A stretch of DNA of 64,000 bases from Heterotrichella gracilis (Eukaryota; Sar; Xanthophyceae; Tribonematales; Xanthonemataceae). The translations under genes and the position numbers were made by a program. The DNA lies in assembly GCA_032358255.1 (NCBI GenBank), contig JAULBX010004666.1, forward strand, positions 1-64,000. The letters run 5' to 3'. The first letter of the stretch is position 1; each line of letters opens with the position of its first letter. Shown piece after piece: positions 1-64,000 of this stretch. Below the pieces are notes generated by a model. The model had not been told where the DNA came from. It worked only from the letters and a program-made list of their open reading frames with translations, and ran no database searches.

Positions 1-68
1 ATACGCCCGCATACGCCGCATACGCCCCGGGGATACGCCCATACGCCAAGGGGAAAAAGCATACGCCG
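1..68. repeat. Short tandem array of an ATACGCC-type unit
   Basis: The left edge of the window carries about eight copies of ATACGCC, some joined by short CG-rich or G-rich spacers. The array probably continues off the left edge. No function is evident. Confidence 0.6.
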
Positions 69-616
69 TGGATACTGCTGCTTTCCTTCGCCCACATCCA
101 CATCCCCCCCAAGGTCAAACTGGTACAATGCATGTACACAATCATCTGGCAGTACTGTACCTAATCTTGTCGCCACCTGTCATGACATGTCACTGGGTTG
201 TACCACAGCCTAATCACTGTGATGGGCAGTACTACGCTGCCCATAAGTCCGTCACAGAAGGCTTCAGACAGCAAACACAGGCGCGCACCTCTGCAAACGT
301 CAATAGGAGATGGCTTCTATGGCTGCCTTCAACCTCTGCAGTTGCTGACTGACCCCAGCTGGTTGTTGTTGCGGTGCTGTTGCAGGGAAAGGCAAACAAC
401 GACAGCTGGATATTCACTCAAACTCAACGGACTTGCTTTGCAATACCCTCCTCTTCGGCTTTCCAACGCTTTATCTGATGCAAACAGTCACGGTTGTCTA
501 GCATCCTGTGCTGCCACAGCCGCTGTAGCCCCCGTTGGGTACTTGGCCTGTTGACCTGGAACTTGGTACACCCTGTCTTGTGTGCTATGCCTTGAGCAAG
601 ATATCGAAGGGTGACG
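69..616. other. Upstream region of the mosaic protease gene
   Basis: This stretch holds no convincing coding exon. Open frames are short and overlap on both strands without domain-like content. It presumably contains the promoter and 5' leader of the gene starting at 617. I see no clear TATA box. Confidence 0.4.
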
Positions 617-3600
617 ATGACAGGGCCTTCCAACGGGCATCAGCTCGCCTGTCGACCTCGGTTGCCATGGGTGGTGCTGATGGTGGTGTGGGTCAATTTG
701 CTGGGCGTGGCTCATAGCCAGGTAGGTGCTGTGCATGTATGGAGAGAACCAAGTGGGCAAGTTCAGTATTTGGGTGCCAGTGGCAGTTATACTGAGAGGT
801 CCCTCACCTGCATATTTATCTTTCTGTATCCTTAAAATGCAATACTGGTTCAGCAACATGATGTCAGCTCCGGAACTTGCATGCATGGAGGAAAGCAGTG
901 TGTGTAACATTCCCCCTCAGCAAGGGGCATATCACTGGTGTGCAACTAGGCTGCTGCAGTGCACTCAGCATGCTGATGCCCTATGCAGGGCTCAAGTGGG
1001 TTCTTTGGTTTGGTGCTTCCAGCAGATGCCAATACCAACACAGCATTCAGGTATGCGGGCACCCCTGCTGGGGACAACGTCAGCTGGAGCGATGCAGTGC
1101 CCGCAGCAGCAACTATCCGAGACCAAAACCAGGTACGGTCAAACACCTCCCCTGGCCAGGAGCTCTCACACTACGACAATGCACTACCATTGGATTCCCC
1201 AGCTGTTCATGAGACCAACCTGTAGGGTTTAGGGTTTAGCCAGTAGCCGTGTGCAGCACACCACCAGCGTACAAAAGCCCCCAACCAGTGACCAGTTAGA
1301 CCAGTAAACGTGTTTTGTGACCGAAATGTGCGTACATTGCCTGTGCAGTGTGGATCCTGCTGGGCAATGGGCACGGTCACTGCAGTGGGGTATCACCTGG
1401 CCATAGCCAGCTCCAATACCAGCGTTCCCCGGCTGAGCGTGCGCCAGGTGAGCTGCACATCTGGGCTGGTAACCAGCAACATAGTGTCTATGTTTTAGTG
1501 TATATGTCCTTTCCAGCTCTTAAACAGGCGGAACCTGCAAACCATACCTGGCACAATTGCAACCTGTCCAGCGCCACCCTTTGCATTTCCTGATGTGATA
1601 GAGATCCCCGCCTTGTCAGAAATTCCAAGCTGCAGCTGTATTTGACTAACATGGTTGCAAAGGTGCTGCACACCGTGCTTTCAAACGAGAGCATCCACCA
1701 CCCTGGTGTCCCTATCACCCCTCCCCAGGTGCTTGACTGCAACCGCCAGTACACCCCTTGCGGTGGTGGCTGGAGCCTGTCCGCCTACACATATGCAGCC
1801 AGTACCGGACTGGTTCTTGAGAGTGCCTATGCCTATGACAGCGCCACAGCAGCCACCTGCAAGCAAGCCACCATCCAGGCGCAGGCGCAGGCGCGGCAGG
1901 TGTACAAGACTGTGGGCTACGAGCGGGTGCCAGCCAACAATGAGACCGCTCTAATGCAGGCTGTGTTCAACCAGCCTGTGGCGGTGACAGTGAAGGCGGA
2001 CTTCAGCGCGTTCAACAACTACCCAAGCAGCGGCTGGCTGTTTGATGGGCCGTGCAGCACCAGGTGAGGGGGTGGGAGGGGATGGAACCCATTTGCACTT
2101 TTGTAGGCTACTCCTATTTGCATGCAGCTGCTGAAAGATACACTGCGATGACTGCTAATCGGGCGCAGCAGAATGCTGCCAATCTGTATCATGCAAGCGC
2201 TTGTAGCACACTTGTCCCTAAACCCTAATCTCTAAACCCTAAGCATGCCAATCCTTCCCCCCCCCGCAGTTTCACGCACGTGGTTGTTGCCGTTGGCTAC
2301 AACATCTTCCCCAATGGTACTGCCTACTGGGTGCTGCAGAACTCATGGGGCAGCGGCTGGGGCCTCGACGGGATGATGCGCTTCAAGATGGGGTCAAACC
2401 TGTGCAGCATTGCGGCGCTGGCATTCTACCCAACAGGACTGTTCCAGCCGGTCCCCGCTGGTGCGCACCGCTGCGCCCTGCAGGGCTGCAATTCATGCAC
2501 GTTGTGATCATGCCACGATCGATGCCATCATGCAGGCTGTCATCAGTGCCATGCTCAGATATAATGCACATGTCATCCGCGTGGAATTGACCATGTGTGA
2601 CTTCACCAAGGCCATGCTCCTGTGCTACTGTGGTAATGCCCCCTACAAGCTTGTTATCAGGTATCCCCCTGTTGCAGCCCCCCAGTCGCCAGCCCTCGCG
2701 ACGCCCGACTACACCGCCCGTTTTGTGTGCCCGCCTGGCGCCTACATCACGCAGTGGACCACATGCGCCGTGTCCTGCCGGGCCACAGCGCCAGGTGGCG
2801 CCTCTTCACTGGTCCGCATCACCAAGAACGTGCTTGCCACTTGCAGCAACACCAACTCCACCTCCACCGCGCTTGACCTCACCAGTGACAGGCCTTTCAC
2901 ATGGTTCCCGCTGGACACTGCTAATGGGGTGCAGCTGCAGTGCGACACAGTGCGCACGCAGTGCGAGAATGCGCCACCAGATGCCACTGGGGACAACCCC
3001 CCTCCCGAGGTGGCATCTGACCCCAATGGGTTCACAGCGCTCCAATCCATTGCAGCGTCGCCATGTGGCGCGTCTGCATGCAGCGGTGGGGAGCAATACC
3101 TGTCACACATGGCGCTGCTTTCCTCCGGGAGCGGTGCCGCTGCGTGCCCTGTGGGTCACAAGGTGGTTGGGTTTGAGGTTGGCGTCATCAACGGGGATCT
3201 GGGCTGGCTGGGGCCCTGGGACCCGGCGCTGTACTGCGACAAACCCTTCTCAGGTGGGCATGCGGGTGGTGGTGGCTGCATGGAACCACATGCATGGTTA
3301 CTTGGGGGCGCATGGAGGATGCGGTGGAATGCGACATACCATTGTTAGGTGGACTTGCGGGTGGTGTTGCGGGTGGTGGTGGCTGCATGGGATTGCACGG
3401 ACGCATGGCGCATTCATCAACGCTCGGTACGGTTTTTGCACATCTCTCTCTTGAGATATTAATGTTGCAGGATGGCAAACAGCGCTCGAACTTGAGAGCG
3501 GTGTCTTTCCCCTCGCTGACACTTTTCCCTTGGCGCATGTGACACTCTTCCTCGCCGCTTCCTGGTTGTGCACTGAGCGCGACAGGCTGCGCAATTAAAT

Positions 3601-6600
3601 TCCTTTGTTATATAAATCATAGTTTTTGTTCTTGTGCAGGTCCCATCATGGAGGGCACCCAGACCCCTGACCTAAACTTCACCGACACCCTGCCTGACCC
3701 TGATCCCGTCAACCTCACCAACGTGGGCGGGGTGTGCGGGTTCAGGCGGGCGTGCAGGGGGCGCACAGGCTACAACAACAACGCAGGCAGCGGGGGCTTC
3801 TTCCCATACGCAAGTGTGGTTGTACCCAGCAGCAAGGATTATTCAGCCTTCCTTCCAGCGCCTGTGCGCAACCAAGAATCGGTGAGCAAGAGTGTTACCG
3901 TGCAGAATGTTTCGCCTGTGGCACATGTGTGCTGGCATGGCAATACAAGCTCTGCTCCTATCTACCTATATGTTAAGTCTTCACAAGTGGTTGCACGCTT
4001 TGCAGTCTGGTGTGAAGGGCGCCTAGATGCACTGTGTTCCCGTGTACATAACGAGGCACTGGCTTCCCTGGCCACAATGTACCAGGTTGAGGCACTCCCT
4101 TGGCTTGCAGTGCGGAGCATGCTGGGCGTTTGCTACCGTTGCAGCGGTAGAGGCGCAGCTGTACATGTCACGCAAGGACCTGCCACGCACCCCACTCTCG
4201 GTGCAGCAGCTGCTGGACTGCGCAGGCACAAGCGTCACTGCGGCAGACAAGTGAGAACCTGAGCCCCAAACACCTGAACCCTGAGTTGCCCATGGGCGCA
4301 ATTTATAACTCTGCACCATAATTCCAATTATGCTTAAAGCCTGTACCCTGAGCATCACTGCATTAGATATAGGTAGTCTCCGCGCACACATGCCTTTTGG
4401 CAACCCCGATGCGGCACCCAAGAATATGCCTGCCTGGCTTGCCTAACCCTTGTTGGGTGTCGCAGAATGTGCTGTAAGCTGTTGCTCGTCGTGGAAGCCC
4501 TCCTTGTGGTGTTAGGGATTGTGACTGTGATTGTGGAATTGTTTGCACCATGCCCTATGGTCCCAGCTGCGAGGGCGCCTTCCCGCTTGACTTCCAGGTT
4601 TACAAGATCGCGACTGTGATGCTGGTGATGATTGTGATTTTCACAGTACTCATGAATGTAATTGTACTGCGCCCATGGCCCCAGGTGCGCTGGCGGCTAT
4701 CCACTTGACGCCATGACCTACATGATGGCCAACGGGGTGGCGCTGGACTCGGATTACCCTTACCTAGGGTCTGGCAGCAGCGGCTGCCGTACTGACCTGC
4801 AAGCAGTGGCCCGCCAGGTCCAGATGCAGTCAGTAATCACGGTGCCAACAGGAGAGGACAACCTGGCCAAGGTAGGGGGTCTGAGCGTTGTGCAGTACTT
4901 TGGTGGTTGTCCTGCGGCTCTCTCAAGGCAAACAAAGCTGCCTGGCATATCCACCACTCCACACATAGCTGCTTGCCGCAATCTGTGTGAGTGCTCATAT
5001 TGCTACATCAGAACAAACACTTGCGGAAAATAAAAAATACAAATGCACCCTCCCTGATCCCTACAGGCATTTATCGGCGGTGGCCCAGTGGTCATTGTGC
5101 TGCGCCTCAACCTGAGCGACCCCGACCTCCAGGAGTATGGCGGGGGACTGTACAACGGCTCATGCGATGGGGACTTCACCCATGCACTGCTGTTGACGGG
5201 CATGAGCGCCGCCACCTGGACCGCGCGCAACTCGTGGGGCCCTGACTGGGGCACAGGCGGCTACATCCAGCTGCCCAGGGGGGTCAACTTCTGCGGCATG
5301 GCGGAGCAAGCCTTCCTGCCAGGTGGGGGGACCGCATGGGGCATGTACGGTGCATCATGGGGCTTTAAAAGGAATATGCTTGTGAATGACATAATGGGCT
5401 GGCAAACTCCAGAGTCATGGAAGGTAGCCTGCAGGTGGGTGGCTTGTGCGCGGTGATTAAAATGGCATTAGCGTTGTAATTGGTTGCCATCTTTGGAATG
5501 GCGGAGCAGGCCTTCTAGGCCTTCTTGCAGCTAAGTGGGTGATGGAGTTGGCCGACGCCTCCTTGGCCCATGCCTCCTCTGCATCACGACTGAAGAATCC
5601 CATTGTGATCACCGATGTAACATAAGATGCCTTGCGCAGGCAGCGGGAGTGTCAACCTTGTGGACCAGACCACCACCCTCACCGCCAGCAAGGTGGGCGT
5701 GCTGTCCAGCGGGGCAACCAGCCAGGTCACCAACCCATGCGCATACTCCAGCGTGTCATGTGATGGCCTGGGCTACGTCACATCGCTGTAAGTTTGTAAT
5801 GGTGTGGGGTGGAAGTGGATGCCGCACGCATTTGAAGGATTTGGGAGTGCATAAAGTGAGCATGCGTCCAATGGCATGGCAAATGGGTGCACTGCTGCAA
5901 CTTGGATCTGCCATGCCTGGTGATCCCGAACACCACTCTGCATGGTGCATGTGGGTCAGTAACAGTCTGGTGGACAATGTTGGGCATTTTGCCGACCAAT
6001 GTGACTCCTCACCCCGGCGCATTGCACCATGCCTAGGTTGGAACCTGCGCATCGACTGCTTGAGCTCTAATCCCCTAATCCCCAAATCCTAATCCCTAAA
6101 CCCTAAATCCTAATCCCTAAACCCTCTTGGCAATACTTCCCCAGGGGAACTAGGCTAGACCCATTCTAGATCCCCTGATCAGTTGACTTCCCTCTCCTTC
6201 CCTGCCCTTGTAACCCACTCCTCTTCCTCCCCTTGCACCAGGGACATCTCCTGTTGGGATGGCACCAGCGCCTTCCCCTCATGCGGGGACCAGTTTGACC
6301 TGCTGGCTCTGGCACCATTCACGCGCCTCAAGACCCTCACCATCACCCACGGCTTCACGTACGCAAGCGCAGACCAGGAGGACACGTGGTGTTCAAATGC
6401 TGCCTTCAGGGCACTTGATAGGGTGACGCTCATCAATTTCTATGGTGCGTGCTTGGGGCTTTGAATGTATCACCGGGGACCGGCATGTTGTACCCCAAGG
6501 CTTCGCATGCTTTTGCTATGTGGCTTTTCATGTTCCACCATGTTGTGTGGACCATGTTTTGCCTGTGGCTATCGTGCCTTTGGCTGTGCACCGGCTATTG

Positions 6601-9600
6601 CTTGTATGCTGCGCAGGTTTTGCCTGTCGCTGTGCCCTGGTTTTGCCATGTCCATTTGCGTATACGATAGTAACAACAACCCCTGCCACTGGTGATCCAT
6701 ACCTGATGCCAGATGCATGTCCCACCTGCGCAGGCCCCCTCCCCTGGTGCTGGGGCCCCAAGCTGCGCAACCTGACAATGCTGGTGGACAATAATCTCAA
6801 GCCGCTGCCAATCATATCCTGCACGTGTACGCAAAACCCTACTCCCCATTGAGCTGCCGCTTCATGCTTGGCCCTGCCACCTCCCACCTGCACACACACA
6901 CACTGCAATGTCCCCACAATTCTAACCCCTCCTCCCTAGAAGCCTGGCTGCTGGACCCCGGTTCCGCGCATCCCACCCCCCAGCCCACCCTTCCCGCTGA
7001 CACGCTGCTGTACATTTCTGCCCTCCCCCTCCCCCCCCCATCCCCCTCCCTATTACAACCCAAAGCCTTGCCCGTCTCCACACCCCCTCCACCCCCATCC
7101 CCCATTCGTGCAGACACGCTGCTTGACCCCTCTGGCCTGGAGCGGGTGGGCAACTACCGCACCCTTGACAGGTTCACGGTGCAGGGGGACGTCATCATCA
7201 AGCCATGCCCAGCAACATGCGCATCAGGATGTAAGGCTGCACACGGTTGGGCTTGCCAAATGGGATGTGTGAACCCTAGACGGTGGGACGTGCGCCTGCT
7301 GCCTCGGGCCAATGGTTTAGGATCAAGGGCTGTGGGCCTGCACACTGGGCCACATGGAGTAGGGTTGGCCAAGGGGGTACAGGTCTGGGTACCTTGAACC
7401 GTAACCCCTAAACGTGAGAATCGGCACCTGCATTTTTTGCACGGGTCCCCCATATGGCGTCATTGGTGTGTGGATCATGCAGAGCATGCTGGTGGCAATG
7501 CTGTCTTCATTTTCTGCCTCACTTCAAGATATTAGAGATAACAATACCACCGCAGGTGCTGCCAGCAAGCCAGTGTACCCTATCATGCGCCCACCCCCAT
7601 GGTGGGGCACGCGCACCGGCAGACCAGCCTCCACCACCACCGCCACCACCAACGCCACCTGGCCAAGCTTCCAGGGGCTGAAAGTGCTCAACCTTGGCCA
7701 GCACCCCTACTTAATTGGCGAATTCCCCGTGGCTTGGGCGTTAAGCAGCAGCTTCCCGTCGCTGATAGAAATGTGTGTGGGTAAAACATTAGCATGGTGT
7801 ATTGTGGTGCTCATGGCTGTATTACAAGGGTGGGATGTTGTTCATGTGGTGTTGAATCTGTACTGTTCAGTGACACCACCAGCATCACCCCTGACTGCAG
7901 AGACCCTAAACCCTAGACAAGATTACCACCCTGGAACCCTCAACCCTGGAATTCTTACCCTGCAGGGATCTGACCACCAGCATCACTCCTGGCTGCTGGT
8001 ACAACGCCACCCTGCACTACCCACAGCCCACCTGGCCCGCAATGGGATTCTTTGGAATAGGGCCATCCCCGGTCATGGACATCCCCGCAGAGCAGTGTGG
8101 TGAGTGGGCTGGGTGAAAGTTTGAAGCATATGCACGGATGTAACAGCGGTTTGCAGCCAACGCTGAAACCTTTACAAGTGACCTGTGCTCGCAGTGACCT
8201 TGCATGGACTCGGCCACTCGATATAACACAGGCTGTACACAATGCTGGAATGCCATCTGCAGGGGTGCATTTTGGTTACATGACATTTTCAAACATTGTT
8301 CTATAGATCATATAAAAGTATATGAAGTAGTACATAAGTTATGTGAAGTTACATGGTCCATTTGACAACTAAAACTACGCCATGCGCAGGCATTGTCTCC
8401 TCTGTTGACCTTGGATTCCCAGTCACCCTGGCTGGCTGGGCGGCCACCCGCAACACCACAGTGGTGTGCACCCAGCCATACGCAATAGTCAACTGGCAGG
8501 TCACACTGGCATCATGCACACCGCCCTACAACACCTTCTACCAGGTGGTTGCGATACGTGCCACGTGCGCAAACGGGGGGGAGATTGCGTGGGACCCAGG
8601 CTTCCAGGGCTGCGCCAATACGGTACGAGTCATTAATCCCAGTTGAACCCTAATTCATGATCCTTAAACACTTGACAGCAACTTGGCTGCGCCAATGGGG
8701 TACAAAACCCCATCCAAACCCAAAACCCAAAACCCCGTTGGGCGGCAGCTGTGTTGGTGCAGGCTGGGCATGTCGATGTGTGTGAGCATGCCAACTAAAC
8801 CCTAAGACCATAAGGTGTGTAATCCATAGATGCAGCAGCACCCTCAACCTGGTAAACCTAAGGGAATCAAGGGTCCAGGGTTTTGGGTGTGCACAATCCT
8901 CCACGTGGTGCACATTGCCCTCCAACCCTCCACTCCTCGCGCTCCCCAGGTGTCCCAGTTCGTGAGTGTTGGTGGCGACAGCGACAGCAGGCTCAGCGCC
9001 ACGCTGTACCGGCTCACACAGTCAGACGTCATGGCGCAGATAGGCTTCCCAGCGCTGCCCGGGCGTGACTTCACACGCAACATCAGGTAGGAGGCTGGGG
9101 TTCAGGGCTTGAAATTCAATCCTGTCATTGGGGGTGGTACATGTGTCTCTAACCCTTTTCCATACATCCCATGTCAACGATGCAACATCTGGTGCGAGGT
9201 TGGGGGTTGATTGCTTGATTCTAGGCATTGTGGGTGGTGCTTGTGTCTGTAACCCTGTCCATACACCCCTGCTTACAATGCATCCCCCACTCTCATCTCA
9301 GGACTGCTGCGTGCCCCGCTGGAACCCTAGCGGTAGGGTTTGGTGTGGCGCCTGCGCTGGGCACTGGGGTGGTTGGCGCCCAGCTGCTGTCTATCAAGTG
9401 CGCGGCAGCTACCACGGCAGGCAAGGAAACCCTACCAAAACCCTACCACCTGTGACTGGGTCGTGCTCAGAGGGTATATGCTGTTTTGATGGGGATTGCT
9501 GCACACAACTGCAGCAATTTTCCTCCTCTTTAATGTTTTTATTTAAAGTATCACTTTGTTTGTCATTTCGAATGTTTTGTATGTGAAGCATCTGTTTACT

Positions 9601-12600
9601 GCAGCCCATTTGCTGCATGGCAACACTCCCCATGTGCCGTGCTTTTGAGCCTGCGTGTGCCCCCCCGCCCATGCAGGTTTCCTGCGCCCACCTCCCCCGC
9701 CAGTGCCACCAGACACCCCCATGCCCCCACCACCCGCCGCACCACCACCTCCAGAGCCAGCGCTCCCCTTCGTATGGAGTGCGTGCACTACCTACTCCTG
9801 GCTACCCACACTGCAGTGCACCACGCAACCCTAAACCCTAAACACTGCACCCTGCAACCCGAAACCCCACGCACTGCACCCTTAACCCCAAGCCATCACT
9901 GCACCCTGCAACCCTTCAATCTTGTGATTGAGTGCATAGATCCTGCCTGCTCCAAATTGCCCCCTCTCGCCTACCTCGCCTAGTCCCCCATGGTCCCCCC
10001 TCCCCCCCTCCCCCCCTCCCCCTTCACCCCCTTGTCCTTCCACACCCAGTCCCCGCAGTACCCTTGGCTTTCTACGCCTGTGCTGACTGCCACACACACG
10101 TGCCACAACCTCTACTAGTATCAGTATCACTACTTTGCCCCCTCCACTCCCCCACCCTTCCCCACTTGCCCTGTGACCTGCTTCCCCACCTCAATCACCC
10201 ACACTCACCCACGCACCTTGTGCCTCATCCCCACTCCCATTCCCACTTCACCGTTCTCCACCCACAGTCCCTGCAGTACCCCTCGCCTACTACGCCTGCC
10301 CCGACTGCCCAGCCACCGAGCTCCAAACCGTCACCTGCTTTGATGGCCTGGTCATGTCAGCGCTGCTCATTTCGGCATCAGCAAGTTCCAATTATGGGTT
10401 CCCGTACCAGGAGGCCACACCCTCTGTTAGGGTCGGCAACCTGGGTGTGCAGTGCGATGACCCCAATGGCTTTGGGAGCTCAAGGCAGGCGCTGATGCCT
10501 GCAGTGGGTAGGTGGCGGGTGGTGGGTGTGATGGATGATTGGGTGTGGGGGGGGAAATGTGGTTGGTGGTGGGGAGGTGGGGTGTGGGGGCAATGTGGGG
10601 AGGTTGTGTAGGGTGTGGGGGAATCTATGCGTAGGCAACCTGGGCGTGCAATATGACGACCCCAATGGCTTTGGGAGCTCGAGGGAGGCGCTGGTGCCTG
10701 CAGTGGGTAGGTGGCTGGATGGGGTCAGGTGCGGGAGGGAGTGTGGTGGATGATGGTGGTCACATGGGTGGGCATGTTTGCCTTGTGCATTGCACCCTGC
10801 AAAGCAGTGTCAAATGAGTTGCACCAAAGCGCCCACCCGCCACAAAACCACAGGGTCCTATTTCTACCGTTGCACCAAAGCATCCACCAGCCACAAAAAC
10901 TACAGGGCGCTAGTTCTGCAATGAACAATACAACACTGCGTGGCACCCTGCAACCTCCTCCCCTCCTCACCCCTTCACCACCCCACACCCCGCGCACCGC
11001 AGACTCCTCTGGCCAGCCAGACCCCTTCGACTCGAATGCCCTCGATGTGCGGCCCCCGCCAGGCCAGATGTTCTTCAACACATTCACATACCTGCGCTCA
11101 TCCCCATACCCCGGATTGGAGGGATTCATGGGGGCCTACACGCATCCCGGGGAGCAGCTGACCACCTTCAAGTGTCCCGAAGGGATGTGGGGTACCGGCG
11201 TGCGCGCCAGGGGGGTGGATTACCATGGGAACAATATAATGGACAGCTTCCAGGTCCAGTGCACGATGCAGGGGGAATGTGAGTGCCGAGGGGGGGTGGG
11301 CGGGATGGTGTGGGGGGCGGAGGGAAGGGTAGGGCTGGATGTGCATGGGTGGCCAAGTGTAGGCAAGGCCATGGGATTTGTTGCCTGTCTGACTCCTTCA
11401 GAAGGTGTTGTCAGCATCTGTATCAGCAACTACTATTTGGTGGCGTACCCACACCCCCATCAACGCACAGATGCCACCATTTCCGGTTGCCAGCAGAATT
11501 GACCATTTTCGCCCCTGCCCCTTGGTGACTCCCCTCCCCTTGTGTCCCCCAGTCTTCTCCCCATGTACCTACGGCTACACATGGTATCCTGAGGAAGAGG
11601 CATGCCATCCGGAGGACTATGAAGCAGGTGAGACACACGCCCACACTACACCACATCAGTTTCATGGTCTGCGTATATGTCCTGCACCTAGGCATTCCTG
11701 TCACCTTATATGACCTGCACGCCTGGTTCTGCATCCCTGGGGAGCAATGCATGGTTCCCTCAGTTTTGACCCCACATCACCACCACCACCACCCGGCCCT
11801 CCTCCCCACTGCCACGCAGCCCCGCCACAGCCACCCTCGCCCATGCCCCCACCAGCCCCCCCCCTCCCGCCTGTCCCGCCCCCCTCTCCCGTCCCCCCGC
11901 CCGCGCCCCCTCGCCCACCCCCCGCGCCCCCACTTGGCTGCACCGACATGGATCCCGGCACCGAATTTTCCCCCTTGGCAGACTTCAAGGTGTGGCCGCT
12001 GGAGTGGGATGCCAGCGCCTTTGACTGCTGCAGGTGGGGACAGGAAGACAAATTAATTTAAAAATATGCCTGGTTCTGTAATGCCAGGCCCTGTACCCCT
12101 GGGGTCTTGTACCTGCACCCCCTGTCAGTAACTCCATGCGGCCAAGGGTAATAAGATAATAAAAGTACTACATTGGTTTTGCTCTGTATGCACCCACATG
12201 GGTGTCCATGTACTGCAGCTGTGCGCCGCAGATTGGCATGCGGACTAGTGGCACAATGTGCACCCACTGGCAAAGGGGGGGTGGTGGCAACAGGACGTGT
12301 ATCTACCAATTTGTCATTGCGTCTGCACAAGCGTGCGCTGTGTCCTGGCAACCATCGTTGTTCCGCACCTATGGACTCATCCGTCCCCTCCCTTCCCGCA
12401 GGCTGTGTGGCACCACCCCTGGCTGCCGCAACTGGATGTTCCTTGGATCCGATGACGACCTCAACCCTGCGCAGTGCATCTCGCTGCATGGGGCGGACCC
12501 TGGTGCCAAGGTGGCATCAGGCAATGGGCTGAGCGTGACTGGGTCCATCACAGGTGGGGACATATGGGACACATCCTGTGGCATGACACCTGGCGGGCAG

Positions 12601-15600
12601 GGGTGCAGGGGCGCACAGCCAGGGGAGGGATCCACTCCATGTGGCTGGATTTAGGGCTTACAAATCCTAATGAAGTTAATTAAGAATTTTGCTGGCAATG
12701 CCCTTCCCATGCAGCATACCAGTGTATCCCCGCATCACCACCATCAAACACCTAGTCCACCCCCACCACACCCAGTGTATCCCCGCATCACCATAATCAA
12801 ACATCCAGTTCATCTCACCACAGTAACCCATCCCCAGCACACCCAAATTATTCCTGTCCGCGCTGCCTACACAGGTGGCATTGCGGCCTCCCCCCCTCCA
12901 TCGCCCCACCCCCCACCCCCCAGCCCCCCTCCGTCTCCCCCCCCCAAACCCCCCAAGCCCCCTGCGCCTCCCCCAGGTACCATCCACATGCCACCTACTT
13001 TGCCAGCCACACAACCACCCTGCACCAAGCTTGGCTGCGTTTCTTTGTCTCTCCATCCAAACCACTGATTCGTCGTTATGCAGGCATCTCAGCACATGCA
13101 TGTGGGCACCTCTTTGTACCCAGCTTTGTTTGCATTAACAATATGACCCATTCTGGAACCGCGTCCGAATTGGTAGTTGTGTCCCCCTTTGCGTGTGCAG
13201 CACAGGCATTCATGGAAAGTAGTACATAATTATACACCCAAGCGTGTGTGCACCCTGTTGAACCGCAGGAACAATACGACTAAATTACCCATATTGCAGT
13301 AAAAATGCAACTAATTTCCCCACATTTGCAGGCCCCATTCTCTACACCTGGGGCACCAGCTGGGGGGACTATGTGTTGGGGGGCCAGGACGAAAACGGTG
13401 CCCCGCTGTACATTTGCAGCACAGGCAACTTCCCCATGCCGGGCAACTACCTCCTGCTTCAGGGCACGTGCACCGCTGGCCTGAATGGGGGGACCATTTA
13501 CGCCCCTTGGCTCCCCACCCTGTTCCTGGCATCTGCCAACACCCCCCGCTGGACCACCATTAAGCCCCTTGTGACAGTGGACGGGGTGTCTGTGGGGTCA
13601 GATGGGGAGTTGGTGGCGGTGTGCCGGGGCGCGTACCAGGGGGGGGTGTACCCTGGGTGGACGGACGGGGAGGCGTGTCACATTGCGTGGAAAGGGAGCG
13701 AGGTTGTGTTGGCGGAGTTTCAGTGGCTGAGCTTGCCAGGTAGGTGGTGGGAAGTTCTCGCATTTTCCCGATATTCTGGTATCCTGGATTTTATTCAGGT
13801 TACTCTTTAAATTCAAATAATACAATCTAGGCAATAATTTATCGATCTATCAAAATAATGAGATGATCTATTTAAATGTATACAAGTACAAGTATAAAAC
13901 AGGTTTTCCACTCAAATGTATTGTGACCAGAGCAGCCCATGTGGCCTGAATGACTCAATATCTGCATGGCTTTGCCCATGGCCTTGCAAGGCCGTGCACA
14001 TGCTGTGTGTTGCTAGTGCGGCGCACACTGTGGCTGAGCCAGTATAGGGTCATCTATTAAGCTCTCATGCACATACTAAGGGAATAGGAATGTGTTAATA
14101 TGTGTTCATTCATCGATTTGTTTCTGTTAGCAAGACCTGACAGCTGCTGTGTGGTTGTGGTGCAGCAAACGCAACCGCCTCCGGACCAGTCCTGCAGTAC
14201 GGTGAGTGATAATGCACCGCAGGCCATGCCCTAGCTATACCCTGAATCTCTCTGGCCATTGCATACACAGTCACACCAGCGGATGTGCATGAAAGCGAGG
14301 CGATAAAACGCCCCCACATGCCAATTATCAGTGTGAATGAATGGGTGCGCATCACATTGTGCCTTGCGCTGCCCCTCGCCGCCCATGCATGCCCCACCAT
14401 TAAACGGCCCAATGCATGGACTCGTAGTGTGGCTCTGCGTCATGCCCCCCAAGCCATGCACCGTGGTGTGCCCCACCTCTGCACCCCAGCAGTGGTGGTG
14501 TTAAGAATACAAGCCAGGAGATTCCTGGTTGACAGTACTTACGTCTCTGCTTGTACCCTCACTGCATGCAATCACAGTTGGATTGGAAAAAGCCACAATC
14601 AGCAACATGAGTAATGAAGCGACGCCATCCCCACACTTCTTTTGTTAGATTGCTTCTTCAAGCGCCATGTCACCCTCCCCGCTTTTTTGGCACATGTCTA
14701 TTCAATCCCCCTGGCATTCTCCCCTTTGTCCCCGCCGCCAAAGCCTCACCCGCGTCCCCCCGCCCCCACAGTCCCCACAACCCCCATCGGCGGCTGCGAC
14801 AGCTGTGCCGGCAGCCAGGTGCTCGCCCGCACATGCCCAGGCAGCGCCCTGGTGGTGCAGTGGACGGTGTGGGGCACTGCGAGCGGCACACCCTCATCCG
14901 AGCCCTTTGTTGGCAAGGTTGGCTTCAATTGCAGCGATGGCACGGTGCTCAGCTTCCCCATCCAGGATGACAACAGCTGGTTGCTGGACTCGTGGTACCC
15001 GCCCACGCAGGTACTGTCTGCATGTTGTCAATCCATTATGCAACTATCATGACGGGAATCAAAGTTGGCAGAAAAGATGAGTCACTACGACAAAGGAATA
15101 CATTATATCGGATTCCTAGAATCATCACAATGTGATACAGTATCTAATGCACGTGCGAGTGTCACAAAAGCACAGTGCTCACTTGGCACAGTGTCACTAA
15201 TAAGCACAGCATAGGCATCACAACAACAAAGTTGACTACATAATAACTACAGTAGTAACTCCAATCCAAAGCAACAGCTTACCTGCCTGCCCTACTACCT
15301 ACCATCATGTAGTCAACAGCATTTGCATGTTGACAACATCCTAGATCATTGTACATCAGGTATACGTATAGTGATCGTTATAACTACCTGACTCCCGATC
15401 CCTTGCCCCGCAGTTCACCCCCCCTGGCAAGCTGCGCGTGTTTGCGCAATTCACGGCACAGGCAGCGGACAACCCCTACTTCATGGATGCATTCATGGGG
15501 TTCAGAACCCCCGTCCCCACCAACCTAACCACTTTCTCGTGCCCAAGGGGAGCGTTTGTTAAGGGTGCGCGGGCAAGGAGCATGGACAACATTAATGGGG

Positions 15601-16557
15601 GAGCACGGGTGGGGGCCTTCCAGGTCGCATGCGAGCAACAGGGCACAGGTAAGGGTTTAGGGTTTCTGTCAGGGTTTTGTCAGGTTTGGTTGTGCGGGAT
15701 GCGTAAGGGTTGTTTAGGGCAATGAGGGTCGCCACAAGGGTTCCTGAAAGGGTTTTGTTTGTAGATCATCGATTTGGATTATGTGGCGCAATGGTGGTGC
15801 TGGCTGCATGGAGCGTGATTGGCAGGGGTGGGCGTGATACGTATATTGACAGCGAATAGTAATGAGGACCACTATCATAACATCAGCAGGGCATGCAGAG
15901 GGGATCATGCACCCAGATCCAACGATAAACCGCACCAACCCACCCTGTGCGTGTGCAGCTTTCAACCCATGTGTGGCGGGTTTCACGGTGCGCTACGCAA
16001 GCAACGGAGTGCCCACATGCACACCGCCATCATCGCCACCGCCGCAAAAACGCCCCCCTCCCAAGGCGTCCTTGCCACCACCACAACTCAAGTCTCCATC
16101 TGGCAAGCCACCACCACGAAAAGCGTCACCACAGCCAACCCCTCCACCTAGACCGCCACCACGCAAGCCACCACCATCACCCAGGCCCCCGTCGCCACGC
16201 CCACCACCAAAGCTTGCATCCCCTCCACCAAAACTTTCATTCCCACCACCAAAACATGCACTCCCACCGCCACGCAAGCCACCACCACCGCACCCACAGC
16301 TGTCGCCGCGCCCTCCACCTCCACGCCCTTCGCCCCCGCCAGCACGCAAGCCACCACCGCCACGTCGTGCACCCCCCCGTCGCTCACCACCACCACCACG
16401 CCCACCCCCACCTCGTCCATTATCACCACCACCATCACCGCAACGCCGGCCACCGCCATCACCACGCCGTCCACCATCCCCGCACCCACCACCACCCCCG
16501 CATCCACCGCGGTCGCCCCGCCCGCCCCCCCGCCGCCGCCCGCCACCGCGATCATGA
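617..16557 (+). CDS. Secreted mosaic protein: two papain-family proteases, LRR, Cys modules, PAN-like, DM9 and Pro-rich tail
   Basis: A 31-exon hand model keeps one open frame from ATG 617 to TGA 16555-16557 and gives about 2152 residues. Exons: 617-721, 989-1132, 1349-1447, 1729-2063, 2270-2460, 2678-3253, 3640-3881, 4111-4250, 4685-4871, 5067-5322, 5640-5787, 6242-6444, 6734-6826, 7114-7230, 7556-7772, 7966-8099, 8390-8622, 8950-9086, 9302-9420, 9677-9778, 10268-10507, 11003-11278, 11553-11627, 11745-12033, 12402-12553, 12875-12976, 13332-13739, 14131-14196, 14772-15010, 15414-15648, 15959-16557. Residues 1-35 form a signal peptide ending AHSQ. It is probably an extracellular-matrix or cell-wall protein with cysteine protease activity. 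The least certain junctions are 6826/7114, 7772/7966 and 11627/11745; a split into two genes cannot be excluded. Both catalytic triads look intact. Intron 19 needs a GC donor. Confidence 0.72.
989..2460 (+). other. First papain-like (C1A) protease domain
   Basis: Exons 2-5 encode a complete C1A fold directly after the signal peptide. The segment RDQNQ followed by CGSCW supplies the oxyanion Gln and the catalytic Cys (about residue 87). THVVVAVGY supplies the catalytic His (about 231) and LQNSWG the Asn (about 252). LSVRQ joins VLDC across the 1447/1729 intron exactly as the family consensus expects. There is no room for the usual I29 inhibitory propeptide of about 100 residues. Confidence 0.88.
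2678..3253 (+). other. Cys-rich spacer between the two protease domains
   Basis: One 576-nt exon encodes about 192 residues. It has roughly ten cysteines and a segment CPVGHKVVGFEV followed by a later Cys. That segment resembles three other places in the protein (near 9313, 11177 and 15539). I recognise no named domain. Confidence 0.5.
3640..5322 (+). other. Second papain-like (C1A) protease domain
   Basis: Exons 7-10 encode another complete C1A domain. PVRNQES joins CGACWAF across the 3881/4111 intron, giving the oxyanion Gln and the catalytic Cys (about residue 568). LSVQQLLDC and CAGGYP are family landmarks. DFTHALLL holds the His (about 712) and ARNSWG the Asn (about 728). The two domains are diverged, so the duplication is old or the domains were acquired separately. 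Confidence 0.88.
5640..8099 (+). other. Leucine-rich-repeat-like segment
   Basis: Exon 11 ends with CDGLGYVTSL, which resembles the N-terminal cap of plant extracellular LRR proteins, and joins DISCWDGT in exon 12. Later exons encode LRR-like strands such as LRNLTMLVDNN and LKVLNLGQHP followed by GEFP. The repeats are few and irregular, so this is a degenerate or short LRR. Residues are about 759-1062. Confidence 0.6.
7871..7999. repeat. Acceptor-side exon-edge duplication with CCCTAAA filler
   Basis: The segment 7871-7897, preceded by an AG, resembles the start of the exon at 7971-7999. An ACCCTAAACCCT stretch lies between them. The copy sits inside the intron of the mosaic protease gene. 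Confidence 0.55.
10043..10713. repeat. One exon duplicated at both of its edges
   Basis: The exon 10268-10507 has a copy of its acceptor and start upstream (10043-10091) and a copy of its last about 75 bases plus the donor GTAGGTGG downstream (10633-10713). Both copies are diverged yet keep the splice motif. Confidence 0.7.
12402..12553 (+). other. PAN/apple-like Cys segment
   Basis: Across the 12033/12402 intron the protein reads FDCCR then LCGTTPGCRNWMF and later QCISLHG. The Cys-Cys-x-x-Cys...Cys-x-x-W/F spacing is typical of PAN/apple domains, which bind protein or carbohydrate. It sits between two Pro-rich linkers. The match is by motif only. Confidence 0.45.
12721..12830. repeat. Two-copy tandem repeat in an intron
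   Basis: A unit of about 53 bases starting AGTGTATCCCCGCATCACC occurs twice in the intron between 12553 and 12875. It is not obviously derived from the flanking exons. Confidence 0.55.
13332..13739 (+). other. Two DM9-like (DUF3421) repeats
   Basis: A 408-nt exon encodes two halves. The first has VLGGQDENGAPLYIC followed by PGNYLLLQGTC. The second has VSVGSDGELVAVCRG followed by VYPGWTDGEACHIAW. The order G-x-D-x-x-G-x-x-L-Y ... PG ... C-x-x-x-W/Y matches DM9 repeats, which occur in mannose-binding lectin-like proteins of animals and others. A carbohydrate-binding role would be inference. Confidence 0.6.
15959..16557 (+). other. Basic, hydroxyproline-rich-type C-terminal tail
   Basis: The last exon starts with a short Cys segment (AFNPCVAGFTV) and then runs for about 170 residues of PPP, SPPP, RPPP and KPPP motifs with many Arg, Lys and Ser. 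It ends at a TGA. Such tracts are typical of hydroxyproline-rich cell-wall proteins of green algae and plants. The high Arg/Lys content suggests ionic binding to an acidic wall polymer (inference). Confidence 0.75.
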
Positions 16558-17845
16558 TCTTCATAACCACTGCCCATGGGACCCCGGGGCTGCCCGGGGA
16601 CGCCAGGAACATATCAATGTACAAATGCCACTGGCAATTTGTTGAATAAATTGTGTTATTATTGTTGTCATTCTTCTCATTGACAATTTTTGTTTCTTAG
16701 ACTTAGTCTAATGATTTTGGTGATACAGTCTTGAACGATTGTTGAAGTTGATAAATAATATATATTCGAACCAACTTGTTGAGTGCATTGTTGAGTGTTT
16801 GAGATCCCCTTTATTTCTGGTTCATACCCATACTATGATAGTGACACTGTGCCTCGTCAACTCCTCGGAGGAAATTCCATTCAATGAGGGGCGTCCTGTT
16901 TATATTTATTTCTTTGAAGAAAGAATACGATTGCCAATGGGCCATTAAATCAAATTTTGCCACTCCAGCTGGCAGATAAGCAGTAGTTAGATTGTAGTTC
17001 ACACTGTGGCACTGGCCCAACAATACCATATTGAATCCAGATTGGTAGATATAGACTGAGCTCACCAGTGGCATATTGATAATATGTGTTTTATTACCGC
17101 CATCATTATGACAGCTGCTGAGCGCTATATAGGGGAATTGTCGGGGCATTCACATATGGAACTGTCCATCATAAGTGTAATACTATCATACTTCGCGAAA
17201 GTAATTGAATATGGGCCATTGCACTGCAGTGGCGCTCAACCGTTGAATAGAATAGTGACTATCCCATCATGGATAATGATTACTGCCACTTCGCGTGGGT
17301 TCCCCCTTGCATGAAACCAAGCCCAGCCAAACCCCGCCATGACCGGCCAGCAGTAACAAGAAATGGTAAGGAGCATTATTAATGACGTTGCCAAATGAAA
17401 TTTCATTTCGTTGACGCCCCACGACACTACACGACACTACACGCATGGCAGTCCGGGTCAATACAAGTGCAGTATACGAGCAGTGAACTGTACTGCACAA
17501 AACGTTTGCATGCATCCTGGGCAGCACAATTAATGGCCCAATTTATGGAGCCAATCATTGCCAGCCTAGTGCCAATGATTGGCAATGGTGCATGGGTGGC
17601 AGTGATTGTCATGATGCACCACAACCATACGGCAATATTATATGCCAATTGCAATATATACCATACGGCTGCTGCCTGTTATAGGCTGTCAGTTACTGCA
17701 GAATAGTACAGTAATACCTCGCGGCGGCTGCCCGATGCCCCAAGGGCGCATGTGTCAAAATGAACCGAGACCTCCCTTTCCCGCCACCCCCCACCCCACC
17801 CACCCCGTGGATGGCCCAACACCAGTCTGGCTGCAATTGCCGGCT
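16558..17845. other. Intergenic region between converging genes
   Basis: After the Pro-rich gene the sequence becomes AT-rich and holds only short, incompatible open frames. It must contain the 3' ends of the flanking convergent genes. I see no repeat or RNA gene that I can support. Confidence 0.45.
16645..16650 (+). promoter_or_regulatory. Candidate poly(A) signal AATAAA
   Basis: AATAAA lies about 90 bases past the stop of the mosaic protease gene. Position and sequence fit a poly(A) signal, but the hexamer is common in AT-rich DNA. Confidence 0.3.
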
Positions 17846-18850
17846 TCATGGTTTGCCCTCCCCCCCTGGCCGTCCCTCCTCCTCCCACTGCTTCTGGAGC
17901 TGATCCCGGAAGGCAATGGTGGCGTTGCGCCGCTGGTACTCCCGGCCTAGCTTCCAGCGCTGGATGGCGGCGGCAACCACCTGCGCCAAAAAATGAAGTA
18001 GTATGAAGGCAAAAAAGGGAGAATGCATTTACAGCTAGAACTGTAACTGGACAATTGACAGTATAAAGTAGACTTGTGCCGTTGTATGTGTAAACCTCGA
18101 ATTTTTTGTACTCGTTATAAAGTATACTGAGAATGAAACAGAACAACCCAAACACACACACCAGTAGCCAGCAATGTTGGAAAATGACAGAGAACTAGAA
18201 ACTGCAAGATCCTAGTAGGCAGGAAAACATGTGTCCCCCACTCTATCTAGGCTAGAGCTTTCCATCCCCTCCCTCCGGCACCTTGTCCAGCCCCAGTATC
18301 CGCTCAAATGTGAGCGCCAATAGTATGATGAGGAGTAGGGAGCTGCCTACAATGGCCGCAGGATCGATGTACAGCCCGGACAGGTCCAGTGGAGCAGCCG
18401 GGGCTTCGGTGAGGGGCGTCCCACTGGGGAGGGCGTCAGGCTGGGCCAGGCGAGACAGTGCGCCTAGGTTGCTGCACACGGAGGGGGGGGGGTGGGATCA
18501 ATCACTGTGTTGTAAGGGTGTGTGTGCACATGCAGCGCTTTAATTCATATCCAGGAAACCACTTGGGGTGGGCTAGCAATGATGGCGGATGAGTGGCGGG
18601 GGGTGAGGTGCACACCAAATTCAGGGGTGGTTTTGTCTGGCTCAGCAGGTTACCGATGAGCGTGTTGACACCACAGCATGTTGACACCACAGCATGCAAT
18701 GTACCTGGGACTCTCTAAGACCTCCCCAGCTGCAGCCACCACCCTCCATCCATTGCAGCGCCTGCTACGCTGCCCAGGCGCCACCTGGCACTGCCCCCAT
18801 GTTGACCCACCGCGATGTGACCCATGGCAGTGTTGCTGGGGGGGGACCAC
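17846..18850 (-). CDS. Small probable plastid protein with one membrane span (5' end unresolved)
   Basis: Three minus-strand exons join in frame: 18850-18705, 18471-18282 and 17980-17846, with the stop at 17846-17848. The product has an Arg-rich N-terminal part ending RVVAAAGEV, which looks like a plastid transit peptide. A Pro/Ala/Leu stretch follows, then a span with core IVGSSLLLIILLALTF, then a charged tail with KLGREYQRR and FRDQLQKQWEEE. That tail looks helical and stroma- or cytosol-facing. I do not recognise the family. The initiating ATG is not in these exons, so at least one upstream exon is missing. The donor after LDK is GTGCCG, a weak but usable site. Confidence 0.5.
18664..18695. 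repeat. Perfect two-copy 16-bp tandem repeat beside a donor
   Basis: GTTGACACCACAGCAT is repeated twice without a break, a few bases from the minus-strand donor at 18704. Confidence 0.7.
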
Positions 18851-20635
18851 CTGCGGAGGCAAATGTCACCAGGCCTTGCATCGGATTGTTAGCAGAAGAA
18901 TAAGAATAATCCCACCACCAAGTGTCCCCAATAACCAAGAGGGCCCTGACGCGGCCTAGACGAGCCTTGTCTGACAAGTGCTGTGGGATGTGCGTGGCCG
19001 GGTGACCATGATGTTGAGACTTCAAGAGCTCATACGTGGCATGGATTGCCAAGGAAAGAGCTGGGTGGGGCATAGGTGGACGGTTAAGCAGCTGCACTGT
19101 TGGGTTGCAAGTACCACATGCGTTGTATATGCATGCATATGCCCATGCCTAGTTGCTGCAGCAGGGGACACTAGAGCACGCACGGGCGTCCGGAAGCACG
19201 AGATTACGCACAAGTTCCAGGTCAAAACGCCTGTTAGAGTAAGCACGAAATTACGCAACGCGCTACACTCGCGCCCCTTGCCCAAAACGCACCTGTGTGG
19301 TAGTAGGCAAGTGGTGGGTGTAGAGGCGAGGCAACGTAGCCATAGCCATCCCACCGTTTAGGCCGCCTATTTTACCAGAGCGGCGTCCTGATGCAAGTGT
19401 GTTGGCGGGTTGGGTGATCTCCGAGTCAGATGTGCTGTTCACTTGAAACTACACATGCATGCATGCACATGCACATGTGCGTTTGCAGTTGTGACTGGCC
19501 AAACGGTGGGGCGGGGGAACGTTCAAGCACGACTTCAGCCGGAGACTTTGGCGCGGGCTTCAACCAACGGCTGGTTATGCAGTTATCGAAGCCTCACAGC
19601 CTGTTTTCCTAGTGAAAGGTTGACTTCAAAACACCAGTCCACGCTGCCACCTCTCAGCCACACAAGCATGCGTAGCCAGTTCCAGGTCATTCTACCACCC
19701 CAATAGGCAGCAAAAATGAAATAGTGCTGTATACTTTGAATAACAACTACCTCAGCACGGCGCAAGACGCAACATCTCCCAGCGCAGTATATACACGCAC
19801 TCGGTTCCACCTTTTCGCCAGCCAACTTGCAACTAGCCGACTTGTAACCCACCTACCCTTGCCTGTGTTGCACTCCTTGCTGTGCTTTACCGGCTGGTAT
19901 TTGGTAACCCTTCTTGCAACCGAAGCTGCGCAAGCACCAGCAAAGCGTGGCAGGAAGCGTGGTGTGCACACCTGGGCGGCTGGACCCCTTGCCAGTGACA
20001 CTCAGCGGGTGGGTCAGGCCTAGCAGCCGTAGTTGTGTACAGCAGACGATGGCAGGGTTTCATTTCAAACTGCACGCGCCTGTGTCGTTGCCGTTTTGGC
20101 GCTGTGTGGTGTGTGTTTGGTGTGGGTGTGAAGGTCAGTGGTGGCAGCCCCCCTCGCCAACAGCAGACCAACTGTGCACAAAAACCACCTTATGCATTGA
20201 TGAAGCTTTATCGATAGGGTTGGTAAATGTGGTTCTCACTTCCAGTACCGTTGAGCAGGATGGTGGGACCTGGGTGCGTATGCATGCATGTGCACAGTGC
20301 AAGATGGAGCAGTGGTCGGGTTGAGATATGACATGACTATTAAGCTAGTGTATATATAATTGCCCTTTATATGAAAAGTTATATAAATTAAATGGCTATA
20401 CGTGAATAACCTGGCTCGCCGTGGCACAATCGTCATCCGTCAATCGTGCAGGAATCGTCTGTTGCGAGGGTGCTGTGAGGTCAAACCTCCACCAGTTGTC
20501 ATCAAAGAGTATCGCCTCTGCGTGGCTCCAGCTCTGAAGACACCTTCGACACCGATCGAAGGAGAGTCAGCAATCGCTAGGAGCTTACAGTTGGGCAACG
20601 TTGTGATGGGCATGTAACAACAGCACACAGGGGAG
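18851..20635. other. Divergent promoter region
   Basis: This region separates the minus-strand membrane-protein gene from the plus-strand helicase, so it should hold both promoters and the missing first exon of the former. A short repeat AGCACGA(G/A)ATTACGCA occurs twice (about 19195 and 19242). An open frame at about 20405-20617 looks mildly protein-like but has no ATG and no recognised domain. Confidence 0.4.
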
Positions 20636-23600
20636 ATGATGGAGGGTTTTGGGGGCAGCAGCAAACCCTTTGCCAACCCTAGCCAGGCGCCAGGACAGCT
20701 TTCCAGACCAGGGTGGCACACCAGGCATGCCTCACACGTCAGGTCATGTCGCCCACCCCTCACCCTAGCAAGGGTTGCACGCGGGGGGAGTTTTGGCAAA
20801 AGCAAAGGGGATGCAGAGGAAAGCTGGCAAGGGGGGGTGCTGCAAAATTCAAAGCAGGGAAGATCACCCGCTGCTAGCCGGAGCCCTGCACAGCCCAAAC
20901 CCCCTGCCACAACCCCACCAAGGGGTACTAACATCACCTCCAATGGTAGCCGACTGGGGAGGGGAACCAGCAACAACACCGTTACTGGTGGGCAAGCGGG
21001 GAGGGAAGACCCGCAAGCATGGCGGGGGCGGTACCAGGAGCAGCAGGTGATTCCTCATCCAACTGCGCTTACGTGCAAGTTCAATGTTTGTTTAAAAACT
21101 GTGAAAAAAAAGGAAAGAAAACCAACCCTCGCTCAGTTTTATTTGTTTTGCCACTAGTATTCCAGAAGTTGTGTTTAAAGCAGCCAGATCGGCTGCCAGC
21201 TTTGCAGATACCACTCCAAGTGTTTGCCATTATCATTTATGTATATACGAGCAGAATTACTTTTCTTTATCATCAGGGGTACAGTGGAGAAAATGCGGCA
21301 CCGTGGTGTTTTGCCGTCAATTTTACAATAACAATTTCCTTTCATCACTGCCCATCAGGGGTATTACGATGATGAAGATGAGGACGATAGGGAGGAGCAG
21401 GAAGGCAGGCAGCAGAGTAATCGGCAGCCACGAGGCAGGCGCGGGGTTGCGCCCATGGCATCTGTGGTTGCGCAGCTTCAAGGGGGGGATTCAGACGATC
21501 AGGGTGCACGCTTTGGCCAGGAGTTTGACATGGCTGTGAGGAGCCTGCAGGTGGGTGGACCCTAGCTAAGGGTTTTGCAAAGTGGGACAAACGGCTGTGA
21601 GCCTAAGGATTTTAGGAGCTGAATGCTCTAGCTAAGATTCTTGACTGGTTTTTAGGAGTCGGAGGGGATGGGAATGGACTGAGCCAAGGATTTCAGTGAC
21701 ACTGCCACAGTAGTATCCGCCTGACCAGTGCCGCAAGTGTCCAAGCCATGCAAACACACCCTCCCTCGCCATGCCACTCCACCACGGAGCCTGCCTGCGC
21801 AGTGCGTGGATGCCTCAAGTGTATACACCATCACCATCACCACCCCCCACCCCCTCAGGCCCGTCTGAGCAGTGCCGTGAATGCCGAGCTTGAGGAGGAA
21901 AAACATGCGCTGCAGAGGCTGTACACAAGGTGACAACCCTACCAAAACCCTGAAATCACCCTGGCAGTACCCTAGCAGTACCCTAAGTAAGGAAGAGGGA
22001 CAGGCGCTGCAGAGGCTGTACACCAGGTGACAACCCAAGCACTACCCTCACATTACCCTAACTATACCCTAGCAATAATCTAAGTAAGGAGGAAAGACAG
22101 GAGGTGCAGGGCTGTATACAAGGTGGAAACCCAAGCGGTACCCTAAAATCACCCTAGCAGTATCGGCTGCATGAGGAGGTTTCAGCAAACCCTTGACCTT
22201 TAGCAAACCCATAGGCGTATAGTACACCAAAGAGTATGTCATCGCTTCATCCCCGCGAGAGCTCCCATCCCGGCTGCGCAATGAGGTTCTACACACCCTT
22301 CGAGATTTTACCCTTTCATTTCTTTCTTTTTCGCCCTTTGCAAATATCAATCCCTGCAGGAGCTCCCTGTCCCGGCTGCGCGAGGAGGGTGTAGTGCTGA
22401 CTGACCTGTCTGGGGCACCAGGGGGGGAGCTGTATGGCGACCAGGTGTGGGTGTTCTCGCCGACGCCACGTGGCGGCGCCTCACGCACCCGCGCAGAGCT
22501 GCCCTTCCACCGGTTCTCGCAGGTGGGGGGCATGCAGGGCTTGCATATATAGTGATCTATTGACGCTGAAATTAATATCAATATTAATATTATTATTTAT
22601 TAATTGTTTAAGGTGATTGGTCACAACATCGTGAAGGGGCCTGCCTAACAAAGCACCTATAGCGCTTATCTATAGGCTGGTGCATTTTGCTATTTATTGA
22701 TTGATGGAATGTCATACTCAGGTGATCGTTGATAACATGACATGCTCAAAGGGGGACAATAAATGTATGTAAGGTGCGGGCGTGGTTTCCAGTGCCTGCC
22801 CACTGTTCCCACTTGGCGTCACATGCACCCGCACCTGTCACTCCCAGAGGGATACAGCTGATCGACCCCCAGAAACAAACCGGTACAAGTGGAAGACATA
22901 ATGACTGTACCTAGTGTCAGAAAAATGGATTCTGAAGAAAAACACCGGTGTTCCCAGGGGGATACCGTGCTGCTGAGCTGGATCGATGACAGGGGTAAAG
23001 TGCACCGTCAGCTCAAGGGGGGAACACCAGGGGGGGATGACGGGGAGTACCGCGGCATCGAGGGCACCCTGCTGGATGTGAAGCGGGGGGGGCTGAGGGT
23101 GGTGGTGGACAGGCGCACGTCAGACTGGCTCACGGACTCGGGGCTGGGTAAGGGTGTGGCAGTGGTGGGGATGGGGTGTGGGGGTTTGTGGCGGGGTTAT
23201 TTTAAATCACACCAAGCAAAGCAGTTGGCAGACCGTGGGCAATATTATATCAATAGAAAAGTCATTGGTTGCTGCAGCTAAATACCTCTGGGTAGTGCCT
23301 ACACCAACAATCTGACTAGAAATTACTTCCTGGCCCTCTCCATCCCCATGCACCGCCTGCAACTAATTACTTCCAACCTGCAAATATCCTCAATTATAAT
23401 GGACTTAATACCACATCAATCAATCGAAGACTATAACAATCTGACTATAATTTGATTGAAGGTTTGCCTGCATTCAACGTCATTTCATGGTTTTTGTTTA
23501 TTAGTTCACCCCTCCCTTCTTCCGCCTTGCAGTGCATGGGTGGCGCCTGGACCGCTTGCTTCAGGACACCACCGCCAGGCGCCAGCTCACAGCGCTGCAG

Positions 23601-26600
23601 CGGCTGGGGTCGTTCGAGTCCAAGGCCCGGGGGGAAATCGCTGTGCGCGCCATCGTGCTGGGGGCACCTGGTGCGGAGGCAATGGCAAAGGAGCCGCCGC
23701 TGTGGGTCAGGTGGGGAAGCAAAACCCTGCAATGGTCTACAGATGTGGTGGTCGGTTGTAAGATGGATCCCCTTCTTGCTGCTACTGGCAGCGCATCCAT
23801 TGCTCCTCATCCCTCCACACCTTGCTCCACATTTACACTCCAGACTCATGCTACACACAAACACACAGACACACACAAAATAAGGAAAAAATCGTGTGAT
23901 TGCATATACACTGAACTGCTGTTACACTTCTTCTCTGGTACTTCTAAAATGCCTCTCACCTTCACACCCACCCCCACAGGCAGCGCACCTGGCGCGAGGA
24001 TGCTGGCGCCCACCTGGCGGCCCTCACCGACCTCAACCTCAGCCAGAGAAGCGCAATCGCACAGGCAATGCTGCGCACATTCACCCTGTGGCAGGTGAGG
24101 CGGGGTGTAAGTGGGGGGATTGAGTGACTTTGTGGCCAGATCGCATTACGCATTACCGGTTGGCGCCAAGTGGACACAGACCTACATATGCCCATTGCAC
24201 ACGAGTTTCAATAATAATAACAATAATAACAATAGTTCAATCATAGCAATGATTCAATGGAACGCCACACCACACCGCACCGCACCCATCCCGTCCCCTT
24301 TCCACAAAATCCCAGGGCCCCCCCGGCACCGGCAAGACCCGCACCATGCTTGCGCTGCTGCGCGTGCTGTGCTCGGTGGCCGAGGCGCCACACCGCTGGA
24401 AGCAGATGGGTCCGCTGCTGGCGGTGGGGGGGACCAACGCCGCGGTGGATAACCTAGTGGAGGGTTTGCTGGCCAGGGGGATCAACGTGGTGCGCATTGG
24501 ACAACCGGCAAAGGTGGGTGGAAGTAGGACCAGACAACACCTTATTCACTCTATTTCAACGTGGACATGATCAAGCTCCACAATATATCTAATTTGCAGG
24601 GTGCTGTAATGATAGTGAATAAGCTCCTGTTGCAGCAAGTTCATGGAATCATGGTCGCTTGGTCCACAGTCTTGCATCCACGAGACATCTTTATGTTTAT
24701 ACGGCGTTGGCTGGCATTTACTGTCACCATTGCAGACCATAAGAGTTGTAGATTGGCATTCTCCCCCCTTCACCTGCATGGCCACCCTCACTGCAGTGCT
24801 CCTGTTACCCCAACCCACCTTTTGACCCCTGCATACCCACTCCCTCTCCCCTCCTCAGGTCCGCCCCAGCCTGCGCCACGCCACCCTAGAGGCCAAGGCG
24901 GAGGCAACACCACAGGGCATGCAGGTGGGTGGTGGGGGGCGGTGGGGGGCTGCCTTCCTGTTCACATCCATACCGTTGTCACTAAACAAGGGAATGGTAC
25001 TTCTTGTACTGCATGTGGTGGCAATAATTGACCACTCACACTGTGGGCCCCTCAGCCTGCCGCCATTGCGAGAGGGTGTGGATTTCCCATTGTCTTGCCA
25101 GGTTGTTGATAGTATCTTCAAGACAAATGAATTTTCCAAAAATGCGCTTTCCAGGCTGTGTCCCTGCGTGAGAGCGCGCGCAAGCTGAAGGAGCGCGCCA
25201 CTGGCAGGGGGGGCAAGGGGGATTACATGAGCGGGGAGGAGGCGGAGGAGCTGCGGAGGAGGGGGGATATGGCGTGGGCGCGGGCGCAGGCCATGCTCAA
25301 GGGGGCGGCGCAGGACGTGCTGAGCAACTGCCAGGTGAGAGGAAGCAAATGCAACGATCAGGTGTTTTGATTATTATTCCAATGATTTTGTATTATTCTA
25401 TTATTGTTTGCCTTTATATTTAATGGGGCGGCGCAGGCGGTGGTGGCCAACTGCCTACTCAAATGGCCAAATGCAGGTTTTGGCCGCTACCTGTTAGCCT
25501 GGGGGTCTAGGGCTTCACCGTAGGGTTTTTATTTAGGGAAATTGTGTGTTTGTGCAGGTTGTTGCCGCCACCTGTGCGGGTGTGTTTGACAACAATCTCA
25601 AAGGGATGACATTCAAGGTGGTTGTCATAGATGAAGCCACACAGGCAACGGAGCCAATGACAATCATGCCGCTGGTAAGAGGGTTGTGGCGGGGGAAGAG
25701 GGTATAGGGTGGGGGGGAGTGGGGCAAGCAGCCAGGGGAGCATGTGAGTTTCAGGGTTGTGCGTGAAGGTGAGAGGTGGAAGGGGCGTGCAGTGCAGAGA
25801 TGTACTGGGGTGGCGAGCGTGCCATTTCTGGAGATGCAGTGTGCCCGTATGCGGCTATGTGGGTGCCAGCTGAGTTGTGCTGGATCAGATCACAGTTGTT
25901 AAAACATAGCGATCTCCCCCCGCAAGGTGCGGGGCGCAGAGTGCGTGATTGCTGCAGGCGACCCCAGCGGCTGCCCCACATAAACCCTTGCCAAAACCCT
26001 ATCTTGAACATATCCCAAACCCTACTGCAGGTGCACAGCGCAGAGTGCGTGATTGCCTGTGCCCCCCAGCAGCTTCCCCACATAAACCCTTGCCAAAACC
26101 CTATTTTGAACTTGTCTAAAACTGTATCCTCCCCCTGCAGGTGCGCGGCGCGGAGTGCGTGATTGCTGCAGGCGACCCCCAGCAGCTCCCCCCCACCGTT
26201 GTGTCCCAGCAGGCGCTCAAGTTTGGCCTGGATGTCACGCTGTTTGAGCGGGTGCAGCAGTCAGGTGGGGAGGATGGGCGTCACTGTTTGACGGTGTTGC
26301 ATTGCATGACATTACCATGGTGCCGGATTTCCAGCCAGTCACTCGTCAGTTGTTTAAAAACGCCACTTCAACCCCCACGCCAATACCTCTTTTCGGCAGG
26401 CCTTTAGCTCCAACTCTGAGCTTCCAGTATTGCATGCGCCCACACATAGACGATTGGCTCTCACGTGCGTTCTGCAATGCACACATATATACCTGGATTG
26501 CTACCTTAGGCTTCAGGATCTGGCATGCCAACCGTTGTTTAATTGCATCTCTTTGGTCTTAAATTCCCCTCTCCTATTCCACAGGTCTCGAACCCCTGCT

Positions 26601-27979
26601 CCTAGATACCCAGTATCGCATGCACCCCCACATAGCTGACTTCCCCTCCCACGCATTCTACAACTCGCAATTGAAGACGGGGATCACCGCCGGGGACCGC
26701 CCCGCCCCCGCCGGCATCCCCTGGCCCGACCCCACAACCCCCCTGGCCCTGGTGCCATGTGAGCATGGCAGGGAGATGCGTAGTGAGGCGTCAGGGGGAG
26801 GAACGCCTGGTGGTGGGGATGGGGAGCGGACGCAGGGGATGGGGTCGTACAGTAATTTGGAGGAGGCCAAACTGGCGATCAGGTGGGGTAGGGATTGAAC
26901 GCAGGGGATGGGTCAATCATTTGAATGTATTCACCCCAATTGTATCTGCCGATTTACACCCTCGGGCTGCTTGCAGCCATCATGTCATTTTGACATTACA
27001 GTATATGTGACTTATCTGTTATAAACCTTTTTTGAGTGTTTCATTTCTGATTCAAGTTGTTTATGTGTTTTGCCAATCTCCCACCACAGGCTGCTCGTCG
27101 CCATCATGTCATCGGGCGACGCGGCCGACGCCGCAATCCTCACCCCCTACGCCGGCCAGGTCCGACTATTATCCCACCTGGCCCGCGCCCTCACGCCCAC
27201 GCCCCCCTGGTTTGACCGATTCACAATTTCCACCGTGGATGCCTATCAGGGGAGGGAAGCTGATGCTATCATCTTCTCCACCGTGCGGTGCAATTCAGAG
27301 GGCAACATTGGGTTTGTGAAGGATGAGCGGAGGCTGAATGTGGCCATCACCCGGCCAAGGAGGTAAATTCCACACCCTGGTACCCTAATGTGACGTAGGG
27401 TTTAGGGTTTAGGGTTTGTGAAGGATAAGCGGAGGCGGAATGCGGCCATCACCCGCCCAAGGAGGTACATTCTACACCCTAAATCCTAAAGTGACGTAGG
27501 GTTTAAGCCCTAAAGTGGCATAGGAGTTGTGAAAGATGAGGGGAGGCTGAATGTGGCCATCACCCGGCCAAAACGGTGTGTCCCACGCTGTGGACTCTAA
27601 ACCCTGATTGTAAATCCAGCTCAAGATAGTCTGTAAATCTGCATAGATGAAAATGAATGAATGATGTTAACAATTTGGGAACAACAACGTTTTTTTTGCG
27701 TTTTTCAGGGGCTTGGTAGTGGTTGGCTCCCCCTCCACCCTGTCCTCCAACCGCACCTGGGCAAAGTGGCTCGAGTGGATCGAGGTCAGGGGCCTAATCA
27801 TGCCCGTGGAAGATGTGCCTCACACCCCTTGGCAGGCACTGGAGGATGGGGACGGGAGCAATGGGGCTGCTGCTGCTGCTGGTGGGGAGGGGGGGACACG
27901 TGGCAGGGGGAGCACACCTGTGGTCGCACAGGGGGGGAGTCTGAAGGGGAAAATTCCTTTGAGGCGCAAGGGGTCGTAG
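20636..27979 (+). CDS. UPF1/SEN1-like superfamily 1 RNA/DNA helicase
   Basis: Fifteen exons give one open frame of about 948 residues: 20636-21046, 21359-21550, 21859-21929, 22360-22522, 22958-23147, 23533-23710, 23980-24094, 24316-24513, 24859-24924, 25155-25334, 25558-25674, 26141-26264, 26585-26882, 27090-27362, 27709-27979. Motif I is GPPGTGKT (about 441-448), motif II DEAT (613-616), motif III GDPQQLPPT (638-646), motif IV YRMHP (679-683), motif V DAYQGRE (818-824) and motif VI VAITRPRR (852-859). This order defines SF1B helicases of the UPF1, IGHMBP2 and SEN1 group, which unwind RNA or RNA-DNA hybrids using ATP. The first 200 residues are low complexity with an acidic YYDDDEDEDD run. 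No UPF1 zinc (CH) domain is visible, so classical UPF1 is unlikely. Confidence 0.9.
21859..22126. repeat. Exon 3 of the helicase and two decayed copies in the next intron
   Basis: The end of the exon 21859-21929 (GCTGCAGAGGCTGTACAC then AGGTGACAAC) recurs at about 21989-22031 and, weaker, at 22089-22126. Between the copies lie CCCTAA- and CCCTAGCAGTA-type spacers. Confidence 0.7.
22259..22389. repeat. Copy of the start of helicase exon 4
   Basis: GAGCTCCC(A/-)TCCCGGCTGCGC-like sequence at 22259-22289 matches the start of the real exon at 22360-22389 about 100 bases downstream. Confidence 0.6.
25927..26196. repeat. Three copies of the helicase motif III exon start
   Basis: The real exon begins at 26141 with the coding sequence for CVIAAGDPQQLP. 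Copies lie at 25927-25979 and 26031-26080, each behind an AG acceptor. The spacer TAAACCCTTGCCAAAACCCT is also repeated (about 25981 and 26083), so the repeating unit is exon edge plus spacer. The second copy lost part of the GDP codons. Confidence 0.8.
26395..26676. repeat. Diverged copy of the start of helicase exon 13
   Basis: Sequence at 26395-26482 translates to QYCMRPHIDDW and aligns with QYRMHPHIADF of the true exon beginning at 26585. The copy starts behind an AG and is strongly diverged. Confidence 0.6.
27307..27578. repeat. Three copies of the end of helicase exon 14 with telomere-like filler
   Basis: The coding end for FVKDERRLNVAITRP (27307-27364) recurs at 27411-27466 and 27526-27578. 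Between the copies are GTGACGTAGGGTTTAGGG and AAATCCTAAAGTGACGTAG spacers. Both copies keep most of the motif VI reading frame. Confidence 0.8.
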
Positions 27980-29111
27980 CTAAACTCATCATTTTTAAAT
28001 TAGTTATTGCCAAAAGTAATAAAGGAAGTCAGTTTGTTTGGGCTGGAGTGGCCTTTGGTGCATGGAAGTGGGGGTCAGGCACCTAACCGTTTTGCTGACC
28101 CATTGTTTTTTCTTTGTATTTATGTTCCACCACTGAGTGGTTCATCCCGTGGGTTGGCATTATTTGATATGAATTTGGCATCACTGGCATGATGAGACAG
28201 CAAATTTCGAGCATAGTTTTTTTATTGCATCCAGGTCTTCGTTGGCCAAGTGGCATTGTGTTCCGAAGGGACGTGGGTTGCACGGCATGTCCATCTGCAC
28301 ATAATCACCACCACCGGTACCCAAAGTAGCTATTAAGACTATTGATATCTCAGATGAGTAAATTCTTGGTATTTTAGGATACAGCAGTCGAAACAATATA
28401 TTCTATTGAGAAGCGAGAGGTGCTGTGCTGGCTGTGCGGATGAAAGCGTGGCTGGCATGTCGTGCACCTGCATGCACACAAATTTACTTTCAACCGCGCA
28501 TATCAGTACGCTCACGGCCCAGCACAACGAATAACTATCTGCCTCCTTTTTTGGGTGTACACCCTGTGGGTTCTCAATGCATAGACTTTGAAGTCGTTTG
28601 CGCGGGAGATGATGTGGAATGCAGTCTGACTCAGCACTGACATACCGAGGCAATACAGGCCTCTTTTTCAACCGTTCCACCTCGGCCCAAATGGACTCTG
28701 GTTGGAACGAAAAGGGACGTTGGGGCGCAACACCAGCGTTTACAAATTGACGACGCGCTGTACAAGCGTTCACTATTTTGGAATTGACCAGGTAGATTCC
28801 CGATTTGAATCCGTCCTATTTCGAAATAGGTCTTCCTTCTTGCTCGAGAACACCCACGCCCACAACAACCACTGTTCGGTACCTCAACGTTGTCACTGGG
28901 CTCCATTGAACACACCGCGACTGCGTTCCCGGCCAACTGGCCCAACGCACCGTTTGGGCTAGCCAGCGCGCAAGCTGCAGTTCAGCACCCGCGAAAGAGT
29001 AGCACTACCAGAGCACGCACCAGATGAACAGATAAGCAACAGTTCTTTGCCAGCCTACTACCAACTTACTATAGCAGCTTTTCAGCCACCACCTCGCAAC
29101 AGTGGCACCCC
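27980..29111. other. Intergenic region with unassigned open frames
   Basis: Between the helicase and the first channel gene lie several short open frames on both strands (for example about 28339-28773 minus). None shows a recognisable domain or a splice-linked partner. The composition is mixed. It could hold an old mobile-element remnant, but I cannot support one. Confidence 0.4.
28018..28023 (+). promoter_or_regulatory. Candidate poly(A) signal AATAAA
   Basis: AATAAA lies about 40 bases after the helicase stop codon, a usual distance for a poly(A) signal. Confidence 0.35.
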
Positions 29112-32100
29112 ATGGCGTTGGGACCAAATGCATGCCATGGCCATCCAATCAGGCAGCCCTGCTTCGCCAACCGCCCCGCACACATACAGCACCCTCCACG
29201 GCACAGGCGACTTCCCCGTCGCAACCTCCAGGTGCACGCCAACGCCATTTTCACCCTTGCGTTGGAGGCGGGCGGGGCGCTGGCCCGCGGTGTGCAGGAG
29301 GCCGCGTTCATGTATCAGCCCCAGTGGCGGGAAAGCGTGCCCGAAAGCACCTACGTTGACGTGGGGTCCAAGGCGGTGGTGGCGGTAGCGGCGGTGGCGG
29401 TGGTCAGCGTAGGGTTCAAGGCAGTCTCGGGCTTCCTGGGGTCGAAGGTGTGGTGCCGGCATGGAGGCATCTGGCTTAGGGTTTAGGGTTTACGGTTTAT
29501 GGTTTAACGCCTCCACCGGCACCAGCACCAGCACCAGACCACCACCACCACCCACCACCACCATAACTGCCACTGCCATGCCTACCACACTAGCAACTAC
29601 CACCCAGCACTCACCTTGGTATGAAGGGAGACTCCTCAAAGTAGTACTAGTGCCTCCTCCACCAACACCCCCCCTCCCCAATCATTGGCACCATGCCCCA
29701 TCACCACCGCCAAGATCCCCCCATTCACCCCCCCCTCCTCACCCACCCCCCCCTCATTTTCCCTTCACGCAGGCCGCAGGATTATTTCACGACGACGACG
29801 ACGATGATGATGATAGTGGTGGTGGTGACGGGGAGGTTGTCCCTGATTTGCTCAAGGCGGGTGCGGGGCCACTGGCTGCGCTGGTGGCCGCGGCTGCGGG
29901 GGTGCGTGTGCCCATGCGGGTGGCGAGGCTGGTGGCGGAGGGGGCTGTGACACTGGAGGGGGAGCAGGGGGGGAGGCAGGGTGCGTGTGCCTGGATGGTG
30001 GTGTTGGGAAGGGTTGCTGGTCATGTGGTGGTGGGGGGTCACTGCCTGCCTTGCCCACCTGTCATTGCCAATGTTGGGTTTAGAGTTTAAGGGTTCGGGT
30101 TTAGGGTTTAGGGTTTAAACTAAACCCTAAACAGATCCTGGAGCGATGTAGGGAAGTGGGGTGTCAGCTCATGGACAGGCGTGGTAAATGAGGTGACCTT
30201 GGTTGGATTCCAGGTGCTCATACATTCTGAGGTTGACGAACGTTTTGCTCCAGGCACGACACCTCATATCGTGCCAAACATCATCTATTCCACACTTGTG
30301 TGCATGGGCACAAACATAAGCGTCGGCATTGGCATTGGCATCGGCATTGGTACTGGCATCGGAAATATGCGCGCCCACCTGCCTGCCTGTCGCTCCACAC
30401 TATGCGAGATGATCTCCCCACCTGGGCACATTTCCCTCCCCTGCGCATCTGAACGAGCATCCGCCCCTCCACATGTGCGTGTCCATGTCCCACCCATGCA
30501 TACCACCCCAGTCATCGCCCCCATTTTCAGGGTTCAGGGCTTCAGCTAAAGGGTTTACAGTTTAGTGATCCCCATGCCCCCGTCCCAGCGTGTAGCCTAT
30601 ATCCTCTGAAGCGCGACGGGTACATTATTATTCTTATTCTTGTCCCCTTGTGGAAGATCCACCTGAATTGTTTTCCCCCTGCCAGGTGACTGGTCAGGCA
30701 TCCTGACCCACGTGATGACTGTGCTGGGGGAGGATGCGGCTCAGCTATGTGTGGTCATGGGCATCGGAGTGGGGTGAGGCTGCACACCACTAAAAAGCAC
30801 AAAGCATACCGGGAATGAGTACATCATATATAAAATGCAAAACAAATGTATGTGAAGATATTGTTGAACAGTACGTTGCGTTGGTGAAAGGAGAATTGTG
30901 TTGCCCCCCATTATTCATTGCATTCACAGTGACCTACCATCAAAGCACCCCTGCACCCAAAATCCCCAGTCCTGTTATGCAGAAACGTGATGGGGCCATT
31001 TGCACATGGGATCAAAACCTCCAATATCGGTATTGCTCGACATGTTCATTACAATTATAATTTCATAACTCGACATGTTCATGTATTGATCCACAGTTGT
31101 ATTGTACCCCTCTCGCAGTGTGGTTTCTTTGCTGAGTTTGAAAAAGGTGGTGACCGCCAGCGCCGTGGCCGCCATACCCACCTCAGACCCTAATAGGGTT
31201 GACGAGAAGCACGCGCTGCACGCGGTCAGTGGCATGGTATCATGGCTGGTGGTACCCGCGGGGCTAGGTGCGCTTGAATGCAGTATTCAATGTCTTGTGA
31301 CTACAAAGCTTAGTGTTGATCCATGCCCATGCATGCCCTCGTCACCTCGCTTTGTTATGATGCGTAAAAAACAGGCTCACGTTATGGATGTGTGCAATTC
31401 ATGCGCCGCATGCAACATTCGGCAATGGCACCCCAAGATTCCCTGAATACCTCGATTGACACGCTCCTTTTTCCCCCTGCAGTGGCTTGCCTGGCTGCTT
31501 TTGAGGCGGATGTGGGTCCCCTGCTGGGGGTGATGGGGGTTGGGTGCCTGGGTGTGGGCCTGGCGGCGCACAGCATGATCACCAATGCCATCGCGGGGAT
31601 CTCAATTGTAGGGAAAGGAAAACAAACCCTAAACCCTAAACCCTAATTCTGATCACTAATGCCATCGCAGAGATTTCAAATGTAGAGAATGACAACCGTT
31701 CCGGCAAACCATGCTCCATGCAACCTAGCACTCACTGCAACGTGCCCCAAGATGGACCTGTGATTGTCGCCCTTTTATTTGTATTATCAAAAAGACTACA
31801 TGCATTCAAAAGCCAGGTTTGCAGTCCACCTTGATGATTCACGCCCTGAATCCCACCCGAACCTGTTACCCTATCCCCTGTTCATTGGCCCTGTACTGGC
31901 CCAGCACCTTCTCGTACATTTGCTGGGAACCTGATATTTGGCGAGAATATTTGGCGAGAATTGCTCGCAAATATGCTGCCATTGCTGTACCTTGTGATCA
32001 TATGATATCTCAGGCTGGGCCATTGAGACCAGAAACCCACCATGAGCAAGGGTAATAAGATAATAATTGGACGTATTATTGTATTATTACCCTTGCCACG

Positions 32101-32352
32101 AGCATGGAATGCTTGCCAACTGCTCTTTTGCTGCTGCAGCTTTCTTCCCATCGGCCCTTTGTGTTGGGGGAGCGCATCACTGTCCAGGGGGTGGGCACAG
32201 GAGTTGTGGAGCACATCGATTTTGCCCGCACCGTCATCCGTGGGGATGATCTGGCCCAGATCTGCATCCCCAACAAAACCATTGTGGAATCTGTCATCAC
32301 AAAGTACAGCGTCAACTCAGGCAGCGGGGTTGTGGTTGGCCCAAACACATAG
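29112..32352 (+). CDS. MscS-family mechanosensitive channel, C-terminally short paralog
   Basis: Six exons keep frame: 29112-29447, 29773-29980, 30686-30773, 31119-31267, 31483-31607 and 32140-32352, giving about 372 residues. The N-terminal about 45 residues are rich in His, Arg and Pro and look like an organelle-targeting peptide. The Gly/Ala-rich pore helix follows (GVGCLGVGLAAHSM, about residues 275-290), then the MscS beta domain with RPFVLGERITV, RTVIRGDDL and IPNKTIVESVI. Three exon lengths (88, 149, 125) are identical to the tandem paralog at 33730. A D8 tract lies in exon 2. The frame stops after SGVVVGPNT, and the C-terminal alpha/beta domain of the paralog (two further exons) is absent. 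It may be a truncated or failing gene. Confidence 0.78.
30097..30132. repeat. Head-to-head telomere-like junction
   Basis: Two to three TTTAGGG units run directly into CCCTAAA units through a central TTTAAAC. The arrangement is an inverted repeat in the orientation of a telomere-to-telomere join. It lies in an intron of the first channel gene. Confidence 0.75.
30324..30362. repeat. GGCATT/GGCATC microsatellite-like repeat
   Basis: About six imperfect hexamers of the CGGCAT/TGGCAT type lie in an intron of the first channel gene. Confidence 0.6.
31577..31684. repeat. Copy of the pore-exon end with CCCTAAA filler
   Basis: GATCAC(C/T)AATGCCATCGC at the exon end (31577-31611) recurs at 31651-31684. 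Three CCCTAAA units lie immediately between them. Confidence 0.8.
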
Positions 32353-33729
32353 AACAGCGAAACAATACCTAGGTACCATGCAGCGTCAGAAGACTCTTTG
32401 AGCTGGTGCGTTTTGATGGGAATTGGCGAAGAGGACGCCAAATAACTACCTATTTGTGCGCCTCAACTGAGTGGGTCATGTTTCTACGTGCCCACACCAT
32501 GAAGGAGGGCTGGGGCAGCAGGAGCCCTCAATGCTCAGAACTCGGATCTGATGACTCACTGCCTGCAGCTCATCGTGAGCGCTCAGGTCTGAGAAACAAG
32601 CTCTCAAAGGTCAGTGGTAGCGCTCAGCGCTTCTATCTGTCACTATACCGCACCCTTTCTTTTGTTTTAAGACTGAAAAACTTGCCCACTGTGTGGTGCA
32701 GATTATGTTGACCACTCCAAGTGCATATATGCCCTTTTCCTTTTTTTGCTTCCGAGAATCGAGCAAACTTGAGCACATTTTCCCCTAATAATTTGTTTGC
32801 ATGTTGACCAATACATTTTCCGTTCGACAACAAGAATTGTGGGCTGCGTGGGGCACAAGCAAGACAAAGAGGTCTCTTATTTGTCCTGTCTCTGACACAC
32901 CAACGATTCATATGTAGCCACATTCCACGTGTGTATCCAGTTGCACTGCCATCACCCTGCCACAGTGGAATTTCAGGGCAAGACATAGCCCTCAGCATCT
33001 ACCCCTAGTATGTTGACCACTGCGTTACAACACCTGACCGCGTGTCCAACACAGGAATTTTCCACACACATTTTTTGTCAAGCACAACAGCGCCTGCGCC
33101 GGGATGGGACAGTAATTTTGATACCGTCTTAAACCAGACTAAAATACAAGAATTACACGTACACCTTGGCCTCACGGCAGGGCATCATCACATGACCTCC
33201 ACAGCATGGGATGGCGCCCATGCATCAAAGGGCCTGCACACCGCGGAGATACTTTTGTATTTGGGGCCACTGCCTTCAGGCGTGTTTAAGTGGACCTTTG
33301 CACTCCAGTGGCCCTCTATCTATCACGATACGCCTTTGCGTGTGCCCTGTTTTTCTTTCCTCTTCCATTTTAAGAGAGAACATCTGTCCTTGATCTCATG
33401 AGACAACTTGCAGCTCCCCTCTGTCTCCCAGGAGTTGTCCCCACACCCACTGCGCAAACCGTGGCCTGTGGCAGGCGTTGCGATTCGTCAACCACAATAC
33501 AGTACACTGTGGCGCATCAAAGTTCCGTGTGGGTGCCCTATATGCTGTTGACAGCACATCTGCGCCCCAGGGGGTTGTACAAGTTCTACCCAAAAAAGTG
33601 CATGCATCTTTCGAACAGTGCCCATAGGAGCAAGTTTGTAAACCCCAGCTGTGTCAAACATGAAGTAGTTTTCTTTCCCACGAATCCTCTCTACCTACAC
33701 TAATACAGTTGCAGCAGCTGCAGCGCAGC
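32353..33729. other. Region between the tandem channel genes
   Basis: The C-terminal exons expected by comparison with the second channel gene are not found here. The stretch holds only short open frames without recognised domains. It may be an insertion or replacement that removed the 3' part of the first gene. Confidence 0.45.
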
Positions 33730-36700
33730 ATGGCAGCAGTGCCCCACTACGCATGCATGCACCGTTCCGGCAAAACACAGCCGTGCCTCCGCCACTCCTG
33801 CACGCAACTACACCCTCCATGCCGCCGCAAACGCCCTCCCCGTGGCAGCACTATTCAGGCGCTTGCCATTGACCCCCTTGTGAACCAAACAGCCAATGCA
33901 CTGGCCAGCGGGGTGCGGGATGCAGCCTACGGGTACCAGCCCCTATGGCGAGAAAGCATCCCCGAGTCTGTGTATGTGGAGGTGGCTGCACAGGCGGTGG
34001 TTGCCTTCGGTGCCGCGGCGGCGGTGAGCATCGGGTTCAGGACAGTGCTGGCGTTCCTGGAGACGAAGGTGGGCAACATGCATGCATAACCAGATGCATG
34101 CATGCATGTGTTTTTCACTTCAAGCATGGGGACACAGGGCTTATCGGCTGTTGCTATTTCACTGCGTGAGACTCCCTGGATGCAGCGAGCAGGACGCTGG
34201 TTGCATGGTGTGTATGTGAATGCTTCCAGTGCAACGTAGCTGAACGCATGCATAAACTAGCCAGCTGGTAGTTGTGCCTACCAACCCCTCTCAACCTTAC
34301 ATTAGCCCCTTATCCCTCCCCTTGCTCTACCTCCTCTCCCCACTTCCACTCCCGCCATTCACCCCTGCTAGTTGCCGGCACCCTCCGTGCCAAGTTATAG
34401 GTCGCCCCTTTCCCCTCCCCTTGCTGTACCTCCTCGCCACCACTCCCACCTTTCACCAAGGTGCAGGCCAGCCTGCTGCGGAGAGGCGTCCACATTCAGC
34501 CTCCCCCCCCGCATTACCACATTCCCCGCTGGATCCCGCAGGCCACCGCCATGTTTGACGAGGCGTATGAGCAGCAAGACGAGGCGGTGGTTGACCAGAT
34601 CACCGACTTGCTACGGGCGGGGGTGGGGCCGCTAACCGCACTGGTGGTGACGGGGGCGGCGGCGCGGGTGGCTTCGGTGGCGGCTAAGGCGGGGGAGAGG
34701 CTCCAGGAGGGGGGGGGGAAGGGGGGTGCGTGTGGGTGGGGTCCGGTGGGGGGTCTTGGATGGTCATGGTAGGGTATCGAGGTGGTCACAATGTGTGTGG
34801 TGGCGTAGGGTAATATGATGGAGAGTCGGCTAATTGGGGCAGGTGTGCGTCACATTATGGGCTTGGCGGGTGGGGTAGTGCCATGCCATGGCGTGATGGT
34901 TGCCAGATGTTGCAAGCCCACCAAGAAAGTCAGTTGCTGTGCGGTGTTGACTCACTAACACCAACAGGGTTGGTCACCCCAGTACCCATGTGCAGCCTCA
35001 CGCTGCATCAAGCGGGCACACGCGTGATGGGGGCTTTGTGAGGGGCGCACATGCACGTGCACCTCCCAGCCCATCCCGCAGCCCAGCCCAAACATGCATG
35101 TCCACCCCTCTACCACCTTGCCCTGGCCCTCCCCTCTATGTCAAACCTGAAACCCTAAACCCTGAACCTTCCCTCTGCTAGGAGATCCATAATTTCTATC
35201 CCGATTCAGATTAACTCTCGACCCCTGAACCCTCCCCTGTGCAAGGAGAACCCTAATCGTCAACCCCAATCCTCCCCCCGTGCTAGGTGAGTGGTCTGAT
35301 GCGCTGTACCAGACCCTGGCGGCACTTGAGGCCGACGCATCAAAGCTGCTGGTGCTGGTGGCAATCGCAGTGGGGTGAGCCAATAAACCCTAACAACCCT
35401 ACGCCGAAGAGTATGTCTCAAAAAGGGGGCCACCCTGGCGAGCGTGCGCCATGAAACACCAGAATCTACAGGCAACCCTAAACCCTGCACTGTAGACCTA
35501 CAACCCACACAGGCAACGCTGGCAAGGGCACAGTACCAAGGAAGTGGCATGCCACCTGCATATGAAGACACCAAAGCTAGTGGAGCAGGCAACCCTGGCC
35601 ATTTCATGATATTTTGATTTATTATTATAAGTTTATTTATAAAACTTAGATATAAAGAGGTTATATGAGATGAGATGCAAATAAAGTAATTAAATCTAGG
35701 GCAATGTGGCGCTTACCGCTGATTTAATTTGCATTAATTGGTTCTGAAAAATGAATCGGCTGGGGAACCGGGTGGCTGTGCTGCTCACAGCATGCAGATC
35801 ACTTGAAAGCCAGCCCACCAGCTCCAACCCATGCGTTGTTGCACCTGTGCATCGCCAATCGGTTGCAACACCCTTGAATGGCCACCAGCATCCGCACCAC
35901 ACAACTCCTTCGGCACCATGCATCACCAACTGCAGGCACCAAGGTGTGCGCTGCACTATGTAAGTTTCTCTGTGGCAGGTACATATTGGTTGAGGCGGTA
36001 TGCCCCGGATTGCTACCTATATACCTACAGATTGGTGTTCTAAGTACAGAAACCGGCTGATTCCACGGGATGCCGTCATTTGAAGCATGCAATCAGGGTC
36101 CTAAGTCATGTGATTAACATGGGCCCCTGTGCAGCGTGGTCGCAGTGCTCGAGTTCAAGAATGTGCTGATCAGCCGGGGACTGGCCGCCATCCCCTCCAC
36201 AGACTCAGACAAGGATGATGAGGTCCGCGCCCTGCTGACTGTTAGTAGCCTGCTGACGTGGACCATACTGCCTGGAGGCGCAGGTGAAACCCCAAACCCT
36301 AAACCTTAAACCCTAATCCTAAGCAGCCTGCTGACGTGGACCATACTGCTGGGAGGCGCAGGTAAAACACCGTGAACCCTAAACCCTACACCCTAAGCAG
36401 CCTGCGGACATGGACCATACTGCCAGGAGGCGCAGGTGAAAAACCCTAAACCCTAAAGCCTTAATCCTTAAGCAGGCTGCTCACATTGATCATACTGCCG
36501 GGAAGCACAGGTGGGAGCGCATGCGGCTGGGTGGTGGGGCCGCGTGGGGTGATAGACTGGCCAACAGCGAAAAGAATACGAGTTTTAGAGTAATCCTTAA
36601 TTGTTGAATTGAGACACTCATTTGTGTAAGTTAATAATGTTTTATCTTTCTCTCGAATATTTTAGATATTTGACATATTTTGCATCTTGTTATTTACAGA

Positions 36701-38620
36701 TTCAAAAGATTTAAACATGTCTCAGCATATGAGATTATGTGCTGGTCACCGAAGCATGTTTTCTGGTCACCATTGTGATCTCATACTGAAATTATATCAG
36801 AATTGATATCAACCTCGCTGCCTGCCTGCAGTTATCGCCCTGGCCGCCTTTGATGTGGATGTGGGTCCGCTGCTGGCGGTGGGGGGTGTGGGGGGGCTGG
36901 CTGTGGGGCTGGCGGCGCAGAACCTGCTGGCAAATGTGATTGCAGGCTTCGCGGTGGTACGTGACAGGGCCCAACCTTGAACCTTGGGATCCTCTACTGG
37001 ACTTGTGTCCGGTCTAGGGTCTAGGGTTTTGGCATCTGCACTTTGTCAGTCCCAGCAGGGCTTAGCGTGTAAGGTGCTGGCTGTGTGCAACATCTAAGGG
37101 TTACGGGTATAGGGTCTATGGGTCAATGTAGTAGTGGTGCACCATGTAATCGCGGGGCTTGGGTGGTACGGGCAAAAAAGCAAACGGGACACCTTTGGCT
37201 GTGCTTTGTCTGCTGCTGCAACACATGCAACCTGGTAGCTATAAGCAGCGTGGTGTTGAACCTGTCGAGGATTCCCTGCTGTGCAACAAGCACACCATAT
37301 GCAGACATGATACATGTGTGCACTGAGACATTCCTATGCCTGCACCAACTTCCATCCCCACCCATGCCTTGTTAACTCCAGAGCTGCGGTAAGGCAGCAG
37401 GCCACCCAATGCGCTGCACTGATTTGCCCTGCTGGTGCAGCTGCTGTCTCGCCCCTTTGTGGTGGGTGAGCGCATCGTGGTCCATGGCGTGGGGACGGGG
37501 TTTGTGGAGGGGATCAACTTTGCGCGCACCACCATCCGCGGGGATGACTTGGCTCCCATTGGCATCCCCAACAAAACCATTGTGGATTCCGTGATCACCA
37601 ACTCCAGCAGGTCGATTGTCGCTGATGTGGCAACTGGTAAGCATGCATGCTGATGTGGCAATTGGTAAGCATGCATGCTGATGATGGCAATGAGCAAAAC
37701 CATGTGCAATTCATATCCCTGACGGCATGCAAGCCTGTGATGTCACTGGATATCTTGCTGGGCAAGGAACACACATTTGCCATCATGTGAGCCAACATGG
37801 TATTGCAAGAACGCACCTGCACATATGTTTTGCCAAAGAACCTTGTAGGTAACGGTCTTTGCATGTAGGTAACGGTCTTTGCAGTCGTATGTGCTTTATA
37901 GCTTTCAACATTATTGTTTATCCTGATAATGGATCAGAAATGTTGCCAGAGTTTCTCAATTTGCACTGGAAGTTGTGGCATTGCGACCGCAAGTGACGTG
38001 CACCCATGCCCTGCAGACTATCGTGGCCCCCGCCACCTGGATTTCCACGTGTATGTGTCGGCCAATGACCATGCCCGGGTGGCACCCACATGCACGGCAA
38101 TCGGCCACATGCTTTCATCGCAGGTCCTGATTGACCACCAGCTGGCGCCACGTGTGCACCTGGCGGGGATGAAGTCAAACGTGCTGGATGTGCATGTCCA
38201 GGTAAATGAACGATCAATATTGTGGTAAATGTGGTGGTAAATGTATGGTCTATTGTATGTACATGTGGCGGTGAAAGTATGATATATTGTACGTGCTGCA
38301 TGTGCATGGACAGATAAATGCATGCATACATCACGATTCCGTTTACCTGAGGCAAGCTTTGCTGGGCTGGCTTATTGCACTACGACGGTGTGCAATGGTA
38401 ATCACTGCTGAGTGTCAGCTATGCAGTGCAGTGGTGGTCATGGCTCCTGCTCAGTTTCATGTGCAAATGTTGGATACCCCTCCCTCGTTGGCTGCAGTGC
38501 TACACTACCCCTGAAGCTGCGCCACATTTCTCCTCCCTGCGCCAGTCCATCATCACATCTACCTTGGCAATTGTTGAGGAGCAGGGGTGCACTCTGCAGA
38601 CACCAGAAGGAGGGGAATGA
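33730..38620 (+). CDS. MscS-family mechanosensitive channel, probably plastid or mitochondrial (complete)
   Basis: Eight exons join in frame: 33730-34068, 34542-34725, 35287-35374, 36135-36283, 36832-36956, 37441-37636, 38017-38201 and 38498-38620, giving about 462 residues. The start ATG 33730 precedes an Arg/Cys/Pro-rich presumed transit peptide of about 50 residues. Hydrophobic segments follow, then the Gly/Ala pore helix (GVGGLAVGLAAQNLLAN, about 272-288), the beta domain (RPFVVGERIVV, RTTIRGDDLAP, IPNKTIVDSVI) and the C-terminal alpha/beta domain (HLDFHVYVS ... SNVLDVHVQ). MscS proteins open under membrane tension and release osmolytes; organellar MscS homologs of plants control plastid size and shape. 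It shares exon structure with the upstream paralog, so the pair is a tandem duplication. Organelle targeting is inferred. Confidence 0.85.
36247..36512. repeat. Four copies of an exon end plus donor, with CCCTAAA filler
   Basis: The last about 37 bases of exon 4 (AGCCTGCTGACGTGGACC... ending GGCGCAG|GTGAAA) recur at 36323-36362, 36397-36436 and 36471-36512. Each copy is preceded by CCCTAA-type filler and AAGCAG, so each has an AG in front and a GT behind. Divergence rises with distance from the exon. Confidence 0.85.
37624..37690. repeat. 27-bp tandem copies across a donor site
   Basis: GATGTGGCAACTGGTAAGCA spans the end of exon 6 and its donor. It is repeated with small changes twice more directly downstream, each time keeping GGTAAGC or a remnant. 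Confidence 0.8.
37844..37883. repeat. Perfect two-copy 20-bp tandem repeat
   Basis: TGTAGGTAACGGTCTTTGCA occurs twice back to back in an intron of the second channel gene. Confidence 0.8.
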
Positions 38621-40479
38621 CTGTCAGAATGAGTGCCCAGCATTACCAGCAGTTATTACTTCCAGCAGTTATTACTTATTACTAAGCTGCATTTCACGTT
38701 CCCCAGCAGTTTAATAAGGTACATGTAGACCAACCATAGCAGGAAGTCACTGCACATATGTTTTTTGTTAGAATATATTGCCAGATATTACCCCCACTTC
38801 TGGTGCGCACATGGGACTCATATGGGGTGTTTAGTCCTCAGCGGATGCACTACGTGCACTGATTTTGATCTTTTCTACCATGTTGACTACATATTCTACT
38901 CCAAACTTTAAGACACTAGGTAGTAATCGTGTGGCAATGCACGCATTGTTTTGATTCAGATTTTCCAAGGTGACGTCACATGCCAGACCTGCCTGAGCAT
39001 TCCTGCTTGAGCAGTGTCACTGATGACGTGGCATGCAGGTATAAATGTGGGTACTGGGTAATTCTTGAGGAGATAACGCATCTAGATATATTTCTATGCA
39101 ATTCAATGGCCTGCTTCATGCCAGATGGAATCTCATGTGTACTGTTTTCATTATGGTACAAGTTATGTGACTCCTCAATGAGATGTCTAATTGCAACTAG
39201 TTTTGCGTCAATTGATGATCTAGGATGATCAATTGCTGCGCTGCGCACAAGCTACGATCCAATCCTGATGCCATGCTCTAGGGCAGCTGACAGTGACATG
39301 ATACTAGGCAGTACCACACAGTGCACAATGCTGTGACTGAGGATATTGTTATTATGATGCTGCAGCTCCATGGAGTTTTTTGCCAGCACGCTGCTGTAAT
39401 TTTTTGAAGTTTCACTATAAAATATGAGCTGGCAGTGCCACCGGGCGTTGCGCAAGGTGCTTTCTGAGCCCAGCTGATGTCAACATCATGTCACATTAAT
39501 GAATTTTGACCAAAATCCCTCTAAGACTCTGAGATCTCGAGACGGTCAGCCTGGTTGAGGCATTAAAGACTTGAATTTCGTTACTGGTGTGCCACAGTGA
39601 CACTGTTGAATCTAACAGATTCAAGAAGGAATGCGCCGTAATTTTAATTAACGTCCATGTCCGCACTTCATTGGTGCCATCCCATATCCATGATCGCTGT
39701 GTGCATTAACCAACAACCAACGGTGCGTGGAGCCTCTCAGAAGCAGGAATGCAATTGTATGTACATCGCAGGCATCCTTAAGGACAGGGCAGTAGTAGCT
39801 AGTAGGAAAATGACTGCTTGGCATTGTGCCGGCAATCATTTAAATTGACACCAAAATCCAAGCGCTTGCGTCCCCACGCTGAGGCACTCAGTGCCGCATG
39901 GAGGAGCGTCATGATACTACAAGTCACATAGTCAGATTCCGAAGTTACATAAAGTTAAGTTTAAGGCCTCACCATACTGGCAATGCCATGCGTGCGCAAA
40001 TCTATTAGTATCATGAGTGCAAAAGTTCATCTCCGACATGTGAGGCTATCATTTGATTGACATTAATGAACAACCAAACGACATACCCATTACTAATAAT
40101 TAGCATGCAACCTGGTCTAGAGATTCTGAATGGTTCATGAGTTGCAACTCTCATTGTCCACAAGTGTAGAATGTGCCACACAATTGGGTGCCACCCATGC
40201 AATGTCAATGACAGCTTGAAAGACAATTGTTACTCATAGTGTGCGGCAGCCAATGCTTGCAGTGCCAGGTGCTACACACGGTACGTGGTACCAGTCTGGC
40301 AAGCAGCAGAAAATGGCAGACCGTCTGATAAGCAGCATTATAATACTGTAAGCTTGGTGCAAATATAAACGCGCTATTATTCTGACACATCATTGGGACA
40401 CTATGTCCTCCAAGACCCAACCATTTGCCAGTCTTGAGGATAGGACTCACACATCACATCTGCAAAAGACTTGGCGTCC
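38621..40479. other. Intergenic region between converging genes
   Basis: AT-richer DNA with only short, scattered open frames and no recognisable coding exon, repeat array or RNA gene. It holds the 3' ends of the second channel gene and of the minus-strand secreted-protein gene. Confidence 0.5.
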
Positions 40480-42427
40480 TCACTTGCCACCACTGCCTGT
40501 GTTGGTCTGGGCTGCATTAGCCGAAACGCCATTCCCAACTGAAACGGCCCCCGTCACCCCCCCTACGCCGGTGATGCGCGCAGCGTTGTGGTTCACCACA
40601 AACCCTGCATTGTAGGAGACGGCTGCCCCAGGGTTGTTGGGGTCGCGGCGGATGGCCCTATCCACTTGGACGTTGGTGATGACGCCATTGGCGTTGGTGA
40701 TGGTGTTGGTGGCCTGGGTGTTGGTGGCGGTGTTGACTGTACCGGGGTTGCGTGTGGAGGCAGCTGCATGCAGGAAGGGGGGTTGCAGGGTGAGTAATGA
40801 GGATTGGAGGGTGACTCAGTGGTGCACAGGTCTGAGAGGGTTGGCGATTGCCTCACTGCACGTATGTAGCTGTGCATGTCAAATTCAGTCAGGGAACGTC
40901 ACACATGTCACTTGGCAGTGCCCCAAATACATCCCTGGGAGATTACAGCAAAGGGGGAATGGGCTGCTGAAGGGATAGTGGAGTGGTGCAGGGGCGTTGA
41001 TAACTGCGATGCAAAGTGGCACGAGATGGGGTGGGCATGGGAGATAATTTATAAACTATGGGGGGCTAGTTAAGGAGCGGGCATGGGCATGAGGCTGGGG
41101 ATTTGCTTCCAGTTGGGGATATACTCCGAAATGGGGTGGTGGCGTGGGAGTAGGTGGAGCTGGGTTTGTGGTTTAGGGTTTGTGGTTAGCTGGGCGAGGT
41201 GATGTGGCAGTAGGGGGAGCAGGGTTTGTACACCTAAGCATGCAGACTTACTCAAGGTCTGCGACACCAGGCGGGTGTTGCCACCAATTGCAAAAGACGT
41301 CCCACTGTCCTGTGCAGTGCTCACAGGGATCTGCAGCAGCTTGCGGTGCGGGCGCACATCCCCGGGCGCAACAACCTCGGTGCTGACGCCTGTCTCCTGG
41401 GTCAGGGTCAGGGCTGCAGGGCAAGGGGTGCATACCATCAGGGTGGATGTTGACTGAATGTCATATGTGTGCGTGTGAGTGCTTGCAGGGGCCTACGCTC
41501 GGCGACTTGGTAGCACATAAAATGCAACATAACCGGTATGCGGCATTACGAGCAAATTGCTTTGTCAAAATCAATGATAGGTTTTGTTAAAATGCATGCA
41601 TGCGTTTATGAAAATAAGGGGAGAGGCTGCAGCAGCATGGCCAAGCTTTAGGGTTTAGGGTGACCCATAAATTAACGAGTTGGAGTGTCCATATGGATGG
41701 CTAAATTGGCGCAAAGGACCAGGTTTGTCCCTGGCGTATGCATGACATGAATATGCAACATTGTTGTGAGCATGCGCAATAGCCCTTTGGCCAGGGTTGC
41801 ATGCCAGTGGGCATCTTGTGCACTTGTTCATGCGGCTCCAAAATGCACCCTAGGCCAGCCTCTAAGTGACACAGGACTTCTGAGCTGAGCTGGGTGTAAG
41901 CAATCCCAGCCCGTCTCTGCACTGCATCCCATTGGGTGCCACCCAGCCGCAAGGCTTGAGATCATCAGAGAGCCTATATGGGTATCAGGTACGTGCCTAC
42001 TAGGGTGAATATGTGCCCATTAGGGTGTACACGATAGCCTGTACCAGTAGACCAGTGGCATCTGGGCCAGCGGGCAGACACTCAACTAGAACTTTGCAAG
42101 GTGTCGCCAGGCTGACCAGTATCCCAGGCTGCACACGAGGCTTTCAATGAGGAGGGGCGCCCGGACCGAGTCGCTACCGTTGACAGCATGGGGCCATGGT
42201 GCGTCTTCGGTTTGAAACTTGCAACTTGAGAAATCACTCAGGCTAGACTATCCAAGACTGTGTGTCAGCCTCTGTGCTTCACTCAGAAGACAAAGACTCG
42301 AACTTTAGAATAGGCATAAGGAGCTGCTATCAGGCTAGCCAACCAACTTACCATGCACAGGCGCCCCGACGCACAGCAGCACGGCCACCACCGCTGCCAC
42401 CCAGCAAACACTCGATCCGTGAGCCAT
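40480..42427 (-). CDS. Small secreted protein of unknown function
   Basis: Three minus-strand exons join in frame: 42427-42352, 41413-41252 and 40763-40480, giving 173 residues. The first exon encodes a clear signal peptide (MAHGSSVCW, then a Val/Ala/Leu core, then GAPVHA). The second contains RPHRKLLQIPV; an RKLLQ-type stretch is frequent just after the signal in secreted algal proteins. The third is rich in Asn, Thr, Gly and Ala (TNTQATNTITNANG, VGGVTGAVSVGNG) and ends GSGGK. There are no cysteines after the signal peptide. I do not recognise the family. Splice sites are GTAAGT/CAG and GTAAGT/CAG, both strong, which makes the model reliable. Confidence 0.7.
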
Positions 42428-44177
42428 TGTAGCTGACGTGCTGTCGACACGAGCTGAATGCTGCAACGAATGATGCGTGTCCCTTACACCTAGCTGGGCT
42501 GCAGATAGAGCTCGGTTTTCAAACCTATTGAGGGACAGACACCAGCACAAAGGTGGACTTCACAGAGTCGTGCAAAAAGGTGTGAAACACGGCCAAACAA
42601 GCAGCAAGACTGCGCCTTTTATGTGTTTCCAACCAGCACAACGCAACACGGTTCCTGACAGCCCAGATCACCAACACTGGGCACTTCAACTTGAAGTTCA
42701 CACTTTGAGGGTTGGATCCTTCTGTCAGTTCCTGTCACGTTGCTTGTCCATCAGATCAGAACGTGGACATCAGGTGCCACCAAAGTAGTACTACAGCGCT
42801 GTAAGGTGTTCCACGTGCTGCTACAAGTGCACAGATTGCTAGAAATGGCACCGAGTATAGTCGTTGCCAACGCGTGGCTCCAAGGCAGCGGCTGAGTCAG
42901 ATGTTCATTTGAAGCAAAATTTCCTGCAAAGCCTCGAAGGGGTCAAAATTTGCCCCTCAGACTGCCAGTGGCACCGCCTATACTGGCGGTCAATCTTGGA
43001 AGTGGGAAAAAAGGTGAGCTTGATGCAAGGGCTGCCAGCTGTATTTTTGTGGTGTTCCACGAAAATTTTAGGTCGAATGGTCCAATGCATGCCCAGCCAG
43101 GGGCGGCACTGTGATTGGCTGCATCGTGCCCCACTGATGAGCGACCCCTAGGTAGGTTTTCCATGGGCCCTATCAAAACCTAATAGGGTGTGGCACAGTG
43201 TCACTGTGTGTGCATGATGCAGCCGAATGGCATCACAGTGCTCAATGATTGGCAGCACCAGCAAGAGGTATCTAGAAAGAGAATCGTTCTATATATCCCT
43301 TGGCACCAGGCTTGTGATCTTCCAAAGCATTTGGTTGAAATTCATGCTTAGACTAAGTTTCTGATTGCCGCATTGACTGCCAATATGACTGCATTTTAAC
43401 TTGCAGCGCAACAGGAAATAGATTGTAGTCAGAGTCTCTGAGACACTTGAGAGGTTGATTCAGTTCAATTCAATTACAGTACAACTGCCAGAAAGTGAAG
43501 TCCTTACTGGCAGCGGTGTCTTCCGGAGGTTAGCGATGTCACATACTCCAGATGCCATAGCTGCAGCAAAGACTGACCCTTTGCTAGCCTAGGGTTGACC
43601 ACCAACATTGAATAAATGCATCACGAGCAGCAACACCTCCACTTGACAATGTGTACGAACTTTGAACTACAGTGCGTCACTTGGTATTTTAACTCAATAC
43701 ACACACCATTCATAGATAACAAAAGCCTGCTTCTGAATCAGCAATAGCACACACCGCCTGGCATCCCTACAGGAAGGCAGTGCAAGCAAAGCTAAGTGCA
43801 TGCATCAGACGAATATGCATTTGGAGAAACAATCTCACACGACTATACAGCAAATTTGGAGATGAAAATAAAATAAAACTGTTACACACCTGTACAGCAA
43901 ATAACACATAAATTGGTTGACCAAATACCCGTAGTGCGCATGCACACATATTGTTCAATGCCGGTGCTTTGGCAGGCTGTCAGCACATGACAAGCCGCGT
44001 CAGGCCCTCAGCCAGGGCAACACATGCAGGCTGCCACTGGCAGGTCCTTGGCACACAAAAATATTGGCTATTGCTAGGCTTTTGCTAGGCTTTTGCTAGG
44101 CTTTTGCTAGGCTTTTGCTAGGTACATGGCTATACATACGAGCAGCGGAGATGGAAGAATGTAAGGCTGGACTTCCT
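42428..44177. other. Intergenic region
   Basis: Upstream of the small secreted-protein gene and downstream of the first rhomboid. No coding exon is supported. It contains the 11-bp minisatellite at 44071 and otherwise unremarkable AT-rich sequence. Confidence 0.5.
44071..44122. repeat. 11-bp minisatellite, nearly five copies
   Basis: TTGCTAGGCTT is repeated in perfect tandem with a partial last copy. It lies just past the 3' end of the first rhomboid gene. Confidence 0.9.
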
Positions 44178-46571
44178 TCAGATAAAAAACAACCAATGGA
44201 AGATTTTCGCTAATGTAGGATATCTCGTAGCCATTATGCAAGCCACTTGGTCACCTATGACAACCAGTGCCACCGCCAATCCTGCCACTGCCCCCGCAAT
44301 GTGTGCCACGCTAGTCGGTGTCCAAACCCGCTCCAAACCTTGCACATTACCCTCAGGGCCAAGAACAGGCTTCATCTGAAGAGACTGCATGCACTGAAAA
44401 AGGTGTATGTGAATGTATCCTGCTTTTGGGCAGATAGTGCAGGGCTGCCTTGCATATGGTTCCAGCACAGGTGTCACATGCCGCAATCAAGTTGTAATGT
44501 CATGAAGTTGTAGGGTCCCGAACTGACATATGGAAGGGGTAGCATGATGTGTATACATGCGAGGAGACCGTTTGTAATGGTAAAAAATCATCCACATGTG
44601 CCTTGGTATTTAAACCTGGAGTCCTGCTGATATCTTACCCGCGGTCATTGCGTAATTATGAAAAAGAGGATTTGCGTAATGCGTCAGTAGGTTTATTATT
44701 ATTATTATTATAGCGTTAATGCACAATTTAGTCTGCAACCATGTGAGACAACTTGTCAGGACACATTTGTAATTTTATAAATTAGAACGCGCTAAAAATG
44801 CGCATGTGACAGTGTCTCTCACTGCTGGGCTGTAACGCTGCGATAAAATTTGCCTCACTATGTGTGGGGCAGCCATCTCCACCTCGTACACAAACTTGGC
44901 CGGCATATCGGTGTATACTTTTGCCCTTACTCACCCCCAAAACCTGCTGCATTGCAAACATGCCCAGCACCAGCACCTCCAGGGTGAGCCCCTTGGCTAG
45001 CTTGACCAGTGTGCCCACCACATACAGACCATACACGGCGCCAGAGGCACCAGCGGCTGTGACGATGGTGGGGCCAGGGGAGGAGAGGATGGAGGCGATG
45101 AGGGCACCTTGGCTGTCTCCAGGCTCATGGCCAACCTCGAACTTTGCACCGATGACGGCAATGGAGCTCACTGGGAGGAGGGGAGGAGAGGAGGGGATCT
45201 TTAGGTGCAATTTGTTCTCTTTCTTGCCCCCGGGTGATAATTTTGTCTCGTGTCATCCAGAATAGTGGTAGAAGGCAGGTGGCAGACAGAAAACGTAGAA
45301 ATGTCAAGATACTACTTATTCAAGAAGGTATATATGTAAGTTCTATCTCTACAGCAAGTATACCAGGCTGCCTAGGGGTTAGGGTTCACCCTGGAGCTGG
45401 TGGAATCTCTCCTAGCCACTCACCCAGTCCACACACCAGGTATGCCCCACACACCCACTGGGCCCCACTCCGCCTCCACTATGCGCCCATACAGCCCGTT
45501 GATGTTGCCTGCCAGGTGCATCCAGTCATGGTGGCAGAAGGTGCAGGTCAGGAACTGCCACCTGTGACACATTCTAATGGCTAACGGCACACTGGGAGTG
45601 GGGGAGGGGGGGGGGCATGTGCTCATGCATGCGGATTTGGGGTGGGAGGCGGCCGCAGGGGAGATAGAGTCTCCAAGGGGTTGGTGACACCATGTCATGG
45701 CATGGGGTGAAGGGCAGTGGGCGAGGAGGAAGTGGAGGTTGGTGGGGGGATCATGTAGGTGCATTCCCAAGATTATGTAGATGCATTCAACGTTGGCAGT
45801 AATACAACAAGGTCGAAACTTTCTGTAATCCTGTAATTCTGGTGAGCCTGAGTCCTGTAATCCTGATATGCCTGCGCCCTACCAGTTCGGGTCCTTGGGT
45901 GGCAGAAGTGGCACGGCCAGGGCGCATGCAAGCCTTTTGTCACCGGAGATGCCTTTGATGACTATGCCCTTAGCAAGGTTGATGACCAGCCACACAGCGC
46001 AGTTGATGATCAGCAGGGCAGAGGTCCCGATGCCAATACTAGGCGCGGTTGGGGCAACCACAAAGTAGGTGGCACGGGCGAGGGACGCGGAGCCCGGTGG
46101 GAGCTTAAAACCTGGGGAAGTCATGAAAGGGGGCAAGTGGTGTTACAGTACATAATACACACACTGGCAGGCCAAGGCTGGCTGCGCACGTGAGTAACTG
46201 ACCAGAGCTAGAGGGAGCAAGCTGTAGATTATCATCCGCCTAGCTGTGCTGGTGGAAAGCTTGCACATAGATAAAGTCTAGTCCACTGAAGCCTTGCGCC
46301 TACAAAGCTGACAGCAGGCAGTGTGGGTGGGTGCTGTGCAAGGCGTGGTTGCCGCAAGCGCAATGCTGGGGACGCGCCCGACCGACATGCGCATGCTGTT
46401 GGGGTGGGTCTAGACCCTCAGACTGGGAGGTGATCGGGTGGTGTACAGACACATGAGTGGGTGGTGTGAGGGTTGGCCTCACTCACCTGTGCTGTCATTG
46501 TGCAGCACCAGGTGAGCATCAGTCTCTACTGCACCCTGGCTGTTGGCGCTGTCAGCTGCAGCAGCTTGCAT
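44178..46571 (-). CDS. Rhomboid-like intramembrane serine protease, plastid type (paralog 1)
   Basis: Five minus-strand exons give a consistent frame of about 303 residues: 46571-46487, 46111-45883, 45591-45437, 45170-44935 and 44384-44178. A first span lies in exon 2 (SALLIINCAVWLVINLAKG). Exon 3 has WQFLTCTFCHHDW then HLAGN, exon 4 the active-site GASGAVYGL (Ser about 199), and exon 5 the catalytic His in VAHIAGAVAG (about 263). The Ser-His dyad is therefore intact. Compared with the paralog at 48570, exon 3 has a two-base deletion near its end. The frame is kept only if an upstream donor (GTGTGT at 45436) is used, which removes a few residues of a membrane span. Rhomboids cleave membrane proteins within the lipid bilayer. 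Confidence 0.75.
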
Positions 46572-48569
46572 GACGTGGAAGGGCCTTGCAGGTGAGGCCC
46601 GCTGGCGCCATGATAAGAAGGGGCCCCGCGCTCCACTTGGGTGCTGGACAGACACATGGTTGGCTTCAAGTGCTGTTGACCCCATACTGCTGGTATTACA
46701 CTGCAGGGCAGGGTGGAAATACAAGGCAGCACCCTAGGCTAGGTTTTGCACCACACAGATTGCAAAGGGCAGATATGAGTCCTGCAAAGTATGCCACGTC
46801 TGGAAATGCATGGCAAAGGGTATTATAGTCCCAGTCGTACCTGCCTAGGTTCGTTGGCTGCTGTGGATGGCACCAGGGAGTGGGGAGCAACTCCTGCAAG
46901 GTGCGAAGCTACAAAGTGAACGTCTTCCCGTCTCACACTGTATGGCAACCACTAGGCGTACGGCACGCAGCGAAGCCTGGTGTGTCGATGGTTGCTTTCG
47001 ACACATGGATGTGCTAGGCGCACACTCAGAACAACACACACACATGCGTTCGATACTGGTGGGTGACCATTTTTGCATGCATATGCCCATCCAGTACGGG
47101 TCCGAAAGTGCCGCCCACTTGCACAAGCTTGACACGTCCAAAGAACCAAAAAGGAAGTTGTGAGTGGCTTGTCGCTTCTCCGCTCAGTGGCGCACCTGGG
47201 TAGCGACGCGCGGTGGGTGACAACGTGGCTGTAGTGGTGCTGGCCGTGGCATGACCTGGCCTGTAGGCAGGCCTGCGCAAACTGACCTGCATGACGAACT
47301 TGGGAGGATATAAGCGGGGATAACAGCCACTGATGCGTGCAAGCACTGTCAACGCAAGCTTGTGCTCCTACGCTGTGTAAGGTCAGGGAAAGTGGTCGCC
47401 GTTCAGACCACTTTTAAACCAACGACAGTCCAAACCCTTTTGGGACAAAGGAAAAACGAAGAATAAACTTTTTGCAACCTACTAGAGCTTCAATCTGTGA
47501 CTAGCCGTGCCGCTGTCGTTTAACTGTGCTGGAAGTTGGAAGGTCGCCATTGTCAACGCTGATCAATCACCCGGGAAAAGGCACACACACCCTTCTCAAG
47601 GGTTTCTACCCTGAACAGGGACTCCCATGGGCCACGGCGTAGACCGGGTTGATAAGAGGGCACGGTAATAGTGCACCCATAACGGCATCGACATTAAGTT
47701 TACAAGTGTATGCTGTCAGCACTTGGTACGGAAACAAGACAATGAGGCGTCGCTGACTAACCCAAACGGCATCCTTCTTGGCAGGTGCCTTGACGAGGGT
47801 CCTGCGCTGAATAGGCATACAACCTCTATACCCAACAGCGAGAACTTCATTCTTCATTCAAATCTGTAGAAGGAGCATCATGCAGGTCTGCTCACGGTGC
47901 TCGGGTGTGACTTCCACAAACAAGTTTCCAACGGACTGCCCTGCATTGCGCCGCGTGTGGGGACACTCAGGTGCGCCACTGGTGTCTAAAAATATGCTTA
48001 GTAACGTAGGTTGCTCATGTGTCGGAAGTGCAAGGTTGCTGTGGGCATACTGGGTGTATCGGTCACACGCTCAAACCATGCATGCATATGTGCATGCATA
48101 CTGCTCATACCCAAACTCCTTTGGCTCTGTCTCTATCTGCGGACATACCGGTCCACCTACATATGACTTTAAACCGCAGGTACCTCTCACTACTCCCTGC
48201 TACCGCTCGCCTCTGCCTATGTGCCAGGACAGGTACGGTGGTGTTCATTGCATGTGACGCAAGGTCTGGTAAACAGTATCTGTGGGCCCGGTGTAAACCC
48301 TGTTTGAAATGGTTGGTACTGATCCATCCCTCAGTCGCATCTGTCCTGGGAAGACATATACAGTTGTGGGGTTTTCAGCTAAATCTACCATGTGCACATG
48401 ATCCAAACAATAACCACAGAACCTTAAAGCACCACCACTTGACCCAAGCAACGTTATTGCGCAGCATTTAGTTGGGGCGCGGTGCCTCGGGTTGCAATGG
48501 CAACGGCAGCGCCAACCCCCCTCAAGTCGGGGGCTCCACGTGGCGCGAGCCGGTGACAGCTCTGACAGG
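46572..48569. other. Divergent region between the rhomboid paralogs
   Basis: The two rhomboid genes point away from each other here, so both promoters lie in this 2 kb. Open frames at about 47880-48257 and 48245-48727 have no recognised domain and no ATG-plus-splice logic. An ATG at 48496 opens a short transit-like frame (MATAAPTPLKSGAPRGASR) that hits a stop. It could be an unspliced or alternative first exon of the plus-strand rhomboid. Confidence 0.4.
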
Positions 48570-50740
48570 ATGCGTGCCATGGAGTCTGAGCTGGGGCTGC
48601 GGAACAACGGGGGAGGTGAGGGAAGCCATGAATACACCACACAGCACACAAAACTTGCACACTCAAACCATCCATACACCACACACGTAGGCATTGTGGG
48701 CCGGCGCAGGGGTATCTTGTGCCGCAATGGTGCATGGCACAGCGTCCTCCCTGCTGTCGTTGGTAAAAGGCTTTAGAGGCGTCTGGATGCTAACCAGGGA
48801 AGACCTTATGTACTAGCAGTGACCCATTGTGCAGTCCGCCATGCATGATTTGCTCATACGATTGCAGGCCTGACGTGCCCTCATACCCCCCCCCGTTAGC
48901 CCATGGCCCTAATACCTCCCCTTCCCCTCACATGACTGTTCAGGGCCCAAGCCCTCCACCGTCCCCTCCTCCTCCTCCCCCTCTCTGGCGCCCACCACCA
49001 ATGATGGCAATGGCACCTTTGCCCTCCTGGTCATCAACTTCGCTGTGTTCATGCTGCAGCATGCTGCACCCGCGCTGCTCTCCACCCTGGCGCTGTCACA
49101 CTCATACCCACACTGGTGAGTATGTGATTCTCTTTGGTCCCCACTTCCCATGCCGGCAACAGTACCTTTGCCCTCCTGGTCATCATCGTTGCTGTGTTTT
49201 AGGGTTTTCATGCTCCACTCGCGATGCTGTCCACCCTGGCGCTTTCACGCTCATACCCGCACCGGGAAGGCGATTCATGATTTTCATGTCAATGAACATG
49301 TTGCTGCGCACGCCATCGCCATTGCACGCGGATATGGATGGAGATGTTTAATGGCGTTGGAGGGTGAATTGCGCAGTAGCATGCCATCCATTGCTACCAC
49401 CCAAGTCGACTGCTCAGCAGCACATGCATCTGCGCCCTCACCGTTGGCATGACCCTTCTTTCAACCTCAACCATAGCTAATACACGCCATGCGCTACACT
49501 CTTCATTCTGCTGCGGAGCATTTTGCATGCCCCAGACACCTGTGTGCCATGTGGCAATCCTGATCCGCCCCAGCCCCCTTTAGCTCCCCATTTCCTTTAT
49601 ATCTCCCGTCCCTTTTGACCCAAACCGCTCCCTCCCACCCTCACACCCCACCTGTCAATCCCCCTCTGTCCCCAGGTGGCAGTTCCTGACCTGCACCTTC
49701 TGCCACCACGACTGGGCACACCTGTCAGGCAACGCATTCAGCCTGTACGTGTTTGGGCGCATAGTGGAGGAGGAAGAGGGGGTGGCGGGGGTGTGGGGCA
49801 CGTACCTGGTGTGCGGACTGGGTGAGTGGCAAAAGGGAGGGCACAGGGCGCATCCAGCCCTGGGTGGATCATAAGACCCTAAGATTTGGAACCCTATACC
49901 CTACACTTGTAATGGAAGTGCATTGGTCATGTGGACATACAAGGCCGCCTAGTTGGAAGCATGAAATAGTTGGCATGTATATGCACCACACCCTGCACTA
50001 TATGGGAATGGATACGTGGGTGGTAGAGAGCGCCTGCCACATGGGCAACCAGGCACAGTGCTGATGCTGAAACCCTAAGCTAGGACCTCCCCCTCATGCA
50101 GGCGGCTCCATCGCCTCCTACCTGTCCACCCCTGGCACCGCCACCGTCTCCCTTGGCGCCTCCGGTGCCATCTTTGGTCTCTTCGTGGTGGGGGTGCTGG
50201 CCAAGCTTGCACGTGGGCTGAATCTGAGGAGGGCACTGGAGGTGGTGGTGCTGGGCCAGTTTGTGGTGCAGCAGGTGGTGGGGGTGAGTGAGTAAGGTGG
50301 CTGTCACTCGCATGGCATGCGGCATAAATGGAATTGGCTGTTTGTGAGTGCGGCTGGGCTGTCCGGAGGTTTGCGTGTCGTCACTGTCAGTAGAGGGCCC
50401 AATAGTTGTCGCGCAGATTTATTCCCCACATGTCTGTGCATCCTGTCACTTCCCCCATCATACTGCGTCCATCCACGGCATGCCGTGCATACGCACCACA
50501 CACCGCACCATGTGATGCCGCGCTGCGGTACATGCACACAGCACAGCAGCCCCACCACGGCACTGCCCACCAGCTGAGCGCACCCCCTGTTGCCCGCAGG
50601 AGATCCATGCGCAGGCTGGTGGTGGTGGGGTGGGTGGCGCGCTGAGTGGTGTGCGGGTGGGGCATGTGGCGCACCTGGCTGGTGCACTGGCTGGTGTGCT
50701 GCTGGTCCTCATGCTCACGCGCCTTCCTAAGGGGGAGTAA
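48570..50740 (+). CDS. Rhomboid-like intramembrane serine protease, plastid type (paralog 2)
   Basis: Five exons join in frame: 48570-48615, 48944-49115, 49676-49821, 50102-50283 and 50600-50740, giving about 228 residues. The order is a first span (FALLVINFAVFML), then WWQFLTCTFCHHDWAHLSGN with the TM2 His/Asn pair (about 88 and 92), FGRIVEEEEG, active-site GASGAIFGLF (Ser about 142), LEVVVLGQFVVQQVV, and VAHLAGALAG with the catalytic His (about 207). This closely resembles plant chloroplast rhomboid-like proteins of the RBL10/RBL11 type. The N-terminus in this model is short and lacks a plain transit peptide, so the true start may be further upstream. It is a divergent paralog of the gene at 44178-46571. 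Confidence 0.85.
49006..49264. repeat. Copy of rhomboid exon 2 interrupted by a telomere-like motif
   Basis: The end of the real exon (49006-49117, CCTTTGCCCTCCTGGTCATC ... CTCATACCCACACTGG) is repeated at 49155-49264. In the copy the coding match is split by TTTAGGGTTTT at about 49197. The copy ends CGGGAAGG and has lost the GT donor. Confidence 0.75.
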
Positions 50741-51707
50741 GGAGGCAGTGGGGGGTAATGGGGAGGGGGGGGTGAATGGTGGGGGTGGCTGGCCAAATGG
50801 AGAGTGAGAAAGGAGAAGGGGGGTGGCCGGTGTGGGCGTTGATTCGTCCTGGGTGCAGGCAGCAGGGTGGCACGTGGGTCATGAATTTAGCTCTGCAATG
50901 TGCGGTTTTGTTGTTCATTGGTGCAACTGTTGGCGGGGTGGGGACTCGTGTTGCTTGGGACTGAATGCGAATCATTGACCGTGGGTTGAGCAGTGCGAGC
51001 GTGCCATGCATGTTTTGGGCACATGTGCGGCACCGGCGTGGTCAGTGGGCGCAGGGCCCTAGGGGTTGGGCTGCGCACAACCAACCCTAAGGGTTTGGAA
51101 AGTGACGCTGCAGTGCGATCGCCAAAGCGCTGTGGCTCAGGACAGTGAACGTGAACGTACTTTCAGAATGCCTGTGTGTGGGAATATAAATTATCTGCAT
51201 TTGGTGAACACTCATTGTTATTGGGGTAGTGTGTGCCATTGGAAACACACCTCTGTTTTAAAACAATATTTTTCCCCACTGAAAAACATTTTAGTCTGAG
51301 ATAAGGCTGGCGCTCGAGTACAAAGCTGAATGCGTCGAAAACAGAGCTGCAAGGGGGAGCATATGCAGCCAAGCGCTCTGCAAGACTCAACCTGAATCAA
51401 TTAATAACTCCTGACGTCCCAGGTCGTCGACTGAGCGGTCACGAGCCCGATCTCACCTCACATTATTGCCTGCACATCCCACCCCCACGACACTCGCACC
51501 CTTTGCGTTAAACGTGACTGGTTCTTCCTACATCACTGGATCTACTATCCCAAAGGTACTGCAGGACAGGGCCTGTGTTGCACTGTCGCTTACACCAGGG
51601 CCCCAATAGGCCTATAGCCATGGTGGCAAAAGCAGCACTCTCCTGCCCAACCGGCACCTGCGTGTCGCGTGTGGGGGGCACACACAGACAGACCAGGGCA
51701 AGCAATC
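50741..51707. other. Intergenic region upstream of IspD
   Basis: No coding exon is supported. The stretch contains the 3' end of the second rhomboid gene and presumably the IspD promoter. I see no repeat array. Confidence 0.45.
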
Positions 51708-54700
51708 ATGCGGGGTCATCAATTGGTGCTCTGCTGCGTCCCTGCCGGCCTGCAGTCCCTGCAGCATGGCATGCGCCCTCCATGCCACAAACAGGTGTGC
51801 TGCCCACCACCCCGCCCTCAAAGCCACCTGTTCTGCTTGAAACACGATAGGAGTGAGGTGATTTTGCACCATATCTGCTCATGCCCCGTCTTTGGCTACG
51901 ATTGTTCTGTGGCAGCTGTCTCATGTAGAGACATTGCGTAATGCACCACGAAAGGCAGCACTATTTGCTCATCTGTGGGTTGGCCACACAGCGCTGGGTG
52001 CAAAGCATGCACAGCACAGTGGCGTGTGACTGGTCAGGGGTTGTCCCTGTCGGTGGGCTCTACTGAGTACTGAGTCTACTCCCTTCCCTCCCCGCAGGAG
52101 CCTGTCGGTTACCCCCCTGCCAGCGGCGGTCCATGCGTATCAGGGCCAGTCAAGTCGCTGCGGTGCGCTCATAGGCATGGAAGGATAGTACTGTAGATAG
52201 CAATAGGGGCTAAAATAGCGGCATAACACCTGTTTCAGTGACTCAAGGCCATGTGCTGTATGCTTCTCTGCACTGCAGGTCCCTAGCATCCTGCTGAACA
52301 CACGATGGCACAACCCTTGCCTAGGTATACACTGGTGGCATGCCTTAGGTTGAACCCCGGCCCTGTGTAGCTGTGGACTATCACTGTCATCACCTTGCGG
52401 TCCGTCCCTACCTTAGAATTTGCTCACCGGCTAGGGTTTTCCCCGCAGGACGGCCTTGCGGTTCCTGCAGGCAGCGTGAGCGTGGTGCTGCTGGCAGGGG
52501 GAGTGGGCAAGCGCATGGGGGTAAGCCCAACCCTAAACCCTGAACCCTAAACCTAAACAGCGTGAGCGTGGTGCTGCTGGCGGGGGAAGTGGGCAAGCGC
52601 ATGGGGGTAAGCCCAACCCTAAACCCTGAACCCCTAACCCCTAAACCATGAGCATGATGCTGCTGCGGGAGGTGTGAGTAAGCGCATCCAACTGCATGGG
52701 TACACCCGCCTAGTTCACACAGAACTTTGCCCTAAATATGGGTATGAGCTCGCTGTTAACGGTTGTAATCTGTCATTTAATGAGAATAAAATTTGCTGTG
52801 ATTTGAGGTATTTAATCTGAAGAATTTCATTTCTGTCCTCCCCGTTTCAGGCTGCCATCCCCAAGCAGTACCTCCCCCTGCGCGGTGCCCCCATCGCCAC
52901 CTACAGCCTGCGTACCTTTGCAGCAATGGAGGAGGTGGGGGAGGTGGTGGTGGTGTGTGACCCAAGCTGGAGGTGGGTGGGGAGCAGGGGGGGGCGGTGA
53001 CGCGTGTGGTGGTGGTGGGGACACTGTTGGTGGTGTTGCGCTAGCAATATTGTATGTGCAGAGTTGCAATTGCGGGGTGGATGGGTTGGAGCCAGTGACT
53101 CCTGCTGGCTAGACCCTACCCACTGTGCTACTACTAGAGGCGGCAGCAAGGTCCAAACTGCTGGGGTACTCATCCGCTGGTCTGCAGTGGATAATGCTGT
53201 GCTAGTGCCATCCATACGCCATCCACACCCCTTGGGCAGTAGTGCGTCCCCCACCCATGTGGCTCCCTCCCAACCACCGAATGTACCCTCGCCCCCTTCC
53301 TGTCCCCAGGGACATTTTCGAGTCCATCCTCCCCTCGCTGCCCCGGCCCGTGCCCATCACCTTTGCGCTGCCCGGCAAGGAGAGGCAGGACAGTGTGCTC
53401 AGCGGGCTACAGGTGGGGGGTTGGTGATTGGGATGGTGATGGTGGGGTTGGGCGGGGAATGTGGTGGTGATAGTGGGGGCTGGGTAGGGGTTGGGGATGG
53501 CTCAACCGCACGCAGCGTTGCACCACCCGATAGGCGGTGGTTTCAAGGGTGTGCCCCTGGTCCTTGCATTCCAGACGGTGCATCCCCATGGGGATGACCA
53601 TGTGTGGGGTGGCGCATGCTGGGCAGGGGACCAACCTTGATCTGCCTGTGCCCACATGTCCATTGCCGATTGTGTGCTCCTTATTTAGTACTCAATACTG
53701 ATTGCTGATACTCATGACTGATTGCTGACTGTGTGCGCCTTACTGATTGATGATTACTGATTATCGATTACCGATTTCTGAATATTGATCACTGATTACT
53801 GACTGTGTGCTCCTCCCTCCCCTCCCCAGGCCATCTCCCCCTCCGCCTCCCTTGTGGCGGTGCATGACTCAGCGCGCCCCCTGGTCACGGCACAGGACAC
53901 ACGCAAGTGCCTGGCGGATGCGGCAAAGGTGTGTGGTGGTGTGCATGTGGGTGGGGGGAGGCAGGGATAAATGCACAGGAGGTGCTGGTGAGTGCACGTA
54001 TATGTTGATGCATGGGTGGTGTGTGGGCATGCAGTGGCCAGCATCAGTCATGAGGGAAGATTCCACGCCATTGGCCATCTCGATGGTCCCGCAGTGCAAC
54101 TGCCATCCACAGCCATGGCGGTTCGTTTGCCAACGTCGGGCCACTAAGGGTTGAGACGTTGCCATCATGTGCATCCCATCATGTGCATCCCATCATGTGC
54201 GACCCATCATCATCATCCCATCATCATCATCCCATCAAGTGCATCCCATCATCTTTGCAGCCCTCCTCTCATCCGCTGTGCACGTGATCCAGCATGCTAC
54301 CTCCGTCACCCCCTCCCCTCTCTCCTTCGCGCCCTGGTACCCGCTGGGTATCATGCCCACCCTCTGCCCCATCTCATCCCGTACCACCGCCACCAAGACA
54401 CCACACTCACCTCACACAGGTTGGCGCCGCTGTGCTTGGTGTTCCCGTGAAGCCCACCATCAAGGAGGTTGACAGCAGCGGCAGGGTGGTGCGCACGCTC
54501 AACAGGGCGGTGCTGTGGGAGGTGCAGACGCCGCAGGTGGGGGGGGTGGGGAGGGGTGTCATGTGGTGGGGTGGTGGGGGGGCATGCGGCAGGAGTTCGC
54601 ACGAGCCATGGAGTTATTGGTGTGTGTGTGGCGTGGGGTGTCCGAGGCCCATCACAGAAAATCCTGCAGCCAGGTGTTGCTGACCGTCATTCACAGGCCA

Positions 54701-55497
54701 CATTCACGCGCTCGTTCACATGCGCAACCTTGTCTTACCCACCACACTGGCTGAGCTGTATCACCTTTTATGCCCAATCCATTCCCTGGGTCTTGATCCC
54801 TGATCAGACGCATCCCCGCAGGTCATCCACCCCCACCTGCTGCGCACCAGGGATGATGGATGGCGTTACGATTGTGTGCATATTTCGTTTCCTTGATGCT
54901 AATCCCTGTTCTGCATCCACGCAGGTCATCCGTCCCCAGCTGCTGCGCACTGGCTTTGAGCTGGTTTCTTCCCAGGGGCTGGAGGTGACTGATGACGTAT
55001 CGATTGTGGAGGCCATGGGGGGCCAGGTGGTGGTCACGCCAGGGGCATACACTAACATCAAGGTGGGGTTGGGGGGGTTGGATCCTTTTATTATATTAGC
55101 CCCCAGCATTGCTCGTGGCAGAGGGTGGCTATGCGGGTGCATGCTTTAATAGCATGGCGGGTTTGAGTTTTGACGCGAACCCACCATGCAGGTAGGTTTG
55201 ACTTTGAGGGCTTGGGTTTTGGGTACCCCTGGTGTTGTCCCCACCGGCATGCACGTTGGATGGCTTGCGCTCACGCCAAGCAACCCTTCCTTCACACGTC
55301 ACCATACTGCAGCCCTCATGCATGTGCACACAACTCGGCTGCGCAATTTTACAAGCAAGGCATCGCTGCCGTGCCCTATGCCCCTTACAGTGCCCCGGAC
55401 CGCCCCCCTTTTTCTTCAGGTCACCACCCCTGACGACCTGTCCATTGCTGAGCGCTTTATGGACGAGGCCCAAGAGAAGCAGGCGGTGGCAGTTTGA
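51708..55497 (+). CDS. ispD: 2-C-methyl-D-erythritol 4-phosphate cytidylyltransferase, plastid
   Basis: Nine exons keep frame and give about 312 residues: 51708-51852, 52098-52162, 52449-52520, 52851-52972, 53310-53412, 53830-53928, 54420-54536, 54925-55062 and 55420-55497. The enzyme joins CTP to methylerythritol phosphate in the plastid isoprenoid (MEP) pathway. Family signatures appear in order: [10 protein letters not shown] (CTP loop, about 85-94), [24 protein letters not shown] (156-164), [28 protein letters not shown] (234-241), VTDDVSIVE and NIKVTTPDDL. About 70 Arg/Cys/Pro-rich N-terminal residues ending RIRASQVAA look like a plastid transit peptide. The first two exons rest on phase and transit-like composition and are less sure. 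Total length is close to that of plant IspD precursors. Confidence 0.92.
52473..52687. repeat. Three copies of the IspD CTP-loop exon end
   Basis: The exon end plus donor (AGCGTGAGCGTGGTGCTGCT ... ATGGGG|GTAAGC, 52473-52529) recurs almost unchanged at 52559-52619 and decayed at 52648-52687. CCCTAAACCCTGAACCC-type filler separates them. Copy 1 is preceded by AAACAG, giving an acceptor-like AG. Confidence 0.85.
53686..53812. repeat. Imperfect ACTGATT short repeats
   Basis: An intron segment consists of many variants of TACTGATTGCTGA/TATTGATCACTGA. It ends in GACTGTGTGCTCC, a phrase that also occurs earlier as GACTGTGTGCGCC. Confidence 0.6.
54167..54258. repeat. CATCATGTGCATCC minisatellite
   Basis: CATCATGTG(C/G)ATCC and CATCATCATCATCC units alternate for about 90 bases in an IspD intron. 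Confidence 0.75.
54811..54951. repeat. Copy of an IspD exon start with its acceptor
   Basis: CGCAGGTCATCCACCCCCAC then CTGCTGCGCACCAG (about 54817-54851) copies the acceptor and start of the exon at 54925 (GCAGGTCATCCGTCCCCAGC then TGCTGCGCAC). The copy soon diverges. Confidence 0.75.
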
Positions 55498-56624
55498 AGC
55501 GCAGGAGAGGTGCAAGGGGGGAGGGGGGTGGGGGGTCCACAGCAGATCAATGCCCGAGTCCTCGGTGGCGATGTAGGGTTATACCTCAACCCTCAACAGT
55601 CAAGGGGGTGACGGTGACCAGAAGTGGGGTGGGGCGGGTGCGCCTGGGGTTCAGGGTGGACGTTGGGGACGCGAAATGGGGGTGATGAGAGCGGGATGGG
55701 TGGCACTTCACGCAGTCCTTGCTGGCGGCAATATATTTCCGTGGCAGGGCGCGTGTGTGCTAGCACGAGGTGCAGCTGCTGTTGGGGACGGGCGCGCAAA
55801 CCAGAGAAACGGCGTCCACCTGATAATTTATTGCTCAACACATAATGTGCGCGTCCAGCAGCAGACTTGCGAGTTGCCTTCAACGCGCTCAGGGCTAAGA
55901 GAGCATATTTATGCCATAATGGATCGCTGTAACAACTTACTGTTTGCACTTGTTGTATCGGAGCACATTATTGCAATATCTTTGAGTTGCCCATCAGCTT
56001 TATGGATGCAGCAGCTATTATAGCAGTATACTTGATTGCTTCGAAGGCCAGCAAAACCCCAGATGGCTCCAAGGCCAGCAAAACCCTAGCAAACCCTAGT
56101 AGGGTTTCGTGTCCAGCTCAGCCTCCCGCTCCACCACAGATAACGAGTGCACTTTTGTACTTTTGGCACCCTTTGCCGTTCGCGGCCACCACTGCGAGCT
56201 CCACAGTTCCAGCAAACCCTTGTTTCGTACTTGCGGTGCTACCAGTTGTGCACACACCTGATATCAACAATCCCTGGTCGACTGGCAAGGGAAGGGGGCA
56301 TAGTATCCAACCCGACCTGCGTGCCAGGTACGGCACACTGCTCACGACAAACCCTTGCAAGAAAACACCTGCTCTTGACCAAACCCCGCACCTAGTGTGG
56401 TTCTCATATACAAGCGAGTCCGCCCACGGGCTGTTTGGGCCTGTAGCGTGGCAGAGCGGTGCGCCAGATCACTCCCATGCCACCATGCCACCATGCCACA
56501 GGGGTAGCACCCCACGCCTTGCCACTGCTGTCTACGGCGTTGGGGCAGTGGCTACAAACACTCGCCACTCGTTTGGTCTCAAACCACTTTAAAACTCCTC
56601 CCATTCCCGTCACAGGCTGACGAA
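55498..56624. other. Intergenic region between IspD and the F-box gene
   Basis: No supported exon. A small duplication AAGGCCAGCAAAACCC occurs twice at 56045 and 56072, followed by CCCTAGTAGGGTTTC. Otherwise I see nothing. Confidence 0.45.
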
Positions 56625-59600
56625 ATGTGTCTTTTGAACGAGCATGCCGAGCCGGGCATCGGGGTCATGGCTTCCACCATAGACTGCCTGCCTGACCACT
56701 TGCTGGCACACATATTCGGACGACTGGAGGTCAAGGAGCGGGTTCAAAACCTGAGCTTTGTCTGCCGCCGCTGGGCGGCCATCCTGTCGGCTCCCACCGA
56801 CGCCTGGAACCAGCTTGGCTTCTGCGTTGGGTGGCCCCTGCTGGCCTCGCCCGCCGTGCAGGAGACCTTTGCCGCCTGGATGGACCGCCGGGCAGGGGGC
56901 GTACTCCACCTGGAGCTCGCCAAGCGCCAGGTAAACCCTGCGCCCTCGCGTGTTTGTAGACTGGCTGTGCACACTGCAAATACCACCCACCAGAACGATA
57001 TCCATGTACACATGCCCTAGGGGTTCACCCCAGTGGTTCATCCATGCCAACACTGGGTCAATTCAACAGGTGCCTTTTGGCACTCTGCATACCCACTGCA
57101 CCCCTGGGAGCCTGCACCGCCCACCCAGATCATGCACTTGCCAACAACCTAAAGGGGGGGCCTCGCCTGCATCCATGGGATGGAGAGCCCTATTATGCCG
57201 TCTCCCTTGTGAAACTCTAAACTGTACACCCTGCTATGCTGTCTTCCTTGTGAAACCCTAAACTCTAAACCCGGTTATGCTGCCTCCCTTGTGAAACCCC
57301 AAACCCTAAGCCCTATGTGCTGCCTCCCTTGTGAAACCCCAAACCCTACACCCTATTGTGCTGCCTCCCTTGTGAAACCACCTTCTCTCCCCTGCCCAGT
57401 GCCCCAGCTACCTGTACCACGCCCTCATCCTGTCCCTGCGTGGTGGGAGGATAGAGCACCTGGCGCTGGGCAACAGCATGGAGGCAACCATCGCTGCAAA
57501 CCTAGCTGACCTCCCCCGCCTGACCAGCCTCACCTTCCGCACCCAGGTAGGGTCTAGGGTGAGGGTTTTAGGGTACACCATGGTGCCTACCAGTGCAGCC
57601 AACCTGGGCCACCTATCTTGCCCTGCCAGCCACACCTTCCAAAACCAGCTAGGGCCTAGAATTTAGGACTGCAGAGGATTTGTGGGTCCAGTCTTCCTCC
57701 TGTGAGGGCGACTACATGCCATGGTTCTCCAGGTTTCCTCCTACCAAGGCAACTGGACAGACCTGTATACATGAAATCATCGAAAATAAAAGTATTTTTG
57801 TTACTTTCCCAGGTTTCCTCCTACGAGGGTGACTACATGTTGCGTGCACTGAGCAATCTCACCCGCCTGGAGACGCTGTCCACATCAGCGCTGTACGGGC
57901 ACTACGTGGGCAGGGGGCAGAACTTCTATGCGGTGCCCTCATGGGTGGGGCGCATCACGGGGCTGAGGTGCTTGAGGCTCAGGGTGGCTGAGGCGTCCTA
58001 TGGCCAGCTCACAAACCTCACGGTACGGGATCAGGGTTCAGGGTTTAGGGTTTAGGGTTTAGGGCTTTGAGGTGCCTGCGCCTGAGGGTTGCGGAGGAAT
58101 GCTACGGCCAGCTCCCAAACCTCAAGGTGCGGTTTGGGTTCAGGGTTCAGGGTTTAGGCAGAATGCAGACACGAGCACACCCCGTGCATGTGATGCCATG
58201 TGCGTCAAACCCTGTGCCGTGCGTGACACCCTGCATGTGATGGCGTGCCCTCTGTTGGGGGTTTTGGGTGCCCTGGCATATAATTCGACAGATGTGCACG
58301 TCACATGGCATAGCATTGACTGGTGCGCATGCCTGTTGCAGGGTCTGACTGTACTGCGGGAGCTTGAGCTCACCCTGGGGAGCAATGCAAACCAGGTGCG
58401 ATGATGGGCATCCTGCATGTGAACCGACCAAACGCCCCATGGGATGCAACACCCGGCATCCCCTTATCCATCGACTAGTACATCCTTCCTTTCCTACTGA
58501 CGTAGCACGGCATGTCATGCAATACCTTGGCCTCACCTGGCGGTAAGGCGGTTTGTTGTTTTCCTCTTCCTTGCCAAGGGTGACTGTAATGCAGGCATGC
58601 ATGCACCTCATCCATCCATCAAATTGAACCACGCGCCCACCCCCTCCACCCCCTCCACCAGGGCTTCCCCTGTGCCCTGACCTCCCTCTCCTCCCTGGAG
58701 CACCTGTCCCTATTCTACTTGAGATCAGTGCACAGCCTGGAGCTGCCACATGGCATGGGCGCAGCGCTGCCCCGCCTGACATCGCTGGAGCTGGTGGCGG
58801 AGCACGACCCCCCTGTGCACCTCAACCTGGCTCAGCTCACCTCGCTACAGGGGCTGCAGGCGCTGGTGCTGGCGAGCATGGAGATGGAGGTGGGGACTGA
58901 AAAATGAAACTAATAAACATAAAAATGTATAAGTATAAATAGTAAAGTAGAAATAATGATAAAATTAAAGGAACCAGAACGAATGCTTTGGTAAATTGGT
59001 GGGGCAGGGTTGGCCGGAAGGTGCAATCTCATGTTGGGTGCATCCCACCATGCCTCGGCAAGGATCACACATGCAAAACTGGCGCTACTACCTACAGATG
59101 CATGGTGGAACAACCTCCTCATCACCAATTTTTTATCAGTCGCAGAGTATTGGAAAAGTAGGTCGAGGTGGTAGTGTGTAGATGTTCTTGCAATATTGAA
59201 CCTCGGTGGACCGTCTCCCCTAGAGCGTGGCAGCCATGCCCACCTTCTCTCCCCTTGTGCAGGCCTTCCCCCCCTCCATCCTGTCCCTCACCTCCCTCAC
59301 CTCCCTTGACCTGCGCGGCAACAGCTGCGGCAGGCTGCCACCTGGCATCACCACCCTGCGCCACCTGGCGCACCTGGGCCTGGCTGGCAACCGGGCAAAG
59401 GTGCTGCCGCTGGAGGCCGCTACCATGGGGGAGCTGTGCCTGCACGGCTGGGCGCTGGAGGTGCGAGGCCGCTACCATGGGGTTTAGGGTTGGTGAGGAG
59501 GCTATGGAAGCTACGCTTATACTGCCCCATGTGACTAGGGCTACTGGTGGGGCGCATTGGGCGGTGGGTACGCTGTGCAGGTGCAGTCGCATGCGGCAGG

Positions 59601-60404
59601 TAGATGCAGCCACATGCATGCGCATGCTTGTTGTTATTGCCTGGGGTGCATGGCTGCATGCGTGGGAACACTCTGACACTGTCTGAAAGCTGGTGATTGT
59701 TTCTGCTGGGGTACAGTACTGCAGGACTGCGTGTGGGGGGCACGCTGGAACTTTCTGGCAGCTGGTGTGACCCCCCTTCTGCTCCCGCAGGCGCATGGAT
59801 TGAGTGGCCAGGGGAGGAGCCCCAGCCTGGTGATGGAGGGAGGGGGCGGATGGGTGTACAGGCTGCAGGTAGGGCCATTCAGCACACACATGACCATGCA
59901 CCCATGTTATCACCTGCCGCCGCTGGCCATTGCTCTGCTTCTTGTGATCCATAAAAAATTCTGGCAGCACACCCAAAGCCTGAAATAGCCTTGGCTGTTC
60001 CTGCACCGGCTTGCTGCACACACATCTGCCACTGGCCATCCCTTGTCACATGACCCCCTCCACCCTACACCTCAGCCCTCTCAGCCAACTCCCTCCACAG
60101 GCCTCCTCCAAATGGCCAAGTACCTTCAACGTACCCTGCAATTTTTTTTTAAACCCTGAACCCTAAACCTTCCCAATTCCCTCCACAGGCCTCCTCCCAT
60201 TGGCCCACCGCAGCCGGCCCCGGCCCCCCCGCCGCCCCCCGATGGGTCACATCCTTTGAGTTTGCCACCGAGGACCAGGTGCCTCCCTCCCAGATGTGCA
60301 GCCACTGCGACCCAGGGGCTGTGCAGCGCGTGAATGCATTCTTTGCACGTCAGATTGCCACAGCTACTGACGAGTCCTCGCTGAGCGGGAGGACGCATTT
60401 CTGA
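56625..60404 (+). CDS. F-box / leucine-rich-repeat protein
   Basis: Eight exons, all phase 0, give about 478 residues: 56625-56930, 57400-57546, 57813-58022, 58342-58395, 58662-58889, 59263-59460, 59791-59868 and 60189-60404. The N-terminal F-box reads IDCLPDHLLAHIFGRL then VCRRWA, the usual SKP1-binding motif of SCF ubiquitin ligases. Leucine-rich repeats follow (LPRLTSLTF, LTRLETLSTSAL, LRELELTLGS, LPRLTSLELV, LTSLTSLDLRGN, LRHLAHLGLAGN), which would bind the substrate. A second in-frame ATG at 56667 directly before the F-box is an equally good start. The C-terminal about 70 residues (from SSHWPTAAG) hold no recognised domain. The target is unknown. Confidence 0.87.
57186..57382. repeat. 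About five tandem units with CCCTAAA-like cores
   Basis: A unit of about 45 bases, TATGCTGCCTCCCTTGTGAA then ACCC(C/T)AAACCCTA, is repeated about five times in the first intron of the F-box gene. It runs up to the acceptor region of exon 2. Confidence 0.85.
57692..57841. repeat. Two upstream copies of an F-box-gene exon start
   Basis: The acceptor and start of the exon at 57813 (CCAGGTTTCCTCCTACGAGG then GTGACTACATG) are echoed at 57692-57720 and 57724-57757. Confidence 0.7.
57964..58131. repeat. Copy of an F-box-gene exon end with TTTAGGG filler
   Basis: The exon end 57964-58026 (TGAGGTGC(T/C)TG ... GGCCAGCTC(A/C)CAAACCTCA) recurs at 58068-58131, including a GTGCGG donor-like site. Four TTTAGGG-type units lie between. 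Confidence 0.85.
59412..59490. repeat. Short exon-edge copy followed by TTTAGGG
   Basis: GAGGCCGCTACCATGGGG from the exon at 59412 recurs at 59465-59482, inside the first bases of the intron. It runs directly into GTTTAGGGTT. Confidence 0.7.
60090..60206. repeat. Copy of the last exon start of the F-box gene
   Basis: CTCCCTCCACAGGCCTCCTC then CAAATGGCC at 60090-60119 copies the acceptor and start of the exon at 60189. AACCCTGAACCCTAAACC lies between the two. Confidence 0.8.
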
Positions 60405-62924
60405 TGTGGGGGAGTAGTACGATCAAAGTTCTCATGGGGCGTGGGGTGGGGGTGGGGGTCAAGTGCTAGGGGAGCGGAGGCACTGGAGATTGGGGTTGGG
60501 ATTGCAGGGATTAGCCGACGGAAGCGAGCAGGCGAGTGCACTGCTGGGATGGTTTTGCTACGGGGGGAATGGGAGAGCGGTTTTACCCACTGCAGTAAAG
60601 GAAGAAGGATTGTATACCATTGCCAGGCATCAATTATATTTTGGACATAAAATGAGATTTTGGAGTGTGTGAGGGAAGATTTCTGTTGCTTGGGAATTGA
60701 TTTACCAAAAATTTGGCCGCCAGATGTTTGCAGCGCGGCAGTTCAAGTGGCAGCAAACTACAGATGTGATGGCACGGATGCCGGGCAAGCAATTTCTGGC
60801 ATCCAATGTGTGGCAACACATTCATGTTGCGGGGCACTAAGGGAATGGCAGCTGATGGCGCGCTGCCTGGTCAGGCAGCGCCACTTGGCAGGAAGTGGCA
60901 GCACTACGTGGGAGCATTTCCTGCGCCACGTGGCGCAACTGCAACTGCGAAGCACGAGACTGGACCTGCGCATTGCACAGCGAGTGGGTGCAGCAATTTT
61001 GACATCTGTTGGCAGCACGGTTGAGGGACGAATGGGCAGGTTCATGGAGTTGAAATAATTCTGATGTACACTACAGAGAGGCGAGAAAAGGTGTTGTATG
61101 TGATTGGGGGAATCCGATGTAGGTTGTATGGACACGTCGTGTTGTCAAGTCAGTTGTCGGCAAATTGTCCAAAGTTTTCAGTCGCTGATGTTTTCAGACT
61201 TTGATAATGCACATTTTTACACTTTCTGAGAGTCTCATGCTATACAGAGACATCGTGAATTGGGCAAATCCATTGGAGGAAACACTGCTGGAAGGCCATA
61301 ATCAATTTTCAAATTAATTGCCCAGTGAATCATAGTATTGGGTAGTACCCAATACTATGATTCAGAGTACTACTCTGGTAGTGTCAGGTAGTCTAGTAGG
61401 GTGAGTACGTGGAATCGGACAGAATATTGTTACTTTTGCAGCTCAGCACGCTCAGCCTGGCATTATGCATGCCATGAACCAGACTGGTAGTATCCTATAT
61501 ACATCATGTACACGCACTTGGAATTGCATCCACAGTGACTGGGGCTCATGAGCTGTTGCTAGTCTACTAGTCTAGTAGAGCGGCTCTTAGAGTCTAGACT
61601 AGACTCTATATCGGATCTTGACGTCTCAGCCTGCCGTTGCACCCAGTGCCGCTCACGCGACTCTGCGGCAGTATGCGCTTGACAATGTGTGACGCAAAAT
61701 GTAAATTCTGAATCACTTGTGCACAATACTTGAATTGCAAGCCCGGCCGGGGGGTAATTCATTTGCGGCAATCAATGGCATTGCATTATGCATGGCAGCC
61801 AGCTGCAGTGCATGGCGTGACACTGACAGTAAACACAGTCTGCCACACGGTGCCCACTGCCCAAATTATAAAGGATCCAATGTTTACAATGTCATTAAAT
61901 TTTATTGTAGGCCCCGGGGACCCTAGGCATCATGCCATTCACTGACAAGTAGATGATCTACAGTAACTGAAAAGTCAGATTGAACCTTCAAGTTGAGCAT
62001 GATCAGCCAAGTTGGACGACCCTCAACCCTGAAGTTCAACTCAACCCCAAACTATGCATCGCCATAGCTATTGGCTGTATTCTACGCCAAGCAGCTCTAA
62101 ACATGGTTGCACAGTGCCTTCGATTGGACACGTCAAACAGTGCACGTAGCAAAGCTCATCATGCTGGGCTAAAACACGCAAAGACCCATTGGACCACATT
62201 GCACCCATCTACAGCATACCGTGTACACGCTCCACCACCCTTGTCAGCCAAAGGGCACCTGTGTGCCATAGGGTATTCTAGCTGACAGAGTTCAGCAGTG
62301 CAGCGAGCAGCACAGCACACTCAACCACATCTGCACAAAAATTGCTGGCTGGCACTGCATGCTCATCATCCCCACCCTCCCCCCGCACCAGCATTGACAA
62401 CTGTAGCATTGACAACTGACCAAAACCCTGGCCCACCCCACCCCACCTGGGCCCTCAGCCCTTGCAACTGACAGAGCAGCAACCCTAACCCTGGTGAGAA
62501 AACCCCAACTCACATGAACTTCAAACATGCGGTGGCGGGGCTACCCTGAGCAAGAGCACCCCCCCTCCGGTGGTGCCCTAAGTCCTTAACCCCTTGGGAC
62601 CGCAGAAGAGACCTACGACCCTCACGCATGCCCTCGCCCGCCAGATGAAAACCCTGAGAGAACCCCTTTGGGCGCTGTGGTAACGCGCCACCCCAATCGT
62701 AACCTTCCAACCCCTCCCCCCACATGGTGTCGCTGCACCCCCTTCATTCACAACCAGGTACATGACACCAGCACAGCGCATGGTATGGATGTGGCTAAGC
62801 ACTGGATGGGCAGTGCTGTGAGTCATTGGCACGCACCCATTGCCATATGTCTGATCCGACAGCAGACTTTCAGATGTTGTCCCGCTTTACCCCTCTCGCA
62901 CCCCGCTAACCCCCTCCTCTCCCT
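60405..62924. other. Intergenic region between converging genes
   Basis: About 2.5 kb without a supported exon. It contains a cluster of one-base-loop palindromes at 61326-61606. An open frame at about 60660-61058 has no ATG and no recognised domain. Confidence 0.45.
61326..61606. repeat. Cluster of near-perfect palindromes
   Basis: Positions 61326-61364 form a 19-bp perfect inverted repeat around a single G. Positions 61564-61578 (CTACTAG-T-CTAGTAG) and 61588-61606 (AGAGTCTAG-A-CTAGACTCT) have the same one-base-centre design. They could form cruciforms or RNA hairpins, or mark a small inverted-repeat element. Confidence 0.7.
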
Positions 62925-63665
62925 TCACCCAGTCCGCTTGCTGCTTGCGTTGAGCTGGTAGAACAGCAGGTAGGCCTTGGCATGCAGCACGTCGTTCAGG
63001 CTGGCGCGCGTGACGTGCTCATCGTTGAAGTGCAGCCAGGTACCGTCGGGCTGCAGGCAGTGCGCGGTGTAGTGGCCCGAGGCGGGGTTTTTGCCGTGGT
63101 GGCTCACCGCCGCAACCAGGCTGTAGTCCGCGCCGCTGCGCTTCATGGGGCAGGAGTCCGCCAGCCATGCCGGCTGGAGCCTGCGGGTGGATGGTGGGTG
63201 GGGGTGAGGGTGCGGGTGGGTGGAGGTTGGGGAGTGAGGGTGCATGGGTGGGTGCGTGGTTCAGGCGAGGCGAGCAGTGTATGTAAGTGTTCTGAAATTG
63301 TTTGAATTTCAAAAGAAATTTCCTATACTTTACTGCTTTACTAATATTCAATTCAATCCATTTTTTGTCTGCTTTCTTGTTTCCTAATTAAAGTCCTTCA
63401 AAATCTTGCCTAGTATCTTATCACTATAGACATGATGTCAACATGACACAATCATTCTTCTACAATTCCATTGCAAAGGCACCCTACACACCGGAATAAT
63501 CCACTTACTTGAGCGATGTCCCGAATCGTATCTGCTTGTGCAGCTTGCCCGCGCCTGTTGTGTACGTGAACCTCATGAGGTGCAGCACCAGGGTGTGTGG
63601 CAGGTGCAGCAGCTGCACGCGCTTCTCGGCTGTCACACCCTCGCTGCCCTCGCTCACCTTGTAGC
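62925..63665 (-). CDS. Ubiquitin-specific protease (C19), C-terminal part; gene continues past the right edge
   Basis: Two minus-strand exons, 63665-63509 and 63180-62925, join in frame (CTC AA|G). The first encodes YKVSEGSEG, then LPHTLVLHLMRF and GKLHKQIRFGTSL, the region before the His box. The second encodes DYSLVAAVSHHG, SGHYTAHCL, WLHFNDEHVT and AYLLFYQ, the classical USP His box with the catalytic His in GHYTAH and the Asp in FNDE. Ubiquitin-specific proteases remove ubiquitin from proteins. The pattern resembles the USP10/UBP24 group, but this rests on motif memory only. The catalytic Cys box lies outside the window. Confidence 0.88.
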
Positions 63666-64000
63666 CTGGGGGAGAGTGATGGGTGTTCAGTACTGGTGAG
63701 AGGAATGGTGGAATATAAACTACAGATAATAAGAGGGGATGTCACCAGCGCATTTGTTTGCGAAGTAGTGCAACTGGCAGTGCAGAGTGTGTGCATTGCA
63801 GGAACGGGGGTGCTGGTCCACCGCCTTTTACACCTCCACCTCCACACCCTCGCACCCTGCACCCTCCCTGTGTCCCTGACCTGCGCACCACCAGCACCAC
63901 CCCCCACCTTTACCACCCCCCGCGTGGCCTCCTATCCACCCCATCCACACCCACTCCCTTATCAGTTAATAAATTACCACCCCCTCACCGTGTATTCTCT
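63666..64000. other. Upstream intron sequence of the USP gene
   Basis: No further USP exon is visible before the right edge. The minus-strand acceptor for the exon at 63665 is CTCCCCCAG. The rest is probably intron. Confidence 0.45.

What the first reader, a model, noticed from the sequence alone, without database searches (positions are those of the whole stretch)
7871..60206. Splice-junction copies with telomere-like filler recur across the window
In about eighteen places in seven genes, the edge of an exon with its splice site is copied one to three times into the adjoining intron. The copies keep the AG or GT and decay with distance from the exon. In at least ten cases the space between copies is made of CCCTAAA/TTTAGGG-type sequence. 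Known models of intron gain include tandem duplication of a segment containing AGGT. Filler synthesis of telomere motifs at breaks by telomerase or template switching is also known. The combination, focused on splice junctions and repeated in one locus, suggests a specific process that grows or remodels introns. I know of no named system that fits.
Basis: partly seen in the sequence, partly recalled or inferred. Interest (0 to 1): 0.82.

Follow-up and report, generated by a model that had tools for sequence, protein, structure and literature searches.

The report
Exon edges copied into neighbouring introns
In this genome, probably a green alga's, about one exon edge in nine has a decaying copy of itself inside the neighbouring intron, often separated from the exon by telomere-like DNA, which suggests that introns here lengthen from their ends by a repair or replication accident that falls on splice junctions more often than chance and selection predict.

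Summary
An ab initio gene finder gave 416 introns in 294 kb. An exon edge has a copy in the adjoining intron at 23 of 188 edges in the window, 51 of 502 in a genome sample and 23 of 142 held out. Shuffled DNA gave 1 repeat pair against 210. Copies drift like neutral DNA while the exon stays constrained. At spacing 60-140 bp, 32 of 47 have telomere-like filler, against about 5% of matched intron pieces. Junctions are hit more than geometry plus selection predicts: 80 of 85 arrays (4 of the 80 at gene ends), 42.5 expected, 62.8 with a threefold detection advantage (simulated 1.2-1.4). Plain tandem duplication predicts matching intron flanks in 211-270 of 300; 34 of 82 were seen. Best reading: error-prone repair at exon borders that duplicates an edge and adds filler, tolerated because the exon-proximal splice site stays in use. 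The cause of the junction bias and any role of telomerase are unproven. No clean intron gain was found. New variant of known kinds.

The parts
4554..4709 (+). Acceptor-side copy (4554-4591) of the edge of exon 4685, spacing 118, in a gene that I read as papain-like (name recalled, not scanned)
5290..5515 (+). Donor-side copy (5490-5515) of exon end 5322, spacing 200
7875..7996 (+). Acceptor-side copy (7875-7898) of exon start 7966, spacing 98, CCCTAAA filler (25 bases)
10039..10309 (+). Acceptor-side copy (10039-10091) of exon start 10277, spacing 218, no telomere filler
10435..10709 (+). Donor-side copy (10634-10709) of exon end 10507, spacing 199; the copy was called an exon by the gene finder
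13179..13427 (+). Weak match of the interior of exon 13332 to the upstream intron, spacing 219; least certain member
21893..22156 (+). Donor side of exon end 21929 in a SMUBP2-like helicase gene: exon edge plus two further copies at about 97 bp with degenerate telomere filler
25299..25455 (+). Donor-side copy of exon end 25334, spacing 123
25912..26179 (+). Acceptor side of exon 26141 (AAA helicase gene): two copies at 110 and 214 bp, CCCTAAA filler; the farther copy is the better preserved
26424..26684 (+). Acceptor-side match of exon 26585, spacing 186, copy starts inside the exon; weak
26947..27112 (+). Acceptor-side copy (26947-26988) of exon start 27090, spacing 124
27310..27591 (+). Donor side of exon end 27362: two copies at 102 and 213 bp; G-strand filler ends TAGGGTTTAGGGTTT and runs into the exon's own GGGTTTG
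31576..31679 (+). Donor-side copy of exon end 31607 (MscS gene 1), spacing 74, CCCTAAA filler; no array at the same intron of the paralogue
36247..36513 (+). Donor side of exon end 36284 (MscS gene 2; gene finder ended the exon at 36222): three further copies spaced 78, 74, 75 with CCCTAAA between them; last copy not followed by filler; no array at the same intron of the paralogue
37621..37690 (+). Donor side of exon end 37636: 28-bp tandem repeat across the junction, no telomere filler
38179..38320 (+). Donor-side copy of exon end 38201, spacing 112
48991..49265 (+). Donor-side copy, 126 bp, of the exon ending 49115 (rhomboid-domain gene), spacing 149; donor not kept; TTTTAGGGTTTT inside the copy
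52474..52687 (+). Donor side of IspD exon end 52520: 86-bp unit (edge + donor + CCCTAAA) 2.5 times; alignment to a solved chloroplast IspD runs unbroken over the junction used
54810..54950 (+). Acceptor-side copy of IspD exon start 54925, spacing 103, no telomere filler
57474..57638 (+). Donor-side copy of exon end 57546 (F-box/LRR gene), spacing 102, TTTAGGG-type filler
57688..57839 (+). Acceptor-side copies of exon start 57813 at 80 and 121 bp
57966..58128 (+). Donor-side copy of exon end 58022, spacing 104, (TTTAGGG)n filler
60085..60205 (+). Acceptor-side copy of exon start 60189, spacing 88, CCCTAAA filler

Best explanation
Exon-intron borders in this genome suffer recurrent local duplication during error-prone repair or replication restart. 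A piece of exon edge (detected exon part median 38.5 bp) with its splice site is copied, in more than half of cases sequence without homology between the two copies (often telomere-like) lies between old and new copy, and the product is about 100 bp longer (a second, mostly telomere-poor group is about 200 bp longer). The gene survives because the exon-proximal splice site is used and everything beyond it is spliced out; the spare copy then drifts neutrally. Repeated events would push older copies inward, so introns grow from their ends. Shown: copies, filler, spacing, neutral drift, excess at junctions, spread over the genome sample. Inferred: that the events are break or fork repair, which copy is new, and the source of the filler. 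Unknown: why junctions are preferred.
For: Copies at exon edges against controls, and in 50 kb held out with the model frozen: 33 of 43 pairs have one exonic copy, 0 pairs in shuffles. Mismatches by codon position 190/1466, 185/1467, 311/1453 (p 9e-11), close to what I calculate if the exon is constrained and the copy is free. 80 of 85 arrays of spacing >=60 at exon edges, 42.5 expected (76 of the 80 face an intron and 4 a gene end); detection advantage only 1.2-1.4. Flank homology in 34 of 82 against 211-270 of 300 for plain duplication. Filler not a repeat family: 5 weak hits elsewhere. Telomere filler in 32 of 47 edges with spacing 60-140 and 14 of 57 with 141-260 (Fisher p 1e-5). Paralogue pair with conserved introns and different arrays. 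Whole genome: donor motif followed by AAACCCTAAA 292 times within 4-34 bases against 122 at 104-134.
Against: No step of repair was observed. Gene models are ab initio, with no RNA evidence. Some arrays are tandem repeats with matching intron flanks (34 of 82; and 16 of the 30 whose copies are at least 88% identical; for example 52474, 21893). 22 of 106 copies end more than 25 bases from the exon edge and 9 of 106 lie beyond a gene end. Decay with distance is not significant. The two spacing groups are clear in the pooled data, with ranges chosen after seeing them, but the second is broad in the held-out set. The junction excess depends on the assumed unit: expected 12.3 of 85 or 19.3 of 83, 28.1 of 86 or 42.5 of 85.
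Confidence: 0.5

Rival explanations
1. Telomerase-mediated break repair: a staggered double-strand break at an exon border is filled in (duplicating the edge) and telomerase adds TTTAGGG before the ends are joined, as proposed for mammalian interstitial telomeric sequences.
For: Filler motif equals the telomere at contig ends; a TERT RNA-binding domain is encoded; telomere 6-mers cover 24% of filler bases at spacing 60-140 against 3.5% in array-free introns; at 27310 the filler's telomeric phase continues into the exon's GGGTTT; target duplications at 6 of 130 rodent and 4 of 25 primate insertions are in print.
Against: Filler is already broken up in fresh copies: longest exact run shows no relation to copy identity (Spearman 0.15, p 0.26, 57 edges) and is only 6-9 bases in 7 of the 13 with identity 0.93 or more. 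60 of 106 edges have less than 12 bp of telomere 6-mers. Does not explain the junction bias; the share of human insertions in introns fits random placement.
Confidence: 0.25
2. Ordinary tandem duplications and minisatellites arise everywhere; selection removes them from exons, and those straddling a junction survive because one splice site is enough. The junction focus is survivorship.
For: Geometry alone puts half of the units across a junction (42.5 of 85). Some arrays are plain tandem repeats (34 of 82 with homologous flanks). Codon-position pattern shows neutral copies.
Against: 80 of 85 observed, 62.8 expected even with threefold detection advantage, simulated advantage 1.2-1.4. Intron-only arrays are mostly short-period: 11 of 16 have spacing under 60. 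Only 2 of 130 arrays are intergenic. Missing flank homology. Telomere motifs concentrate at intron ends even without arrays.
Confidence: 0.18
3. Telomere-like motifs at intron ends are kept by selection as splicing signals (C-rich tract, CTAAA near a branch point, G runs by donors) and are fragile, so forks stall there and duplicate the preceding 100 bp; the motif is the cause and not the filler.
For: Motifs peak in the first 40 bases after donors and at -20 to -60 before acceptors, with the G strand depleted near acceptors; acceptor fillers 20 C-strand to 4 G-strand, donors 12 to 9 (Fisher p 0.098).
Against: The last copy is not followed by the motif at 36513 and 31679 and flanks are not homologous at 48 of 82 edges. 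Telomere-poor arrays at about 200 bp are unexplained.
Confidence: 0.15
4. The copies are functional (alternative exons or decoy splice sites kept by selection).
For: Copies keep AG or GT and sometimes look like micro-exons (36401-36510).
Against: First and second codon positions differ at 13.0 and 12.6%, as expected for free copies; longer pure telomere filler brings stop codons in every frame (follows from the 7-base unit); IspD aligns without the copies.
Confidence: 0.03
5. The introns themselves were gained by tandem duplication or by introner elements.
For: 18 of 404 introns have donor and acceptor windows alike at score >=20 against 0.5 expected.
Against: Of the 14 listed matches none has the two splice sites at the same alignment position, and 9 lie in arrays classed both-copies-exonic, two of which (10435, 36244) I read in the window as copies called exons; the other matches were not resolved. 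Paralogues share intron positions without the arrays; no filler family.
Confidence: 0.04

Closest known systems
Interstitial telomeric sequences inserted at double-strand breaks (PMC2246262, passages read; horse and human, PMC7215372, passages read)
   Same: Host telomere motif inserted at interior sites, sometimes with duplication of the target or added random sequence
   Different: There duplications are a minority (6 of 130, 4 of 25, 3 of 66 loci) and the share in introns fits random placement; here copies of exon edges at splice junctions dominate, and filler is degenerate even beside fresh copies
[quoted passage not shown] 2016, PMC4974935, abstract and results section read; Rogers 1989 and Hellsten 2011 known only as cited there)
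   Same: Duplication crossing an intron-exon boundary, splicing signals inherited from the parent structure
   Different: The potato case makes a new intron and adds exon; here the existing intron is lengthened and the mRNA is inferred unchanged
Introners (Gozashti et al. 2022, PMC9860276, passages read)
   Same: Genome-wide intron change in fast-evolving lineages, which there include green algae
   Different: Introners are sequence families, some with 3-9-bp target duplications; here no filler family was found and the duplicated piece is tens of bases of exon
Minisatellites (general knowledge)
   Same: Head-to-tail units, some arrays with three or more copies
   Different: Placement at exon edges, spacing mostly about 100 or 200 instead of 20-53, flank not homologous in 48 of 82

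Membership tests
Telomerase-type interstitial telomeric insertion | Inserted motif equals the host telomere repeat | tested here: met
   (CCCTAAA)n at the first bases of contigs C70, C140, C609, C717, C770; same motif enriched in filler
Telomerase-type interstitial telomeric insertion | One-step insertion of near-perfect repeats that decay with age | tested here: not met
   No relation of longest run to copy identity, 57 edges
Telomerase-type interstitial telomeric insertion | Empty orthologous site in a relative | not testable with these tools
   No related genome held; only a paralogue pair
Intron gain by tandem duplication (AGGT model) | New intron bounded by the two copies, splice sites at the same place in both | tested here: not met
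   0 of 14 listed donor-acceptor matches in register; paralogous introns at the same positions with and without arrays
Introners | Dispersed family of similar intron sequences | tested here: not met
   Masked fillers against 244 kb: 5 weak hits elsewhere; the rest of the genome was not searched
Minisatellite with survivorship | Whole unit repeated, flank included | tested here: not met
   34 of 82 edges with flank homology, 211-270 of 300 expected; met for single arrays such as 52474
Minisatellite with survivorship | Placement no more junction-biased than selection and geometry give | tested here: not met
   80 of 85 against 42.5, or 62.8 with threefold detection
Alternative or duplicated exon | Copy under coding constraint | tested here: not met
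   Codon-position mismatch rates 0.130, 0.126, 0.214 over 106 edges
Alternative or duplicated exon | Copy spliced into mRNA | not testable with these tools
   No RNA data

The most novel reading that the evidence does not exclude
A splice-junction-directed duplication process (for example breaks made or exposed where transcription and splicing meet the exon border) that re-copies the exon edge up to the splice site, adds telomere-like or other filler, and lengthens introns from both ends in steps of about 100 and 200 bp, so that a large part of intron DNA in this lineage is made of worn exon-edge copies and filler.
Probability: 0.3. Interest if true: 0.85.

Novelty: new variant of a known kind. 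Interest (0 to 1): 0.68.

Why it matters
How introns change length is usually put down to transposons and small indels (general knowledge). Here is a genome in which about 12% of exon edges (97 of 832 with an intron copy) carry visible copies of themselves, with a built-in clock (the constrained exon against the free copy) and a marker (telomere-like filler). It makes intron lengthening by local duplication directly countable, and it asks why splice junctions should be preferred sites of rearrangement.

Tried and rejected
Chance and low complexity: rejected by shuffles that keep dinucleotides approximately, with telomere and simple repeats masked. Assembly error: unlikely, since copies differ (median identity 0.86). 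Mobile filler family: none found in 244 kb. First junction null (12.3 of 85 or 19.3 of 83 expected) used only the detected homology as the unit and overstated the excess; replaced. Strict sharpness at +6: weaker than it first looked; 11 of 25 donor and 15 of 28 acceptor copies have flanks alike above the 95th percentile of controls. Homogenisation by gene conversion: not needed, since divergence by codon position fits free drift (my reading). Sharp bimodal spacing: seen in pooled data but the second peak is broad in the held-out set. Helical or nucleosome explanations of 105 and 200 bp: thought of, not testable here. Organism: not identified; the two rRNA searches failed with machine errors, no RuBisCO large subunit was found. 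TTTAGGG telomeres, the splice consensus and an IspD close to solved chloroplast enzymes suggest a green alga, which is my inference.

Rows dropped: loci L009 (bacterial) and L014 (withheld) from all counts, and the eight telomere-centred loci L001-L008; arrays with both copies called exonic or fully exonic (26 of 130) and arrays with spacing under 60 (6 junction, 11 intron, 1 intergenic) from the null, whose introns-only form also leaves out the one remaining intergenic array; 24 of 106 edges because the copy did not reach within 25 bases of the edge or the flank was too short.
Full report
What was checked. The window is contig C49:1-64000 of an unnamed 68.5-Mb genome. No annotation is held, so I wrote and self-trained a small gene finder on the window plus 18 usable 10-kb stretches (244 kb). 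It converged on clear splice signals (CAG|GTGAGT-like donors, YGCAG|G acceptors), 345 complete introns, median intron 308 and exon 146.5 bases. Four window proteins, cut by hand from the models, were scanned against Pfam: IspD 4.9e-59 with a rhomboid domain in the same fused model, MscS, AAA_11/AAA_12 helicase, F-box and LRR; the other models were not scanned. The IspD part aligns without a break to solved chloroplast IspD (2ycm, from Arabidopsis as I recall) across the junctions at 52520 and 54925, so there the exon-proximal splice sites are the used ones, independent of my gene finder. In one case the gene finder was wrong: the MscS exon ends at 36284 and not 36222, as its paralogue shows.

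The copies are real. Masking telomere-like and simple repeats, 210 direct-repeat pairs with spacing 20-400 and score >=17 occur in 244 kb against 1 in a shuffle. They form 106 arrays: 67 across an exon edge with one copy outside, 16 with both copies called exonic, 16 within introns, 2 intergenic, 5 exonic. The held-out 50 kb adds 24 arrays: 19, 4, 0, 0 and 1. By exon edge, 106 of 832 have a copy; 97 of these copies lie in an intron and 9 beyond a predicted gene end. With an intron copy: window 23 of 188, sample 51 of 502, held-out 23 of 142. The window is therefore typical of the genome sample.

The held-out set was scored with the model frozen: 43 pairs against 0 in shuffles, of which 33 have exactly one exonic copy, 5 none and 5 two. 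Telomere filler of >=12 bases was present at 9 of 11 held-out edges with spacing 60-140 and at 23 of 36 in the training set.

Is it the junction, or survival? A duplication inside an exon is removed by selection, one across a junction can be spliced out, so junction arrays are expected. Treating the whole spacing as the duplicated unit, and counting every placement that leaves one good splice site, 42.5 of 85 arrays with spacing >=60 should cross a junction; 80 do, 76 facing an intron and 4 a gene end. A simulation of decay gives junction arrays a detection advantage of 1.2-1.4; even a threefold advantage gives 62.8. A different test that ignores copies agrees: telomere 6-mers near intron ends number 2462 bases against 1529 +- 95 under rotation (337 introns), and 1148 against 768 +- 72 in 236 introns with no array. 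Over the whole genome AGGTRAG is followed within 4-34 bases by AAACCCTAAA 292 times and at 104-134 bases 122 times; for AAACCCTAAA before TGCAGG the counts are 1110 and 699. Counts include overlapping hits at one place. Five of the listed far donor hits (in C25, C32, C41, C45, C89) begin and end in near hits, as expected of two-copy arrays.

What the arrays look like. Copies run from inside the exon to just past the splice site; at donors identity falls within 5-10 bases beyond it, at acceptors more gradually; 84 of 106 reach within 25 bases of the edge. Intron flanks are homologous at 34 of 82 edges (16 of the 30 with copies at least 88% identical), where plain tandem duplication with the same divergence would give 211-270 of 300. 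So more than half of the events look like edge, filler, edge, and the rest like tandem units. Spacing is not spread evenly: of 104 edges with spacing 60-260, 43 at 80-125, 13 at 126-179, 37 at 180-222, 8 at 223-260, while 11 of 16 intron-only arrays sit at 20-53. The first group carries telomere filler (32 of 47 at 60-140), the second mostly does not (14 of 57 at 141-260). The ranges were chosen after seeing the data, and the second peak is broad in the held-out set. Fillers do not form a repeat family in 244 kb.

The copies are not functional exons. Exon and copy differ at 13.0, 12.6 and 21.4 per cent of first, second and third codon positions, close to what follows if the copy is free and the exon changes mainly at silent sites. 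Long pure telomere filler would also put stops in every frame.

They are additions to old introns, at least in the one pair that can be compared. Two MscS genes in the window share intron positions by their protein alignment; one has an array at 31576 where the other has none, and the reverse at 36247. Hence these arrays are most simply younger than the gene duplication and did not create the introns.

Where the filler comes from. The telomere is TTTAGGG and a TERT domain is encoded. At 27310 the telomeric phase runs into the exon's own GGGTTTG, like the bases 'in register' described for telomeric insertions. Against this, fresh copies do not have purer filler than old ones. I therefore give telomerase 0.25 and leave templated filler from already telomere-like intron ends open. 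Acceptor fillers are mostly C-strand (20 to 4) and donor fillers mixed (12 to 9; Fisher p 0.098); TTTAGGG just before an acceptor would add false AG sites, so selection may explain this.

Literature. Ten searches of the held library, of which I saw titles and abstract starts, showed no report of splice-junction copies with telomere-like filler; the library lacks most subscription papers. Nearest are telomeric insertions at breaks (PMC2246262, PMC7215372; passages), intron gain by a duplication across a boundary in potato (PMC4974935; abstract and results section) and introners (PMC9860276; passages).

Limits. No RNA data, no related genome, ab initio gene models, 294 kb of 68.5 Mb analysed. 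The mechanism is inferred; the excess at junctions is the firm part.

Noticed in passing
L009 (G000:C1:20001-30000): 35.7% GC, intronless bacterial-type ORFs that I read as NadB, a NifU-like protein and a protein with a Bacteroidota-type secretion tail (names recalled, no family search); the 894-kb contig C1 is probably a Bacteroidota cobiont or contaminant in the assembly.
   Followed up: partly
window 57188-57379: 41-bp unit in about five copies spaced by CCCTAAA-type sequence, ending about 20 bases before the acceptor at 57400; the unit is intronic and not an exon copy.
   Followed up: partly
window 49130-49265: The intronic copy of the rhomboid exon has TTTTAGGGTTTT in place of exon bases, as if telomere-like DNA had been added inside a copy.
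   Followed up: no
window 29112-32349 and 33660-38617: Neighbouring MscS-type channel paralogues (gene 2 by Pfam; gene 1 by its likeness to it) with conserved intron positions, useful for dating intron changes.
   Followed up: yes
G000, whole assembly: No RuBisCO large subunit match: the plastid genome is not in the assembly or the organism is not photosynthetic.
   Followed up: no
window 44066-44122 and 54162-54252: Ordinary short tandem repeats (11-bp and 14-bp units) without telomere motif.
   Followed up: no
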